A stretch of 52,215 nucleotides of DNA from Sedimentimonas flavescens. Its GTDB lineage: Bacteria > Pseudomonadota > Alphaproteobacteria > Rhodobacterales > Rhodobacteraceae. The stretch is taken from positions 1 through 52,215 of the forward strand of contig NZ_JAHVAI010000015.1 in the NCBI RefSeq assembly GCF_019264375.1. The letters run 5' to 3'. Positions 1-52,215 of the stretch are shown one piece after another; the stretch's first letter is position 1; the number at the start of each line of letters is the position of its first letter. Position numbers and translations under genes: made by a program. The notes under the pieces were generated by a model, which saw nothing but the letters and a program-made list of their open reading frames with translations, ran no database searches and had not been told where the DNA came from.

Positions 1-77
1 ACATCAAGGACCCCAGCCAGAACATAACCTGGACAACACCCCAGGGCGGCGACGGACCTAACTACCCGAATATGTAA
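1..77 (+). CDS. Electron transfer flavoprotein-ubiquinone oxidoreductase, C-terminal end only
   Basis: The window opens inside this gene. Only the last 24 whole codons plus a stop (TAA at 75-77) are present, read in the frame that begins at base 3. The visible tail starts IKDPSQNITW and ends PQGGDGPNYPNM. This matches my memory of the extreme C-terminus of ETF-QO, where the segment follows the last cysteines of the 4Fe-4S cluster and the protein ends in a Gly-rich P-x-GGxGPxY stretch. The enzyme passes electrons from acyl-CoA dehydrogenases, via ETF, to ubiquinone at the inner membrane. A strong hairpin follows 7 bases after the stop. The call rests on a short peptide. Confidence 0.75.
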   Translation, partial: IKDPSQNITWTTPQGGDGPNYPNM

Positions 78-84
78 GATATCA

Positions 85-119
85 GGCACCGCAGGGGAAA
101 CTCTGCGGTGCCGGTCTTT
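85..119 (+). terminator. Rho-independent terminator after ETF-QO
   Basis: A perfect 10-bp stem (GGCACCGCAG at 85-94, CTGCGGTGCC at 103-112) with an 8-base loop is followed by GGTCTTT. It closes the upstream transcript, so the TPR gene at 249 probably has its own promoter in the 120-248 gap. A run of ten G residues lies just after it (about 121-130). Confidence 0.8.
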
Positions 120-248
120 GCGGGGGGGGGCGGTACCAGTCACAACGCCGTGTTCGCATAGGGTGTACTGCCGCGCCGCGCACCCGCCGCATTGCCATGG
201 GCGCCAGGCCTCGCTACCTTCGCGGCAAACGACGCAAAGGATCCGCCT

Positions 249-1946
249 GTGCCTTTCAGCTTTTCGCTCCGCCCGTTGCTTCTGGCCAGCCTACTTGGAT
301 CGGCGCTTGCAGCGCCTGTCGCGGCGGACGAAGCGGGGCCTTATCTTGCCGCGCGGCTGGCTGCCGGCTTGAACGATTACCGGGCGGCGGCTGGCTATTA
401 CGCGCAACTGCTGCATGCGAATCCGCAGAACCGCGAACTGCAGGAATCCGCTCTGATCGCCAATGTTGTGCTCGGGAATTTCGACACTTCCGTTCAGATT
501 GCCGAAACCATGGGTGCACCAGAAGGCGGCAGCCAGATTGCGGCGATGACGCTGGTGGCCAAGGCAGGGCGCGATGAGGATTACGCCGCGCTGCTTGCGC
601 TGATGGACGCGGGCGCCGATCCGGGCCCGCTGCTCGGCGGGCTGGTGCGGGCCTGGGCGCTGGCCGGGCAGGGCCAGATGTCCGACGCGACAAAGCTTTT
701 CGACGACATGGCCAAGCAGCCGGGCCTTGGGGCTTTTGCCGCCTATCACAAGGCGCTTGCGCTGGCGATGGTGGGCGATTTCGAAGGCGCCGATGCGATC
801 TTTTCCGGCAAGTCGGGTGATCAGGTCAGCCCGACGCGCCGCGGCGTGATTGCCCATGTGCAGATCCTTTCGCAGCTGGAGCGTAACGCCGATGCCATCA
901 CGCTGCTTGACAGCACCTTCGGCACGGAGCTTGACCCTGAGCTGAGTGAGATGCGCGCCGCGCTGGCTGCGGGCGAGACCGCCGATTTTTCAATGATCAA
1001 CAGCGCGCGCGACGGGGTCGCCGAGGTCTATTTCACGCTTGGCTCGGCGCTGGCAGGTGATGCACCGGATGCGTTCACCCTGGTGCATCTGCGGCTTGCC
1101 GCAATGCTGCGCCCCGATCACGCGGATTCGATCCTTTTGACAGCGTCGCTTTTCGAGCAAATCGGCCGCCACGATCTTGCAATCGACACCTACACGCTGA
1201 TCCCGCCCGACAGTCTGGTGTTTCACGCGGCCGAACTCGGCCGGGCCGAGGCGATGGTTCAGGAAGAGCGCACCGATGCCGCCATCGAGGTGCTTGAGCA
1301 ACTGACCCGCAGCAGGCCCGAACTCGCCGGGGTCTGGACCGCGCTTGGCGACACTCTGCGCCGCGAAGAACGCTACAAAGAGGCTGCGGTCGCCTATGAC
1401 AAGGCGATTAATCTCTTGGGGGAGCCGCAGCCGGGCAACTGGTTCGTCTGGTATGCCCGCGCCATCGCCCATGAACGCTCGGACGAGTGGGAGAAGGCAG
1501 AGGCAGGCTTTCGCGAGGCGCTCAAGCTCAGCCCCGATCAGCCGGCGGTGTTGAACTACCTTGGGTATTCCTATGTCGAGCGGAAGGAAAACCTCGACGA
1601 GGCGCTCTCGATGATCGAGCGCGCGGTCGCCGCGCGCCCCGATGCGGGCTACATCGTCGACAGCCTCGGCTGGGTGCTCTACCGCTTGGGGCGCTATGCT
1701 GAGGCGGTCGTGCAGATGGAACGCGCGGTCGAGCTTGAGGCCGTGGACCCGCTGGTGAACGACCATCTGGGCGATGTCTACTGGGCGGTGGGGCGCAAGC
1801 GCGAGGCCGAGTTCCAGTGGAAACGTGCGATCAGCTTCGGCCCGGGCGACGATCTGGATATGGACCGCGTGCGCCGCAAGCTTGAGGTCGGCCTCGACAA
1901 GGTGCTCGAGGAAGAGGGCGCCGAGCCCCTGAAACCCGCGCAATGA
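249..1946 (+). CDS. Exported tetratricopeptide repeat protein
   Basis: This 565-residue protein starts at GTG 249, which has AAAGGA at 236-241 in front of it. A longer frame opens at ATG 192, but it would put about 19 polar residues before the signal sequence. From GTG the protein begins with a hydrophobic segment (about residues 8-20) ending in an Ala-x-Ala-like site, so it is probably exported to the periplasm. The rest is alpha-helical, with TPR-like repeats clearest in the last third (about residues 370-540, for example LGYSYVERKENLDEAL). Such proteins act as scaffolds in envelope complexes and no enzyme motif is visible. The stop overlaps the ispE start in an ATGA, so the two are translationally coupled. 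Specific partner unknown. Confidence 0.85.
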   Translation: MPFSFSLRPLLLASLLGSALAAPVAADEAGPYLAARLAAGLNDYRAAAGYYAQLLHANPQNRELQESALIANVVLGNFDTSVQIAETMGAPEGGSQIAAMTLVAKAGRDEDYAALLALMDAGADPGPLLGGLVRAWALAGQGQMSDATKLFDDMAKQPGLGAFAAYHKALALAMVGDFEGADAIFSGKSGDQVSPTRRGVIAHVQILSQLERNADAITLLDSTFGTELDPELSEMRAALAAGETADFSMINSARDGVAEVYFTLGSALAGDAPDAFTLVHLRLAAMLRPDHADSILLTASLFEQIGRHDLAIDTYTLIPPDSLVFHAAELGRAEAMVQEERTDAAIEVLEQLTRSRPELAGVWTALGDTLRREERYKEAAVAYDKAINLLGEPQPGNWFVWYARAIAHERSDEWEKAEAGFREALKLSPDQPAVLNYLGYSYVERKENLDEALSMIERAVAARPDAGYIVDSLGWVLYRLGRYAEAVVQMERAVELEAVDPLVNDHLGDVYWAVGRKREAEFQWKRAISFGPGDDLDMDRVRRKLEVGLDKVLEEEGAEPLKPAQ

Positions 1947-2860
1947 GCGCGCTTTCGGTCTTTGCGCCGGCCAAGATCAACCTTGCCCTGCATGTAACCG
2001 GGCAGCGGGAGGACGGCTATCACCTGCTCGACAGCCTGGTTGCCTTCTCCCCGGTCGGGGATCGGCTGACATTGCGCCCGGCCGAGGAGTTTTCGATGAC
2101 GGTCTCGGGGCCCGAGGCGCAGGGCGTTCCTACGGACCACTCAAACCTCGTGCTGAAAGGTGCGGCGTTTTTCGCCGAGCATACGGGTATGACGGGCGGC
2201 GTGGCCTTCCAGCTCGAAAAGAACCTGCCCGCGGCTTCGGGTATCGGCGGCGGTTCGTCCGATGCGGCAGCAGCCATTCGCGGGTTGTTGCAGATGGGCT
2301 TCGGTGACGCCCCCGCAGTGCAGGCCCGCGTGCTTGGCATGATTGGCGGCGCCCTCACGCGCCTTGGCGCGGACATCCCCATGTGTCTCTCTCCAGTCGC
2401 CCAACGCGTACGGGGCGTGGGAGAGGATCTGACACCGATACAGCTTCCGCCGCTGCCCTGCCTCTTGGTCAATCCCCGCGTTGAAGTGGCCACGCCAGCG
2501 GTCTTCAAGGCGTTGAGACAAAAAGATAATTCACCGCTGCCGGCGCCGCCCACATTCGCGACTTTGCAAGAGTGCATCGACTGGCTTGCGCAACAACGCA
2601 ACGATCTTCAGGCCCCGGCAATCGCCACAGCGCCAGTCATCGCCACGGTTCTCGAAACCCTCGCCACGCTGCCCGGTTGTCGTCTGGCACGCATGTCGGG
2701 CTCGGGCGCCACATGCTTTGCGCTCTTCGCCACACCCGCCGAAGCCCGCGCCGCCGAAACCGCGCTGCGCGCTGCCCGCCCCGAATGGTGGTGCGCCGAA
2801 GGCACCCTTGGCGATCAACGCGCCGCCTCGGCGCCACGCCCGGCTTTCAACGTGGTCTAA
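1943..2860 (+). CDS. ispE: 4-diphosphocytidyl-2-C-methyl-D-erythritol kinase
   Basis: A 305-residue GHMP-family kinase that phosphorylates CDP-methylerythritol in the MEP isoprenoid pathway, in the cytosol. Visible signatures are PAKINLAL at residues 9-16 with the conserved Lys11, the ATP-binding glycine-rich motif PAASGIGGGSSDAA at 96-109, and GADIPMC at 142-148 holding the catalytic Asp144. A late GSGAT motif (about residue 253) is the third GHMP motif. The start overlaps the TPR gene stop by 4 bases. The polyprenyl diphosphate synthase that uses products of this pathway lies next door on the opposite strand. Length is normal for the family. Confidence 0.96.
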   Translation: MSALSVFAPAKINLALHVTGQREDGYHLLDSLVAFSPVGDRLTLRPAEEFSMTVSGPEAQGVPTDHSNLVLKGAAFFAEHTGMTGGVAFQLEKNLPAASGIGGGSSDAAAAIRGLLQMGFGDAPAVQARVLGMIGGALTRLGADIPMCLSPVAQRVRGVGEDLTPIQLPPLPCLLVNPRVEVATPAVFKALRQKDNSPLPAPPTFATLQECIDWLAQQRNDLQAPAIATAPVIATVLETLATLPGCRLARMSGSGATCFALFATPAEARAAETALRAARPEWWCAEGTLGDQRAASAPRPAFNVV

Positions 2861-2909
2861 ATATCCCGGGGGTGAGCGGCACGGCCGCGAGGGGGCAGCG
2901 CCCCCTTCG
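2859..2909. repeat. Rhodobacteraceae-type intergenic repeat with hairpin
   Basis: The 51 bases between the convergent ispE and polyprenyl synthase genes read AAATATCCCGGGGGTGAGCG, then a GC-rich palindromic middle, then GGGGGC-AGC-GCCCCC followed by TT. I remember this arrangement (AAATATCCCGGGGG, variable middle, GGGGGCA-GCGCCCCC) as a common dispersed intergenic element in Rhodobacteraceae genomes; copy number cannot be tested here. The terminal hairpin (2891-2905) probably acts as the transcription terminator for ispE. Confidence 0.5.
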
Positions 2910-2911
2910 CC

Positions 2912-3913
2912 TCAGTTCAGCCGCGCGACGACGTAATCGGCCAGATCCGACAGCATATCGCGCAGATCATGCGCGGGCAGGGCATGCAGCGACGCCTTGG
3001 CCTTGTTTGCCCAGGCCAGCGCCTCAAGCCGCGTGGCCTCCAGCGTGCCGTGCTTGCGCATCAGCTCGAGCGCATGCTCCAGATCGCCGTCGCGCTGATC
3101 GCCCTTCTCGATGACACGGCTCCAGAAGGCGCGCTCCTCGGCATCCGCCTTGGCGACGGCCTTGATCACCGGCAGCGTCAGCTTGCGCTCGCGGAAGTCG
3201 TCACCCACGTTCTTGCCGATGACATCCGAGGCGCTCCCATAGTCGAGCAGGTCATCGACCATCTGGAAGGCAATCCCAAGCGCGTCGCCATACTCGAACA
3301 GCGCCCGCACCGCGTTCTCATGCGCGCCCGCGATCACGCCCCCCACCTCGGTCGCCGCCGAGAAGAGCGCAGCCGTCTTGCCGCGAATGACCTTGAGGTA
3401 GATCGCCTCGTTCGTCGCCAGATCCTGCGCGGCGGTCAGCTGCAGCACCTCGCCTTCCGCGATCACCGCCGAGGCATTCGCCAGGATCGACAGCACGCGC
3501 ATGTTGTTCGTGTCGGTCATCAACTGGAAACTGCGCGCAAACAGGTAGTCGCCGACCAAGACGGAACTCTTGTTGTCCCACAGCAGGTTCGCGGTCGGGC
3601 GGCCCCGGCGCTGCAGGCTTTCATCGACCACATCGTCATGCAGAAGCGTTGCGGTATGGATGAACTCGACCGTCGCGGCCAGATGCACATGGTAGGGACC
3701 GGCGTAGCCGCACAGCCGCGCGGCCGCCAGCGTCAGCATCGGGCGCAGGCGCTTGCCGCCGGCTTCGACAAGGTGCTGGGTAATCTCGGGAATGCGCGGC
3801 GCATGTTCCGAGGCCATCCGCTCTCGGATCAGGGCGTTGACCGCCGCCATATCCTCGGTCAGGGCCTTCGCCAGACGGTCATGCGGTTTCGTGGCCTTTT
3901 CATCGAGGCTCAT
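2912..3913 (-). CDS. Polyprenyl (probably decaprenyl/octaprenyl) diphosphate synthase
   Basis: A 333-residue trans-prenyltransferase that builds the long isoprenoid tail of ubiquinone from isopentenyl diphosphate. It shows the substrate-binding GGKRLRPML at residues 52-60, the first Asp-rich motif DDVVD at 93-97 followed by SLQRRGRPT, and the second DDLLD at 220-224. Two adjacent ATGs exist (3916 and 3913). The second is chosen because AAGGA then sits at a better distance. The open frame runs much further upstream (to 4438), but that extension is antisense to two other genes and lacks family similarity. Chain length cannot be read from sequence; C10 ubiquinone is usual in this group. Confidence 0.93.
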   Translation of the reverse strand: MSLDEKATKPHDRLAKALTEDMAAVNALIRERMASEHAPRIPEITQHLVEAGGKRLRPMLTLAAARLCGYAGPYHVHLAATVEFIHTATLLHDDVVDESLQRRGRPTANLLWDNKSSVLVGDYLFARSFQLMTDTNNMRVLSILANASAVIAEGEVLQLTAAQDLATNEAIYLKVIRGKTAALFSAATEVGGVIAGAHENAVRALFEYGDALGIAFQMVDDLLDYGSASDVIGKNVGDDFRERKLTLPVIKAVAKADAEERAFWSRVIEKGDQRDGDLEHALELMRKHGTLEATRLEALAWANKAKASLHALPAHDLRDMLSDLADYVVARLN

Positions 3914-3976
3914 CATTTTTCCTTCCCGATCCTCCCCGTCTCGACAGGGCGCGAGCTTGCCCCTAAGTGAGGGATT

Positions 3977-4189
3977 ATGAAAGAGCTTCTGCGCACCACG
4001 GATCCGGTGAAAATGGCCATGGCAACCGCCCTTCTTGAGGGCGAGGGTATAACGGCGTTTCAAATGGACGTCCACATGAGCGTGCTTGAAGGAAGCCTCG
4101 GGATATTGCCGCGCCGCTTGATGGTGCATCCGCGGGATGTCTTCCTTGCCAAGGTCATTCTGGCCGACAACCAGATCGGGTCGGATTGA
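3977..4189 (+). CDS. DUF2007 family small protein
   Basis: A 70-residue protein starting MKELLRTTDPVKMAMATALL with the pattern of DUF2007 (putative signal-transducing protein). This is a small alpha-beta fold in which a short N-terminal strand is followed by the helix carrying the A-x-x-LLEGEGI motif. The C-terminal LMVHPRDVFLAKVIL also fits. Function is not established for the family. It is divergent from the polyprenyl synthase (63 bases between starts) and its stop overlaps the ATG of the methyltransferase by one base (TGATG), so the two are probably co-translated. Confidence 0.8.
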   Translation: MKELLRTTDPVKMAMATALLEGEGITAFQMDVHMSVLEGSLGILPRRLMVHPRDVFLAKVILADNQIGSD

Positions 4190-4950
4190 TGTTTTCCGAG
4201 GCAGATCTGACGCATGACCGGTTTCTGGACGGGCGCCTGATGATCTGGCAGCCGCGCACGGGCTATCGGGCTGCGATGGACCCGGTCTTGCTGGCCGCCG
4301 CCTGTGCCGCCCAATCGGGCCAGTCCGTGTTGGAGCTTGGCTGCGGTGCGGGGGTGGCAAGCCTCTGTCTCGGGCGCCGCGTTGCAGGCCTCGTGTTAAC
4401 GGGCCTCGAACTTCAACCCGCCTATGCAGATCTGGCACGGCGCAACGCCGCCGCGAATGGCATCACGCTTGAGGTGCTTGAGGGTGATCTGGCGCATATG
4501 CCCGATACGCTGCGCGGGCGCGCCTTCGATCACGTGATCGCCAACCCTCCCTATTTCCCGCCGGGGCAGGGCACGGCGGCCCGCGACGCCGGGCGCGAGC
4601 AGGCGCAGCGAGAGACGACGCCCCTGTCGGACTGGGTCCGCCATGGCCTTAAACGGCTGAAGCCCGGCGGTTGGATCACGGTGATTCAGAACGCCGACCG
4701 TCTGCCGGAACTCCTGAGCGCCCTGTCGCAAGGCGCGGGCAGCATCGCCGTTCTGCCGATCGTTCCGCGCGCGGGTCGTGCGGCGGGGCGCGTGCTGGTT
4801 CAGGGGCGCAAAACCGGTCGCGGCGCGTTCCAACTGCTTGCGCCGCTTGTTTTGCATGCCGCACCACATCATGCTGCGGATGCCGAAGATTTGACGGAAA
4901 TTGCGCAAGATGTGCTGCGGCGCGGCGCAGAATTGCGCATGGGCCGCTAG
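4189..4950 (+). CDS. tRNA1(Val) (adenine37-N6)-methyltransferase-like protein
   Basis: A 253-residue class I SAM-dependent methyltransferase. The SAM-binding motif LELGCGAGVA lies around residues 48-57, and the N6-adenine signature NPPY at 119-122 is followed by F. This combination and the N-terminal D-x-x-L-x-G-R-L-x-I-WQP pattern are typical of COG4123 (TrmN6/YfiC), which methylates A37 of tRNA-Val or a related RNA. The start is ATG 4189, overlapping the DUF2007 stop by one base; an in-frame TTG one codon earlier is less likely. The exact RNA target is not proven by sequence. Confidence 0.85.
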   Translation: MFSEADLTHDRFLDGRLMIWQPRTGYRAAMDPVLLAAACAAQSGQSVLELGCGAGVASLCLGRRVAGLVLTGLELQPAYADLARRNAAANGITLEVLEGDLAHMPDTLRGRAFDHVIANPPYFPPGQGTAARDAGREQAQRETTPLSDWVRHGLKRLKPGGWITVIQNADRLPELLSALSQGAGSIAVLPIVPRAGRAAGRVLVQGRKTGRGAFQLLAPLVLHAAPHHAADAEDLTEIAQDVLRRGAELRMGR

Positions 4951-4986
4951 AGTTTTAGCAAGATTTCGCGAGCAGGGCGGTAATTG

Positions 4987-5004
4987 TGTCGCAGCATTGC
5001 GACA
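4987..5004. promoter_or_regulatory. Perfect inverted repeat upstream of the YdcH-like gene
   Basis: TGTCGCA-GCAT-TGCGACA is a perfect 7-bp inverted repeat with a 4-base spacer, 66 bases before the YdcH-like start, in the only non-coding gap of this stretch (4951-5069). It could be an operator or an RNA hairpin in a leader. No T-tract follows, so it is a poor terminator candidate for the methyltransferase gene. Confidence 0.4.
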
Positions 5005-5069
5005 ACGGCGTGACACGACTCAGAATCTGTGCTGCAATCGGCTCATCAGCAACAGGAGAGGAGACTGCC

Positions 5070-5237
5070 ATGTCGCTAAGTTCGCACATCACCGAACTTC
5101 GCAAGAAACATCAGGCATTGTCGGTCGAAGTTGAAAGAGCGACCCGTAGCCCCGGTGCTAGCGATTTCGACATCGCCGAGATGAAGAAGCAGAAACTCCG
5201 CATCAAGGAAGAAATCGCGCGTCTCGAACAGGCGTGA
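5070..5237 (+). CDS. YdcH-like (DUF465) small coiled-coil protein
   Basis: A 55-residue protein, MSLSSHITELRKKHQALSVE at the start, ending in a charged helix with KKQKLRIKEEIARLEQ. This is the DUF465/YdcH pattern of two antiparallel helices. The start at ATG 5070 follows AGGAGAGGAG (5054-5063); the open frame extends to 4986 but without a ribosome site. Members are widespread in Proteobacteria and their molecular role is unknown. It appears monocistronic, with a hairpin just after the stop. Confidence 0.85.
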   Translation: MSLSSHITELRKKHQALSVEVERATRSPGASDFDIAEMKKQKLRIKEEIARLEQA

Positions 5238-5252
5238 GTGCGACTTGAGTAG

Positions 5253-5275
5253 CCCGATCCGGTGGTTGGATCGGG
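5253..5275. terminator. Hairpin between convergent genes
   Basis: CCCGATCC (5253-5260) and GGATCGGG (5268-5275) form an 8-bp perfect stem with a 7-base loop, between the YdcH-like gene and the oppositely oriented DMT transporter. There is no clear T-tract on either side; it probably acts as a bidirectional terminator. Confidence 0.55.
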
Positions 5276-5283
5276 CCCGACGA

Positions 5284-6162
5284 TCAGCGCGATCGGCTCG
5301 CCATGGCGGCAAGAAAGGCCCCGGCAGCGATCATCGCGGCCGCCAGGACCAGTAGGAGACTGGCGGCTGCGACGCCCGCCGCGACCAGCGCAAGGGTCGA
5401 AAGCAAGGGGGCCGCGTAAGAGGCCGTGCCAAGCATCTGGATATCGCCGCGTTTGACGCCGATATCCCAGGTATAGAAGGCCAGCCCGACCGGCCCGATC
5501 CCCAAAGCCAGAACCGAAGCCCACCCGCGCGTTGTCGCGGGCCAAAGCGTTTCTTCCAGCGCCAGATGCGCGACGCCCGACAGGGCCGCCGTCGCAAGGC
5601 AATAGACCGCGACCGCCGCCGTGGGAACGGCCCCCAGGCGGCGCGAGATCAGCGAATAACTCGACCAGGTCAGCGCACAAAGGAAGGCAAGCCCGTAGCC
5701 CGGCAGCGATTCGGTGCTGGCCGCCACGCCGCCGCGCGCGACGATCATTGCGGCGCCAGCAAAGGCGACCAGCGCGCCGATGATATGCAGCGCGCGCAGC
5801 CGCTCGCCCGGCAGCAGCCCCGAGAAGATGACGATCAGCAGCGGCCAGAGATAGGCGATTAGGCTGGCCTCGGCCGGGGGCGCAAGGCGCAGCGCAGAGA
5901 AATAAAGCAGGTGATAGCCGAAAAGCGCCGCCGTGCCGAAAGCATAGACCTTCCACGAGATTCGGGTGAGCACACCAAATCCCTCGGTCGTCGCGACCCA
6001 TATCAAACCGATCGCGCCGCCGATGGCAAAGCAGATCGCGTTCAGTTGCAGCGGCGGCACCGGGGCCGAGCCCACGGTAAACAGCGCCAGAAGCGCCCAA
6101 AGCGCCACAGCGCTGAAGCCGATCAGGGTGGTGCGCAGCCTACCATTTGGTTCGGAAGTCAC
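5284..6162 (-). CDS. DMT superfamily (EamA) exporter, YddG-like
   Basis: A 292-residue membrane protein with about ten hydrophobic segments and two EamA repeats. The segment around residues 75-115 (LLYFSALRLAPPAEASLIAY then WPLLIVIFSG) resembles the aromatic amino-acid exporter YddG branch. The start is taken as GTG 6162 because AGGAGG sits 6 bases before it; the frame runs on to 6438 but would then be inside and antiphase to the LysR gene. The start overlaps the last 23 bases of the upstream LysR gene on the same strand, so the two form an operon and the regulator may control export. Substrate is not determinable. Confidence 0.85.
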   Translation of the reverse strand: MTSEPNGRLRTTLIGFSAVALWALLALFTVGSAPVPPLQLNAICFAIGGAIGLIWVATTEGFGVLTRISWKVYAFGTAALFGYHLLYFSALRLAPPAEASLIAYLWPLLIVIFSGLLPGERLRALHIIGALVAFAGAAMIVARGGVAASTESLPGYGLAFLCALTWSSYSLISRRLGAVPTAAVAVYCLATAALSGVAHLALEETLWPATTRGWASVLALGIGPVGLAFYTWDIGVKRGDIQMLGTASYAAPLLSTLALVAAGVAAASLLLVLAAAMIAAGAFLAAMASRSR

Positions 6163-7072
6163 GGTCTGCCTCCTGCTCGGCCATCGCGGCGGCCTCCTGC
6201 TGCAACCAGTCCAGAAAGGTGCGGACGGGCGTGCGGGACTCGGCCTCTGGCGCGCAGAGATAGCGATAACTCTCGCGCGCCACCAGAGCCACGGCGAAGG
6301 GGGCAACCAACTGGCCATTGCGCAGCGCCTCGGAGGCCAGCGTATGGCGGCCAAGGGCGACGCCGGCGCCGCTGATCGCTGCATCGAGCGCATGGTCTGC
6401 CTGTGAAAACTGCGACCCACCCGAGGGCGCCGCGTCAAGGCCTGCCGCGCGAAACCACCCCGCCCAGTCGATCGTCGGATTCATGAACGGACTTTCGTCG
6501 TGGTGCAAAAGGGGCGCGTGGCGCAGGCTCTCGGCGGTTGGGAATTCGGCGGCAAGTTCGGGTGTCATCATCGGCGTCAGCCATTCGCGTAGCAGAACGC
6601 CGCTATAAAGCCCCTCGGCGCGATCCGGGCCGAAACGGATCGCGACATCCATATCGTCGTGGCGCAGGTCAAGCAGCCGGAAGGTCGCGCTGAAACGCAA
6701 CTCGATCTCGGGGTGGGCGCGGGCGAAGGCAAAAAGACGCGGCGCGAGCCATTTCGAGGTGAATGCGGGCCCTGCGGTGACATTGACCAAGTGGCCCTGT
6801 GGCGGGCGCAGCGCGCTGCGCCAGGCGCGGCGAAGGCTTTCCATCCCGTCGCGCACGCCGGGCAGCAGGCGTTGCCCCGCCTCGCTGAGCGAAACCGAGC
6901 GGTGGGCGCGAATGAAGACGGGCTGGCCCCGGATCTCTTCAAGCTGCCGGATCTGAAAGGAAAGCGCCGCGGGGGTGACGTGCAATTCCTCTGCCGCGCT
7001 CTGGAACGAGAGGTGGCGAGCAGCGGCCTCAAAGGCCCGCAGGGCAGTCAGGGGCAGATTGTCCGGATTCAT
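6140..7072 (-). CDS. LysR-family transcriptional regulator (GcvA-like)
   Basis: A 310-residue regulator with an N-terminal winged HTH (residues 6-65: LTALRAFEAAARHLSFQSAA, then VTPAALSFQIRQLEE) and a periplasmic-binding-like effector domain (about 92-295). The pattern LPLTALRAFEAAARHLSF is typical of the GcvA subgroup. It is transcribed immediately before, and overlaps, the DMT exporter. Its own promoter must lie in 7073-7170, an AT-rich stretch holding the palindrome TTCAGTGCTGAA. The effector is unknown; an amino acid is plausible because of the YddG-like partner. Confidence 0.92.
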   Translation of the reverse strand: MNPDNLPLTALRAFEAAARHLSFQSAAEELHVTPAALSFQIRQLEEIRGQPVFIRAHRSVSLSEAGQRLLPGVRDGMESLRRAWRSALRPPQGHLVNVTAGPAFTSKWLAPRLFAFARAHPEIELRFSATFRLLDLRHDDMDVAIRFGPDRAEGLYSGVLLREWLTPMMTPELAAEFPTAESLRHAPLLHHDESPFMNPTIDWAGWFRAAGLDAAPSGGSQFSQADHALDAAISGAGVALGRHTLASEALRNGQLVAPFAVALVARESYRYLCAPEAESRTPVRTFLDWLQQEAAAMAEQEADRDFRTKW

Positions 7073-7092
7073 TTCAATTAAGATATTCTTGT

Positions 7093-7104
7093 TTCAGTGC
7101 TGAA
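7093..7104. promoter_or_regulatory. Palindrome in the LysR promoter region
   Basis: TTCAG-TG-CTGAA is a perfect palindrome 21 bases upstream of the LysR start, within an AT-rich gap. It is framed by ATTC (7085-7088) and GAAT (7102-7105), giving a LysR-like dyad. Candidate autoregulatory site; no functional evidence. Confidence 0.35.
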
Positions 7105-7176
7105 TTTAACTCGTTTGTGCCAATTATTCAAAGCTGAGATCTTGTGGGTGCAGAGATTTTCTTGATGGAGACGCAA

Positions 7177-7344
7177 ATGCTGCAAATCCCCACATCGCCG
7201 CGGCAAGAGCGGGCTATGGTCCGCGCACACTGCCTGCGCCGTGAGGCGTTTCGCCGACTCTGGTCGGCCATGGCGCAGATCACGTTGGCCCGGCCAACGA
7301 AAAAGGCCGCCCCTGTTCAGGGACGGCCCGAAGCTTGCCACTAA
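7177..7344 (+). CDS. Possible small basic protein, divergent from LysR
   Basis: A 55-codon frame whose ATG at 7177 has GGAG 6 bases before it. The first part (IPTSPRQERAMVRAHCLRRE, then AFRRLWSAMAQ) looks like a plausible amphipathic, Arg-rich helix. The last 17 codons, however, simply translate the terminator hairpin of the oppositely oriented phaB. It could be a real small gene that reads through that structure, or chance. I do not recognise a family. Confidence 0.3.
   Translation: MLQIPTSPRQERAMVRAHCLRREAFRRLWSAMAQITLARPTKKAAPVQGRPEACH
7299..7329 (-). terminator. phaB terminator
   Basis: Read on the minus strand: GGGCCGTCCCTGAACAGGGG, CGGCC, then five T. The stem pairs GGCCGTCCCTG with CAGGGGCGGCC (one G:T pair) around a short loop. 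It lies 23 bases past the phaB stop and is a textbook rho-independent terminator for the phaA-phaB transcript. Confidence 0.85.
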
Positions 7345-7351
7345 GCGCAGA

Positions 7352-8077
7352 TCAGACGACGAACTGGCCACCGTTGGCCGAGATGGTCGAACCGGTGATG
7401 AAGCCGGCTTCGTCCGAGGCCAGGAAGACCACGCAGCGTGCAATCTCTTCCGGCTCGCCCAGGCGGCCGACGGGGATCTGCGGGATGATGCGCTCGTTCA
7501 GCACTTTCTCGTCGATGGCGCGAACCATCTCGGTCGCGATGTAGCCGGGGCAGATCGCGTTCACGGTGATGCCGGCGCGCGCGCCTTCCTGAGCCAGAGC
7601 CTTGGTGAAACCGAGATCGCCCGATTTCGCGGCCGAGTAGTTGGCCTGACCGGCCTGACCCTTCTGACCGTTGACCGACGAGATGTTGATGATGCGGCCG
7701 AACTTGCGGTCGCGCATGCCCGACCACAGCGGGTGCGCCATGTTGAACACGCCGCTCAGGTTGGTGTCGATCACCTCTTTCCACTGCTGCGGGGTCATCT
7801 TGTGGAACATCGCGTCACGGGTGATGCCCGCGTTGTTGACCAGCACTTCGACGGGGCCGAGATCGGCCTCGACCTGAGCGATACCCGCGGCGCAGGCGTC
7901 ATAATCGGCAACCGACCACTTGTAGGTCTTGATGCCCGTTTCGGCGGTGAACTTGGCGGCGGCTTCATCATTGCCAGCGTAGTTCGCGGCGACGGTGTAG
8001 CCGGCGTTCTTCAGGGCAATGGAGATGGCCGCGCCAATACCGCGCGAACCACCGGTGACAAGAGCAACTCGGGACAT
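7352..8077 (-). CDS. phaB: Acetoacetyl-CoA reductase (NADPH)
   Basis: A 241-residue short-chain dehydrogenase that reduces acetoacetyl-CoA to (R)-3-hydroxybutyryl-CoA for polyhydroxybutyrate synthesis. The Rossmann motif TGGSRGIG is at residues 8-15, NNAG at 81-84, and the catalytic Ser134, Tyr147 and Lys151 are in ISSVNG and YSAAK. Family-specific features such as VNNAGITRD and the SVNGQKGQ-x-GQ segment separate PhaB from FabG. It lies downstream of phaA on the same strand, separated by 106 bases that hold a strong hairpin, with its own GAGGAAT ribosome site. Confidence 0.96.
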   Translation of the reverse strand: MSRVALVTGGSRGIGAAISIALKNAGYTVAANYAGNDEAAAKFTAETGIKTYKWSVADYDACAAGIAQVEADLGPVEVLVNNAGITRDAMFHKMTPQQWKEVIDTNLSGVFNMAHPLWSGMRDRKFGRIINISSVNGQKGQAGQANYSAAKSGDLGFTKALAQEGARAGITVNAICPGYIATEMVRAIDEKVLNERIIPQIPVGRLGEPEEIARCVVFLASDEAGFITGSTISANGGQFVV

Positions 8078-8128
8078 GATTCCTCCTCTGGATCGTATGT
8101 CGTTGAAACGCTGTTACCGAAATTGAGT

Positions 8129-8155
8129 GGGGCGCGCAACATTATTGCGCGCCCC
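8129..8155. other. 11-bp perfect hairpin between phaA and phaB
   Basis: GGGGCGCGCAA and TTGCGCGCCCC pair perfectly around a CATTA loop, in the phaA-phaB gap. The four T that could make it a terminator follow on the plus strand, opposite to transcription. On the pha mRNA the hairpin is preceded by A residues rather than followed by T. It may set the phaA:phaB expression ratio by attenuation or RNA processing, or block antisense transcription. Confidence 0.6.
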
Positions 8156-8183
8156 TTTTGCGCTTGCGGCAAAAAAGGTGCTA

Positions 8184-9359
8184 TCAGAGCCCTTCAAGGC
8201 ACATGGCAACGCCCATGCCGCCGCCGATGCAGAGCGTGGCGAGGCCTTTCTTGGCGCCCGAACGCTTCATCTCGAACACCAGCGTGTTCAGGATGCGGCA
8301 GCCCGAGGCGCCGATCGGGTGACCGATGGCGATGGCGCCGCCGTTCACGTTCACCTTCGAGGTATCCCAGCCCATGTCTTTGTTGACGGCGCAGGCCTGC
8401 GCGGCGAAGGCTTCGTTGGCTTCGATCAGGTCGAGGTCGGCGGCCTTCCAGCCAGCCTTCTCCAGCGCCTTGCGCGACGACGGGATCGGGCCGCAGCCCA
8501 TGATGGTCGGGTCGAGGCCGGCGGTTGCGTAGGAGGCGATCCGGGCGAGCGGGGTCAGGCCGCGGCGGGCCGCCTCTTCCTCGGTCATCAGCAGAACGAC
8601 CGCAGCGCCATCGTTGATGCCCGAAGCGTTGCCCGCCGTCACCGAGCCGTCCTTGGCGAAGGCCGGGCGCAGTTTCTGCATCGATTCCAGCGTCGCGCCG
8701 TGGCGGATATATTCGTCGTTGTCCACGATCAGGTCGCCCTTACGGGTCTTGACGGTGAAGGCCGCGATTTCGTCTTTGAACTTGCCGGCTTTCTGCGCGG
8801 CCTCGGCCTTGAGTTGCGAGTTCAGCGCGAACTCGTCCTGCACCTCGCGCGAGATCTGCCACTGGTTGGCGACGTTCTCGGCGGTCTGGCCCATGTGGTA
8901 GCCGTTGAACGCATCCCACAGGCCGTCCTTGATCATCGAGTCGATCATCTTCATGTCGCCCATCTTCTGGCCCGCGCGCAGATGCGCGACATGGGGGCTA
9001 AGCGACATGCTTTCCTGACCGCCCGCGATCACGATAGAGGCGTCGCCGAGCTGGATGTGCTGGGCGCCGAGCGCGACGGTGCGCAGGCCCGAGCCGCAGA
9101 CCTGGTTGATCGACCAGGCGGCCGACTCGATCGGCAGGCCGGCATTGATATGCGCCTGGCGGGCCGGGTTCTGACCCTGACCGGCAGTGAGCACCTGACC
9201 GAGAATGGTTTCCGAGACCTCGCCTTTTTCGATACCCGCTCGCGCCACGGCGGCTTCGATCACGGCGGCGCCGAGTTCATGCGCCGGGATGTTTGCGAAC
9301 GAGCCATTGAAACTGCCGACGGCGGTACGGGCCGCCGAGACGATGACGACGTTGGTCAT
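8184..9359 (-). CDS. phaA: Acetyl-CoA C-acetyltransferase (beta-ketothiolase)
   Basis: A 391-residue biosynthetic thiolase that condenses two acetyl-CoA to acetoacetyl-CoA, the first step of PHB synthesis. The nucleophile Cys88 is in NQVCGSG, His347 in GHPIGASG and Cys377 in CIGGGMG, the classic triad. Start ATG 9359 follows GAGGAGAGG. The frame extends to 9422, but that part is upstream non-coding. Directly followed by phaB. No phaC, phaP or phaR is in the window, so the rest of the PHB machinery is elsewhere. Confidence 0.97.
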
Positions 9360-9454
9360 GTATCCTCTCCTCAGTAGGATTAGGGGGCCGCGGCCCCGTT
9401 TCTGCTGCGCAGAATGCCTCAAGGACAGGTCAGGTCAAGCACATTAGCGATGGG

Positions 9455-9494
9455 TTGCGAACCGTTGCGCAATTATCTTGCGCGGTTAGCGCTA
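9455..9494. promoter_or_regulatory. TGC-rich motif cluster upstream of phaA
   Basis: TTGCG occurs three times (9455, 9465, 9478). The second is part of the perfect palindrome TTGCGCAA (9465-9472), and TAGCGCTA (9487-9494) follows. The cluster lies about 100-135 bases upstream of the phaA start. PhaR repressors of related bacteria are reported to bind TGC-rich sequences, so this is a candidate PhaR site. Binding is inference. Confidence 0.35.
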
Positions 9495-9525
9495 CAACTC
9501 CGCTCAACCGCAAGGAATACCAGAA

Positions 9526-10368
9526 TCACGCCCGAATCTGGGTCGAAGTTTCGGCTTTCCACGGCGGCAAGATGCTGGGTGCGCCAAAATAATAGCCCTG
9601 CATGCAGTCGATTCCGATGCTGCGCAGGAAGGCCGCATCCTCGGGCGCTTCGACGCCTTCGGCGACGGTGAACATGTCGAAATGCTGCGCGATGGCGAGC
9701 AGCGCCTCGCTCAGAACCTGATTGTCGGGGTTCTGCGCGATGCCCTGGATGAACTGGCTGTCGATCTTGATGATGTCGAAATAGAACTCGCGCAGGTAGC
9801 GAAACGACGTGTAGCCCGCGCCGAAATCATCCAGCGCGAAGCTGACGCCGCGTGCGCGCAGGCCCTGCATGAAGACGCTGACGAGTTCCGGCATCGTCAT
9901 CGCCGAGCTTTCGGTGATTTCAAGGATCAGCCGCTCGGCCACGGTTTCATCCGCCGCCAGCCCTTCCTCAAGCGTCTTGATCCACTGCGGATAGCCGATC
10001 GAGCGCGCCGACATGTTCACCGCGAGCCGCAGGCTGGGGTCTTCGGCCAGCGAGAACAGCCCCATCTCAAGCGACAGGCAGTCAAGCTGGCGGCCGAGTT
10101 CCGTGTTCTCGACTGCGCCGATGAACTCACGCGCGGGGATGATGCGGCCGGTTTCGTCCAGCACGCGGATCAACGCCTCGTAAAAAGCGGGGGTTTCGGA
10201 CGCCTCGGCCTGAAAGATCGGCTGGAACGCCAGCACGACATCGCGCCGGTTCACCGCGTCGCGCACCATGCGCATCGTTTCGCGGTCACGCTGCGCCACG
10301 GCGAAATCCAGCGGGCTGGCCGTATCCGGGCTCGGGGGCGCTTGGGGCGGAAGATCGCGGTTCGGCAT
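9526..10368 (-). CDS. EAL-domain cyclic-di-GMP phosphodiesterase
   Basis: A 280-residue soluble protein that is essentially one EAL domain (about residues 35-265), with no GGDEF, sensor or membrane segment. All catalytic positions I can check are present: Glu in YEALIR, Asn in VNMSA, Glu in LEITES, the two Asp in LDDFGAGY, Lys in IKIDSQF, Glu in VAEGVE and Gln in MQGYYF. Active hydrolysis of c-di-GMP is therefore expected. Start is ATG 10368, with AAGGAG 9 bases upstream. It lies upstream of phaA on the same strand, but the 166-base gap suggests separate expression. Confidence 0.92.
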   Translation of the reverse strand: MPNRDLPPQAPPSPDTASPLDFAVAQRDRETMRMVRDAVNRRDVVLAFQPIFQAEASETPAFYEALIRVLDETGRIIPAREFIGAVENTELGRQLDCLSLEMGLFSLAEDPSLRLAVNMSARSIGYPQWIKTLEEGLAADETVAERLILEITESSAMTMPELVSVFMQGLRARGVSFALDDFGAGYTSFRYLREFYFDIIKIDSQFIQGIAQNPDNQVLSEALLAIAQHFDMFTVAEGVEAPEDAAFLRSIGIDCMQGYYFGAPSILPPWKAETSTQIRA

Positions 10369-10461
10369 CACAGACTCCTTCGAGGTCGGGGCCAGATTCC
10401 CGCAAACCTGCTAAGAAGATGTAAAGCCGCGAAAATAATTGACGAAGCGTGAAATGGCGCC

Positions 10462-11004
10462 TTAGCCGTCGATGACCGCCTGCAAGATCGCCTTGGCTTC
10501 CGGCGCATCCCACTCGGCGCCACCGATCAACCGGGCGACCTCGCGCCCCTCGGCGTCGATGATCACGGTGACGGGCAGGCCCGCGATGCCCATGGCCCGC
10601 GCGATCGACTGCTTTTCATCCTTGAACATCGGCAGGCGGGTCACCCCGGCCTCTTCGAAGAACTTCTGGATCTTGGGCAGCGGGTTGCGGCCCGTGGCCA
10701 GGGTCACAACCTGGAAACGCGCGCCACCCATCTCGGCCTGTAAACGGTCGAGCGACGGCATCTCTTCGCGGCAGGGTGCGCACCAGGTGGCCCAGAAGTT
10801 CAGCAAGATCACCTTGCCGTGGAACTCCTTGAGGCTGCGTTCGGCGCCGGTTTCATCGACGAAGGGCAGATCGGGCGTGGGCAGGGGCTCTTCGAAGACG
10901 ACCAGCTTGCGCATCTCGCCCGCCTTCAGCGCTTCGAGGTCGGCGGCGGCCGCGGCATTTGCACCCAGGCTCAGGGCGAGATAAAGGACGAGAAACCGCA
11001 GCAT
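10462..11004 (-). CDS. TlpA-like thioredoxin-fold thiol:disulfide protein
   Basis: A 180-residue protein with a signal sequence (residues 1-18, ending AAAAAD) and a TlpA/ResA-type thioredoxin domain. The redox motif is in [15 protein letters not shown] and the cis-proline loop in [10 protein letters not shown]. It is presumably periplasmic and reduces disulfides, for example in cytochrome c or oxidase maturation. Start ATG 11004 has GGAGG just upstream. That start is only 25 bases from the divergent argH start, so the promoter must lie within argH coding sequence. The exact redox partner cannot be told. Confidence 0.88.
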
Positions 11005-11029
11005 TTTGCCTCCGACAAAGGGCCAGACC

Positions 11030-12430
11030 ATGACCGACAGCAAGGATAAATCCTCGAACGCCATGTGGGGCGGGCGCTTCACTGCCGGACCGGACGCGAT
11101 CATGGAGGCAATCAACGCCTCTATCGGGTTCGACCAGCGGCTCTACGCTCAGGATATCCGCGGCAGCCGGGCCCATGCGGCGATGCTTGCCGCACAAGGT
11201 ATCATCAGTGATAAAGACGCCGAGGCGATCCGGGAAGGCCTGCTCACGGTCTTGTCAGAGATCGAGGGCGGCAATTTCCCGTTCTCGACCGCGCTGGAAG
11301 ACATCCACATGAACGTTGAGGCGCGACTGAAGGCGATCATCGGCGAACCGGCGGGCCGGCTGCACACCGCACGTTCGCGCAATGACCAGGTGGCGACCGA
11401 TTTCCGCCTCTGGGTGCGCGATCAGTGCGACGCGGCGATTTCGGGTCTCGATGCGCTGATCCGCGCCCTGATCGGCCAGGCCGAGGCGGGCGCCGATTGG
11501 GTCATGCCGGGCTTTACCCATCTGCAAACCGCGCAGCCGGTGACCTGGGGCCATCACATGATGGCCTATGTCGAGATGTTCGCCCGCGACCTGGGCCGCT
11601 TCAGCGATGCGCGCAAGCGGATGAACGAATGCCCGCTTGGTGCGGCAGCGCTTGCTGGCACCGGCTTTAACATCGACCGTTTCGCCACCGCCAAGGCGCT
11701 CGATTTCGACCGGCCGATGGCGAACAGCCTTGATGCCGTGTCCGACCGCGACTTCGCGCTCGAGTTCCTGTCCTCGGCCTCGATCTGCGCGGTGCACCTG
11801 TCGCGTCTGGCCGAAGAGCTGGTGATCTGGTCCTCGGCACAGTTCCGCTTCGTTGCCATGTCCGACAAGTGGTCGACCGGCTCGTCGATCATGCCGCAAA
11901 AGCGCAACCCCGACGCGGCCGAGCTGATCCGCGCCAAGATCGGGCGCATCCTTGGCGCGACCGTGGCGTTGTTCACGGTGATGAAGGGGCTGCCGCTCGC
12001 CTACTCCAAGGACATGCAGGAAGACAAAGAGCAGGTCTTTGACGCGGCCGACAACCTGATGCTGGCGCTGGCGGCGATGGCGGGGATGATCTCGGACCTC
12101 ACCGTCAACCGCGACAAGCTGGAAGCAGCGGCCTCGTCGGGCTTCTCGACCGCGACCGACCTGGCCGACTGGCTGGTGCGCGAGGCCGGTCTGCCCTTCC
12201 GCGATGCCCACCATGTCACCGGCACGCTGGTTGCGATGGCGGAATCGAAGGGCTGCGATCTGCCCGATCTGACGCTTGCGGATATGCAGTCGGTCAATGG
12301 CGCGATCACTTCGGCGATCTTCGATGTGCTCGGGGTTCACAACTCGGTCGCGTCGCGGCAATCTTACGGCGGAACGGCGCCCGATCAGGTGCGCCTGCAA
12401 ATCGCCCGCTGGAAGGAACTGCTGGGATGA
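11030..12430 (+). CDS. argH: Argininosuccinate lyase
   Basis: A 466-residue member of the fumarase/aspartase superfamily that splits argininosuccinate into arginine and fumarate. The N-terminal MWGGRF, the TARSRNDQV segment and the signature [11 protein letters not shown] (with catalytic Ser) are all present. The ATG at 11030 is used; an in-frame ATG at 11006 overlaps the tlpA-like start region and gives no family similarity. The stop overlaps the first small lipoprotein in an ATGA, so argH heads a coupled cascade: argH, lipoprotein, lipoprotein, lysA. Confidence 0.97.
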
Positions 12431-12573
12431 GAACGCTGTCGCTGATTGCCCTTGCGCTGCTGGCCGGATGCTCGCAACCGCGTCTCGATGCGCAATACAG
12501 CGTCAGCGACAACCGCGTCTATCCGACGTTCAGCACCGATATCGGCGGATTTGGACTGAGGGTGACCCCATGA
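12427..12573 (+). CDS. Small lipoprotein between argH and lysA (first of two)
   Basis: A 48-residue frame starting [20 protein letters not shown]. The lipobox LAGC puts the acylated cysteine at residue 15, leaving a mature chain of about 34 residues. Both ends overlap neighbours by 4 bases: ATGA with the argH stop, and ATGA with the next lipoprotein. I do not recognise the mature part ([19 protein letters not shown]). The lipobox and perfect coupling support a real gene. Confidence 0.72.
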
Positions 12574-12665
12574 AGAGCCTTGTGATCCTTGCAGTGCTGG
12601 CTCTGGCGGCCTGTGGCGTCGATGGCGCGCCGATTCCGCCGGGCGAGGTTGCCGCCAGTCGCTGA
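12570..12665 (+). CDS. LptM-like mini-lipoprotein upstream of lysA
   Basis: A 31-residue frame, [20 protein letters not shown] then PIPPGEV. The lipobox LAAC gives Cys15 as the lipid-bearing residue, leaving only 17 mature residues. The segment CGVDGAPIPP resembles the CGxxGPLxxP core of LptM (YifL), the outer-membrane lipoprotein that helps mature the LPS translocon LptD. In Pseudomonas and other Gammaproteobacteria lptM also lies directly upstream of lysA or dapF. Its start overlaps the previous stop (ATGA) and lysA follows 69 bases later. Homology rests on a very short motif plus synteny. Confidence 0.65.
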   Translation: MKSLVILAVLALAACGVDGAPIPPGEVAASR

Positions 12666-12734
12666 TCCTGCTTGCCGCAGGGGCCGCGCTGCTGCTACTG
12701 CGCCACACGAACCTGCCCCGAGAAAGGTCACCCG

Positions 12735-14000
12735 ATGGACCACTTCCTTTACCGCGATGGCGTGCTTCATGCCGAGGACGTCGCGATCCCCGAGATCGCG
12801 TTCGCCGTCGGCACTCCGTTCTACGTCTATTCGACCGCCACGTTGACCCGCCATTTCCGCCTCTTCGACGAGGCGCTGGAGGGGATGGATCACCTCGTCT
12901 GCTTCGCGATCAAGTCGAACTCGAACCTCGCAGTGCTCAAGGTTCTTGGCGATCTGGGCGCGGGGATGGATGTGGTCTCGGGCGGCGAGTATCGCCGCGC
13001 CAAGGCCGCCGGTGTACCGGGCGAGCGGATCGTCTTTTCCGGCGTCGGCAAGACGCGCGAGGAAATCCGGCTGGTGTTGGAGGGCGGCATCCGCCAATTC
13101 AACGTCGAATCCGAGCCCGAGTTGCTGGCGATCTCCGAGGTCGCCTCGGAACTGGGCGTGAGTGCGCCGATCGCGATCCGGGTGAACCCGGACGTGGACG
13201 CCAAGACCCATGCGAAGATCGCGACCGGCAAGTCGGAAAACAAGTTCGGCATCCCGATCGCCAAGGCCCGCGCGGTCTACGCGATGGCCGCCAAGCTGCC
13301 GGGCATCTCGGTGGTCGGCGTCGATGTGCATATCGGCTCGCAGCTGACCGATCTGGCGCCCTTCGAGGCGGCCTTTACCAAGGTGCGCGAACTCACGCTG
13401 GCGCTGCGCGAAGACGGGCATGACATTCGCCGCCTCGATCTGGGCGGCGGTCTTGGTATTCCCTATGAGCGTTCGAACGCCGCCCCGCCGCTGCCGCTGG
13501 AATATGGCGCGGTGATCCGGCGCACGGTGGGCGATCTGGGTTGCGAGATCGAGATCGAGCCGGGGCGGCTGATTTCCGGCAATGCCGGGATCATGGTGAC
13601 CTCGGTCATCTATCTCAAGCAGGGTGAGGGGCGCGACTTCCTGATCGTGGACGCGGCGATGAACGACCTCGTGCGGCCCTCGATGTATGACGCGCATCAC
13701 GACATCATCCCCGTGGTGGAACCCGCGCCGGGAACTGAGACGCAGCCCTTTGACGTGGTCGGCCCGGTTTGCGAAACGGGCGACACTTTCGCCAAAGGCC
13801 GCGCGCTGACGCCGCTTGACGCGGGCGATCTTGTCGCCTTCCGCTCGGCCGGGGCTTACGGCGCGGTGATGGCGTCGGAATATAACTCGCGCCCCCTGAT
13901 CCCCGAAGTTCTGGTGAATGGGGATCAATTCGCTGTCATTCGGCGCAGACCGAGCTTTGAGGAAATGCTGGCCCGCGATAGCATCCCCGAGTGGCTCTGA
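12735..14000 (+). CDS. lysA: Diaminopimelate decarboxylase
   Basis: A 421-residue fold-III PLP enzyme making L-lysine from meso-diaminopimelate. The PLP lysine is Lys60 in FAIKSNSN. The glycine-rich phosphate loop appears as DLGGGLGIPY, the region EPGRLISGNAG binds cofactor, and GPVCETGDTF carries the catalytic cysteine from the partner subunit. Start is ATG 12735, with AGAAAGG upstream; the frame runs open to 12672 without similarity. Its position after the two lipoproteins and argH suggests one transcript. Confidence 0.97.
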   Translation: MDHFLYRDGVLHAEDVAIPEIAFAVGTPFYVYSTATLTRHFRLFDEALEGMDHLVCFAIKSNSNLAVLKVLGDLGAGMDVVSGGEYRRAKAAGVPGERIVFSGVGKTREEIRLVLEGGIRQFNVESEPELLAISEVASELGVSAPIAIRVNPDVDAKTHAKIATGKSENKFGIPIAKARAVYAMAAKLPGISVVGVDVHIGSQLTDLAPFEAAFTKVRELTLALREDGHDIRRLDLGGGLGIPYERSNAAPPLPLEYGAVIRRTVGDLGCEIEIEPGRLISGNAGIMVTSVIYLKQGEGRDFLIVDAAMNDLVRPSMYDAHHDIIPVVEPAPGTETQPFDVVGPVCETGDTFAKGRALTPLDAGDLVAFRSAGAYGAVMASEYNSRPLIPEVLVNGDQFAVIRRRPSFEEMLARDSIPEWL

Positions 14001-14030
14001 GCGATTTGGCGTCGGAGCCGGAAAGGAACG

Positions 14031-16559
14031 ATGCCGAAACGCGCCCGCCCCGCAACGCCCGCGCCGCTTGAGGCGCTGCGCCGACCGCTTGCCCTGACGC
14101 GGGCGGGAATGGTGCTCGAGCGGGGTCTGCGCGCCTTCTGGCCGGTGCTGAGCCTTGCCGCGCTCGGGTTTTCGGCTGCGGCGTTCCGGCTGCAAGATTA
14201 TTTGCCTGCGGGATGGCTTGGCGCTGCGCTTTGGGCGGGGGCGGCGGCGCTTGTGATCGCGCTTGTCTGGGGCGCGTGGCGCTTTCGCTGGCCTGCGCCG
14301 CGCGAAGCCGTGGCGCGCCTTGATGCGACTCTGCCAGGGCGGCCGCTGACCGCGCTGAGCGACGCGATGGTTCTGGGTGGCAACGACGCCGCAAGCCGTG
14401 CCCTGTGGGAGGCGCATCTGGCCCGCATGGCCGCCCGCGCGGCGGGTGCGCGCGCCGTAGCCCCCGCGCCCGATCTTGCGCCGCGTGACCCTTTCGCGCT
14501 GCGGCTGACGGCGCTGACCGCGCTGGTGCTGGCCCTTCTGTTCGGCGCGCCCGACCGGGTTCTGGATGTGCAGGCACCCGGTGTGCCCGGCAGCGCAGAG
14601 GCCGCGATGGGCCCGAGCTGGGAAGGCTGGGCCGAGCCGCCGCGCTATACCGGCAAGCCGGGGCTCTACCTCAATTCGCTCGACGGCGATCTGATCGCCC
14701 TGCCCGAAGGCAGCCGCATGGCCTTCCGCTTCTACGGCCCCGCAGGCGCGATCCCGTTCGAGGAGACCGTCTCCAGCCCCGCGGCATTGCCCGAGGCTGA
14801 AACAGGCGAGACTCTGCAAAAGCGCGAGTTCATCGTTGAACGCTCCGGCATCGTCGAGGTGGGCGGCCCCGGCGGGCGGCGGTTCGAGGTGACGGTGCTG
14901 GCCGATGAGACGCCAAGCGTGGAGCTTGTCGGTCTGGCCGAGCGCCGCGCCGATGGGAAGCTGGCGCAGCCTTTCCACGCGATGGACGACTACGCCGTGA
15001 CGGCGGGGCGGGCGCGGGTCAGCCTCGACCTTGACGCCGTGCCGCGGCTTTACGGCCTCGCGCTCGCGCCCGAGCCGCGCGAGGATCTGGTCTTCGATCT
15101 GCCCCTGCCGATCTCGGGATCGCGCGCGGATTTCATCGAAACGCTGGCCGAAGATGCCGCCCGTCACCCCTGGGCGAACCTGCCGGTGAAGCTGACGCTG
15201 GAGGTCGAGGACGGGCGCGGCCAGACTGGCAGCACGGGTGCGCAGGCGCTTGAACTGCCCGGGCGGCGGTTCTTCGACCCGTTGGCCTCGGCGCTGATCG
15301 AGGCGCGCCGCGATCTTCTCTGGTCGCGCGAGAATCGGGTGCGCGTGGCGCAATGGCTGCGCGCCGTGTCCTACCGCCCCGATGAGTTCATCCCGAAATA
15401 CGACATCTACCTGATGCTGCGCATGACGGTGCAGCGGCTTGAGACCGGGCCGCTGACCCCCGAGGTTCGCGACGAGGTGGCCGAGGCGCTTTGGCAGATG
15501 GCCGAGTTGCTGGAGGATGGCGGCCTTGCCGATGCGCTGGCCGCGATGCAGCAGGCGCAGGAACGCCTGTCCGAGGCAATCCGCAACGGCGCCTCGAAGG
15601 ATGAGATAGCCAAGCTGATCCAGGAGCTCAAAGAGGCGACCGACCGCTATATCCAGATGCTGGCCGAGCGCGCGCAACCGGAGGAAGGCCCGCAATTCGG
15701 TCAGCAGCAACCCAGCCAGCAGATCACCGGCGACCAGATCCAGCAGTTGATGGACGAGATCCAGCGTCTGATGGAAGAGGGCCGGATGGCCGAGGCGCAG
15801 GAATTGCTCGATCAGCTTGCGCGGATGATGGAGAACCTCAAGGTCACGCAGGGACAGGGTGGCGAGGGCAATATGCCCGGCAACCAGTCCATGCAGGATC
15901 TGGCCGAGACCCTGCGCGAGCAGCAAAAGCTGTCGGACGATTCGTTCCGCCAGATGCAGGAGGGTTTCGGCGAGGGCGCCGAACCCGAGCAGCCCGGAGC
16001 GGGCGAGGGTGAGCAGGGGCAGGGCGGGACCGGAGCGGATGAGCTTGCGAAACGCCAGCACTCCCTGCGCCAGCAGTTGGGGCGTCAGCAGGGCCTGATG
16101 CCGCGCCTTGGCAACGAGCCGGGCGATACAGCGCGCCAGCAACTCGATGAGGCCGGGCGCGCAATGGAAGAGGCCGAGCAGGCGCTGCGCGACGGCGACA
16201 ATGGCCTTGCCATCGACCGGCAGGCGGATGCGATCGAGGCTCTGCGCGAGGGGATGCGGTCCTTGGGCGAGGCGCTGGCCGAAGAGGCCGGGCGACAGCA
16301 GGGTAATCCGGGCACGGATGGGGAGCGTCGGTTGGGCGATGCGCTTGGCGGCAACAGCGCGCGCGAGGCGCCGCGCGATCCGCTTGGCCGCAGCCTCGGC
16401 AATGGCGAGCGTTTCGGTGCGCAGGATGAAATGTTGGGCGCTGACGACGTCTATCGCCGGGCGCGCGATCTGCTCGATGAAATTCGGCGCCGCTCGGGCG
16501 AGCGGCTGCGCCCCGAGGATGAACTCGACTACCTGCGTCGCCTGCTCGACGCGTTCTAG
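14031..16559 (+). CDS. TIGR02302 family membrane protein (DUF4175)
   Basis: An 842-residue protein of the TIGR02302/DUF4175 family, found mainly in Alphaproteobacteria and without known function. Hydrophobic segments lie near residues 38-58, 65-85 and 160-178. They are followed by an extracytoplasmic beta-rich part, then a long Gln/Glu-rich helical region (about 540-790) with repeated LMDEIQRLMEEGRMAEAQEL-type units. It ends in a conserved DELDYLRRLLDAF. The low-complexity region suggests coiled coils or protein-protein contacts. It starts 30 bases after lysA with GGAAAGGA. The stop lies 3 bases from the end of the convergent zinc-ribbon gene. Confidence 0.85.
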   Translation: MPKRARPATPAPLEALRRPLALTRAGMVLERGLRAFWPVLSLAALGFSAAAFRLQDYLPAGWLGAALWAGAAALVIALVWGAWRFRWPAPREAVARLDATLPGRPLTALSDAMVLGGNDAASRALWEAHLARMAARAAGARAVAPAPDLAPRDPFALRLTALTALVLALLFGAPDRVLDVQAPGVPGSAEAAMGPSWEGWAEPPRYTGKPGLYLNSLDGDLIALPEGSRMAFRFYGPAGAIPFEETVSSPAALPEAETGETLQKREFIVERSGIVEVGGPGGRRFEVTVLADETPSVELVGLAERRADGKLAQPFHAMDDYAVTAGRARVSLDLDAVPRLYGLALAPEPREDLVFDLPLPISGSRADFIETLAEDAARHPWANLPVKLTLEVEDGRGQTGSTGAQALELPGRRFFDPLASALIEARRDLLWSRENRVRVAQWLRAVSYRPDEFIPKYDIYLMLRMTVQRLETGPLTPEVRDEVAEALWQMAELLEDGGLADALAAMQQAQERLSEAIRNGASKDEIAKLIQELKEATDRYIQMLAERAQPEEGPQFGQQQPSQQITGDQIQQLMDEIQRLMEEGRMAEAQELLDQLARMMENLKVTQGQGGEGNMPGNQSMQDLAETLREQQKLSDDSFRQMQEGFGEGAEPEQPGAGEGEQGQGGTGADELAKRQHSLRQQLGRQQGLMPRLGNEPGDTARQQLDEAGRAMEEAEQALRDGDNGLAIDRQADAIEALREGMRSLGEALAEEAGRQQGNPGTDGERRLGDALGGNSAREAPRDPLGRSLGNGERFGAQDEMLGADDVYRRARDLLDEIRRRSGERLRPEDELDYLRRLLDAF

Positions 16560-16562
16560 GGA

Positions 16563-17414
16563 TTATTGAGCGGGGTCGTCGCGCAGCTTGTGGATCACGC
16601 CCTGCAACTGGCCATCAAGCCAGACGCGGCCTGCATCGACGCTGGCCACATAGCGCTCCAGCATGGGCGAGAGCGGCGGGGCCAATACCTGCAGCTTGGG
16701 CGCGGATGTATACAGCACCACCACGATTAGCCCGATCAGCAGCACCAGCGAAAAGCCCAAGCGGAAGCCCGAGCGTTGCCGTGCCAGCGTTTGCGGCGCA
16801 TCGAAGGACACGTCGAGGTCGATCCGGTCCGAGCTTGCGCGCAGGGTCGAGTTGATCTCTTCGATGTCGGGCAGGCGCTCGCGGCGCGATGCCGCGCCCT
16901 GATCCTCGGGCGCCTCTTCTTCGGGCGATGCGACCTCGCCTTCGGGGCCGCGCTGCATCTGCGCAATCTTGGCCGCGGCGCGCGAGGCTGCCTGGGCGGC
17001 CGCTGGCTCCAGCGTCATTTCTTCCTGGGTCTCGATCGGCAGGCCTTCGGTGCGGCGCTGCGCGGCTTCGCGCTCGGCCTCTTCGCGCAGGATCGCAAGC
17101 AGGTTGTCGTCGAGCTGGCGGCGCGGGGTCTGGCCAGCAACGGGGGCTGGCGCGATGCCATCCTCCTCGGTGGGTTCCTCGGGGTGCGGTTCGGGCTCCG
17201 GCTGCGCGGTTGCCTCCGGTTCGGGTTCATGCGCGGGCTCCGGCGCAGCCTCGGGCGCAGGCGCGTCCGCAGGGGCCGGCGCCTCGGCAGAGGCCTTTCC
17301 GGGTTGGAACCAAAGCTTGCCACAGGCCGAACACTGGACCTCGCGCCCGGTGTCGGGGATGGCCGCATCATCAACTTCGTATTGCGCTGCGCAATTCGGG
17401 CAGACCAGCCGCAT
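16563..17414 (-). CDS. MJ0042-type zinc-ribbon membrane protein
   Basis: A 283-residue protein with an N-terminal zinc ribbon (Cys5, Cys8, Cys28, Cys31 in CPNC and CSAC). A Pro/Glu/Ala-rich acidic linker follows (about 40-95), then a cytoplasmic charged stretch, one membrane span (about residues 216-236, LGFSLVLLIGLIVVVLY) and a 45-residue tail. The family name is the MJ0042 finger-like domain; function is unknown. It is divergent from ftsE with 146 bases between starts. As I remember it, this neighbourhood recurs in Alphaproteobacteria, so it may work with FtsEX. Confidence 0.82.
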   Translation of the reverse strand: MRLVCPNCAAQYEVDDAAIPDTGREVQCSACGKLWFQPGKASAEAPAPADAPAPEAAPEPAHEPEPEATAQPEPEPHPEEPTEEDGIAPAPVAGQTPRRQLDDNLLAILREEAEREAAQRRTEGLPIETQEEMTLEPAAAQAASRAAAKIAQMQRGPEGEVASPEEEAPEDQGAASRRERLPDIEEINSTLRASSDRIDLDVSFDAPQTLARQRSGFRLGFSLVLLIGLIVVVLYTSAPKLQVLAPPLSPMLERYVASVDAGRVWLDGQLQGVIHKLRDDPAQ

Positions 17415-17560
17415 ACCGATAACCTACCTCTTGCCCCTCCGATCGCCATTCTGGCAATTCACTTGCATATGTTGTAGCAAGCGCGTGGCCAATATCCAAG
17501 GGTTTGCGGCACCTACAGGATTATTGCAAACCGGATTAGCGCGAACAAAGGGGCTGTGCA

Positions 17561-18232
17561 GTGATCGAGCTGCAAAATGTGGCAATGAGCTATGGCGGGG
17601 GCGAGCTGCTCTCGGAGATGACGCTCAAACTTGTGCCGGGGTCGTTTCACTTTCTGACCGGCCCGTCGGGCGCGGGCAAGACGACGTTTCTCAAGCTGTG
17701 TTACGCGGAATTGCTGCCCTCGGCTGGGCAACTGAGCCTGTTTGGCAGCGATGTGCGCGGTCTCGGGCGCGACGAGATTGCGGGCCTGCGCCAGCGCATC
17801 GGCGTGGTGCATCAGGATTGCCAGTTTCTCGATCATCTTTCGGTCGCCGAGAACGTGGCCCTGCCGCTGACCGCCACGGCACGCAGCGTCAACGAAGGCG
17901 AATTGCGCGAGCTGCTGTCCTGGGTCGGTCTGCGCGCCCAGGCCGAGGCGCTGCCGCCGCAGCTGTCGGGCGGCGAGCGTCAGCGCGCCGCGCTGGCCCG
18001 CGCGGTGATGATGTCGCCAGACGTGATCCTGGCCGATGAGCCGACCGGCAACCTCGACTGGGAGATGTCGCTGCGGTTGCTGTCGCTGCTGGTCGAGCTG
18101 AACAAGATGGGCAAGACCGTGGTGATCGCGACGCATGATCTCAATCTGATCCGCATGGCGAAGAAAGAGGTCGCGGCGCGGGTGCTGCGTATCGCGAACC
18201 GCCACTTGCAACTGGCAGGGGCGGATTTGTGA
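17561..18232 (+). CDS. ftsE: Cell division ATP-binding protein FtsE
   Basis: A 223-residue ABC ATPase. Walker A is GPSGAGKTT at residues 34-42, the signature LSGGERQ at 135-141, and Walker B ILADEP ends at Asp159-Glu160. The N-terminal FENVxxxY-type start and ADEPTGNLD are typical of FtsE. With FtsX it couples ATP hydrolysis to activation of periplasmic peptidoglycan amidases at the septum. The start is GTG 17561 with AAAGGGG in front. It overlaps ftsX and plsC follows in the same coupled array. Confidence 0.93.
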   Translation: MIELQNVAMSYGGGELLSEMTLKLVPGSFHFLTGPSGAGKTTFLKLCYAELLPSAGQLSLFGSDVRGLGRDEIAGLRQRIGVVHQDCQFLDHLSVAENVALPLTATARSVNEGELRELLSWVGLRAQAEALPPQLSGGERQRAALARAVMMSPDVILADEPTGNLDWEMSLRLLSLLVELNKMGKTVVIATHDLNLIRMAKKEVAARVLRIANRHLQLAGADL

Positions 18233-19128
18233 TGCGGGTGGCGCTGGCTTTTCTGCGGGGCGATCTGTCGGCGGCTGGCCGGGTTGTGCCCCCCACCGGG
18301 TTCACCGCGCGGCTGACGCTGCTGACGGCGGCGGCGATGGCCTTCCTTGCGGTTTTCGCACTGGCGCTGTCGCTGGCGACCGGGCGCCTGGCCGACCGCT
18401 GGTCCGAGGCGCTGGCGCGCTCCGCCACGATTCGTATCTCTGCCCCGTCCGAGCAGATGCAGGCGCAGGTGCAGGCGGTGCTGGCCGTGCTGTCCACGAC
18501 GCCCGGTATCGCGACCTATCGGGCGCTGGAATCCGAAGAGATGAAGGCGCTGCTCGGGCCGTGGTTCGGGCCCGACCTGCCGGTCGACAGCCTGCCGCTG
18601 CCGCAGCTGATCGAGGTGACCGAGACCGCCGAGGGTATCGACGCCGAGGGGCTGCGTCTGCGCCTTGCCGCCGAGGTGCCGGGCGCGATTCTGGATGACC
18701 ACACCCGCTGGCGCCGCCCGCTGGTCGCGGCGGCCGAGCGGCTGCGGATGCTCGGGCTTCTGTCTCTGGTCTTGATCGGCGGGGCGATGGCGGGAATGAT
18801 CACGCTGGCGGCGCAGGCCGCGCTGGCGGCGAACGGGCAGGTGATCCGGGTGCTGCGTCTGGTGGGCGCGCGCGACGCGTTTATCGCCAAGGCGTTCGTG
18901 CGGCGCTTCACGCTGCGCGGGCTGGCGGGGGCGGTGCTTGGAACGGCGGCGGGAATGATCGCGATCGCGCTTCTGCCCGCGACCGACGAGGCAGGCGCCT
19001 TCCTGACCGGGCTAGGTTTTGCGGGAGCGGGCTGGCTCTGGCCGCTGGTGATTCCGCCGCTGGCGGCCGTGGTCGCCTATGTGGCCACCCGCGCTGCGGC
19101 GCTGCGTATGCTGAAGGGAATTCGCTGA
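18232..19128 (+). CDS. ftsX: Cell division permease-like protein FtsX
   Basis: A 298-residue membrane protein with the FtsX layout. There is a first span near residues 22-45, a periplasmic domain of about 120 residues, then three spans (about 180-200, 225-250, 262-285). ATG 18232 overlaps the ftsE stop by one base (TGATG); an in-frame GTG precedes it. It transmits the FtsE ATPase cycle to periplasmic partners. The sequence is divergent from enterobacterial FtsX, as is usual in Alphaproteobacteria, so the call leans on gene order. Confidence 0.88.
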   Translation: MRVALAFLRGDLSAAGRVVPPTGFTARLTLLTAAAMAFLAVFALALSLATGRLADRWSEALARSATIRISAPSEQMQAQVQAVLAVLSTTPGIATYRALESEEMKALLGPWFGPDLPVDSLPLPQLIEVTETAEGIDAEGLRLRLAAEVPGAILDDHTRWRRPLVAAAERLRMLGLLSLVLIGGAMAGMITLAAQAALAANGQVIRVLRLVGARDAFIAKAFVRRFTLRGLAGAVLGTAAGMIAIALLPATDEAGAFLTGLGFAGAGWLWPLVIPPLAAVVAYVATRAAALRMLKGIR

Positions 19129-19859
19129 TGATCGTTGTGCAATATCTGCGTTCCATCGTTTTTATCGTGCAGATGTACATCATGCTGGCGGTGATCGCCG
19201 TGGGCCTGTTTCCGGTTGCGCTGATCGGCGGGCGGGACGGGGCGATCTGGGTGTGTCGCGCCTATTGCAAATGGGTGTGCCATTCGGCGCGCTGGATCGT
19301 CGGGCTGTGCACCGAGATCCGTGGCGAAGTGCCTTCGGGCAATGTGCTGGTCGCCTCCAAACACCAGAGCTTTCTCGACATCCTGATGATCTATGCCGTC
19401 GTGCCACGCGGCAAGTTCATCATGAAGAAGGAACTGGTCTGGACGCCTTTCGTCGGCTGGTATGCCTATCTGATCGGCTGTATTCCCGTTGATCGCGGCA
19501 AGCGGGGCGCTGCAGTGCGCTCGATGCTGGCCAAGGTCCGCGAGAGCCGGATGATGGGCGGTCAGCTGATCATCTTCCCGCAGGGCACGCGCGTCGCCCC
19601 CGGCGTCAAACGCGAGTACAAGATCGGTGCGGGTGCGCTTTACAAGGAACTCCAGCAGCCCTGTGTTCCAGCCGCAACCAACGTGGGGGTGTTCTGGCCG
19701 CGCCACGGCGTGCTGCGCAAGCCCGGCGTGGCGGTGATCGAGTTCCTGCCGGTCATCCCGCCGGGGCTGAAGGTGTCCGAGTTCATGGAGCGGCTGGAAC
19801 AGGAGATCGAGCCGGCATCGGACGCGCTGATGGCCGAAGCCGGGTTCGTGCTGCGCTAG
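19128..19859 (+). CDS. plsC: 1-acyl-sn-glycerol-3-phosphate acyltransferase
   Basis: A 243-residue membrane-bound acyltransferase making phosphatidic acid. An N-terminal hydrophobic segment (residues 10-33) precedes the catalytic HX4D motif, His79 to Asp84 in SKHQSFLD. The second acyltransferase motif is FPQGTR at 150-155, with Gln where most family members have Glu. The third region, GCIPVDRGKRG, is normal. The ATG overlaps the ftsX stop by one base, so it is coupled to the division genes. Confidence 0.93.
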   Translation: MIVVQYLRSIVFIVQMYIMLAVIAVGLFPVALIGGRDGAIWVCRAYCKWVCHSARWIVGLCTEIRGEVPSGNVLVASKHQSFLDILMIYAVVPRGKFIMKKELVWTPFVGWYAYLIGCIPVDRGKRGAAVRSMLAKVRESRMMGGQLIIFPQGTRVAPGVKREYKIGAGALYKELQQPCVPAATNVGVFWPRHGVLRKPGVAVIEFLPVIPPGLKVSEFMERLEQEIEPASDALMAEAGFVLR

Positions 19860-19880
19860 GGCTCAGACCCGCCCGAGTGC

Positions 19881-19905
19881 GGCGATGCCTTTGAAGCGCA
19901 TCGCC
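19881..19905. terminator. Hairpin between convergent plsC and accA
   Basis: GGCGATGC (19881-19888) and GCATCGCC (19898-19905) form an 8-bp stem with a 9-base loop in the 55-base gap between convergent genes. No strong T-tract; likely a shared terminator. Confidence 0.5.
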
Positions 19906-19914
19906 CTCACGGGG

Positions 19915-20877
19915 TCAGGCGGCAAGCCCTTTCGAGCCCATGTCGAGGAACTTCTTGCGGCGCTCATTGATCAACTCGCCGCGCTTCTTGCCCTTCAGCT
20001 CGGCCAGCATCAGCGCGATTTCCGAACCCACGGCTGCGATGGCTGCCGGGCGATCCCGTTGCGCGCCGCCCAGGGGCTCCTGAATGATGCGGTCGATGAT
20101 GGCGAGTTTCTTGAGATCCTGCGCGGTCAGGCGCAGCGCCTCGGCGGCCTCGCGCATCTTCTCGGCATCCTTCCACAGGATCGAGGCGCAGCCCTCGGGC
20201 GAGATCACCGAGTAGACCGAATGTTCGAGCATGGCGATGCGGTCGGCCGTGGCGAAAGCCACAGCACCGCCCGAGCCGCCCTCGCCGATGATCACCGACA
20301 CAACCGGCACGCCGATCTGCAGGCATTTCTCGGTCGAGCGTGCGATCGCCTCGGACTGGCCGCGCTCTTCCGCGCCCTTGCCGGGATAGGCGCCGGGGGT
20401 GTCGATCAGCGTCACAACGGGCAGGCCGAAACGGTCGGCCATGTCCATCAGGCGGATCGCCTTGCGGTAGCCTTCGGGGCGGGCCATGCCGAAGTTGCGG
20501 GTGATACGGCTGGCGGTGTCATGGCCCTTTTCATGGCCGATAACGACGACGGGCTGATCGTTGAGGCGCGCGAGGCCCCCCATCACCGCATGGTCGTCGG
20601 CGAAGTTGCGATCGCCTGCCAGCGGCGTGAATTCGGTGAAGAGCGCGTCGATATAGTCCTGGCAATGCGGGCGGTTGGGGTGACGCGCGACCTGGCATTT
20701 GCGCCAGGGGCTGAGATCCTTGTAGAGATCCTTGAGCAGCTGCGCGGCCTTCTTGTCGAGCGCCGCAGCCTCTTTTTCGACATCCATCTCCGAGTTCTGG
20801 CGGGCCAGAGCGCGAAGCTCTTCTGCCTTGCCCTCGATCTCGGCAAGCGGCTTTTCGAACTCGAGATAGGTCGTCAT
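19915..20877 (-). CDS. accA: Acetyl-CoA carboxylase carboxyltransferase subunit alpha
   Basis: A 320-residue subunit that, with AccD, moves the carboxyl group from carboxybiotin to acetyl-CoA to make malonyl-CoA. It begins [20 protein letters not shown] and carries the family signatures [12 protein letters not shown] and GEGGSGGA, which line the oxyanion holes for CoA and biotin. Length is normal. It stands alone on the minus strand, and a perfect 14-base palindrome lies about 80 bases upstream. Confidence 0.97.
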
Positions 20878-20955
20878 CGGATCCCTCCGTTTCGGTGCGT
20901 GGCCTATATGACGACGCTGGCGGGGAAATGCAACTGACGCGAGGGGAAGAGATAC

Positions 20956-20969
20956 TTACGTCAACGTAA
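20956..20969. promoter_or_regulatory. Palindromic candidate operator upstream of accA
   Basis: TTACGT-CA-ACGTAA is a perfect 6-bp inverted repeat with a 2-base spacer, about 80 bases from the accA start and within its likely promoter. It has the size of a dimeric repressor site. The regulator is unknown. Confidence 0.45.
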
Positions 20970-20982
20970 CGACGCTGTAACG

Positions 20983-21012
20983 GAAACGCCCCGACCGTCA
21001 GGCCGGGGCGTC
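20983..21012 (-). terminator. mcl1 terminator
   Basis: ACGCCCCG (20986-20993) and CGGGGCGT (21004-21011) form an 8-bp stem. On the minus strand the hairpin is followed by TTTCC. It lies about 70 bases past the malyl-CoA lyase stop and insulates it from accA. Confidence 0.7.
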
Positions 21013-21078
21013 CCTGTTCCCTCATGCAGCGGGGCCTCCCCTCCCCTCTGCTCCGGGATTCGATTCTTTATGAAGAGC

Positions 21079-22035
21079 TCAACCCTTAATCATTTCGGCC
21101 TGTCTGACAATAACCTCGGCCTGACGGATCGAGGCGATGTCGACCAGGCGGCCCTTGTAGACGGTGGCGCCGGCGCCCTCCGCCTTGGCCTTCTCCATCG
21201 CGGCGAGGATCTCGCGCGCCTCGGTCACTGCGGCTTCCGACGGGGTGAAGACCTCGTTGGCCAGCGCGACCTGCTTGGGGTGGATCGCCCATTTTCCGAC
21301 CATGCCGAGCGTGGCCGAGCGCAGCGCCTGCGCGCGGAAGCCCTCGTCATCGGAGAAATCGCCGAACGGGCCATCGACGGGCAGGATGCCGTGGGTGCGG
21401 CAGGCGGCGACGATGGCGGCCTGCGCCCAGTGCCACGGGTCCGACCAGTACTTCGCGCCTTCGCGCAGCATGTAGTAGTTTTCCTGGGTGCCGCCGATGC
21501 CGGTCGTGGCCATGCCCATCGAGGCCGCGAAGTCGGCGGCGCCGAGGCTCATGGCCTGAAGGCGCGGCGAGGAGGCTGCGATTTCCTCGACATGGGCGAT
21601 ACCTGCGGCGGATTCGATGATGACCTCAAGCGAGATGCGCTTCTTGCGGCCCTTGGCGGCCTCGATCGCGGTGACAAGCGCATCGACGGCATAGACGTCG
21701 GCGGCGCAACCCACCTTGGGGATCATGATCTGGTCGATGCGTTCCGAGCCGTCTTCGAGCAGTTCGACGACGTCGCGATACCAGAACGGCGTGTCGAGGC
21801 CGTTGATGCGGACCGAGAGATACTTGTTGCCCCAGTCGATATTGTGCGAGGCCTCGATAATGTTGCGGCGCGCCTGCGGCTTGTCGTCGGGGGCGACCGA
21901 GTCCTCAAGGTCGAGGTTGATCACGTCGGCGGCCGACTGTGCCATCTTCTCGAAGATCGCGGGGCGCGAGCCGGGGCCAAAGAGCTGGCAGCGGTTAGGA
22001 CGGGCTGGGGCGGCGGGCTGAACGCGGAAGCTCAT
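21079..22035 (-). CDS. mcl1: L-malyl-CoA/beta-methylmalyl-CoA lyase
   Basis: A 318-residue HpcH/HpaI aldolase-family CoA lyase, the same length as the Rhodobacter sphaeroides Mcl1 that I remember and nearly identical to it through long stretches (for example NRCQLFGPGSRP, SLGAADFAASMGM and VGKWAIHPKQ). It reversibly cleaves beta-methylmalyl-CoA to glyoxylate and propionyl-CoA, and malyl-CoA to glyoxylate and acetyl-CoA, in the ethylmalonyl-CoA pathway for acetate assimilation. Metal-binding acidic residues are in NLDLEDSV and EVIIESAAG. It is divergent from dgcN across 277 bases. Confidence 0.95.
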   Translation of the reverse strand: MSFRVQPAAPARPNRCQLFGPGSRPAIFEKMAQSAADVINLDLEDSVAPDDKPQARRNIIEASHNIDWGNKYLSVRINGLDTPFWYRDVVELLEDGSERIDQIMIPKVGCAADVYAVDALVTAIEAAKGRKKRISLEVIIESAAGIAHVEEIAASSPRLQAMSLGAADFAASMGMATTGIGGTQENYYMLREGAKYWSDPWHWAQAAIVAACRTHGILPVDGPFGDFSDDEGFRAQALRSATLGMVGKWAIHPKQVALANEVFTPSEAAVTEAREILAAMEKAKAEGAGATVYKGRLVDIASIRQAEVIVRQAEMIKG

Positions 22036-22225
22036 GATCTCTCTCGCAATGATGTTTCGAGTTTGGTTGCTGGCGGGATATAATATTGCGCATGTGGTTT
22101 CAAGCGCATTTCGCGGGCGCAGAATCGTTGCTGCGCTTGCGACAGAAACTTGATCGGTTTTCAGTTTGGTCGGGATAATAGTGCGCCGAGTTTCATGATG
22201 ACCGTAGAATCTTCAGCAATGCTTA

Positions 22226-22242
22226 AATTGTAAGCGACAATT
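22226..22242. promoter_or_regulatory. Inverted repeat in the mcl1-dgcN intergenic region
   Basis: AATTGT-AAGCG-ACAATT is a perfect 6-bp inverted repeat with a 5-base spacer, 71 bases upstream of the dgcN start, in an AT-rich part of the 277-base divergent gap (22036-22312). It is a good candidate operator for the dgcN-dgcA-transaminase operon. No other gene is visible in this gap. Confidence 0.45.
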
Positions 22243-22312
22243 ATCGAAAAAATCCCCGTGCGGCGCGCTATTTTGTTTCTAAGTCAACAATACTGCCCAA
22301 TCGGAGAACGCC

Positions 22313-23320
22313 ATGTCCATGATCGAGACCCCATATCTTCTGTTCCTGGGCGACGCGCCCGATCAACTGGCGGCCAAGGTCGCGCAGGGCATCAAGGACT
22401 GGCGCCCGGAATTCGCGCTTGGCCAGTATCGTATGGAGGGTTGCAAGGCCGATATGGGGCTGGCGGATATGAACCTTGCCACCGCCAAGGCCGCCGGGGC
22501 CAAGACGCTGGTGATCGGCGTGGCGAACCGGGGCGGCATCATCAGCCCGGAGTGGAAGAAGGTGCTGGTGCAGGCGCTGGAGGAGGGGTTCGATCTGGCC
22601 TCGGGGCTGCACAACCTGCTGCGCGACGAGCCCGACCTCGTGGCCGTTGCCGCCGCCTGCGGGCGTCAGTTGCATGACGTGCGCGTGCCCTCGGTCCAAT
22701 ATCCGATCGCCAACGGGATCAAGCGCACCGGCAAGCGGTGTTTGGCGGTGGGCACCGATTGCTCGGTCGGCAAGATGTATACCGCGCTTTGCATGGAGCG
22801 CGAGATGCGCGAGCGCGGCATGAAGGCAAGCTTCCGCGCGACGGGGCAGACCGGCATCCTGATCACCGGCGACGGCGTGCCGCTCGATGCGGTGATCGCG
22901 GATTTCATGGCGGGCTCGGTCGAGTATCTGACGCCGGACAATGACGCGGATCACTGGGATCTGATCGAGGGGCAGGGCAGTCTGTTCCACGTCTCGTACT
23001 CGGGGGTGACCATGGCGCTGATCCATGGCGGCCAGCCCGATGCGCTGATCCTGTGCCACGAGCCTACCCGCGTCCATATGCGCGGCCTGCCGGGCTACAA
23101 GCTGCCCTCGCTTGAGGCGGTGCGCGATACGGCGCTGGCTCTGGCGAAGGTTGCGAACCCCGCCTGTCAGGTGGTGGGCGTGTCGGTCAACACCCAGCAT
23201 ATGCCTGAGGCCGAGGCGCTGGCCTATCTGGCGCAGGTCGAGGCAGACATGGGCCTGCCCGCCACCGACCCCTTCCGCTTTGGCGCCGCCAAGCTGGTGG
23301 ACGCGCTGGACGCGATCTGA
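22313..23320 (+). CDS. dgcN: D-glutamate N-acetyltransferase DgcN (DUF1611)
   Basis: A 335-residue DUF1611 protein. The N-terminal domain (about 1-130, MSMIETPYLLFLGDAPDQLA at the start) is followed by a P-loop-like domain with GTDCSVGK at residues 147-154. Members beside an enolase-superfamily racemase are known as DgcN, which acetylates D-glutamate in marine Proteobacteria. The next gene here is exactly that racemase. The start has CGGAGAACGCC in front. The operon continues with dgcA and a D-amino-acid transaminase. Without the context DUF1611 alone would be only a weak hint. Confidence 0.85.
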   Translation: MSMIETPYLLFLGDAPDQLAAKVAQGIKDWRPEFALGQYRMEGCKADMGLADMNLATAKAAGAKTLVIGVANRGGIISPEWKKVLVQALEEGFDLASGLHNLLRDEPDLVAVAAACGRQLHDVRVPSVQYPIANGIKRTGKRCLAVGTDCSVGKMYTALCMEREMRERGMKASFRATGQTGILITGDGVPLDAVIADFMAGSVEYLTPDNDADHWDLIEGQGSLFHVSYSGVTMALIHGGQPDALILCHEPTRVHMRGLPGYKLPSLEAVRDTALALAKVANPACQVVGVSVNTQHMPEAEALAYLAQVEADMGLPATDPFRFGAAKLVDALDAI

Positions 23321-23341
23321 GAGGCTGTGCATGTGGCCGGG

Positions 23342-23380
23342 GGCGGATGCCTCCGGCGGAGGTATTTGAGCCAAGAAGAA
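23342..23380. repeat. GCCTCCGGCGGAGGTATTT intergenic repeat
   Basis: GCGGATGCCTCCGGCGGAGG followed by TATTTGAGCCAAGAAGAA fills most of the 70-base gap between dgcN and dgcA. It contains the palindrome CCTCC-GGC-GGAGG. I remember near-identical intergenic sequences as very abundant in Rhodobacteraceae genomes. In an operon gap it may act as an mRNA stabilising or processing element. It ends just before the purine-rich ribosome site of dgcA. Confidence 0.55.
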
Positions 23381-23390
23381 GGGGGCTGCG

Positions 23391-24353
23391 ATGATCTCCG
23401 TGACGGCTGATGTATTCCGGCTGGCCGAGGTGTTCACCATCTCGCGCGGGAGCCGGACCGAGGCCAAGGTGCTGACGGTGCGGGTGGCGCGCGGCGGTGC
23501 CGTGGGTCTGGGCGAATGCGTGCCCTATGCGCGCTATGGCGAGAGCCTGGAAAGCGTGGCGGCGCAGATCGAGGCGCTTCCCGCCGGGATCACGCGGGCC
23601 GAGTTGCAAGACGCGCTGGCGCCGGGGGCCGCGCGCAATGCGGTCGATTGCGCGCTGTGGGATCTGGAGGCGAAGCTTGCGGGCAAGCGGGTTTGGGAAC
23701 TGGCGGGGCTGCCCGCGCCGGGGCCGATGACCTGTGCCTATACGCTCTCGCTCGATGCGCCCGAGAAGATGCAGGCCGCGGCCGCGCGTCATGCGCATCG
23801 CCCGCTGTTGAAGATCAAGCTGGGCACGCCCGACGATATGGCGCGGCTGGAGGCGGTGCGGGCCGGGGCGCCGAAGGCGCGGATCATCGTCGACGCGAAT
23901 GAGGGATGGAGTGCCGAGGTCTATCAGGATCTGGCGCCGCATCTGGTCCGGCTGGGTGTCGCGCTGGTCGAGCAACCCTTGCCCGCCGCGGATGACGCGG
24001 CGCTGATCGGGATTGCGCGGCCCGTGCCGGTTTGCGCCGATGAGAGCTGTCATGACCGCGCGAGCCTGGGCCATCTGCGCGGCAAGTATGACATGGTGAA
24101 CATCAAGCTCGACAAGACCGGTGGGCTGACCGAGGCGCTGGCCCTGCGTGATCTGGCGCGGGCCGAGGGTTATCAGATCATGGTCGGCTGCATGGTGGGC
24201 TCGAGCCTTGCGATGGCGCCTGCGGTGCTGGTTGCGCAGGGCGCAGAGTATGTTGACCTTGACGGGCCGCTTTTGTTGGCCGAAGACCGTGCCAACCCCT
24301 TGGCCTATGCCGAGGGCAAGGTTTACCCGCCCGAGGCCGGGCTTTGGGGCTGA
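23391..24353 (+). CDS. dgcA: N-acetyl-D-glutamate racemase DgcA (enolase superfamily)
   Basis: A 320-residue enolase-superfamily enzyme of the muconate-lactonizing/dipeptide-epimerase subgroup. The catalytic K-x-K is Lys141-Lys143 in LLKIKLG, metal ligands are Asp168, Glu194 and Asp217, and the opposing base is Lys239 in NIKLDKTGG, so both-face proton transfer (racemization) is possible. Proteins like this used to be called L-Ala-D/L-Glu epimerase. Next to dgcN the likely reaction is N-acetyl-D-glutamate to N-acetyl-L-glutamate. The purine-rich AAGAAGGGGG precedes the ATG. The transaminase gene starts 14 bases after its stop. Confidence 0.87.
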   Translation: MISVTADVFRLAEVFTISRGSRTEAKVLTVRVARGGAVGLGECVPYARYGESLESVAAQIEALPAGITRAELQDALAPGAARNAVDCALWDLEAKLAGKRVWELAGLPAPGPMTCAYTLSLDAPEKMQAAAARHAHRPLLKIKLGTPDDMARLEAVRAGAPKARIIVDANEGWSAEVYQDLAPHLVRLGVALVEQPLPAADDAALIGIARPVPVCADESCHDRASLGHLRGKYDMVNIKLDKTGGLTEALALRDLARAEGYQIMVGCMVGSSLAMAPAVLVAQGAEYVDLDGPLLLAEDRANPLAYAEGKVYPPEAGLWG

Positions 24354-24367
24354 GCAAGGAGAGACGA

Positions 24368-25228
24368 ATGAGCCGGACTGTCTATCTCAATGGTCAATAT
24401 CTGCCGGAGGAAGAGGCCAGCGTCTCGATCTTCGACCGTGGTTTCGTGATGGGTGATGCCGTCTACGAGGTGACCTCGGTTCTGGGCGGCAAGATCCTGG
24501 AGTTCGATGGTCACGTCGCACGCCTCAACCGCTCGCTGGCCGAGCTTGAGATCGTCTGCGACATCAGCCGCGAGGAGTGGTTGGAGATCCACCGCGAGAT
24601 GATCAAGCGCAATGACCTCGACGAGGGCATGATCTACCTGCAGGTCAGCCGCGGCAATGCGGGCGATCGCGATTTCCACTACCCGCCCGAGGGCACTCCG
24701 CCGACTGTCGTGCTGTACACTCAGTCGAAGCCCGGTCTGGCCGATGACCCCAAGGTGCAAAAGGGGATCTCGGTGATTTCGGTTCCCGATCTGCGCTGGC
24801 ACCGCCGCGACATCAAGACCGTGCAGCTTCTCTACGCGTCGATGGTGAAGATGGCGGCCGAGAAGGCGGGCAAGCAGGACGCCTGGTTCGTTGAGGACGG
24901 TTTCGTCACCGAAGGTTCGTCGAACAACGTTTATATCGTCAAGGACGGCAAGATCATCACTCGCCAGCTGTCGAACGACATCCTGCACGGGATCACCCGC
25001 GCTTCGCTACTGAAATATGCCGCCGAAGCGCAGATGGAGATCGTCGAGCGCCCCTTCACCATCGCCGAGGCCCAAGCGGCCGACGAGGCGTTCTTCACCT
25101 CGGCTTCGGCCTTCGTGATGCCGGTGGTCGAGGTCGACGGCGTGGCGCTTGGTTCGGGCAAGCCCGGCCCGGTGTCGCTGCGCCTGCGCGAGATCTATCT
25201 GGACGAGAGCCTCAAGGCCGCGATCTGA
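24368..25228 (+). CDS. dat: D-amino-acid transaminase
   Basis: A 286-residue fold-IV PLP aminotransferase. The PLP lysine is Lys150 in RRDIKTVQLL, the phosphate loop is EGSSNNVYIV, and the start IFDRGFVMGDAVYE is the D-amino-acid transaminase pattern rather than the branched-chain one. It interconverts D-alanine (and others) plus 2-oxoglutarate with pyruvate plus D-glutamate. Start is ATG 24368 after AAGGAGAG; the frame is open to 24344. As third gene of the dgcN-dgcA operon it would collect D-amino groups as D-glutamate, the DgcN substrate. Confidence 0.9.
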   Translation: MSRTVYLNGQYLPEEEASVSIFDRGFVMGDAVYEVTSVLGGKILEFDGHVARLNRSLAELEIVCDISREEWLEIHREMIKRNDLDEGMIYLQVSRGNAGDRDFHYPPEGTPPTVVLYTQSKPGLADDPKVQKGISVISVPDLRWHRRDIKTVQLLYASMVKMAAEKAGKQDAWFVEDGFVTEGSSNNVYIVKDGKIITRQLSNDILHGITRASLLKYAAEAQMEIVERPFTIAEAQAADEAFFTSASAFVMPVVEVDGVALGSGKPGPVSLRLREIYLDESLKAAI

Positions 25229-25252
25229 TCGCAACAGCCTTCTGAAAATGAG

Positions 25253-25284
25253 AAAACCCCGGCCACAGCCCTGGCCGGGGTTTT
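25253..25284. terminator. Bidirectional terminator after the transaminase
   Basis: AAAACCCCGGCCA and TGGCCGGGGTTTT form a 13-bp perfect stem with a 6-base loop, flanked by A and T runs on both sides. It can stop the dgcN operon from the left and the oppositely oriented gene at 25301 from the right. Confidence 0.92.
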
Positions 25285-25300
25285 CCGTTGCCGGGCCGTC

Positions 25301-25921
25301 TTAGACGGCGCGCGGCGCGCGGAACTGGAAAAGATCCGGGGTCAGACTTGCTGCATCGGTGTTGTCGAGGATCAGGATGGCCTCGTCCTCAATCACCACA
25401 CGGGTGCGGCGGCGGCCTTGCACCTGCTCGAAGCGGATGCTTTCACGCCGCGGCGCGGGGCCGTCGAGTTCAAGCTCCAGCCGCTCGCCGGGCGCGAGAT
25501 CGTCGATGCGCGGCAGGTCGTCATCTGCGTCGCGTGTCGGGGCGAGGTCCTGCGCCGCGACCGTGGCGGCGGGGCGAGGGGCCTGTTCGGGCGCGTGCAG
25601 CATGGCTTCCAGCCGTTTCCACATTGCCTCGTCGGGGTTCTCTCTGGGCTCGGCGATGGGGGCGGGTTCGACCGTGAGCGGGTCGGGCTGTTCGATAAGA
25701 CGGGTGTTGCGGCGGGCCTGACGCTCGGCAAAACGCAGAGCTTCCAAGGGGGACGGTAATTCGTCCTTGGTTATAGTCGGCTTTTGCGGCGCCGGAGCAT
25801 CTTCCGGCGTCGGTGACGGGGAACGCCGGCGCAGCGGCGCGATCCCCAGGCGGGGGCATCCCAGCTCTGCCCAAAGGAGCAGCGTGAGTGCCACACTTAA
25901 TGCGAGAAATAACGCGAACAT
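25301..25921 (-). CDS. Hypothetical single-span membrane protein
   Basis: A 206-residue protein with one N-terminal membrane span (residues 2-19). An Arg patch and a Pro/Glu/Ala-rich, probably disordered middle (about 33-125) follow, then a C-terminal basic and acidic segment with RRRTRVVIEDEAILILDNTD. I do not recognise a named domain. GC content and codon use match the neighbours, and strong terminator and promoter gaps flank it, so it is likely a real family-specific gene of unknown role. Confidence 0.7.
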   Translation of the reverse strand: MFALFLALSVALTLLLWAELGCPRLGIAPLRRRSPSPTPEDAPAPQKPTITKDELPSPLEALRFAERQARRNTRLIEQPDPLTVEPAPIAEPRENPDEAMWKRLEAMLHAPEQAPRPAATVAAQDLAPTRDADDDLPRIDDLAPGERLELELDGPAPRRESIRFEQVQGRRRTRVVIEDEAILILDNTDAASLTPDLFQFRAPRAV

Positions 25922-26166
25922 GAGATAATCCTTACTCTATGCAAAAACGATGACGCTGGGGAGAACATGCGGCAAGGGATTTGTGGGTCCGCGCGCCCCG
26001 CATTGTTCGCGTCTGGCGCGCAATAGGTGCGAACCAAAAGGATTGGGCGAAAGGCGTGGAAGCGCACGCCAAAGGGTTGTAAAGAATTCGTTAATTTCAA
26101 CGGGCTACGGCGCCCGTCACGTCGTGTAAACGCTTCAAGGGCGAATCACCGCGATGGGCTGGGTGC
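25922..26166. other. Intergenic region, no gene seen
   Basis: These 245 bases lie upstream of the membrane-protein gene at 25301 and downstream of the N-formylglutamate amidohydrolase gene, both on the minus strand. No convincing frame, RNA or repeat is visible. The stretch must hold the promoter of the membrane-protein gene; AT-rich patches occur at 25922-25950 and 26078-26100. Confidence 0.5.
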
Positions 26167-26910
26167 CTAGAGCCCGCTGTCGCGCAGCACCTGATCGAGC
26201 ACCGGCGCCAGCCGGTCTGCCCAGGCGATCTGGCCGTCGGGCTGCGCGATCAGATCGTTGCGCAACTCGATCAGCACATTCGGGCGGCCCGGTGTCAGCG
26301 CATGCCGGTCGATGGAATCGCCATCGAGATGGCCCGAGTAGGGCTCGTTGTCGCCCACGCACAGGCCTTGCGCCGCGAGCGCCGCGATCAACGGCTTCGC
26401 CAGCCGCGCGTCGCGATGCGAATAGAGGATGCCGACCTGCCAGGGGCGCGGGGGGCGCCCGCGCAAACAGGGCGTGAAGGAATGCACCGCGCAGATCACC
26501 CGATCCGTCCGGGCACCCGCGATATCGGCCAGCGCGGCGTGGTAGGGGCGGTAAAGCCGCGCCAGGCGCTGCTCGATCTGCTCCGCGCAGGCGTTCCGGT
26601 TCGCCGGAATCACCGTGCCGTCGTAGAGGCGCATCACCAGCGTCGGGTCATCCTCGCCCCGGTTCGGGTCGATCACGAGGCGCGAGAAGTCGGTGGAAAT
26701 CATCGGCGCATCCAGCCCTTCGGCCAGCCGCTCGGCCAGCCCGAGCGCGCCGACGTCATAGGCAATATGGCGTGCCATGTCCTGCGCCGCGATCCCCAGA
26801 GAGTCGCCGCAGACCCAATCGGGAATGGTGTTGGTGGCATGGTCCACGGTCACCAGCCAGCGCGAGGGTCGCTCGGTGCCAGCGGTCCGGTAGGCGGGGT
26901 GGGGCGTCAT
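26167..26910 (-). CDS. N-formylglutamate amidohydrolase family protein
   Basis: A 247-residue member of the N-formylglutamate amidohydrolase family (HutG-like). Visible are VTVDHATNTIP, the STDFSRLVIDPNRGEDD segment with metal and substrate contacts, AVHSFTP, and the late DNEPYSG with VLIELRNDLI. It would hydrolyse N-formyl-L-glutamate or a similar N-acyl-glutamate to glutamate. The ATG at 26910 is chosen over an in-frame TTG at 26925 that lacks a ribosome site. It is divergent from pyk. No other histidine-degradation genes are here, so another N-acyl-glutamate substrate is possible. Confidence 0.87.
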   Translation of the reverse strand: MTPHPAYRTAGTERPSRWLVTVDHATNTIPDWVCGDSLGIAAQDMARHIAYDVGALGLAERLAEGLDAPMISTDFSRLVIDPNRGEDDPTLVMRLYDGTVIPANRNACAEQIEQRLARLYRPYHAALADIAGARTDRVICAVHSFTPCLRGRPPRPWQVGILYSHRDARLAKPLIAALAAQGLCVGDNEPYSGHLDGDSIDRHALTPGRPNVLIELRNDLIAQPDGQIAWADRLAPVLDQVLRDSGL

Positions 26911-26968
26911 ACTCTCGTCGTCCAAAATCGTCAGAGGAGAAATACGCGAGTTCTAGCGGGCAGGCCAG

Positions 26969-26997
26969 TTGCTCTGTGCGACATTTTGCGCCATAGC
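26969..26997 (+). promoter_or_regulatory. Candidate pyk promoter
   Basis: TTGCTC (26969-26974) and CATAGC (26992-26997) are separated by 17 bases, 48 bases before the pyk start, in a gap that must contain the pyk promoter. Predicted by eye only. Confidence 0.3.
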
Positions 26998-27044
26998 TGT
27001 GCCCGGCCCACGAAAAATTTTGTCAATATGAGGAACGAGGACGC

Positions 27045-28490
27045 ATGAGACGCCTTCGCAATGTCAAGATCGTGGCCACTCTGGGGCCGGCATCGTCGGA
27101 CTACACCACCATTCGCGCGCTGTTTGAGGCCGGAGCCGACGTGTTCCGCCTGAACATGAGCCACGGCACCCATGCCGAGCAGAAGGCGCGCTACGATATC
27201 ATTCGTCAGATCGAGGCCGATACCGGGCGTCCGATCGCCGTGCTGGCCGACCTTCAGGGCCCCAAGCTGCGCGTCGGCACCTTTGCCGCTGGCGCCGCCG
27301 ATCTGGAAGAGGGCGTGCCATTCCGTTTCGATCTCGACCCGACCGAGGGCGAGGGGCATCGTGTCTGCCTGCCGCACCCCGAGATCTTTGCCGCGCTTGA
27401 ACCCGGCGCCACGCTGTTGGTCAACGATGGCAAGATCCGCCTGCGGGTGGATGAATGCGGCCCCGATTTCGCCAATTGCACCGTGACGACGGGCGGTACG
27501 ATCTCGAACCGCAAGGGCGTGAACGTGCCTGACGTGGTGCTGCCGCTGGCCGCGCTGTCCGACAAGGACCGGGCCGATCTGGAGTTCGCCTGCGAGATGG
27601 GCGCCGACTGGCTGGCGCTGAGCTTCGTGCAGCGCCCCGAGGACGTGATCGAGGCGCGTGCGCTGGCGCGCGGCCGCGCAGCCATCCTGTCCAAGATCGA
27701 AAAGCCTGCCGCCGTGAAAGCCTTCGACGAGATCCTCAAGGTCTCGGATGGGATCATGGTGGCGCGTGGCGACCTGGGGGTGGAACTGCCGGTCCACGCC
27801 GTGCCGCCGATCCAGAAGCGCCTGATCCGCCGCTGCCGCGCGGCGGCAAAGCCCGTGATCGTCGCGACGCAGATGCTCGAGAGCATGATCGAAAGCCCGA
27901 TGCCGACCCGCGCCGAGGTCTCGGACGTCGCCACCGCGATCTATGAGGGCACCGACGCAATCATGCTGAGCGCGGAATCCGCCGCCGGTCGCTACCCGGT
28001 CGATGCGGTCGCCACCATGAACTCGGTCGCGCAATCGGTCGAGAACGACCCGACCTATCGCGAGGTGATCGAGGCCTCGCGCACCGTCGTTCGCCAGACC
28101 GTCGCCGACGGCATCGTGGCCGCCGCGCGCGAGATCGCCGAGGCCACCGATATCTCGGCCATCTGCTGCTACACCCAGTCGGGCAAGACCGTGTCGCTCA
28201 TCGCGCGCGAGCGCCCGCGCGTGCCGATCATCGCCATGTCGCCGGTGGTGCAGACCCTGCGCAAGATCTGCCTGTCCTGGGGCGTGCATGCCGTGCGCTG
28301 CGACGAGGTCGAGCGGTTCAAGATGGCGGTCGTCAACGCGGCCCGCGCGGCGCGCGATTTCGGCTTTGCCGACGAAACCAACCAGATCGTCGTCACCGCG
28401 GGCGTGCCCTTCAACGTGCAGGGCACGACGAACATCCTGCGCGTGGCGCCCTGCGACGAAAGATTGATCTTCCGCACCGATCCGGAGTAA
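27045..28490 (+). CDS. pyk: Pyruvate kinase
   Basis: A 481-residue pyruvate kinase, the last glycolytic step from phosphoenolpyruvate and ADP to pyruvate and ATP. It has the N-terminal KIVATLGPAS, FRLNMSHG, the catalytic-lysine segment ILSKIEKP, the Mg-binding VARGDLGVELP and MLESMI. The C-terminal allosteric domain is complete. GAGGACGC precedes the start. A 7-bp hairpin lies directly after the stop and a small membrane-protein gene follows at 31 bases. Confidence 0.97.
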   Translation: MRRLRNVKIVATLGPASSDYTTIRALFEAGADVFRLNMSHGTHAEQKARYDIIRQIEADTGRPIAVLADLQGPKLRVGTFAAGAADLEEGVPFRFDLDPTEGEGHRVCLPHPEIFAALEPGATLLVNDGKIRLRVDECGPDFANCTVTTGGTISNRKGVNVPDVVLPLAALSDKDRADLEFACEMGADWLALSFVQRPEDVIEARALARGRAAILSKIEKPAAVKAFDEILKVSDGIMVARGDLGVELPVHAVPPIQKRLIRRCRAAAKPVIVATQMLESMIESPMPTRAEVSDVATAIYEGTDAIMLSAESAAGRYPVDAVATMNSVAQSVENDPTYREVIEASRTVVRQTVADGIVAAAREIAEATDISAICCYTQSGKTVSLIARERPRVPIIAMSPVVQTLRKICLSWGVHAVRCDEVERFKMAVVNAARAARDFGFADETNQIVVTAGVPFNVQGTTNILRVAPCDERLIFRTDPE

Positions 28491-28508
28491 GCTTACCTAG
28501 GGGTAAGC
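28491..28508. other. Hairpin directly after the pyk stop
   Basis: GCTTACC-TAGG-GGTAAGC is a 7-bp perfect hairpin that begins at the base after the pyk TAA. There is no T-tract. It sits just before the ribosome site of the next small gene, so it may act as a partial terminator or translation modulator. Confidence 0.45.
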
Positions 28509-28520
28509 GAGGGCTCGGCC

Positions 28521-28748
28521 ATGATTGACATGGATACGTTGCTCGCCCTTGGGGTGGTTATTTTTCTGCTGTCCATTCCCTCGGGCGTCTCGGCATTTGC
28601 CAACAGCCGCCCTCCACATGCCGCAATTCTGGCGGTGGTCGTGGGGGGGGGATTGTTGATCTACGCGGCGATGATGAAACCCGGCGGCTACACGATGGGC
28701 GAGGTCCCGGATGTGGTGCTGTCGGTGATCGGGCGCATCCTGCTGTAG
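28521..28748 (+). CDS. Small two-span membrane protein
   Basis: A 75-residue protein with two hydrophobic segments (about residues 6-25 and 35-52) and the motif SIPSGVSAFANSRPPHAAIL between them. GAGGG lies 9 bases before the ATG. I do not recognise a named family. Placement between pyk and rpmI and ordinary GC-rich codon use make it a likely real gene, probably co-transcribed with pyk. Confidence 0.75.
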   Translation: MIDMDTLLALGVVIFLLSIPSGVSAFANSRPPHAAILAVVVGGGLLIYAAMMKPGGYTMGEVPDVVLSVIGRILL

Positions 28749-28874
28749 ATTTGTGCGCATACCCCCTTGCCAAACAGGGAGGGCGGCTATATCAGGCGCC
28801 CTCTATGAGCCCGCGCGGCCGGCCGGAGTGGCATGCCGAGTCGCGTGAATACACACTCGAAAGAGGAGATGGAA

Positions 28875-29075
28875 ATGCCCAAGATGAAGACGAAATCAGC
28901 TGCCAAGAAGCGGTTCAAGTTTACCGCGACCGGCAAGGTTATCGCAGGTCCGGCCGGCAAGCGCCATGGCATGATCAAGCGCACCACCAAGTTCATCCGC
29001 GACAGCGCGGGCACGATGATCCTGTCCGATGCGGACGCAAAGATCGTCAAGAAATACATGCCCTACAACCGCTGA
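28875..29075 (+). CDS. rpmI: 50S ribosomal protein L35
   Basis: A 66-residue protein, [20 protein letters not shown] at the start, with [10 protein letters not shown] and YMPYNR at the end. All are hallmarks of L35. Start ATG 28875 follows GAGGAG; the frame is open to 28833 only by chance. It forms the usual rpmI-rplT pair. infC, often upstream in other bacteria, is not here. Confidence 0.97.
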
Positions 29076-29090
29076 ACTGGAGGCTGATCA

Positions 29091-29456
29091 ATGTCCCGCG
29101 TTAAATCCGGCAAGGTTACCCACGCCTCGCACAAGAAAGTTCTGAAGGCTGCCAAGGGCTACTACTCGGCCCGCTCGCGCAACTTCCGCACCGCCACCCA
29201 GGCCGTCGACAAGGCCAACCAGTACGCGACCCGCGACCGCAAGGCCCGCAAGCGCAGCTTCCGCGCGCTGTGGATCCAGCGGATCAACGCTGCTGTCCGC
29301 GCCTTCGACGCCGAAATGACCTATTCGCGCTTCATCAACGGCCTCGCGCTGGCTGGCATCGAAGTGGACCGCAAGGTTCTCGCCGATCTCGCCATCCACG
29401 AGCCGGAAGCGTTTGGCGCCATCGTCGAAAAGGCGAAGGCTGCCGCGGCTGCGTAA
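29091..29456 (+). CDS. rplT: 50S ribosomal protein L20
   Basis: A 121-residue protein with the L20 pattern: [20 protein letters not shown], the [12 protein letters not shown] segment, and [10 protein letters not shown]. It binds 23S rRNA early in assembly. It starts 15 bases after rpmI with TGGAGG. A strong terminator follows, so pheS has a separate promoter. Confidence 0.97.
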
Positions 29457-29484
29457 TCTCCCCATCTGAGGGATTGCACTTTGA

Positions 29485-29519
29485 ACCCCGCGCCGGCGCT
29501 TTGCCGTCGCGGGGTTTTT
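29485..29519 (+). terminator. rpmI-rplT terminator
   Basis: ACCCCGCG and CGCGGGGT form the base of a long hairpin whose inner part also pairs (CGGCG with CGTCG), followed by TTTTT. Confidence 0.88.
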
Positions 29520-29530
29520 CTTTCATACGC

Positions 29531-29559
29531 TTGAAATCGGGCCGGGCCGGGGCTAGCAC
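29531..29559 (+). promoter_or_regulatory. Candidate pheS promoter
   Basis: TTGAAA (29531-29536), a 17-base spacer, then TAGCAC (29554-29559), 27 bases before the pheS ATG and just after the rplT terminator. No phenylalanine-rich leader peptide or attenuator hairpin is seen in the gap. Confidence 0.5.
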
Positions 29560-29585
29560 TCCCCCGACCAGACAGGAGAGACCAG

Positions 29586-30668
29586 ATGAACGCGCTCGAC
29601 GTGCTCAAGGCGAAATATCTCGACGGGATCGCGCAGGCCGCTGAAGAGGCCGCGCTGGAAGAGTTGCGCCTGGCCGCGCTTGGCAAGAAGGGCGAGATCA
29701 GCCTGAAGATGCGCGAACTGGGCCAGATGAGCCCGGAAGAGCGCCAGACCACCGGCGCCGCGCTGAACGTGCTGAAGAACGAAATCGACGCCGCGTTGCG
29801 TGCCAAGAAAGAGGCGCTGGCCGATGCCGCGCTGGACGCGCGCCTGCGCAACGAATGGCTTGATGTCACGCTGCCCGGCCGTCCGCGCCGCGCGGGCACC
29901 ATCCACCCGGTCAGCCAAGTCATGGACGAGGTCACCGCGATCTTCGCCGACATGGGCTTTGCCGTGGCCGAGGGCCCGCAGATCGAGAGCGACTGGTATA
30001 ACTTCGACGCGCTCAACATCGCGCCCGAGCACCCCGCCCGGCAAGAGCACGACACCTTCTTCATTGCCCGCGACGCCGCCGACCCGCGCCCGCCGCATGT
30101 GTTGCGCACGCATACCTCGCCGGTGCAGATTCGCGCCATGCAAAAGACCGGTGCGCCGATCCGCGTGATCGCGCCGGGCCGCGTCTACCGCATGGACATG
30201 GACCAGACCCACACGCCGATGTTCCACCAGGTGGAGGCCCTTGCGCTTGGCAAGGACATCTCGATGGCGAACCTGAAATGGGTGCTCGAGGAGTTCTGCA
30301 AGACCTTCTTCGAGGTGCCCTCGGTCGAGCTGCGCTTCCGCGCCTCGCACTTCCCCTTCACCGAGCCGTCGGCCGAGGTCGATATCCGCTGCTCGTGGGA
30401 GGGTGGCCAGCTCAAGATCGGTGAGGGCAACTCGTGGATGGAGATCCTCGGCTCGGGCATGGTGCATCCCAAGGTGCTGGAAGCCGGCGGCATCGACCCG
30501 GCCGAGTGGCAGGGCTTTGCCTTCGGCATGGGGATCGATCGTCTCGCGATGCTGAAATACGGCATCCCCGACCTGCGCGCCTTCTTCGAGAGCGACCTGC
30601 GCTGGCTGCGCCACTACGGCTTCGCCGCGCTCGACCTGCCAACGGTGTTCGGGGGGTTGAGTAAGTGA
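29586..30668 (+). CDS. pheS: Phenylalanine-tRNA ligase alpha subunit
   Basis: A 360-residue class II synthetase subunit. An N-terminal coiled coil (about 1-90) precedes the catalytic core with [23 protein letters not shown], the motif 2 region ([17 protein letters not shown]) and the motif 3 [10 protein letters not shown] near the C-terminus. It pairs with PheT to charge tRNA-Phe. It ends GGLSK, with a stop that overlaps the next gene by 4 bases (GTGA). The next gene is not pheT but a 172-codon gene of foreign look. Confidence 0.97.
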
Positions 30669-31183
30669 GTGATGTTACGGGGCATGCTGCTAACGTCACC
30701 GCTTGGCTGGATTGGCTGAAGTTCGGCGTAACGGTCATTTCTCCGTTTGTAGCCGTGTTGGGCGGATACTACGTGTTCTTGGCTCAGCGTAGCCACGAAC
30801 GGCAAGAAGCGCTAAGGCGTAAGCGTCAAGAACTTTACGTGGCTTGTTTGGCAGCAGACCGTAACGTCAAGCCGGGGGCAACTGCACTTGATACAGTAAC
30901 CGCACTCGGGCCTTTTTTAGACGACTTACGAATAGTCGCTCCAACAGAAGTCGTAGAGGCAATGCTTCGATACTTTGAGGCGAAGTTTAAAGTCGAGCAA
31001 TCGAAAGTTAAGAAGCCCGCTGTCGGGGTGAAGCTCACCCAAAAAGAATTCGATGAATTCATGAAAGTGCAGGATCTGGTTCGCAACGCGCGGCACATAC
31101 TTGTCACTGAAATGCGCCGCGATGTGCTCAAGGGCGCAGATATCTCCGAACAACTCGCTGACGTAGAGGATCTGGCAAAATGA
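30665..31183 (+). CDS. Unknown membrane-anchored protein inserted between pheS and pheT
   Basis: A 172-residue protein I cannot assign. One membrane span (about residues 18-40, [20 protein letters not shown]) is followed by a strongly basic, helical stretch ([16 protein letters not shown]). A soluble, mostly helical domain extends to the end. Base composition is clearly AT-richer than both neighbours, and it uses codons that are rare here (TTA, ATA, CGA, for example around 30915-30945). The start is GTG 30665, overlapping the pheS stop in GTGA; its stop overlaps the pheT start in ATGA. This looks like horizontally acquired cargo placed seamlessly in an essential operon. A defence or stress role is only a guess. 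Confidence 0.78.
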
Positions 31184-33588
31184 AATTCACCCTCTCCTGG
31201 CTGAAAGACCACCTCGACACCACCGCCTCGGTGGACGAGATCGCCGATGCGCTGACCGACCTTGGCCTTGAGGTCGAGGAAATCGCCAACCCGGCGGGCA
31301 AGCTGGAAAGCTTCACCCTAGCCAAGGTGCTGCATGCCGAAAAGCACCCCGACGCCGACAAGCTGCGGGTCTGCAAGGTGCTGACCAATGAGGGCGAAAA
31401 GACCATCGTCTGCGGTGCGCCGAACGCGCGCGAGGGGATCACGGTCGTCCTTGCCAAGCCCGGCGATTACGTCCCGGGCATCGACGTCACGCTTGGCGTG
31501 GGCAAGATCCGCGGTGTTGAGAGCCACGGCATGATGTGCTCGGAGCGCGAGCTGGAACTGTCGGACGAGCATAACGGCATCATCGAGCTGCCCTCGGGCG
31601 AGGTTGGCGAGCGGTTTGTCGACTGGCTGGCCGAGAACCGCCCCGAGGCGGTCGATCCGATGATCTACATCAAGATCACCCCGAACCGCCCCGATGCGCT
31701 TGGCGTGCGCGGCATCGCGCGCGATCTGGCCGCGCGGGGGCTGGGTGTGCTCAAGCCGCTGGAAATCGAGGCAGTGCCGGGCGGCTTCGCAAGCCCGATC
31801 AAGGTGCAGATCGACCCCGCGCTGAAAGAAAAGGGCTGCCCGCTGTTTGCCGGCCGCCTGATCCGTGGCGTGACCAACGGCCCGAGCCCGGCCTGGCTGC
31901 AACAGCGGCTGATCGCCATCGGGCTGCGTCCGATCTCGGCGCTGGTCGATATCACCAACTTCTTCACCTATGACCTGAACCGCCCGCTGCACGTCTTCGA
32001 TGCGGCCAAGGTGAAGGGCGATCTGCGCATCGTGCCCGCCAAGGGCGGCGAGGAGATGCAGGCGCTCGACGAAAAGACCTACCTGCTGCGCGAAGGCCAG
32101 ATGGTGATCTGCGACGACAATGGCGTGGAAAGCCTTGCGGGTATCATGGGCGGTGAGCCTTCGGGCTGTACCGAGGAGACCGTCGATGTCTTCCTCGAAA
32201 GCGCCTATTGGGACCCGATCACCATTGCTGCGACCGGCCGCGCGCTGCGCATCAACTCGGACGCGCGCTACCGGTTCGAGCGCGGCGTGGACCCGGCCTT
32301 CACCCTGCCGGGGCTGGAGCTGGCGACGCAGATGGTGCTTGATCTGTGCGGCGGCGAGGCCTCGGAAGTGGTCATGGACGGGGCCGTCCCGGCCACCACC
32401 CGCGCCTACCGGTTGGACCCGGCGCGGGTCATCAGCCTTGTCGGCATGGAGATCCCCGAGGCCGAGCAGCGCCGCACCCTTGAGGCGCTTGGTTTCACGC
32501 TGAATGGCGATATGGCGACCGCCCCGAGCTGGCGCCCCGACGTTCTGGGCGAGGCCGATCTGGTCGAGGAAGTGGCGCGTATCGCCTCGCTGACCAAGTT
32601 GCAGGGCAAGCCGATGGCGCGGGAAACCGCGGGCGTGCCCGAGCCGATCCTGACGCCGGGCCAGGTGCGCGAGAAGACCACCCGTCGCACCATCGCAGCA
32701 CTTGGTTACAACGAATGCGTGACCTACAGCTTCATCGACGCGAAATCGGCCGCGCTGTTTGGTGGCGGGGCCGAGGCCACGCGGATCGAGAACCCGATCT
32801 CGTCGCAGATGACGCATATGCGCCCCGACTTGCTGCCGGGCCTGTTGCAGGCGGCCGCCCGCAACCAGGCGCGCGGCTTTGCCGATCTCGCGCTGTTCGA
32901 GGTGGGGCCGGTCTTCTCGGGTGGCGAGCCGGGCGATCAGGTGACGGTGGCCACGGGCCTTCTGGTCGGTGCCTCGGCGCCGCGCGATCCCTGGGGTTCG
33001 CGCCGTCCGGTCGATGTCTATGACGCCAAGGCCGATGCCGAGGCCGCGCTGGCCGCGATCGGCGCGCCCGCACGTGCGCAGGTCAACCGCAAGCTTGATG
33101 CCTGGTGGCATCCGGGCCGCGCGGGCAATATCGCGCTTGGCCCCAATGTGCTGGCGACCTTCGGCGAATTGCACCCCAAGGTGCTGCGCGAGATGGGTGT
33201 GAAAGGTCCGGCGGTGGCCTTCACCATCCGGCTTGAGAACGTGCCCTTCCCGAAGGTCAAGACGCCCACGCGTCCGGCGCTGGCGATCTCGGACCTGCAG
33301 GCGGTCGAGCGGGACTTCGCCTTTGTCGTCGATACCGGCACCGAGGTGATCACCGCGGTCAATGCCGCCTATGGCGCCGACAAGGCGCTGATCGAGGCGG
33401 TCTCGGTCTTCGACCAGTTCACCGGCGCCAAGGCCGAGGAACAGATGGGCGCGGGCAAGAAGTCGATTGCGCTTTCGGTGCGCATCCAGCCGCGCGACAA
33501 GACCCTAACCGATGCCGAGATCGAGGCGGTATCCGCCAAGATCATCGACAAGGTCACCAAGGCCACAGGCGGCGCGCTGCGCAAGTAA
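31180..33588 (+). CDS. pheT: Phenylalanine-tRNA ligase beta subunit
   Basis: An 802-residue subunit with full domain order. The N-terminal part starts [14 protein letters not shown], then come an OB-fold tRNA-binding domain (about 40-150), B3/B4 with the editing site (about 200-370), B5 (about 395-470), a catalytic-like core (about 480-680) and a C-terminal FDX-ACB anticodon-binding domain (last 95 residues, starting PALAISDLQAVERDFAF). Its ATG overlaps the stop of the inserted gene, so translation of this essential subunit may depend on ribosomes leaving that gene. A terminator follows. Confidence 0.97.
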   Translation: MKFTLSWLKDHLDTTASVDEIADALTDLGLEVEEIANPAGKLESFTLAKVLHAEKHPDADKLRVCKVLTNEGEKTIVCGAPNAREGITVVLAKPGDYVPGIDVTLGVGKIRGVESHGMMCSERELELSDEHNGIIELPSGEVGERFVDWLAENRPEAVDPMIYIKITPNRPDALGVRGIARDLAARGLGVLKPLEIEAVPGGFASPIKVQIDPALKEKGCPLFAGRLIRGVTNGPSPAWLQQRLIAIGLRPISALVDITNFFTYDLNRPLHVFDAAKVKGDLRIVPAKGGEEMQALDEKTYLLREGQMVICDDNGVESLAGIMGGEPSGCTEETVDVFLESAYWDPITIAATGRALRINSDARYRFERGVDPAFTLPGLELATQMVLDLCGGEASEVVMDGAVPATTRAYRLDPARVISLVGMEIPEAEQRRTLEALGFTLNGDMATAPSWRPDVLGEADLVEEVARIASLTKLQGKPMARETAGVPEPILTPGQVREKTTRRTIAALGYNECVTYSFIDAKSAALFGGGAEATRIENPISSQMTHMRPDLLPGLLQAAARNQARGFADLALFEVGPVFSGGEPGDQVTVATGLLVGASAPRDPWGSRRPVDVYDAKADAEAALAAIGAPARAQVNRKLDAWWHPGRAGNIALGPNVLATFGELHPKVLREMGVKGPAVAFTIRLENVPFPKVKTPTRPALAISDLQAVERDFAFVVDTGTEVITAVNAAYGADKALIEAVSVFDQFTGAKAEEQMGAGKKSIALSVRIQPRDKTLTDAEIEAVSAKIIDKVTKATGGALRK

Positions 33589-33606
33589 ATGCCCGCTCAG
33601 AATGCG

Positions 33607-33635
33607 AAAGGCCCCCGTTTCGGGGGGCCTTTTCA
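33607..33635 (+). terminator. pheST terminator
   Basis: AAAGGCCCCC-GTTTC-GGGGGGCCTTTT: a stem of about 9 bp with flanking A and T runs, 20 bases after the pheT stop. Confidence 0.93.
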
Positions 33636-33680
33636 TTTGTGGCAGGCCGTGCTCGTGACTAGGGCAATCGCGGCCCCGCC

Positions 33681-34409
33681 TCAGTGCCGCCGTCGCACGG
33701 CGGGGATGGTGGTGCGGTGATACTCGGCCTCGGGGTGCGGTGGGCGGCCGTGGTTCTGGCCCCAGAAGATCGCCCCGCCGAGGCGCAGCCAGTGCGGCAC
33801 CATCAGCAGAAGACCTGCGGCAAACCCTCCGGCATGCGCCCAGTAGGCGATGCCATCGGTCAGTCCCGAGGCGGTGCCGTTGAACAGCTGCATCCCGAAC
33901 CAAACGCCTAGGACGACCCAGGCGGGAATGGCGAAGATGCGGAAGAAGATGATGAAGATGAACAGCACATCGACCCGCGCGCGGGGAAACAGCAGCAGAT
34001 AGCCCCCCATCACCCCGGCGATCGCGCCCGAGGCCCCGACCATCGGAATGGTCGTATAGGGTTCGGCCAATATCTGCGCGAAGGCGGCGGCCAGCCCCCC
34101 GGCAAGGTAAAAAAGCAGAAAGCCGACATGGCCGAGCTGCTCTTCGAGGTTGTCTCCGAAGATCCACAGGAAGAGCATGTTGCCCGCCAGGTGCATCATG
34201 CCCGCGTGCAGGAACATATGGGTGATCAGCCCGTGCAGCGCGTGGCCCTGCGTCACCTCGGCCGGATAGAGCGCGCCATTGATCCACAGCGCCTGCATAT
34301 CCCCGGCCAGAGGCAGCGTCAGGGCGAATATGACCACATTGAGCGCAATGATCGCCCAGGTCACATAGGGCGTTGTGCTCGAAGGGTTATGGTCGCGGAT
34401 CGGAAACAT
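33681..34409 (-). CDS. Rhomboid-family intramembrane serine protease
   Basis: A 242-residue membrane protein with about six to seven spans. The catalytic Ser127 is in GASGAIAG, His192 in AYWAHAGGFAAG, and the oxyanion-stabilising H-x3-N is His73-Asn77 in MHLAGNMLFL, so it should be active. It cleaves transmembrane substrates within the inner membrane; substrates are unknown. It lies downstream of putA on the same strand, with 30 bases between them, so it may be co-transcribed. Confidence 0.93.
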   Translation of the reverse strand: MFPIRDHNPSSTTPYVTWAIIALNVVIFALTLPLAGDMQALWINGALYPAEVTQGHALHGLITHMFLHAGMMHLAGNMLFLWIFGDNLEEQLGHVGFLLFYLAGGLAAAFAQILAEPYTTIPMVGASGAIAGVMGGYLLLFPRARVDVLFIFIIFFRIFAIPAWVVLGVWFGMQLFNGTASGLTDGIAYWAHAGGFAAGLLLMVPHWLRLGGAIFWGQNHGRPPHPEAEYHRTTIPAVRRRH

Positions 34410-34439
34410 GCGGCGAGTGTGCCGATCCGCGACCTATCG

Positions 34440-37400
34440 TCAAGCGTTACCGGCTGCGGCCAAGAGCTGCGCGTTGCCGCCTGCTGCCGTGGTGTCGATG
34501 CAGATGTGTCTCTCGTGGAAACAATGGGCTGCGTCGGGCATCTCGGTGATCAGCGGCAGGATCGGCCCCTTGCGGCTGGCAAGGGCCTGGGCACAGGCGC
34601 GCGCGGTTTCGTGGTCGCCCCACCAGAGCGCGGCCGAGAAACCTTCACGGGTCGCAAGCACCTCGGGGGTGAGATCCGTTGCCAGTTCGGCAACACCGCC
34701 AAGCGCGGTGACGGCAGCGGCTTGGGCCGCGGCTTTGTCAGCGCCGGGGCCCATGCAGAGCAGCGCGGGGCGCGGGTGCAGCGTCAGGCGATTCGACTCG
34801 CCGGTCGGGCCGGGCATCTCGCGCTCGAGCGCCGGGCGGTGCGGCTTGGCCTGGGGTTGGGCAAAGCGCGCCACGTATTCCGGGCCGCCCGCTTTCGGGC
34901 CGGTGCCCGACAGGCCCTCGCCGCCGAAGGGTTGGCTGCCCACGACCGCGCCAATCTGGTTGCGGTTGATGTAGAGGTTGCCGACATTGAGCGCCTCGGT
35001 CACCTCCTGCACGCGGTTGTCGATGCGGCTGTGCAGCCCGAAGGTCAGACCGTAGCCGGTGGCGTTGATCGCGTCGATCACCTTGGGCAGGTCTTCGGCA
35101 TCGAAGGTCGCGACATGCAGCACCGGGCCGAAGATCTCGCGCTCCAGATCCGCGATGCTGTCAATGCGGATCACGGTGGGCGCGACGAAATGGCCGGTCA
35201 GCCCCTCGGGGAGGTCCATTTCCTTCAGCACGCGGCCCTCGGCACGGGCCTTGGCGATATGGGCGCGGATGGTGGCCTCGGCCTCGGCGTCGATAACGGG
35301 GCCGACGTCGGTGCTCAGATCCCAGGGGTTGCCGATGCGCAGCTCATCCATCGCGCCGAAAAGCATCTCGGTCAGATGCGGGGCGATTTCGTCCTGAACA
35401 TACAGGCAGCGCAGGGCCGAGCAACGCTGACCCGCCGATTGGAACGAGGAGGCGAGGATGTCGCGCACCGCCTGCTCGGGCAGGGCGGTCGAGTCAACGA
35501 TCATCGCGTTCATCCCGCCGGTTTCGGCGATCAGGGGCGCGCCCGGGTCCATCGCCTGCACCATCGCGCGGCGGATCGCCTGCGCGGTGTCGGTGCCGCC
35601 GGTGAAGCACACGCCATTGACGCGCGGGTCCGAGGTCAGGCGCGCGCCCACGGTCGGGCCATCCCCCGGCAGCAGTTGCAGCGCCTCGCGCGGGACACCG
35701 GCAAGATGCATCAGGCGCACGGCAAGGGCGGCGATGATCGGGGTCTGCTCGGCCGGTTTGGCCAGCACGGCGTTGCCAGCGGCCAGCGCCGCCGCGATCT
35801 GGCCGGTGAAGATCGCCAGCGGGAAGTTCCACGGGCTGATGCAGGTAAAGACGCCGCGCGGCGTGGTGTCCTCCGAGGTCTGCGAGGCGTAGTAGCGCAG
35901 GAAGTCCACAGCTTCGCGGATCTCGGCGATCGCGTCGGGCAGGTTCTTGCCAGCCTCGCGGGCGATCACGGCAAAGATCTGGCCGTAGTTTTCCTCGTAC
36001 AGGTCGGCGGCGCGGTTCAGAACCGCAGCGCGCGCGGCGGCATCGGCCTGCCAGGGGCGGGCATTGCCAAGCGCGGCCTCGATATCGGCGGCCGAGGCAG
36101 GGCGCACAAGGCCCACGACCTCACCAGTGGCGGGGTTTTTCACCTCTTCGGCGGCCATGGGGGCGCAGTCGCCCGCCACCAGCGGGCTTGCCTCGGGCAG
36201 CAGCCCCGCGGCAAGCGGCGCGCGCGCGGTTTCGATGGCCGCAAGCGTGCCGGTCTGGCTCAGGTCGTGGCCTTGCGAGTTGCTGCGGCCGGGGAACAGA
36301 TCGGCAGGGCGGCTCAGCGCGGGGTTCTCGACGGTGCTGAGGGCTTCAAGCGCGGCGAAGGGGCAGGCCGCGACTTCCTCGGGCGAGACGTCCTCATCCA
36401 CGATCTGGTTCACGAAGCTCGAGTTCGCGCCGTTCTCCAGCAGGCGGCGCACCAGATAGGCCAGCAGGTCGCGGTGTGCGCCGACGGGGGCATAGATCCG
36501 GCAGCGGGTGTTTTCCGATTTCAGCACGATGTCATGCAGACGCTCGCCCATGCCATGCAGGCGCTGGAACTCGAAATCGCGCTTGTCGGTGCCCATCTCG
36601 GCGACCATGTCGAGCACGGCGGCGACGGTATGCGCGTTGTGGCCCGCGAACATCGGATAGATGCGGTCGGACATCGCCAGCAGCTTGCGGGCGTTGGCGA
36701 TATAGCTCACGTCGGTCGAGATCTTGCGGGTGAAGACCGGGAAATCGGGCAGGCCCTGAACCTGGGCGCGCTTGACCTCGGCATCCCAATAGGCGCCCTT
36801 GACCAGGCGCACCATGATCTTGCGATCAAGCCGTGTGGCCAGCGCGTGCAGCCAATCCAGTGCGGCGCCCGCGCGGCGGCTGTAGCCCTGAACAACGATG
36901 GCAAAACCGTCCCAACCCGCCAGTTCGGCATCCGACAGCACCGCCTCGATCACGCGCAGCGACAGCACAAGGCGATCGACCTCTTCGGCGTCGATGGTAA
37001 AGCTCATGTCGGCCTTGGCGGCCATGCGGGCAAGGCGGGTCACCACCGGCACCAGTTCCGCCATCACGCGCGCTTCCTGCGCCACCTCGTAGCGCGGGTG
37101 CAGCGCCGAGAGCTTGACCGAGATGCCGGGGTTGTCGCGCAGCTGGCCGGGTTTGCAGCGCTTGGCGATGGCCTCGATCGCTTTGGCATAGGAGGCCTCG
37201 TAGCGGCGCGCGTCGGCGGCGGTGCGGGCGGCCTCGCCCAGCATGTCGTAGCTGTAGGAATAGCCCTGCGCCTCATGCTTGGCGGCACGCTCCATCGCGC
37301 TTTCGATGGTTTCGCCCAGAACGAACTGGCGGCCCATTTCCTTCATCGCGCGCGACACGGCGGTGCGGATCACCGGCTCGCCCAGACGTTTCACGGCGCC

Positions 37401-37838
37401 ACGCAGCGCGCCCGCAAGGCCGGGGCCGCGCTCTTCGAGAACCTTGCCGGTCAGCATCAGTGCCCAGGTCGAAGCGTTGACGAGCGAGCTGGCCGAGTGG
37501 CCCAGATGCTTGCCCCAGTCCGAAGGCGCGATCTTGTCTTCGATCAGCGCGTCCATGGTGGGCGCATCCGGCACGCGCAGGAGCGCCTCGGCCAGACACA
37601 TCAGGGCGATGCCTTCCTCGGTCGACAGGCCATATTCCGCAAGGAACACCTCCATCAGGCCGGGGCGGGCCTCGGCGCGGATGCGGCGCACAAGCTCGGC
37701 GCCCTTGCCCGAGATGCGGGCCCGCGCAGCGCCATCCAGCGCGGCTTCGTTCGCCAGATGGCGCAGCAGCGGCGCTTCGGGCTGGAGGGTGAGCGCGTCG
37801 ATCTGTTCGAGGGTCGGCGGCAACGTCGAGTGAATCAT
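34440..37838 (-). CDS. putA: Bifunctional proline dehydrogenase / L-glutamate gamma-semialdehyde dehydrogenase
   Basis: A 1132-residue trifunctional-like PutA without the N-terminal ribbon-helix-helix DNA-binding domain. An arm region is followed by the FAD proline dehydrogenase barrel (about 130-430, with VRLVKGAYWDAEVKRAQ), then the aldehyde dehydrogenase (about 510-1000, with ETGGMNAMIVD and catalytic Cys in GQRCSALR). A C-terminal extension of about 110 residues is typical of long (type B) PutA. It oxidises proline to glutamate, channelling the intermediate. Start ATG 37838 follows AAGG; the frame is open to 37952 without similarity. The divergent Lrp-type gene is the expected regulator. 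Confidence 0.96.
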   Translation of the reverse strand: MIHSTLPPTLEQIDALTLQPEAPLLRHLANEAALDGAARARISGKGAELVRRIRAEARPGLMEVFLAEYGLSTEEGIALMCLAEALLRVPDAPTMDALIEDKIAPSDWGKHLGHSASSLVNASTWALMLTGKVLEERGPGLAGALRGAVKRLGEPVIRTAVSRAMKEMGRQFVLGETIESAMERAAKHEAQGYSYSYDMLGEAARTAADARRYEASYAKAIEAIAKRCKPGQLRDNPGISVKLSALHPRYEVAQEARVMAELVPVVTRLARMAAKADMSFTIDAEEVDRLVLSLRVIEAVLSDAELAGWDGFAIVVQGYSRRAGAALDWLHALATRLDRKIMVRLVKGAYWDAEVKRAQVQGLPDFPVFTRKISTDVSYIANARKLLAMSDRIYPMFAGHNAHTVAAVLDMVAEMGTDKRDFEFQRLHGMGERLHDIVLKSENTRCRIYAPVGAHRDLLAYLVRRLLENGANSSFVNQIVDEDVSPEEVAACPFAALEALSTVENPALSRPADLFPGRSNSQGHDLSQTGTLAAIETARAPLAAGLLPEASPLVAGDCAPMAAEEVKNPATGEVVGLVRPASAADIEAALGNARPWQADAAARAAVLNRAADLYEENYGQIFAVIAREAGKNLPDAIAEIREAVDFLRYYASQTSEDTTPRGVFTCISPWNFPLAIFTGQIAAALAAGNAVLAKPAEQTPIIAALAVRLMHLAGVPREALQLLPGDGPTVGARLTSDPRVNGVCFTGGTDTAQAIRRAMVQAMDPGAPLIAETGGMNAMIVDSTALPEQAVRDILASSFQSAGQRCSALRCLYVQDEIAPHLTEMLFGAMDELRIGNPWDLSTDVGPVIDAEAEATIRAHIAKARAEGRVLKEMDLPEGLTGHFVAPTVIRIDSIADLEREIFGPVLHVATFDAEDLPKVIDAINATGYGLTFGLHSRIDNRVQEVTEALNVGNLYINRNQIGAVVGSQPFGGEGLSGTGPKAGGPEYVARFAQPQAKPHRPALEREMPGPTGESNRLTLHPRPALLCMGPGADKAAAQAAAVTALGGVAELATDLTPEVLATREGFSAALWWGDHETARACAQALASRKGPILPLITEMPDAAHCFHERHICIDTTAAGGNAQLLAAAGNA

Positions 37839-37952
37839 GGGACTGACCTTGAAGGGGAATTGGCTTTGTCCCAGAATACAGTGAATGTGCCGGGCGATTT
37901 GACCGATGATGGCCAGAACGCAGGCAAATCGACTGATCTTGAGGGTAAACAC

Positions 37953-38435
37953 ATGCCAAATGACCTGCCCGATCTGGACAGCTACGACCGCAAGATTCTG
38001 GCCGCCCTTGTGGAAGAGGGGCGGCTGAGCATGACCGAGCTTGCGCGCCGCGTCGGGCTGACCAAGTCACCGGTGCAGGCGCGGGTGAAGCGGCTTGAGG
38101 AAAGCGGGGTGATCTCGGGCTACCGGGCGCTGCTCAGCCCGATCCGCATGGGGCTTGCGCATGTGGCCTTCGTCGAGGTGCGTCTGAGCGACACGCGCGA
38201 GGCCGCTCTGCGCGCATTCAACCGCGCGGTCCGCGCCCTGCCCGAAATCGAGGAATGCTACATGGTCGCGGGCGGGTTCGATTACCTGCTCAAGGTGCGC
38301 TCCCGCGACATCTCGGACTATCGCCGGGTGATGGGCGAGAAGATCTCGGCCCTTCCGCATGTCGCGGCGACCTCGACCTATGTCGCGATGGAGGCCGTGC
38401 AGGAGGCCGGGGGCGTTATTTCTCCGCCCGTATGA
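37953..38435 (+). CDS. putR: Lrp/AsnC-family regulator, probable PutR
   Basis: A 160-residue regulator with an N-terminal HTH (residues 10-55, DSYDRKILAALVEEGRLSMT then ELARRVGLTKSPVQARVKRL) and the AsnC ligand-binding fold. In Alphaproteobacteria a divergent Lrp-type gene activates putA in response to proline, and the arrangement here (114 bases between starts) is the same. The ATG at 37953 is chosen; the frame is open for kilobases upstream, but only as antisense to putA. Its 3' end overlaps the convergent META gene by 20 bases. Confidence 0.88.
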   Translation: MPNDLPDLDSYDRKILAALVEEGRLSMTELARRVGLTKSPVQARVKRLEESGVISGYRALLSPIRMGLAHVAFVEVRLSDTREAALRAFNRAVRALPEIEECYMVAGGFDYLLKVRSRDISDYRRVMGEKISALPHVAATSTYVAMEAVQEAGGVISPPV

Positions 38436-38820
38436 CGACGGTCTCGCCGGTCAGTAGTTCCAGCGTGGCGCCGTTCAGCCGCGCCTGATCGACCCGGCCG
38501 ATGGTCGAATGGAAGGCCTGCTCGGCCTCCATCTGCGCGGGCGGGCACATCATGCGGGTGCCCGCCAGGGCGCCGATATGCAGCTTGCCCTCGCGGGTCT
38601 CGATGCGGCCGTTGTAGCGGTTGCAGCCCGAGTTCCCGGTGATCGTGCTTTCATCGCTGCGGGCAAGGGTCACGCTGACCTCCGCCGCGACGGGCTGTCC
38701 GGCGATCTCGCGCACCTGCCATTCGGTGCCGACGGGCAGGGCGGCAAGTGCGTCGGCCTTGCTCTCCTCGCGGCAGGCGGTCAGCGACAGGGCGGCAAGG
38801 GCGATCATGGCAAGACGCAT
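38416..38820 (-). CDS. META-domain lipoprotein (HslJ-like)
   Basis: A 134-residue lipoprotein. The signal is MRLAMIALAALSLTAC with the lipid-bearing Cys16. It is followed by a META/HslJ domain (TEWQVREIAGQPV, GNSGCNRYNG, MMCPPAQMEAEQAF), the conserved pattern of this family. E. coli HslJ is linked to heat stress and novobiocin resistance; a biochemical role is not known. Start 38820 follows AAGGAAG. Its last 20 bases overlap the end of the convergent putR. Confidence 0.9.
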   Translation of the reverse strand: MRLAMIALAALSLTACREESKADALAALPVGTEWQVREIAGQPVAAEVSVTLARSDESTITGNSGCNRYNGRIETREGKLHIGALAGTRMMCPPAQMEAEQAFHSTIGRVDQARLNGATLELLTGETVVIRAEK

Positions 38821-38895
38821 CGGGCTTCCTTTCTTGGGGCGCGCCAAGCATGACCGTCTGGGCCAGTGCCTGCAAGGCGGCTCACGCAAGCGTGC

Positions 38896-39714
38896 TCAGA
38901 ACGTGGGTGGGGTGTTGACCCAGATGACGATCGTCTGGCCGTCGGCCGCATTGGCCCAGGCGTGCGGGCGGCGGCTTTCGAAATAGATCGAGTCGCCGGG
39001 GCCAAGCTCGTGCACTTCCTCGCCGTCGAGGGTGATGCGAAAGCGCCCGTCAATTACGGTAATGAATTCCTCGCCCTCGTGGTCATAGCCGCCCTGTGAG
39101 GTCGCGCCGGGCGAGAGAATGAAACGGTGACAGTCCATCTGGCGTCGGCCCTCGGCCAGCACCTCGACACGCACGCCCTCGACCGGCATCGGCCATAGCC
39201 GCGCGGCGCCCGAACGTACCACCGCGCCGCCGGGCTCGTCCTGATCGGAAAGCCGTGACACCGTCGTGCCGTAATAGCGCGCGAGATCCGCGAGCGTCTT
39301 GAAGCTGACCCCCGCTCCGGTGCGCTCCAGCGTCGAGAGCGCCGAGGCCGAAACGCCCATCTTCTGCGCGACATCGTCAAGCTTCTCGCCGCGCACCTGA
39401 CGCAGGTGGCGCAGCGAGGCACCAAGCTTTTCGTTCAGGATCTCGGGGGCGGGGGGCGCGCTGCCCTCGGCCTCGAGCGCGGCGCGAATCGCCGCCGGGT
39501 TCAGCCCGCTTTCGCGGCGCAGGAAGGTGATGCGCTGTAACCGCGCCACATCCGCCGCCGAGTAGAGCCGTTGCCCCGAGGCACGGCGCGTCGGCGCGAC
39601 AAGGCCCTGCGTCTCCCACAGGCGCAGGGTCGAGGGCGCAACGCCCACGGCGCGCGCCGCTTCGGTCACGCGAAACAGGGGTTCATCCGGGGTCTGGGCG
39701 GTCGAGTCGGTCAT
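38896..39714 (-). CDS. MerR-XRE-cupin three-domain transcriptional regulator
   Basis: A 272-residue protein with three recognisable parts. A MerR-type winged HTH (residues 13-80: VTEAARAVGVAPSTLRLWET, then GQRLYSAADVARL) is followed by a Cro/C1-type HTH (97-155: LGASLRHLRQVRGEKLDDVA, then GVSASALSTLER) and a C-terminal cupin (about 195-268: GYDHEGEEFITVIDG, then ELGPGDSIYF). XRE-cupin proteins such as PuuR control polyamine and GABA use. This gene is divergent from a GABA transaminase (111 bases apart), so it likely regulates gabT. The added MerR head is the unusual feature. Confidence 0.88.
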   Translation of the reverse strand: MTDSTAQTPDEPLFRVTEAARAVGVAPSTLRLWETQGLVAPTRRASGQRLYSAADVARLQRITFLRRESGLNPAAIRAALEAEGSAPPAPEILNEKLGASLRHLRQVRGEKLDDVAQKMGVSASALSTLERTGAGVSFKTLADLARYYGTTVSRLSDQDEPGGAVVRSGAARLWPMPVEGVRVEVLAEGRRQMDCHRFILSPGATSQGGYDHEGEEFITVIDGRFRITLDGEEVHELGPGDSIYFESRRPHAWANAADGQTIVIWVNTPPTF

Positions 39715-39771
39715 TTTCCAAGCCTTATACCGGCAATATGCAGCGGGTCACCAAATAGGTCAAAAAATTTC

Positions 39772-39788
39772 TTGCAGAAAAAATGCAA
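39772..39788. promoter_or_regulatory. Inverted repeat between regulator and gabT
   Basis: TTGCA-GAAAAAA-TGCAA is a perfect 5-bp inverted repeat with a 7-base A-rich spacer, 38 bases before the gabT start in the shared divergent promoter. It is a candidate operator for the MerR-XRE-cupin regulator. Confidence 0.4.
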
Positions 39789-39825
39789 AGTGCGATGTTG
39801 GAGTATCTCGAATCGGAGCTTCACT

Positions 39826-41109
39826 ATGACTGTTCAAACCTCGCCGGAACTTTCCGCCCGCAAGAACGCCGCCATCGCCAAGGGCGTCGGCATGACCACC
39901 CAGATCTATGCCGAGCGTGCCGAGAACGCGGAGCTGTGGGACAAGAACGGCACGCGCTATATCGACTTCGCGGCCGGTATCGCCGTGGTGAACACCGGCC
40001 ACCGTCACCCCAAGGTGATCGAAGCGGTCAAGAAGCAGCTCGACGCGTTCACCCACACCTGCCACCAGGTCGTGCCCTATGAGAATTACGTGGCCCTGGC
40101 CGAGCGCCTGAACGCCAAGGTTCCGGGCGACTTCGCCAAGAAAACCATCTTCGCGACCACCGGCGCCGAAGCCGTTGAGAACGCCATCAAGATCGCGCGC
40201 CACTACACCGGCCGCGCCGGCGTTGTCGCCTTTGCGGGCGGCTTCCATGGCCGTACCTTCATGGGCATGACGCTGACCGGCAAGGTCCAGCCCTACAAGG
40301 CCGGTTTCGGCCCGATGATGAACGACGTTTGGCACCTGCCCTTCCCGAACCCGCTGCACGGCGTTTCGGGCGATGAGGCGATCGGCGCGCTCGAGCGTCT
40401 GTTCAAGGCCGATATCGAACCGTCGCGCGTCGCCGCGATCATCGTCGAGCCGGTTCAGGGCGAGGGTGGTTTCTACCCGGTGCCGGAAGGCTTCATGAAG
40501 CGCCTGCGCGAGATCTGCGATGCCAACGGCATCGTGCTGATCGCCGATGAGGTGCAGACCGGCTTTGCCCGCACCGGCAAGCTCTTCGCGATGGAGCACC
40601 ACGGCGTTGCCGCCGACATCACCACCATGGCCAAGGGCCTGGGCGGCGGTCTGCCGATCTCGGCCGTGACCGGTCGCGCCGAGATCATGGACAGCCCGAA
40701 CCCGGGCGGTCTGGGCGGCACCTATGCGGGTAACCCGCTCGGTATCGCAGCAGCGCACGCGGTGCTCGACGTGATCGAAGAGGAAGACCTCTGCGCCCGC
40801 GCCGAGCGTCTGGGCGGCCGCCTCAAGCAGCGTCTGGCCGGTATGCGCGACCAGGTTCCGGAGATCGTCGATATCCGCGGCCCGGGCTTCATGAATGCGG
40901 TCGAGTTCAACGTGGCCGGCACCGACACGCCGAACCCCGAGATGACCAACCGCATCCGCGAAGAGGCACTCAAGCGTGGCCTGATCCTGCTGACCTGCGG
41001 CGTCTATGGCAACGTGATCCGCTTCCTCGCACCGCTGACCATCCCGGACGCGATCTTCGACGAGGCGCTCGATGTCCTCGAAGCCTCGATCCTCGCGGCG
41101 AAAGGCTAA
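39826..41109 (+). CDS. gabT: 4-aminobutyrate--2-oxoglutarate transaminase
   Basis: A 427-residue class III PLP aminotransferase. The PLP lysine is Lys270 in MAKGLGGGLP, preceded by ADEVQTGFARTGKLFAMEH. YIDFAAGIAVVNTGHRHP and GLGGTYAGNPL point to GABA transaminase rather than acetylornithine transaminase, though 5-aminovalerate is a possible substrate too. It moves the amino group of GABA to 2-oxoglutarate, giving succinate semialdehyde. ATG 39826 has GGAG in front; the frame is open to 39571, antisense to the regulator. No gabD is adjacent. An Lrp-type gene follows at 4 bases. Confidence 0.92.
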   Translation: MTVQTSPELSARKNAAIAKGVGMTTQIYAERAENAELWDKNGTRYIDFAAGIAVVNTGHRHPKVIEAVKKQLDAFTHTCHQVVPYENYVALAERLNAKVPGDFAKKTIFATTGAEAVENAIKIARHYTGRAGVVAFAGGFHGRTFMGMTLTGKVQPYKAGFGPMMNDVWHLPFPNPLHGVSGDEAIGALERLFKADIEPSRVAAIIVEPVQGEGGFYPVPEGFMKRLREICDANGIVLIADEVQTGFARTGKLFAMEHHGVAADITTMAKGLGGGLPISAVTGRAEIMDSPNPGGLGGTYAGNPLGIAAAHAVLDVIEEEDLCARAERLGGRLKQRLAGMRDQVPEIVDIRGPGFMNAVEFNVAGTDTPNPEMTNRIREEALKRGLILLTCGVYGNVIRFLAPLTIPDAIFDEALDVLEASILAAKG

Positions 41110-41113
41110 GGCC

Positions 41114-41578
41114 ATGTGGGGGGAGGGGCCGCGCGTCGAACGACTGGACGAAACCGATCAACGGCTGATCGCCGCGCTTAGGCGCGACGGTCGGGCGGCG
41201 GTTTCGGACCTCGCAGGGCAGCTCGGCCTCTCGCGTGCCACTGTGCGCGCCCGGATCGAGCGGCTTGTAGCCCGGGGGGAAATCTCGGGCTTCACCGTTC
41301 TCACGCGTTCGGACGTCGCTGCGGCGCCCGTGCGCGGTCTGATGATGCTGTCGATCGACGGTCGCGGGACCGAGCGCATCGTGCAGCGCCTGCTTGGCCT
41401 GCCCCAGGTGCAGGCCGTGCATACCACCAACGGTCAGTGGGATCTGATCGTCGAGATCGGGGCGCGCAGCCTGCCGGATCTGGACGAAACCCTACTGGCG
41501 ATCCGGCGCTTCGAGGGCGTTTTGCGCAGCGAGACCAACCTGCAGCTGTCCTCGCGCAAGCCCTCGGCGCGGCTCTGA
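41114..41578 (+). CDS. Lrp/AsnC-family regulator downstream of gabT
   Basis: A 154-residue regulator with an AsnC-type HTH (about residues 10-58, ERLDETDQRLIAALRRDGRA then LGLSRATVRARIERL) and a ligand-binding C-terminal domain. It is in one transcript with gabT, four bases apart, so it may sense an amino acid made or used there. It is the second Lrp-family gene within 3.2 kb and is clearly different from putR. A hairpin (41581-41600) ends the unit. Confidence 0.9.
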   Translation: MWGEGPRVERLDETDQRLIAALRRDGRAAVSDLAGQLGLSRATVRARIERLVARGEISGFTVLTRSDVAAAPVRGLMMLSIDGRGTERIVQRLLGLPQVQAVHTTNGQWDLIVEIGARSLPDLDETLLAIRRFEGVLRSETNLQLSSRKPSARL

Positions 41579-41580
41579 AC

Positions 41581-41600
41581 GGGCGGGGATGACCCCGCCC
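41581..41600 (+). terminator. Hairpin after the gabT-lrp unit
   Basis: GGGCGGGG-ATGA-CCCCGCCC, 8-bp perfect stem and 4-base loop, directly after the Lrp stop. There is no T-tract, but the stem is very stable. Confidence 0.6.
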
Positions 41601-41697
41601 ACCTCACCATGCCGTGTAGGGCGCGACAATCGCGCGCATCCTCCTTGGCCCGGACGCGTTCGGTCTCTATGATCGCGTCCGCGAACAGGAGGACACC

Positions 41698-43656
41698 ATG
41701 ATTGCAGAACTAGGCCACTTCGCCCTTATCCTCGCGTTTTGCGTGGCCATCGTTCAGGGATTGGTGCCGCTGATCGGCGCGCATAAGAACTGGCGCGGCT
41801 GGATGGCCGTGGCCGATCCTGCCGCTTCTGCGCAGTTCCTGCTGGTCGCGCTGTCGTTCGGAGCGTTGACCTATTCCTTCGTCACCTCGGACTTCTCGCT
41901 GCAACTCGTCTTTTCGAATTCGCATACCGACAAGCCGATGCTCTACAAGGTGTCGGGCGTCTGGGGGAACCACGAGGGCTCGATGCTCTTGTGGGTGCTC
42001 ATTCTGGCGCTATTTGGAGCGGCCGCGGCATGGTTCGGTGGCGCGCTTCCGCCGCGCCTCAGGGCGCGGGTGCTGGCGGTGCAGGCCTGGATTGGGGCGG
42101 CCTTTCTCGGCTTCATCCTGTTCACCTCGAACCCCTTCACCCGTCTGGCCGAGCCGCCTTTCAACGGGCAAGACCTCAACCCGCTGCTGCAAGACCCCGG
42201 CCTCGCCTTCCATCCGCCGTTCCTCTATCTCGGCTATGTGGGGCTCTCGATGGCCTTCTCCTTCGCCGTCGCCGCGCTGATCGAGGGGCGCGTGGACGCC
42301 GCCTGGGCGCGTTGGGTGCGGCCCTGGACGCTGGCCGCTTGGATCTTCCTGACCATCGGCATCGCGCTTGGTTCGTGGTGGGCCTATTACGAGCTTGGCT
42401 GGGGCGGCTTCTGGTTCTGGGATCCGGTCGAGAACGCCTCGTTCATGCCCTGGCTGCTCGCGGCGGCGCTGCTGCACTCGGCCATCGTCGTGGAAAAACG
42501 CGAGGCGCTGAAAAGCTGGACGATCCTGCTCGCGATCATGGCCTTCGGCTTCTCGCTGATCGGCACATTCATCGTGCGTTCGGGCGTCATCACCTCGGTG
42601 CACAGCTTCGCCAATGACCCCGAGCGCGGTATCTTCATCCTCGCGATCCTGGCCTTCTTCGTCGGCGGCGCGCTGACGCTTTATGCCGCCCGCGCAAGCT
42701 CGATGCAGGCCAAGGGCGTCTTCTCGATGGTCTCGCGCGAAACCGCGCTGGTGATCAACAACATCCTGCTGGCGGTTTCTGCGCTGGTTGTGTTCGTGGG
42801 CACCGTCTGGCCGCTGGTGGCCGAGATGGCCTGGGGCCGCAAGCTCTCGGTGGGCGCGCCGTTCTTCGAGAAGGCCTTCACCCCCTTCATGATCATTCTG
42901 GCGATCTTGCTGCCGATCGGCGCGATGATGCCCTGGAAGCGCGCCAAGCTGGGTAAGCTGGTGCGCCCGCTCGTCCCGGCGCTGGTGCTGGCGCTGGCCT
43001 GTGCGGGGCTCGCCTGGACGTTTGAAACCGGGCGCTCGCTTCTGGCGCTGGTGTCCTCGGGGCTGGGGGCATGGCTGGTCTTCGGCGCGCTGGCCGAGAT
43101 CTGGCAACGCGCCGGCCGCACGCCTGCGCGCATCCTGCGCCTGCCGCGCGCCGACTGGGGCAAATGCACCGCCCATTCGGGTCTTGGCATCGTCTTTGCC
43201 GGCATCGGTCTGCTGATGGCCGGTCAGGTCGAGGATATCCGCGTGGCGCAGATCGGCGAGCCCTTCGAGGTCTCGGGCTATGCGATCACGCTTGAAAGTG
43301 TCGAGCAATTCGACGGGCCGAACTATGTCTCGACCACCGGCACCCTGAAGGTCGAGCGTGACGGCAAGCTGATCACCGTTCTGCATCCCGAGAAGCGCTC
43401 CTATCCGGTGCAGGCGATGCCGACGACCGAGGCCGATATCGACAATGGCTTCCTGCGTGACATCTATCTGGTGATTGGGGACAAGCAGGCCAATGGCGGA
43501 TGGGCCGTGCGCACCTATATCAAGCCCTTCGCCAACTGGATCTGGGCGGGCTGTCTGATGATGGCTTTCGGGGGTCTGCTTAGCCTGACCGACCGGCGCT
43601 ACCGCGTGGCCGCCGGGGCGCGCCGTACCGCTACCAACGCCGTTCCTGCGGAGTAA
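41698..43656 (+). CDS. ccmF: Cytochrome c-type biogenesis protein CcmF (heme lyase)
   Basis: A 652-residue, many-span membrane protein. The heme-handling WWD motif is in LGWGGFWFWDPVENASFMPW; conserved LLQDPGLAFHPPFLYLGYVG and WWAYYELGWGG flank it. A periplasmic domain precedes the last span. CcmF takes heme from CcmE and joins it to apocytochrome c together with CcmH. AACAGGAGG precedes the start. ccmH follows 3 bases after its stop. As in Rhodobacter capsulatus, where ccl1-ccl2 lie apart from helABCDX, no other ccm genes are here. Confidence 0.96.
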   Translation: MIAELGHFALILAFCVAIVQGLVPLIGAHKNWRGWMAVADPAASAQFLLVALSFGALTYSFVTSDFSLQLVFSNSHTDKPMLYKVSGVWGNHEGSMLLWVLILALFGAAAAWFGGALPPRLRARVLAVQAWIGAAFLGFILFTSNPFTRLAEPPFNGQDLNPLLQDPGLAFHPPFLYLGYVGLSMAFSFAVAALIEGRVDAAWARWVRPWTLAAWIFLTIGIALGSWWAYYELGWGGFWFWDPVENASFMPWLLAAALLHSAIVVEKREALKSWTILLAIMAFGFSLIGTFIVRSGVITSVHSFANDPERGIFILAILAFFVGGALTLYAARASSMQAKGVFSMVSRETALVINNILLAVSALVVFVGTVWPLVAEMAWGRKLSVGAPFFEKAFTPFMIILAILLPIGAMMPWKRAKLGKLVRPLVPALVLALACAGLAWTFETGRSLLALVSSGLGAWLVFGALAEIWQRAGRTPARILRLPRADWGKCTAHSGLGIVFAGIGLLMAGQVEDIRVAQIGEPFEVSGYAITLESVEQFDGPNYVSTTGTLKVERDGKLITVLHPEKRSYPVQAMPTTEADIDNGFLRDIYLVIGDKQANGGWAVRTYIKPFANWIWAGCLMMAFGGLLSLTDRRYRVAAGARRTATNAVPAE

Positions 43657-43659
43657 GCC

Positions 43660-44121
43660 ATGCTCAAACGTCTTGCCCTTTGCCTTTTGCTGGCCAGCCC
43701 CGCATTCGCGGTTCAGCCCGACGAGGTGCTGCCCGATCCCGCGATGGAGGCCCGCGCGCGTCAGATCAGCCAGGTGCTGCGCTGCCCGGTCTGCCAGGGC
43801 GAGAATATCGACGAGTCGAACGCCGAGGTCTCGCGCGATCTGCGCCTGCTGGTGCGCGAACGTCTGGTCGCGGGCGATACTGACAGCCAGGTGCTGGACT
43901 ACATCACCGACCGCTACGGCGAATATGTCCTGTTCGAGCCGGAAAAGACCGGCGCGAACCTGATCCTTTATTACCTCGGGCCGGTCGCGCTGCTGATCGC
44001 GATGGGCGGCGCCTTCGTCTACCTGCGCGGTCGCCGCCGCGAGGATGGCCCCGGCACCGGCCTTTCGGCTGAGGAAGAGGCACGCCTGAAAGAGCTGATG
44101 AAGGACGAGCCCGGCAAGTGA
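43660..44121 (+). CDS. ccmH: Cytochrome c-type biogenesis protein CcmH
   Basis: A 153-residue membrane-anchored thiol oxidoreductase. The signal peptide ends near residue 17. The redox motif LRCPVCQG has Cys42 and Cys45, in the usual NIDESNAEVSRDLR context, and one C-terminal span (about 105-125) anchors it. It reduces the CxxCH of apocytochrome c for heme attachment by CcmF. This is the short form of CcmH; the TPR-containing CcmI part is not fused or adjacent. Three bases after ccmF, so co-transcribed. Confidence 0.95.
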   Translation: MLKRLALCLLLASPAFAVQPDEVLPDPAMEARARQISQVLRCPVCQGENIDESNAEVSRDLRLLVRERLVAGDTDSQVLDYITDRYGEYVLFEPEKTGANLILYYLGPVALLIAMGGAFVYLRGRRREDGPGTGLSAEEEARLKELMKDEPGK

Positions 44122-44187
44122 CGCAGTGTTCCGCTTCCCCCGCCGTATCGCGCCGCTAATGTGGCGCAAAGGCGAGGGAGGACACGC

Positions 44188-44964
44188 ATGAACTACGAGG
44201 CAATCCGATATGAGCTGACCGAAGGCATGGCGGTGATCACGCTCAACCGCCCCGAGGTCATGAATGCCCTCAACAGCGCGATGCGCGCCGAGATCCTCGA
44301 CGCGCTGCGCCGCGCCGCAGCCGAGGCGCGGGTCGTTGTGTTGACCGGTGAGGGGCGGGCCTTCTGTTCCGGGCAGGATCTGGCGGACAGGGCGGCCTCG
44401 GGCGCGTTCGATCTGCAAAAGGTGCTGCGCGAGGAATACGAGCCGATGCTGATGGCGATCTACGATTGCCCGCTGCCGGTGATTTCGGCGGTGAATGGCG
44501 CGGCGGCAGGGGCAGGGGCGAACCTTGCGCTGGCGGCGGATGTGGTGATCGCCACGCAATCGGCGGCTTTCCTGCAGGCCTTCACGCGGATCGGCCTGAT
44601 GCCCGATGCGGGCGGCACCTACTGGCTGCCGCGTCAGGTGGGCTTTGCGCGGGCCATGGGGGCGGCGCTGTTTGCCGACAAGGTCACGGCGGATCAGGCC
44701 GCGCAATGGGGCATGATCTGGGAATCGGTGCCCGACGCCGAGTTCGCTGCACATTGGCGCGCGCGGGCCGCGCATCTGGCCAAGGGGCCGACCGCCGCCT
44801 ATGGCGCGATCAAGCGCGCTCTGCGCGAGGGCTATGGAAATGACCTGCCCGCGCAGCTTTCGCTTGAGGCCGAGTTGCAGGGCCAACTGGGCCGGAGCCG
44901 CGATTTCCACGAGGGCGTCACCGCCTTCCTGCAAAAACGCGCCCCGGTCTTCGACGGCCGCTGA
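44188..44964 (+). CDS. Enoyl-CoA hydratase/isomerase family protein (PaaG-like)
   Basis: A 258-residue crotonase-fold protein. VITLNRPEVMNALNSAM, RAFCSGQDL and GAAAGAGANLALAADVVIA (oxyanion hole) are present. The acidic residue in GLMPDAGGTYWLPR suggests an isomerase-type PaaG (2-(1,2-epoxy-1,2-dihydrophenyl)acetyl-CoA isomerase) rather than a plain hydratase, but no other phenylacetate genes are near. ATG 44188 has GGGAGGA in front. Substrate uncertain. Confidence 0.87.
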   Translation: MNYEAIRYELTEGMAVITLNRPEVMNALNSAMRAEILDALRRAAAEARVVVLTGEGRAFCSGQDLADRAASGAFDLQKVLREEYEPMLMAIYDCPLPVISAVNGAAAGAGANLALAADVVIATQSAAFLQAFTRIGLMPDAGGTYWLPRQVGFARAMGAALFADKVTADQAAQWGMIWESVPDAEFAAHWRARAAHLAKGPTAAYGAIKRALREGYGNDLPAQLSLEAELQGQLGRSRDFHEGVTAFLQKRAPVFDGR

Positions 44965-44970
44965 CGGGGC

Positions 44971-44999
44971 TTGCCCCCGTCATTGCCGCGGGTTAGCCA
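44971..44999 (+). promoter_or_regulatory. Candidate tRNA-Leu promoter
   Basis: TTGCCC (44971-44976), a 17-base spacer and TAGCCA (44994-44999), 8 bases before the mature tRNA start. Predicted by eye. Confidence 0.45.
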
Positions 45000-45007
45000 G
45001 AACCCGT

Positions 45008-45093
45008 GCGGGCGTGGCGAAATGGTAGACGCATGGGATTTAAACTCCCTTGGGCGCAAGCCCGTGCCGGTTCGAGTCCGGCCGCCCGCACCA
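45008..45093 (+). tRNA. tRNA-Leu (UAA)
   Basis: A class II tRNA of 86 bases including an encoded CCA. The acceptor stem GCGGGCG pairs with CGCCCGC (45083-45089). The anticodon loop TTTAAAC gives anticodon UAA (leucine). The long variable arm TGGGC-GCAA-GCCCG is diagnostic of tRNA-Leu. The T arm is GCCGG-TTCGAGT-CCGGC. The first anticodon-stem pair is a T:T mismatch. The 3' end lies 7 bases from the end of the convergent GNAT gene. Confidence 0.95.
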
Positions 45094-45100
45094 TCACCGC

Positions 45101-45814
45101 TTAGCGTGATCCAAGCAGATAGCTCGCCGTTGCGCGGTCAAAGCCAAGGATGGCCTGTCCGGCAGCGAAGGCGGGCTGGAGCACGCCCCGCAGCCGCAGC
45201 CGCCCAGCCAGAGCCGCCTGCGGATCGGCTGCCATCAAGGCGTCGATGTCACTCGGGATCGCCACGGGTTCAAGATTGGCGGGCAGGGCGAGGGCCCGGC
45301 CTTCGGCGCGCGCCACGACCTCGGGCGCGTCAAGCTGCCAATACGCCATGATGCGATCCGAGGGCAGGCCCGCATTGATGCCCGGCATCGCCCCGTAATA
45401 ATCGACAAAATACTCCGACGCGGTGGCCCCGAGCACGCCGATATTCAGCCCGGCATTGATCGCGCGCAGCGGATCGTAGGTCCAGCGCACCCGGGTGATA
45501 CCGCGCGCAAGGCACCAGTCGCGCTGGAACCACTTCATTCGCGCACCAAGCCCCAGCCCGCGCGCTTCAGGCGAAACCGCCAGCCGGTGCGAGTGCTGCA
45601 AGCCCGCCGTCACCGTCGGAAAGCCGAACAGGAAGGCAAGCATCCGATCGCCCGCGAAGGCGCCCGCCAGCAGCGCGCCCTCGTGCTGCAGAGACAGCAT
45701 GATGTCCGAATTGTCGGGGCGCTCGCCCTCGCCCCAGACCTCGACCTGAAAACGCTCGGCCCGGGCCAGTTCATCCAGCCCGTTCAACTCGCGCAGCGTG
45801 ACTTCGGCGTTCAT
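45101..45814 (-). CDS. GNAT-superfamily N-acyltransferase (COG3375 type)
   Basis: A 237-residue predicted acyltransferase. The acetyl-CoA pyrophosphate loop is in [19 protein letters not shown] (Q/RxxGxG/A-like), followed by [19 protein letters not shown], a feature of the COG3375 group. In Geobacillus and others a GNAT enzyme beside N-succinylamino-acid racemase acylates D-amino acids with succinyl-CoA. Here it is the last gene of the transporter-racemase operon and its start overlaps the racemase stop (ATGA), with GAGGAG in front. The likely role is N-acylation of imported D-amino acids. Acyl donor unproven. Confidence 0.82.
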
Positions 45815-46938
45815 GCGCGGAACTCCTCGGTCATCCGGGTGACGGTTTCGAGGAAGGGGCGGTCGAGCGTTACGCCGACGCCCGGCCCGTTGCCCGGCAC
45901 CGGCATCAGGCCATCCGCGGCCTCAAGCGGTTCGTTGATGATATCGCGGTGGAAATAGCGGCTGGCCGAGGAGGTATCGCCCGGCTTGGTGAAGTTCGGC
46001 AGCGTCGCGAGGTGGATGTTATGCGCGCGCCCGATGCCGCTTTCCAGCATTCCGCCGCACCAGACCGGCGCCCCGAACGCCTCCGAGACATCGTGGATCG
46101 CCCGCGCCGCCGCATAGCCGCCAACCCGCCCGACCTTGATGTTGATGACGCGTGCCGCGCCCGCCGCCAGCGCCTTGCGGCAATCGGCGGGGGTGCGGAT
46201 CGACTCGTCAAGGCACAGCGCGGTGGCGATCTCGCGCTGCACCAACGCATGGTCGTGAATGTCATCTACGGCCAGCGGCTGTTCGATGTAATCGAGGTTG
46301 AAGGCATCCATCGCGCGCAGCGTGGCCAGATCGGCCAGCCCGTAAGCGGTATTGGCATCGACGGTCAGCTTGACGTCGGGATAGGCGCGCCGCACCGCTT
46401 CGAGCAGCGCCAGATCATGCCCCTGCGCGACCTTGAGCTTGATGCGCTTGTAGCCCGCCTCGACGGCCTCGGCTACGCGCGCAACCGTGGTGTCGATCGC
46501 GGTGATGCCAAGCGAAACGCCCACCGGCACCGCATCGCGCACGCCCCCAAGAGCCGCCTTCAGCGGCAGGCCGAGTGCCTTGGTCCACAGATCCCAGAAG
46601 GCCATTTCGACCAAGGCCTTGCTCATGCGGTGGCCGCGCCAGGGCGCCAGCAGGGCTGCCAGTTCGGCCGGGTTGCCAAAGCGCTTGCCGACGATCTGCG
46701 GCAAGATCAGGTCGCGCAGAAACCCGAGCGCGCCGGGAATAGTTTCCTCGAGATAGTCGGGGAAGGGGTCCATCACCCCCTCGCTGAACCCCTCGACGCC
46801 CTCGCCGCGCAGGATCAGCACGGGGAAGGTCTTGTCGGTCAGCGTCTGGTTCGAGACCTTGAAGGGCGTCACCAGCGGCAGGTTGACAATGCGCAGCTCG
46901 GCGGACTCGATCTTGAGCCCGGTAAACGGAACGGTCAT
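45811..46938 (-). CDS. N-acylamino-acid racemase (NSAR/OSBS branch of the enolase superfamily)
   Basis: A 375-residue enzyme. The subgroup motif [20 protein letters not shown] precedes the catalytic K-x-K in YKRIKLKVA. Metal ligands lie in [15 protein letters not shown] and CLDESIRT, and the second base Lys is in [11 protein letters not shown]. The sequence pattern fits the o-succinylbenzoate synthase/N-succinylamino-acid racemase family. A menaquinone role is unlikely in a ubiquinone-using relative, and the adjacent GNAT gene supports racemization of N-acyl-amino acids. ATG 46938 is used; an in-frame TTG at 46950 overlaps the ATPase stop and could be the true start. Confidence 0.85.
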
Positions 46939-46946
46939 TTGGGTTC

Positions 46947-47714
46947 TCAACGGATTTTGGAAATGAAACGGGCGAAGACTTCGCTCTCGGGGTTGTTGAA
47001 CAGCTTTTCGGGCGGGCCCTGTTCGGCCACGAGGCCCTGATGGAGGAACACCACCTCGGTCGAAACCTCGCGCGCGAAGGCCATCTCATGCGTGACGACG
47101 ATCATCGTGCGCCCTTCGGCGGCCAGATCCTGCATCACCTTGAGCACCTCGCCCACCAGTTCCGGGTCGAGCGCCGAGGTCGGTTCGTCGAACAGGATCG
47201 CGTCGGGTTCCATCGCCAGCGCCCGGGCAATCGCCACACGCTGTTGCTGCCCGCCCGAGAGTTGCGAGGGGTAGTGGTGCATCCGCTCGGCAAGGCCGAC
47301 GCGCGCCAGAAGCGCCTCGGCCTGATCGCGCGCCTCGGCCTTGGGCTTGTGCTTAACCTGCACCGGCCCCTCCATCACGTTTTCCAGAACGGTGCGGTGG
47401 GTCCAGAGGTTGAACTGCTGGAACACCATGCCAAGGTGCTGGCGCATCCGCTCGATCTGGCGCTGATCGCCGATGCGGCCGTTGCGGAAGGCGATCGTCT
47501 CGCCATGCACCGCGACGCTGCCAGAGCTGGGGATCTCAAGAAAGTTCAGGCAGCGCAGGAAGGTCGATTTACCCGAGCCGGAGGCGCCGAGGATCGAGAT
47601 CACATCATGGTTGCGCGCTTGCAGGGAGATGCCCTTGAGCACCTCGTGCGTGCCGAAGCTCTTGCGGATGTCCTGGGCGTGAAGGACCAGGTCTTGCGGG
47701 GTTTGAGGCTGCAT
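46947..47714 (-). CDS. Polar amino-acid ABC transporter ATP-binding protein
   Basis: A 255-residue ATPase of the HisP/GlnQ class. Walker A is GASGSGKST, the Q-loop is in [11 protein letters not shown], the signature LSGGQQQR, and Walker [14 protein letters not shown] followed by [19 protein letters not shown] is typical of the histidine/lysine/arginine/ornithine group. Start is ATG 47714 with AAGGAA. It lies between the permease and racemase genes in the operon. Confidence 0.94.
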
Positions 47715-47725
47715 TGTCAGGTTCC

Positions 47726-48424
47726 TTACGCGCGGCCCGGGGCCGCCATGTGGCGCGACATGCGGCGCTCGGCGAAGCGCCACAGATAGACGAAGCAGGC
47801 GGTGATGATCAGGTAGAGCACCGCGGCCTGGAAATAGACGGAGAACTCGAAGCTGCGCGAGAAGATCTGCCGGGTGCGGCCCATCAGGTCGAACACGGTC
47901 ACGATCGAGGCGAGCGCGGAGGCTTTCATCAGCAAGATGATCTCATTGCCAAGCGCGGGCCAGGCGATGCGATAGGCATGGGGGAAAACCACCCGGCGCA
48001 GGATCGTGGGGCGCGACATGCCCACGGCACGCGCGGCCTCGATCTCGCCCACGGCAACGGCCTGAATGCCGCCGCGCAGGATCTCGGTCTGATAGGCGCA
48101 GGAGTTCACCGCGAATACCAGAACGGCGCAGTTGAACGGGTCGCGGAAAAAGCCCCACAGACCAAGCGCCGTCAGTTCGGCGCGGAACTGGCCCGAGCCG
48201 TAGAAGACAAGGAACAGTTGCGCCAGCAGCGGGGTGCCGCGCACGAAAGAGATATAGGCCCGCAGCGCAAGTTGAGCGGGGAGCGGCCCGTTGGCGCGCA
48301 GCAATGCCAACCCCGGCGAGGCCGCGGCCGCGATGGCCGCCCCCAAGCCGGTCAGCGCAAGCGTGGTCACCGTGCCGTCGAGCAGCTTGGGCAGGTTGGC
48401 GGCCAGTGTGTCGAAGAATGCCAT
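47726..48424 (-). CDS. Amino-acid ABC transporter permease (HisQ/HisM family), second
   Basis: A 232-residue inner-membrane permease with about five spans and the EAA-type loop EIEAARAVGMSRPTILRRVV that docks the ATPase. Two adjacent ATGs occur; 48424 is best placed after GGAGGG, while 48427 overlaps the upstream permease stop (ATGA). It forms a heterodimer with the other permease. Confidence 0.93.
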   Translation of the reverse strand: MAFFDTLAANLPKLLDGTVTTLALTGLGAAIAAAASPGLALLRANGPLPAQLALRAYISFVRGTPLLAQLFLVFYGSGQFRAELTALGLWGFFRDPFNCAVLVFAVNSCAYQTEILRGGIQAVAVGEIEAARAVGMSRPTILRRVVFPHAYRIAWPALGNEIILLMKASALASIVTVFDLMGRTRQIFSRSFEFSVYFQAAVLYLIITACFVYLWRFAERRMSRHMAAPGRA

Positions 48425-49131
48425 CATGCCCTCCGCAGGCCACGGTTGGCGCGCCGCTCAAGCTGCGCCAGAACCAGTTCGGACAGAAGGCACATCAGCC
48501 AGTAGATCAGGCAGGCCACGAGGTAGAAGGTGAAGGGTTGCTTGGTCACGCCCACGGCCACCTTGGTCGCGCGCATCAGATCATCAAGCGCGATCACCGA
48601 CACCAGCGCCGTGTCCTTGAGCAGGTTGAGCCACAGGTTCCCCATCCCGGGCAGCGCGTAGCGCCACAAAAGCGGCAACTTGATGCGCCAGAAGATCTTG
48701 CGCGCCGACATGCCGATGGCGCGGCCTGCCAGGATCTGCCCCTCTGGCACGGCCTGGAAAGCGCCGCGCAGAACCTCGGCCGCGAAGGCCCCGAAGACCA
48801 GCGCGAGCGCGATCACCCCGGCTGCGAAGGGCGGGAAGTCGATCGGCCCGGCATCGGGCGCAATCCAGGCCATCATCCGGTTCAGCCCAAGCCCAAGACC
48901 GTTATAGACGATGAACAAGGTCAGGATCTCGGGCAGGCCGCGCATCAGCGTGGTATAGCCCACGCCGATCGCGCGCAGCGCCGGGATCTGCGACAGCGAC
49001 AGCGCCGCCACCGCAAACCCCAACAGTAACCCCACGGGCAGGGTGGTCAGCGCAAGGCGCATCGTCACCCAAAGCCCCGCAAGAATTTCGTCGCCCCAGC
49101 CGAGGGGGCCGTAGGAGAACAACTCCATCAT
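48424..49131 (-). CDS. Amino-acid ABC transporter permease (HisQ/HisM family), first
   Basis: A 235-residue permease with about five spans and the EAA loop around GQILAGRAIGMSARKIFWRI. Start codons GTG ATG ATG occur in a row; ATG 49131 is given, but GTG 49134 is equally spaced from GAGAGG. It is 28 bases after the binding-protein gene and coupled to the second permease. Confidence 0.93.
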   Translation of the reverse strand: MMELFSYGPLGWGDEILAGLWVTMRLALTTLPVGLLLGFAVAALSLSQIPALRAIGVGYTTLMRGLPEILTLFIVYNGLGLGLNRMMAWIAPDAGPIDFPPFAAGVIALALVFGAFAAEVLRGAFQAVPEGQILAGRAIGMSARKIFWRIKLPLLWRYALPGMGNLWLNLLKDTALVSVIALDDLMRATKVAVGVTKQPFTFYLVACLIYWLMCLLSELVLAQLERRANRGLRRA

Positions 49132-49159
49132 CACATGCCGCCTCTCGCCGGGAGCCCGA

Positions 49160-49939
49160 TTACTTCATCGTGTAGATGTCGATGGTGAAGTACTTGTCGT
49201 TGATCGCCTGATAGGTGCCGTCAGCGCGGATTTCCTCAAGCGCCTTGTTCAGACGCTCGCGCAGGTCGTTGTCTTCCTGACGCAGCGCGATGCCCACGCC
49301 CTCGCCGACAAAGGCCGGGTCGGTGATCGGCTCGCCCGCCAGCTTGCAGCAGGCGCCGTCCTCGGTCTTCTCGACGAAATCGAGCAGCGGCAGCATGTCG
49401 CCCACCATCACGTCAAGCCGGCCCGAGGCCATGTCGAGGCTGGCCTCGTCCTGCGTCGGGTAAAGGCGCACGTCCGCATCGGGATACATCTGCACGGCAT
49501 AGTCGGCCTGCGTCGTGCCCGCCTGCGCGCCCACGACCATATCCTTGAGCGCGTCATTGGTGAATTCGGTGATCTCCGATTCCTTCGGCACGACATGGGT
49601 CATTGCCGCCATGTAATAGGGTTCGGTGAAGGCCACCTGCTGCTTCCGTTCTTCGGTAATGAACATCGAGGCGATGATGAAGTCGTACTTGTTGGCCAGC
49701 AGACCCGGAATGATACCGTCCCAGTCCTGCGCGACCACTTCGCATTCGGCGCCGATGCGCTTGCACAGCTCCAGCCCGACCTCGACGTCGAAGCCTTCGA
49801 CCTTGCCGTCGGGCGTGACGTAGTTGAAGGGCGGGTAGGCGCCCTCGGTGCCAAGGCGCAGCGTTTCGGCGTGAACGCCGCCTGCCAGCGTGGCGAAGGC
49901 GAGCGAGCAGGCAAGAAGTTTGGTAGCGATCGTCATCAT
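49160..49939 (-). CDS. Amino-acid ABC transporter periplasmic binding protein
   Basis: A 259-residue family-3 solute-binding protein. The signal peptide (residues 1-23) ends VHA. The mature part starts ETLRLGTEGAYPPFNYVTPD and has the conserved GFDVEVGLELCKRIG and IIASMFITEERKQQVAFTEPYY. The lysine/arginine/ornithine/histidine-binding group is the closest by eye, but the ligand is not certain. The operon's racemase and acyltransferase raise the possibility of D- or N-acyl-amino-acid uptake. Start 49939 has AGGGAAAC in front. Confidence 0.92.
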   Translation of the reverse strand: MMTIATKLLACSLAFATLAGGVHAETLRLGTEGAYPPFNYVTPDGKVEGFDVEVGLELCKRIGAECEVVAQDWDGIIPGLLANKYDFIIASMFITEERKQQVAFTEPYYMAAMTHVVPKESEITEFTNDALKDMVVGAQAGTTQADYAVQMYPDADVRLYPTQDEASLDMASGRLDVMVGDMLPLLDFVEKTEDGACCKLAGEPITDPAFVGEGVGIALRQEDNDLRERLNKALEEIRADGTYQAINDKYFTIDIYTMK

Positions 49940-49971
49940 GTTTCCCTGTTGTTGGAGGCTGTTTTGATTGG

Positions 49972-50802
49972 TTATTGGGCGACCGGTGTCAGCGGGTTGC
50001 CGACATGGCCTGTGAACGCGCCGTAAAGCCGCGCGATTTCGTTGAGCCGGGCTTCGGCCCCTTCGCCGCGTGCGAGGAAGATGTCGTTGATCAGCAGGTT
50101 GCCAAGCAGCGCCAGATGCGCGGTCGAATCCCAGAACTGGTTGAACTGGGTCGCCACCATGAAGACCTCGTCGGCGTAATCCGCGCCCCAGGCGCAGTAG
50201 CGGTCGGTGAAGATCGTGACTGCGATGCCGCGCGCCTTGGCCTCGCGCGCCAGAACCAGCGCCTGGCGCGAATAGCGGCGGGCCTCGAAAATGGCGAGGC
50301 AGGTGTCCTGCGGCGCGGCGCCCTCGACCAGCACCTCGGCGAAGTTCCCCGCCGACAGATCCACAAGCTGCACACCGGGGCGCACATATTGCATCTGGCT
50401 GGCGAAGTATTGCGCCAGCCCGCGCTCGGTCTGAAAGCCCGTCACAAGCACGCGCGCGCGCTTGGTGAACCGCTCGACCGCCGCTTGCCATTCGGGGGTG
50501 CGCGCGAGTTCGTAAACGCCGACCAACCCGGCCATCTCGGCCTCAAGCCCTTGCGACAGGCGCTCGTCGCGCTGCCCGGAGGTGCTGCGCAGCGCCTGAA
50601 GGCGGTCCTTGATCAACCAGGGCTGCTCGCCGATGTCGTCTTTCAGGTGATCCTTGAGGTCCTTGAAGTTGGCATAGCCGATCGCCCGGCAGAACCGCCC
50701 GATGCTGACCTCGCTCACCTCGATCTTGGTGGCGAGGGTTGCCGCCGTCTCGAACGGCAGGTCCGAGAATTGCGCGAGCATGAAGCTGGCAATCGCCCGC
50801 AT
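49972..50802 (-). CDS. RpiR/MurR-family transcriptional regulator with unclear start
   Basis: From ATG 50802 this is 276 residues: the HTH (SFMLAQFSDLPFETAATLAT, then VSEVSIGRFCRAIGYANFKD) followed by a SIS sugar-isomerase-like domain (about 120-255). The HTH domain is cut short by this start. The same frame upstream continues family-like (LTPPAHQPLRARLVQAAETG) back to a stop near 50895, with no ATG, GTG or TTG. A CTG at 50871, 8 bases after GGAG, would add 23 residues and restore a normal length of 299. It heads the transporter-racemase operon and likely controls it. Confidence 0.88.
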   Translation of the reverse strand: MRAIASFMLAQFSDLPFETAATLATKIEVSEVSIGRFCRAIGYANFKDLKDHLKDDIGEQPWLIKDRLQALRSTSGQRDERLSQGLEAEMAGLVGVYELARTPEWQAAVERFTKRARVLVTGFQTERGLAQYFASQMQYVRPGVQLVDLSAGNFAEVLVEGAAPQDTCLAIFEARRYSRQALVLAREAKARGIAVTIFTDRYCAWGADYADEVFMVATQFNQFWDSTAHLALLGNLLINDIFLARGEGAEARLNEIARLYGAFTGHVGNPLTPVAQ

Positions 50803-50908
50803 CGACGGCGATCCCGTCTCGGCTGCCTGAACAAGCCTTGCGCGCAGCGGTTGGTGGGCGGGGGGTGTCAGGGTGCTTACTCCAGGCAGGCATTGTTAGC
50901 TTTCTGAC

Positions 50909-50939
50909 ATTGCAAGCAGCATTTCATCAATCTTGCAAG
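50909..50939. promoter_or_regulatory. Repeated TTGCAAG motif upstream of the RpiR gene
   Basis: TTGCAAG occurs at 50910-50916 and 50933-50939, 23 bases apart. The second is part of the perfect palindrome CTTGCAAG (50932-50939). The motifs lie in the promoter of the regulator and operon, with a spacing that would put two sites on roughly the same DNA face. Candidate operator pair. Confidence 0.4.
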
Positions 50940-51131
50940 TACGAAGTTCCCTTACGGAAGAAAAAGCTTTCCGGCAGGGTCTCTTGGTGGGCCTGCGATC
51001 GGCATTGCATGAAGCCAGATGCTCAAGCAGCGGACGTGCGGCTAGAGGGCGGCCAGCGGGCTGAGGCGGCGCTGGCCAATACGAACCGGAGCTAAAGATT
51101 TCCATCGCATTGCAGCGATCAGGCTTCGCCG
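50940..51131. other. Intergenic region with distant inverted repeat, no gene seen
   Basis: No convincing gene is seen between the RpiR promoter and the tRNA-Cys 3' flank. GCTTTCCGGC (50966-50975) and GCCGGAAAGC (51128-51137) are a perfect 10-bp inverted repeat about 150 bases apart. It may be chance or a remnant of a small mobile sequence. Short frames on both strands show no coding character. Confidence 0.4.
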
Positions 51132-51155
51132 GAAAGCAAAGAGCGGAAAGCGCTC
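51132..51155 (-). terminator. Terminator in the native tRNA-Cys 3' flank
   Basis: Read on the minus strand: GAGCG-CTTTC-CGCTC followed by TTTGCTTTCC. It lies about 57 bases beyond the 3' end of the tRNA-Cys fragment and is oriented to stop its transcript, as expected if the DNA left of the fragment is the original tRNA flank. Confidence 0.6.
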
Positions 51156-51211
51156 AGAGCGCGAATGTTGAGAATTGTGTTGAGAGCGCCTCGGCCAAAA
51201 TGGCTAAGTAG

Positions 51212-51261
51212 TGGAGGCGGGTACCGGAATCGAACCGGTCTTCACGGATTTGCAATCCGTG
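51212..51261 (-). pseudogene. tRNA-Cys (GCA) 3' fragment, probable attachment site
   Basis: On the minus strand this reads as the 3' half of a tRNA: anticodon arm CACGGATT-GCA-AATCCGTG, T arm ACCGG-TTCGATT-CCGGT, 3' acceptor strand ACCCGCC, discriminator T and CCA. The anticodon GCA is cysteine. The D arm and the 5' acceptor strand (expected GGCGGGT) are absent; the sequence instead turns AT-rich at about 51262. Such 3' fragments arise when an integrase inserts DNA into a tRNA gene. It cannot be a working tRNA. Confidence 0.88.
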
Positions 51262-51552
51262 TTTAGCATTGTAATATATGCATAAAAAAGTAAACCGAGG
51301 CAAAGATTCCGTGTTCGTTCGCGGCTATTTATCTGTGCACTGTAAACGGAACGGGGGCATGAACGAAGGACGCGGCGGCCCAAGCGAGTCGACGACCTTC
51401 GCAAGTGCGCCGCGGCGTAACTGTGTCGCGCGAGACCAAGCTCTGTCATGCGCGCGGGGCAGCAAACGGATAGCGTGGTCGGGGTTGACCAATGTGTTTC
51501 ATGGGTTGAATGTTGCCAGTAGTAGGGCCTCAATATCGACTGAGATTTAAAG
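51262..51552. other. AT-richer junction DNA inside the putative element
   Basis: Composition changes sharply after the tRNA fragment: ATTGTAATATATGCATAAAA follows at about 51269. A 90-codon plus-strand frame (51278-51550) exists but has no ribosome site and no protein pattern I recognise. I see no integrase or direct repeat here. Confidence 0.45.
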
Positions 51553-51996
51553 ATGATCGATGACGAAAAAAGACTTGAGTTTGTGCTGTCCGCAGTCGAG
51601 TTGGCTTTTAATATGCGTGACGCAGGATTGAGCAAGACCTCTTACTCGAGGGTGCTCCGAGAAACTATCTTTTTCGTTTGGGAAATTCGCAAATTCGAAA
51701 AACATTCTCCGCTGCGCGAGCGAAGCCAAGCAGCCGTTGGCTTGCCGAAAAATCAGGTGGATTACGACCACGCCATTCCGATGCAGATTGTAATCGGTAA
51801 GCTTTTGGAAGCGTGGCCTAACCGAGAGGAGGTTGTGAATATTGTAAGAAATATGGTGCATGGCGTTATTATAACGAAGCATGAGCACGCGCATCTTCGC
51901 CAAATAGGGCTAAATTCAAGAATGCCCCAAGGCTGGGACGGAAATGTATGGACCGCTCGCTTCGATGCTGCGGGTATTGCGCTTGCTTCAAGGTAG
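51553..51996 (+). CDS. Unknown protein of the putative integrated element
   Basis: A 147-residue protein starting MIDDEKRLEFVLSAVELAFN. Lower GC and A/T-ending codons (ATT, AAT, GAA, TTT) differ from the rest of the window. A central VDYDHAIPM, then VIITKHEHAHLR and a C-terminal RMPQGWDGN are its most striking stretches. The D-x-DH-x-x-P pattern recalls the start of HNH-type nuclease motifs, but the asparagine part is not evident, so this is only a hint. The start has a weak ribosome site (TTAAAG). It is probably cargo or a maintenance gene of the tRNA-Cys element. Confidence 0.65.
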   Translation: MIDDEKRLEFVLSAVELAFNMRDAGLSKTSYSRVLRETIFFVWEIRKFEKHSPLRERSQAAVGLPKNQVDYDHAIPMQIVIGKLLEAWPNREEVVNIVRNMVHGVIITKHEHAHLRQIGLNSRMPQGWDGNVWTARFDAAGIALASR

Positions 51997-52215
51997 ATTG
52001 CGCTCATTGCCCGCCTGAACGCTTGGTGGGAAACCGCAGTTTCAGACGATCGAGTTCTCCTGAGACGGGACACCCAAAGTTCTGTATGGAAGGACACTGA
52101 GCAGACTTCCGGCTGCGCAGAGAACATTCCCTAAGATGGTGCTGTGACCCCCGACATTCATCCAGCTGATGCCGGAGTCCGCGGTTGAGTTTGGCGCGGT
52201 TGCGCCGCGGGAGCA
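51997..52215. other. Right edge of window, no gene seen
   Basis: These 219 bases hold no supported gene or RNA. The minus-strand frame covering 51762-52127 is opposite the preceding gene and shows no protein-like pattern. Confidence 0.4.

Follow-up and report, generated by a model that had tools for sequence, protein, structure and literature searches.

The window, a stretch of 52,215 nucleotides from Sedimentimonas flavescens (Rhodobacteraceae), carries two groups of genes that each combine an acyltransferase with a racemase of the enolase superfamily (Table 1). Profile searches found, in place, all the genes named in a preliminary description of this DNA, thus both loci are real. The acyltransferases are, as described, unrelated: DUF1611 and GNAT are separate Pfam families. 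The racemases match different family models (NF042940 and TIGR01928), and they are the sole two MR_MLE_C proteins above cut-off in the genome.

Table 1. Genes and features of the two loci (for genes with inferred start the start codon was checked)
Feature	Position	Strand	Basis
dgcN, D-glutamate N-acetyltransferase (DUF1611 family), predicted	22313..23320	+	NF041892, PF07755, PF17396, PDB 7xrj
dgcA, N-acetyl-D-glutamate racemase (enolase superfamily), predicted	23391..24353	+	NF042940; PDB 4gfi, 1jpd
dat, D-amino-acid transaminase (class IV)	24368..25228	+	NF005209
tRNA-Leu(TAA), border of locus 2	45008..45093	+	ARAGORN
GNAT acyltransferase, inferred succinyl-CoA:D-amino acid N-succinyltransferase	45101..45814	-	PF00583, NSAR adjacency, fold
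N-succinylamino acid racemase (NSAR/OSBS family), predicted	45811..46938	-	TIGR01928, residues aligned with 1r0m
ABC transporter ATPase, HisP-like	46947..47714	-	NF007908 (350 bits, below 466 cut-off); start inferred
ABC transporter permease, ArtM/HisM-like (below cut-offs)	47726..48427	-	PF00528
ABC transporter permease, ArtQ/HisQ-like (below cut-offs)	48424..49134	-	PF00528
Periplasmic binding protein (SBP), cationic amino acid type	49160..49939	-	PF00497; start inferred
MurR/RpiR-family regulator (HTH_6 + SIS)	49972..50802	-	PF01418, PF01380

Locus 1

Locus 1 appears to encode the known DgcN-DgcA route, in which D-glutamate is N-acetylated, then racemised to N-acetyl-L-glutamate. Both proteins exceed curated equivalog cut-offs, DgcN that of NF041892 (564.2 bits, cut-off 480) and DgcA, with dgcN adjacent, that of NF042940 (511.7 bits, cut-off 400); against the L-Ala-D/L-Glu epimerase model NF011708 DgcA scored 318.7 bits, under the cut-off of 343. 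DgcN also matches the Pfam families PF07755 and PF17396, and is closely related to a protein of solved structure, PDB 7xrj (598 bits), whose entry bears a different name; the top structural-database relatives of DgcA are 4gfi and 1jpd. Dat passed the cut-off of the subfamily model NF005209 (367 bits, cut-off 320) and stayed under that of the equivalog TIGR01121 (237.5 bits, cut-off 277.45). Nothing essential distinguishes the locus from the D-glutamate pathway; dat accompanies the pair here as it does in the relatives examined, where the three genes were together in 17 of 17 uncut stretches (an 18th, cut through by a contig end, was left out of the count). L159 is the exception among the 17 as to order, with dat on the opposite side of dgcN. 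DgcN was detected in 116 of 149 Rhodobacteraceae genomes, thus locus 1 is common in the family. Its product N-acetyl-L-glutamate would enter L-glutamate and arginine metabolism, and Dat could shift amino groups from other D-amino acids into D-glutamate.

Locus 2

The racemase of locus 2 scored 299.2 bits against TIGR01928 (cut-off 200.65), which places it in the family of N-succinylamino acid racemases and o-succinylbenzoate synthases (NSAR/OSBS). Its best PDB relative is the N-acylamino acid racemase 1r0m (461 bits), with which K167 and K169 (the KxK motif), the metal-binding acids D194, E219 and D244, and the second lysine, K268, are aligned; these residues, which we take to be the catalytic residues of the family, are unchanged across six homologues. 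R271, three residues past the second catalytic lysine, is likewise invariant in six homologues, and an arginine at this place (R266 of Amycolatopsis) presumably marks an NSAR as opposed to an OSBS.

The adjacent acyltransferase matched PF00583 (24.7 bits, cut-off 20.7) and no NCBIfam model at E <= 0.001. The Foldseek neighbours of its AlphaFold model (pLDDT 95.9) were RimI and phosphinothricin acetyltransferases, with a query-normalised TM-score of about 0.5 and matches spanning about 150-190 of the 237 residues; the fold search tells only that the modelled protein has a GNAT fold, and gives no finer identity.

Pfam and NCBIfam scans found no desuccinylase or L-N-succinyl-amino-acid hydrolase within the operon (45.1-50.8 kb) or next to it; a reading of locus 2 as a complete route is thus not supported, and the desuccinylase would have to be supplied from another part of the genome. 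The genome holds eight M20 matches, one of which is a DapE over cut-off (on contig C2). The Geobacillus pathway consists of an NSAR, a GNAT N-succinyltransferase and an L-desuccinylase. Locus 2 resembles it in the NSAR-family racemase with an adjacent GNAT, but its operon lacks the hydrolase and contains an amino-acid transporter and an RpiR regulator; some relatives of locus 2 have a DapE-type hydrolase.

Relatives of locus 2 and linked genes

In 79 of 80 NSAR loci the GNAT gene immediately follows that of NSAR, and the pair was also found in Deinococcus, Streptomyces and Stenotrophomonas plasmids. On account of this adjacency, and of its occurrence in Deinococcus and Streptomyces, NSAR-GNAT is one module; together with the constant company of dgcN, dgcA and dat, this upholds the claim that the window contains two acylate-then-racemise gene sets. 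There are also NSAR relatives without GNAT (L131 and G127), none is annotated beside the NSAR in a Pseudochrobactrum plasmid stretch, and, since 64 plasmid records have NSAR at E <= 1e-40 vs. 45 with GNAT, the pair cannot be complete in all of them. An RpiR homologue was present at 38 of the 80 loci. At the Deinococcus radiodurans locus on plasmid MP1 the NSAR is 57% and the nearby GNAT 41% identical to the window's; there, too, SBP and GNAT genes are next to NSAR, but the order is NSAR-SBP-GNAT and no permease is annotated in the stretch.

A second DapE, of the succinyl-desuccinylase type, is linked at 6 of the 80 loci. Two DapE over cut-off were found in four of the five searched genomes with a linked DapE, the fifth (L086) having one intact DapE and a broken linked copy, and exactly one in each of the six searched genomes without linkage. 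This linkage, which needs four changes on the NSAR tree (two of them forced), points to N-succinyl chemistry. Homologues of arginase and ornithine cyclodeaminase (OCD) are situated beside NSAR-GNAT in five of the 80 loci (L053, L054, L059, L092 and L094); two of these loci were scanned with family models, and in each both proteins exceeded the cut-off. They occur in three arrangements and require three changes on the tree, which can also be read as a single gain followed by two losses. On the NSAR tree the window's sister is L053, and L054 belongs to the same four-row clade. On contig C12 of the same genome a homologous arginase/OCD pair (76% and 84% identical) forms an apparent operon with a transporter paralogous to that of locus 2 (60.6% identity between the ATPases). 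Both the DapE and the arginase/OCD links concern only a few of the 80 loci, and they are post hoc, as they were noticed after inspection of 31 gene clusters.

Binding site of the SBP

The nearest PDB relatives of the SBP are the arginine-binding protein 3tql and HisJ, followed by LAO; NocT is also related. Against the LAO/Arg/Orn-binding subfamily model TIGR01096 it scored 231.7 bits, below the cut-off of 256.35. In the alignment it retains Glu35, Tyr38, Trp76 and Arg101, the residues that serve the arginine side chain and the carboxylate in LAO/opine-type proteins, including OccJ and NocT. According to published work (PMC4192606, PMC5740067), the L-alpha-amino group is held in LAO by Ser72 and Asp161, and NocT lacks the serine, having Gly97 there and Ser207 at the site equivalent to Asp161. 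The window SBP differs from LAO in having Phe96 at the Ser72 site; Asp184 aligns with Asp161. Phe occupies the Ser72 site in 27 distinct NSAR-linked SBPs and Ala does so in 10, with two further cases of each; Ala occurs in two other groups of NSAR-linked SBPs, and the D. radiodurans MP1 SBP (28% identical to the window's) has Ala. Because Phe was also found at this site in another SBP of the same genome (contig C17, probably ectoine-type), it indicates loss of the L-amino anchor rather than D-selectivity.

Discussion

In our view locus 2 probably constitutes an operon of its own that serves a cationic D-amino acid. D-arginine is the most likely substrate, and D-ornithine or D-lysine are possible. 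The arginase/OCD links, the paralogous transporter operon on C12 and the position of the SBP nearest to 3tql and HisJ, then LAO, suggest a cationic substrate, and the retained side-chain and carboxylate residues combined with Phe96 suggest the D-form. In the scheme that we propose from gene families, aligned catalytic and pocket residues, adjacency and the linked genes of relatives, the ABC transporter would import the cationic D-amino acid, GNAT would N-succinylate its alpha-amino group, and NSAR would invert the N-succinyl-D to the N-succinyl-L form. Succinate would then be released by a hydrolase of the DapE type, or by another M20 enzyme, whose gene lies outside the locus; arginase and OCD on C12 would degrade the L-form, and the signal for RpiR would be the substrate or a metabolite. 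The substrate, the acyl group, the direction, the hydrolase serving in this strain and all activities are predictions. The preliminary description had envisaged feeding on D-amino acids from peptidoglycan debris; the arginase/OCD genes of the nearest relatives and the arginine/histidine/LAO-like SBP speak against this source for locus 2, and point to a narrower role.

It is less likely that locus 2 is a classical NSAR-GNAT operon for broad D-amino-acid salvage, without special preference and linked to arginase and OCD by accident. The Deinococcus and Streptomyces pairs are accompanied by genes for a D-aminoacylase, a serine hydrolase, a dipeptidase or an M20 protein, and Dpp-type transporter and M81 metallopeptidase genes near NSAR (18 and 23 of the 80 loci, respectively) suggest peptides; such groups indicate that the module overall is not arginine-specific. 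For the window-type operon, however, the kinship of the SBP, the paralogy of the transporter with that of the arginase-OCD operon and the presence of arginase-OCD in both closest tree relatives argue against salvage without preference.

It is rather improbable that the operon serves the uptake of an opine or other N-substituted arginine, the loss of Ser72 making room for the substituent. In favour of it, arginase and OCD are classical downstream genes of nopaline use, the SBP shares the Glu, Tyr, Trp and Arg residues with NocT and OccJ, and NocT also lacks the serine. Against it, Phe96 would fill the space that NocT opens with glycine, Asp184 preserves the Asp161 equivalent that NocT has replaced by Ser207, no opine oxidase gene was recognised in the window operon, and NSAR acts on N-acyl, not on N-carboxyalkyl amino acids.

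With the cationic D-amino acid reading retained, alphaproteobacteria may possess a complete acylation-dependent pathway for D-arginine or D-ornithine, a proposal that we regard as plausible though tentative: a transporter whose SBP has Phe or Ala in place of Ser72 would admit the D-form, which would be N-succinylated and racemised; a DapE paralogue that lysine biosynthesis had lent to the pathway would remove the succinyl group, and arginase and OCD would act last. The operon would spread with plasmids and next to a tRNA gene. Judged by titles and abstracts, no article in the open-licence collection searched, outside which most subscription papers lie, deals with D-arginine racemised through its N-succinyl derivative.

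That both loci belong to a single functional programme for D-amino acids, and that selection has placed them together, is very improbable and already largely refuted, even though both lie within 28 kb. A same-genus genome (G046) is collinear with the window as far as tRNA-Leu, where the blastn match to its stretch L171 stops (window position 45093), and lacks locus 2 beside the same tRNA-Leu. The closeness is thus most likely incidental, resulting from insertion of locus 2 beside tRNA-Leu, and locus 2 was probably acquired horizontally; the operon is plasmid-borne elsewhere. The window contains no direct repeat of the tRNA-Leu end (its last 14-20 bases) that could mark an insertion. The survey of related genomes that the preliminary description had proposed revealed no association. 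GNAT occurs in 6 of the 149 family genomes, two of which have DgcN; the mutual avoidance suspected from this figure was not upheld for window-type operons, as DgcN was present in 15 of 20 tested genomes that carry them, approximately the family rate. The remaining 29 tested genomes, many from lineages without measured base rate, had DgcN over cut-off in only six. No DgcN or DgcA match was found around any of the 80 NSAR loci, in stretches of up to 9 kb on each side. The co-occurrence is that expected under independence, and on base rates and synteny we rejected a functional pairing.

That the racemase is an o-succinylbenzoate synthase, as its NCBI name menC and the same name of annotated plasmid relatives imply, and as the TIGR01928 match would allow, is hardly credible and was rejected, since no MenD match in the genome reached the cut-off (best score 58.5 bits vs. 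244.2), the gene shares its operon with a transporter and GNAT, and the annotation of 11 plasmid stretches around NSAR relatives shows no further men gene.

If the D-arginine reading is true, locus 2 would provide a D-arginine route independent of D-amino acid dehydrogenases, and a substrate would be assigned to a racemase that is named menC in databases. The position of LAO Ser72 would be a one-residue marker, which could help to tell D- from L-amino-acid importers in genomes. The two loci also illustrate that neighbouring, seemingly parallel pathways may be an accident of insertion.

Gene content of the two loci

The genome of the window has 3.38 Mb in 62 contigs, and the window is the whole of contig C7. 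Gene and profile checks found all genes named in the preliminary description. Only two MR_MLE_C proteins in the whole genome score over the cut-off, DgcA and NSAR (N-succinylamino-acid racemase).

Locus 1 (dgcN-dgcA-dat) is ordinary. DgcN (564 vs. 480 bits) and DgcA (512 vs. 400 bits) exceed the curated equivalog cut-offs, and the transaminase exceeds that of the D-amino-acid transaminase subfamily (367 vs. 320) and lies below that of equivalog TIGR01121 (237.5 vs. 277.45). All 17 uncut stretches of relatives carry dgcN, dgcA and dat (L043, where a contig end truncates the stretch, would be the eighteenth and is outside this count); dat lies 3' of dgcA within about 1.4 kb in 16 of them, and across dgcN, on the other side, in L159. 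Of these 17 stretches, 13 contain mcl and 10 contain pyk. The N-formylglutamate amidohydrolase gene just past dgcN-dgcA-dat, near pyk, also occurs in 10 of the 17, and its product could act on N-acyl-L-glutamate.

Locus 2 consists of seven minus-strand genes, encoding RpiR, the periplasmic binding protein (SBP), two permeases, an ATPase, the NSAR/OSBS enzyme and GNAT; the GNAT start overlaps the NSAR stop (codons checked). In the alignment the catalytic residues of NSAR agree with 1r0m, and the predicted structure of GNAT (pLDDT 95.9) has as nearest folds RimI and phosphinothricin acetyltransferases, enzymes which acylate alpha-amino groups.

Location of features in the window and in related genomes
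Feature	Location	Remark
N-formylglutamate amidohydrolase gene	window 26167-26925 (-)	PF05013
tRNA-Leu gene, end	window 45093	7 bases to GNAT stop codon
GNAT stop codon	window 45101	
SBP, translated stretch	window 49163-49948 (-)	translation used for residue numbering
tRNA-Cys-like stretch	window 51205-51270 (-)	by eye resembles 3' part of the gene; no ARAGORN call
dgcN, same-genus genome G046	C57:151.7 kb	
ccmH-enoyl-CoA hydratase-tRNA-Leu, G046	C57:176.1-177.5 kb	77% DNA identity to window
Family-3 binding protein gene, genome of the window	G000:C60:137232-137903	one in-frame TAG
Decayed DgcN copy, genome of L123 (Cypionkella)	G191:C77:33022-33900	two in-frame stops
Broken linked DapE-like gene, Ruegeria sp. 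ANG-R	L086:3889-4871	
Histone-deacetylase-fold gene (PF00850), example	L104:3618-4640	directly 3' of GNAT, other strand

The NSAR-GNAT module

The NSAR alignment was scanned against an 84,980-species collection, and the best 80 of 187 confirmed stretches were taken as loci; all counts out of 80 refer to these. GNAT lies 3' of NSAR on the same strand, with the aligned parts at most 60 bases apart, in 79/80, L131 being the sole exception. Upstream, a script found an amino-acid transporter as in the window in 25 of the 80, SBP with M81 metallopeptidase in 10, a Dpp peptide transporter nearby in 18 and other contexts in 27. The pair occurs also on plasmids of Deinococcus, Streptomyces and Stenotrophomonas, thus the module is of an already known type. 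Several of these plasmid pairs have D-aminoacylase, serine hydrolase, amidohydrolase or M20 genes nearby. Compared with the window, the Deinococcus radiodurans plasmid has an NSAR 57% and a nearby GNAT 41% identical; the NSAR of a Pseudochrobactrum plasmid has no neighbour annotated as GNAT.

An M81/MlrC-type metallopeptidase gene, often with a Dpp peptide transporter, lies near NSAR-GNAT in 23/80 (L075, L076, L078, L079, L081-L084, L087, L088, L105, L107, L109, L113, L115, L119, L122, L123, L126, L127, L129, L130, L132), which suggests import of peptides with D-residues at the M81 and Dpp loci. The PF00850 gene was seen in mostly Marivita loci (L095, L096, L098, L099, L100, L103, L104, L106, L108), some of which also have a class III aminotransferase. 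The NSAR of L068, titled Nocardioides marinus, almost matches the Leisingera daeponensis enzyme, and the assembly is possibly misnamed.

Why the two loci are close

The family sample comprised 149 genomes, including that of the window. DgcN was found in 116 (113 over cut-off), NSAR over cut-off in seven and GNAT in six, in all of which NSAR adjoins GNAT; the seventh NSAR genome, G127 (NSAR 35% identical), gave no match to GNAT. DgcN is present in two of the six GNAT genomes, that of the window and G114. G046 has DgcN, lacks GNAT and has no NSAR over cut-off. Among 49 searched NSAR genomes DgcN was over cut-off in 21: in 15 of the 20 tested with the window-type operon (20 of 25 such loci), which matches the family rate, and in 6 of the 29 without it. 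The stretches of the best 80 of 187 NSAR loci held no DgcN or DgcA matches. With co-occurrence near the family rate and no dgc match at the NSAR loci, the proposed functional pairing of the two loci was not borne out.

The order accA-mcl-dgcN-dgcA-dat-FGase-pyk is the same in G046 and the window, and the distance from dgcN to the tRNA-Leu stretch, comparing the two ends, is about the same. The DNA match stops exactly at the end of the tRNA-Leu gene, beyond which G046 has different genes. Because collinearity ends there and GNAT lies only a few bases away, locus 2 was most likely inserted beside tRNA-Leu; its loss in G046 is a less likely alternative. Plasmids of Sulfitobacter indolifex and S. 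mediterraneus (the S. mediterraneus one typed conjugative) carry the same operon, with a tyrosine recombinase gene immediately upstream. The tRNA-Cys-like stretch may be left over from an integration site. GC is lower over the final 4 kb of the window.

Substrate and acyl group

The best PDB relatives of the SBP are arginine-binding 3tql and HisJ, followed by LAO and NocT. According to PMC4192606 and PMC5740067, NocT/OccJ use Glu, Tyr, Trp and Arg to bind the side chain and carboxylate of arginine, LAO binds the alpha-amino group by Ser72 and Asp161, and OccJ-S91G lost binding of arginine, lysine and ornithine. The window SBP has Glu35, Tyr38, Trp76, Arg101 and Asp184. Its residue at the Ser72 site is Phe96, compared with Ser in HisJ, Asn in 3tql and Thr in AncQR. 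Phe is found there in 27 distinct window-type NSAR-linked SBPs (window counted) and Ala in 10 of the SBP/M81 type; among plasmid NSAR-linked SBPs two Sulfitobacter copies have Phe and two Deinococcus copies Ala. Ser is present in a Deinococcus plasmid SBP without NSAR link and in four other SBPs of the window's genome (C12, C60, C1 and the poorly aligned C23), and the probably ectoine-type C17 SBP has Phe; a seventh SBP of this genome gave no usable alignment. The change fits recognition of a different alpha-carbon geometry, and is alone no proof of a D-ligand.

Arginase (281 and 292 bits vs. 227.6) and ornithine cyclodeaminase (OCD; 575 and 586 bits vs. 350) exceed their cut-offs in L053 and L092, and homologues of both adjoin NSAR-GNAT in L054, L059 and L094, giving 5/80 loci in three arrangements. 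On the NSAR tree, where L053 is sister to the window (100/98) and L054 falls within the same four-row clade, this label requires three changes, which could be one gain and two losses. By length (80 stretches, 1.36 Mb) about 0.3 pairs were expected, against the five seen, assuming one per ~4.3 Mb genome (our estimate); since the idea came from inspection of 31 gene clusters, the enrichment is not a formal test. The 17 dgc stretches held no such pair, and at 195 kb are too short for a strong control. In the genome of the window, C12 has homologues 76% and 84% identical to the L053 pair. They apparently form an operon with a transporter that is a paralogue of the locus 2 transporter (61% identity for the ATPase, 43% for the SBP).

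A DapE-type gene lies beside or a few genes from NSAR-GNAT in six of the 80 loci (L064, L065, L067, L086, L113, L115), those of L064 and L113 being over the DapE equivalog cut-off. Two DapE over cut-off were found in four of five searched genomes with a linked copy (L064, L065, L067, L086, L113); that of L086 has one intact DapE, and its linked copy is split into two fragments scoring below cut-off. Where no linked copy is present, each of the six genomes searched, the window's among them, has exactly one DapE. The intermediates would be N-succinyl derivatives, the best evidence being the spare succinyl-desuccinylase retained beside the racemase; DapE (C2) or other M20 proteins are candidates for the hydrolase in the window's strain.

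The original observation of the two systems holds, its extension to feeding on peptidoglycan debris does not. Locus 2 is of the NSAR-GNAT kind, with an apparent specialization towards cationic D-amino acids, which is unusual and can be tested.
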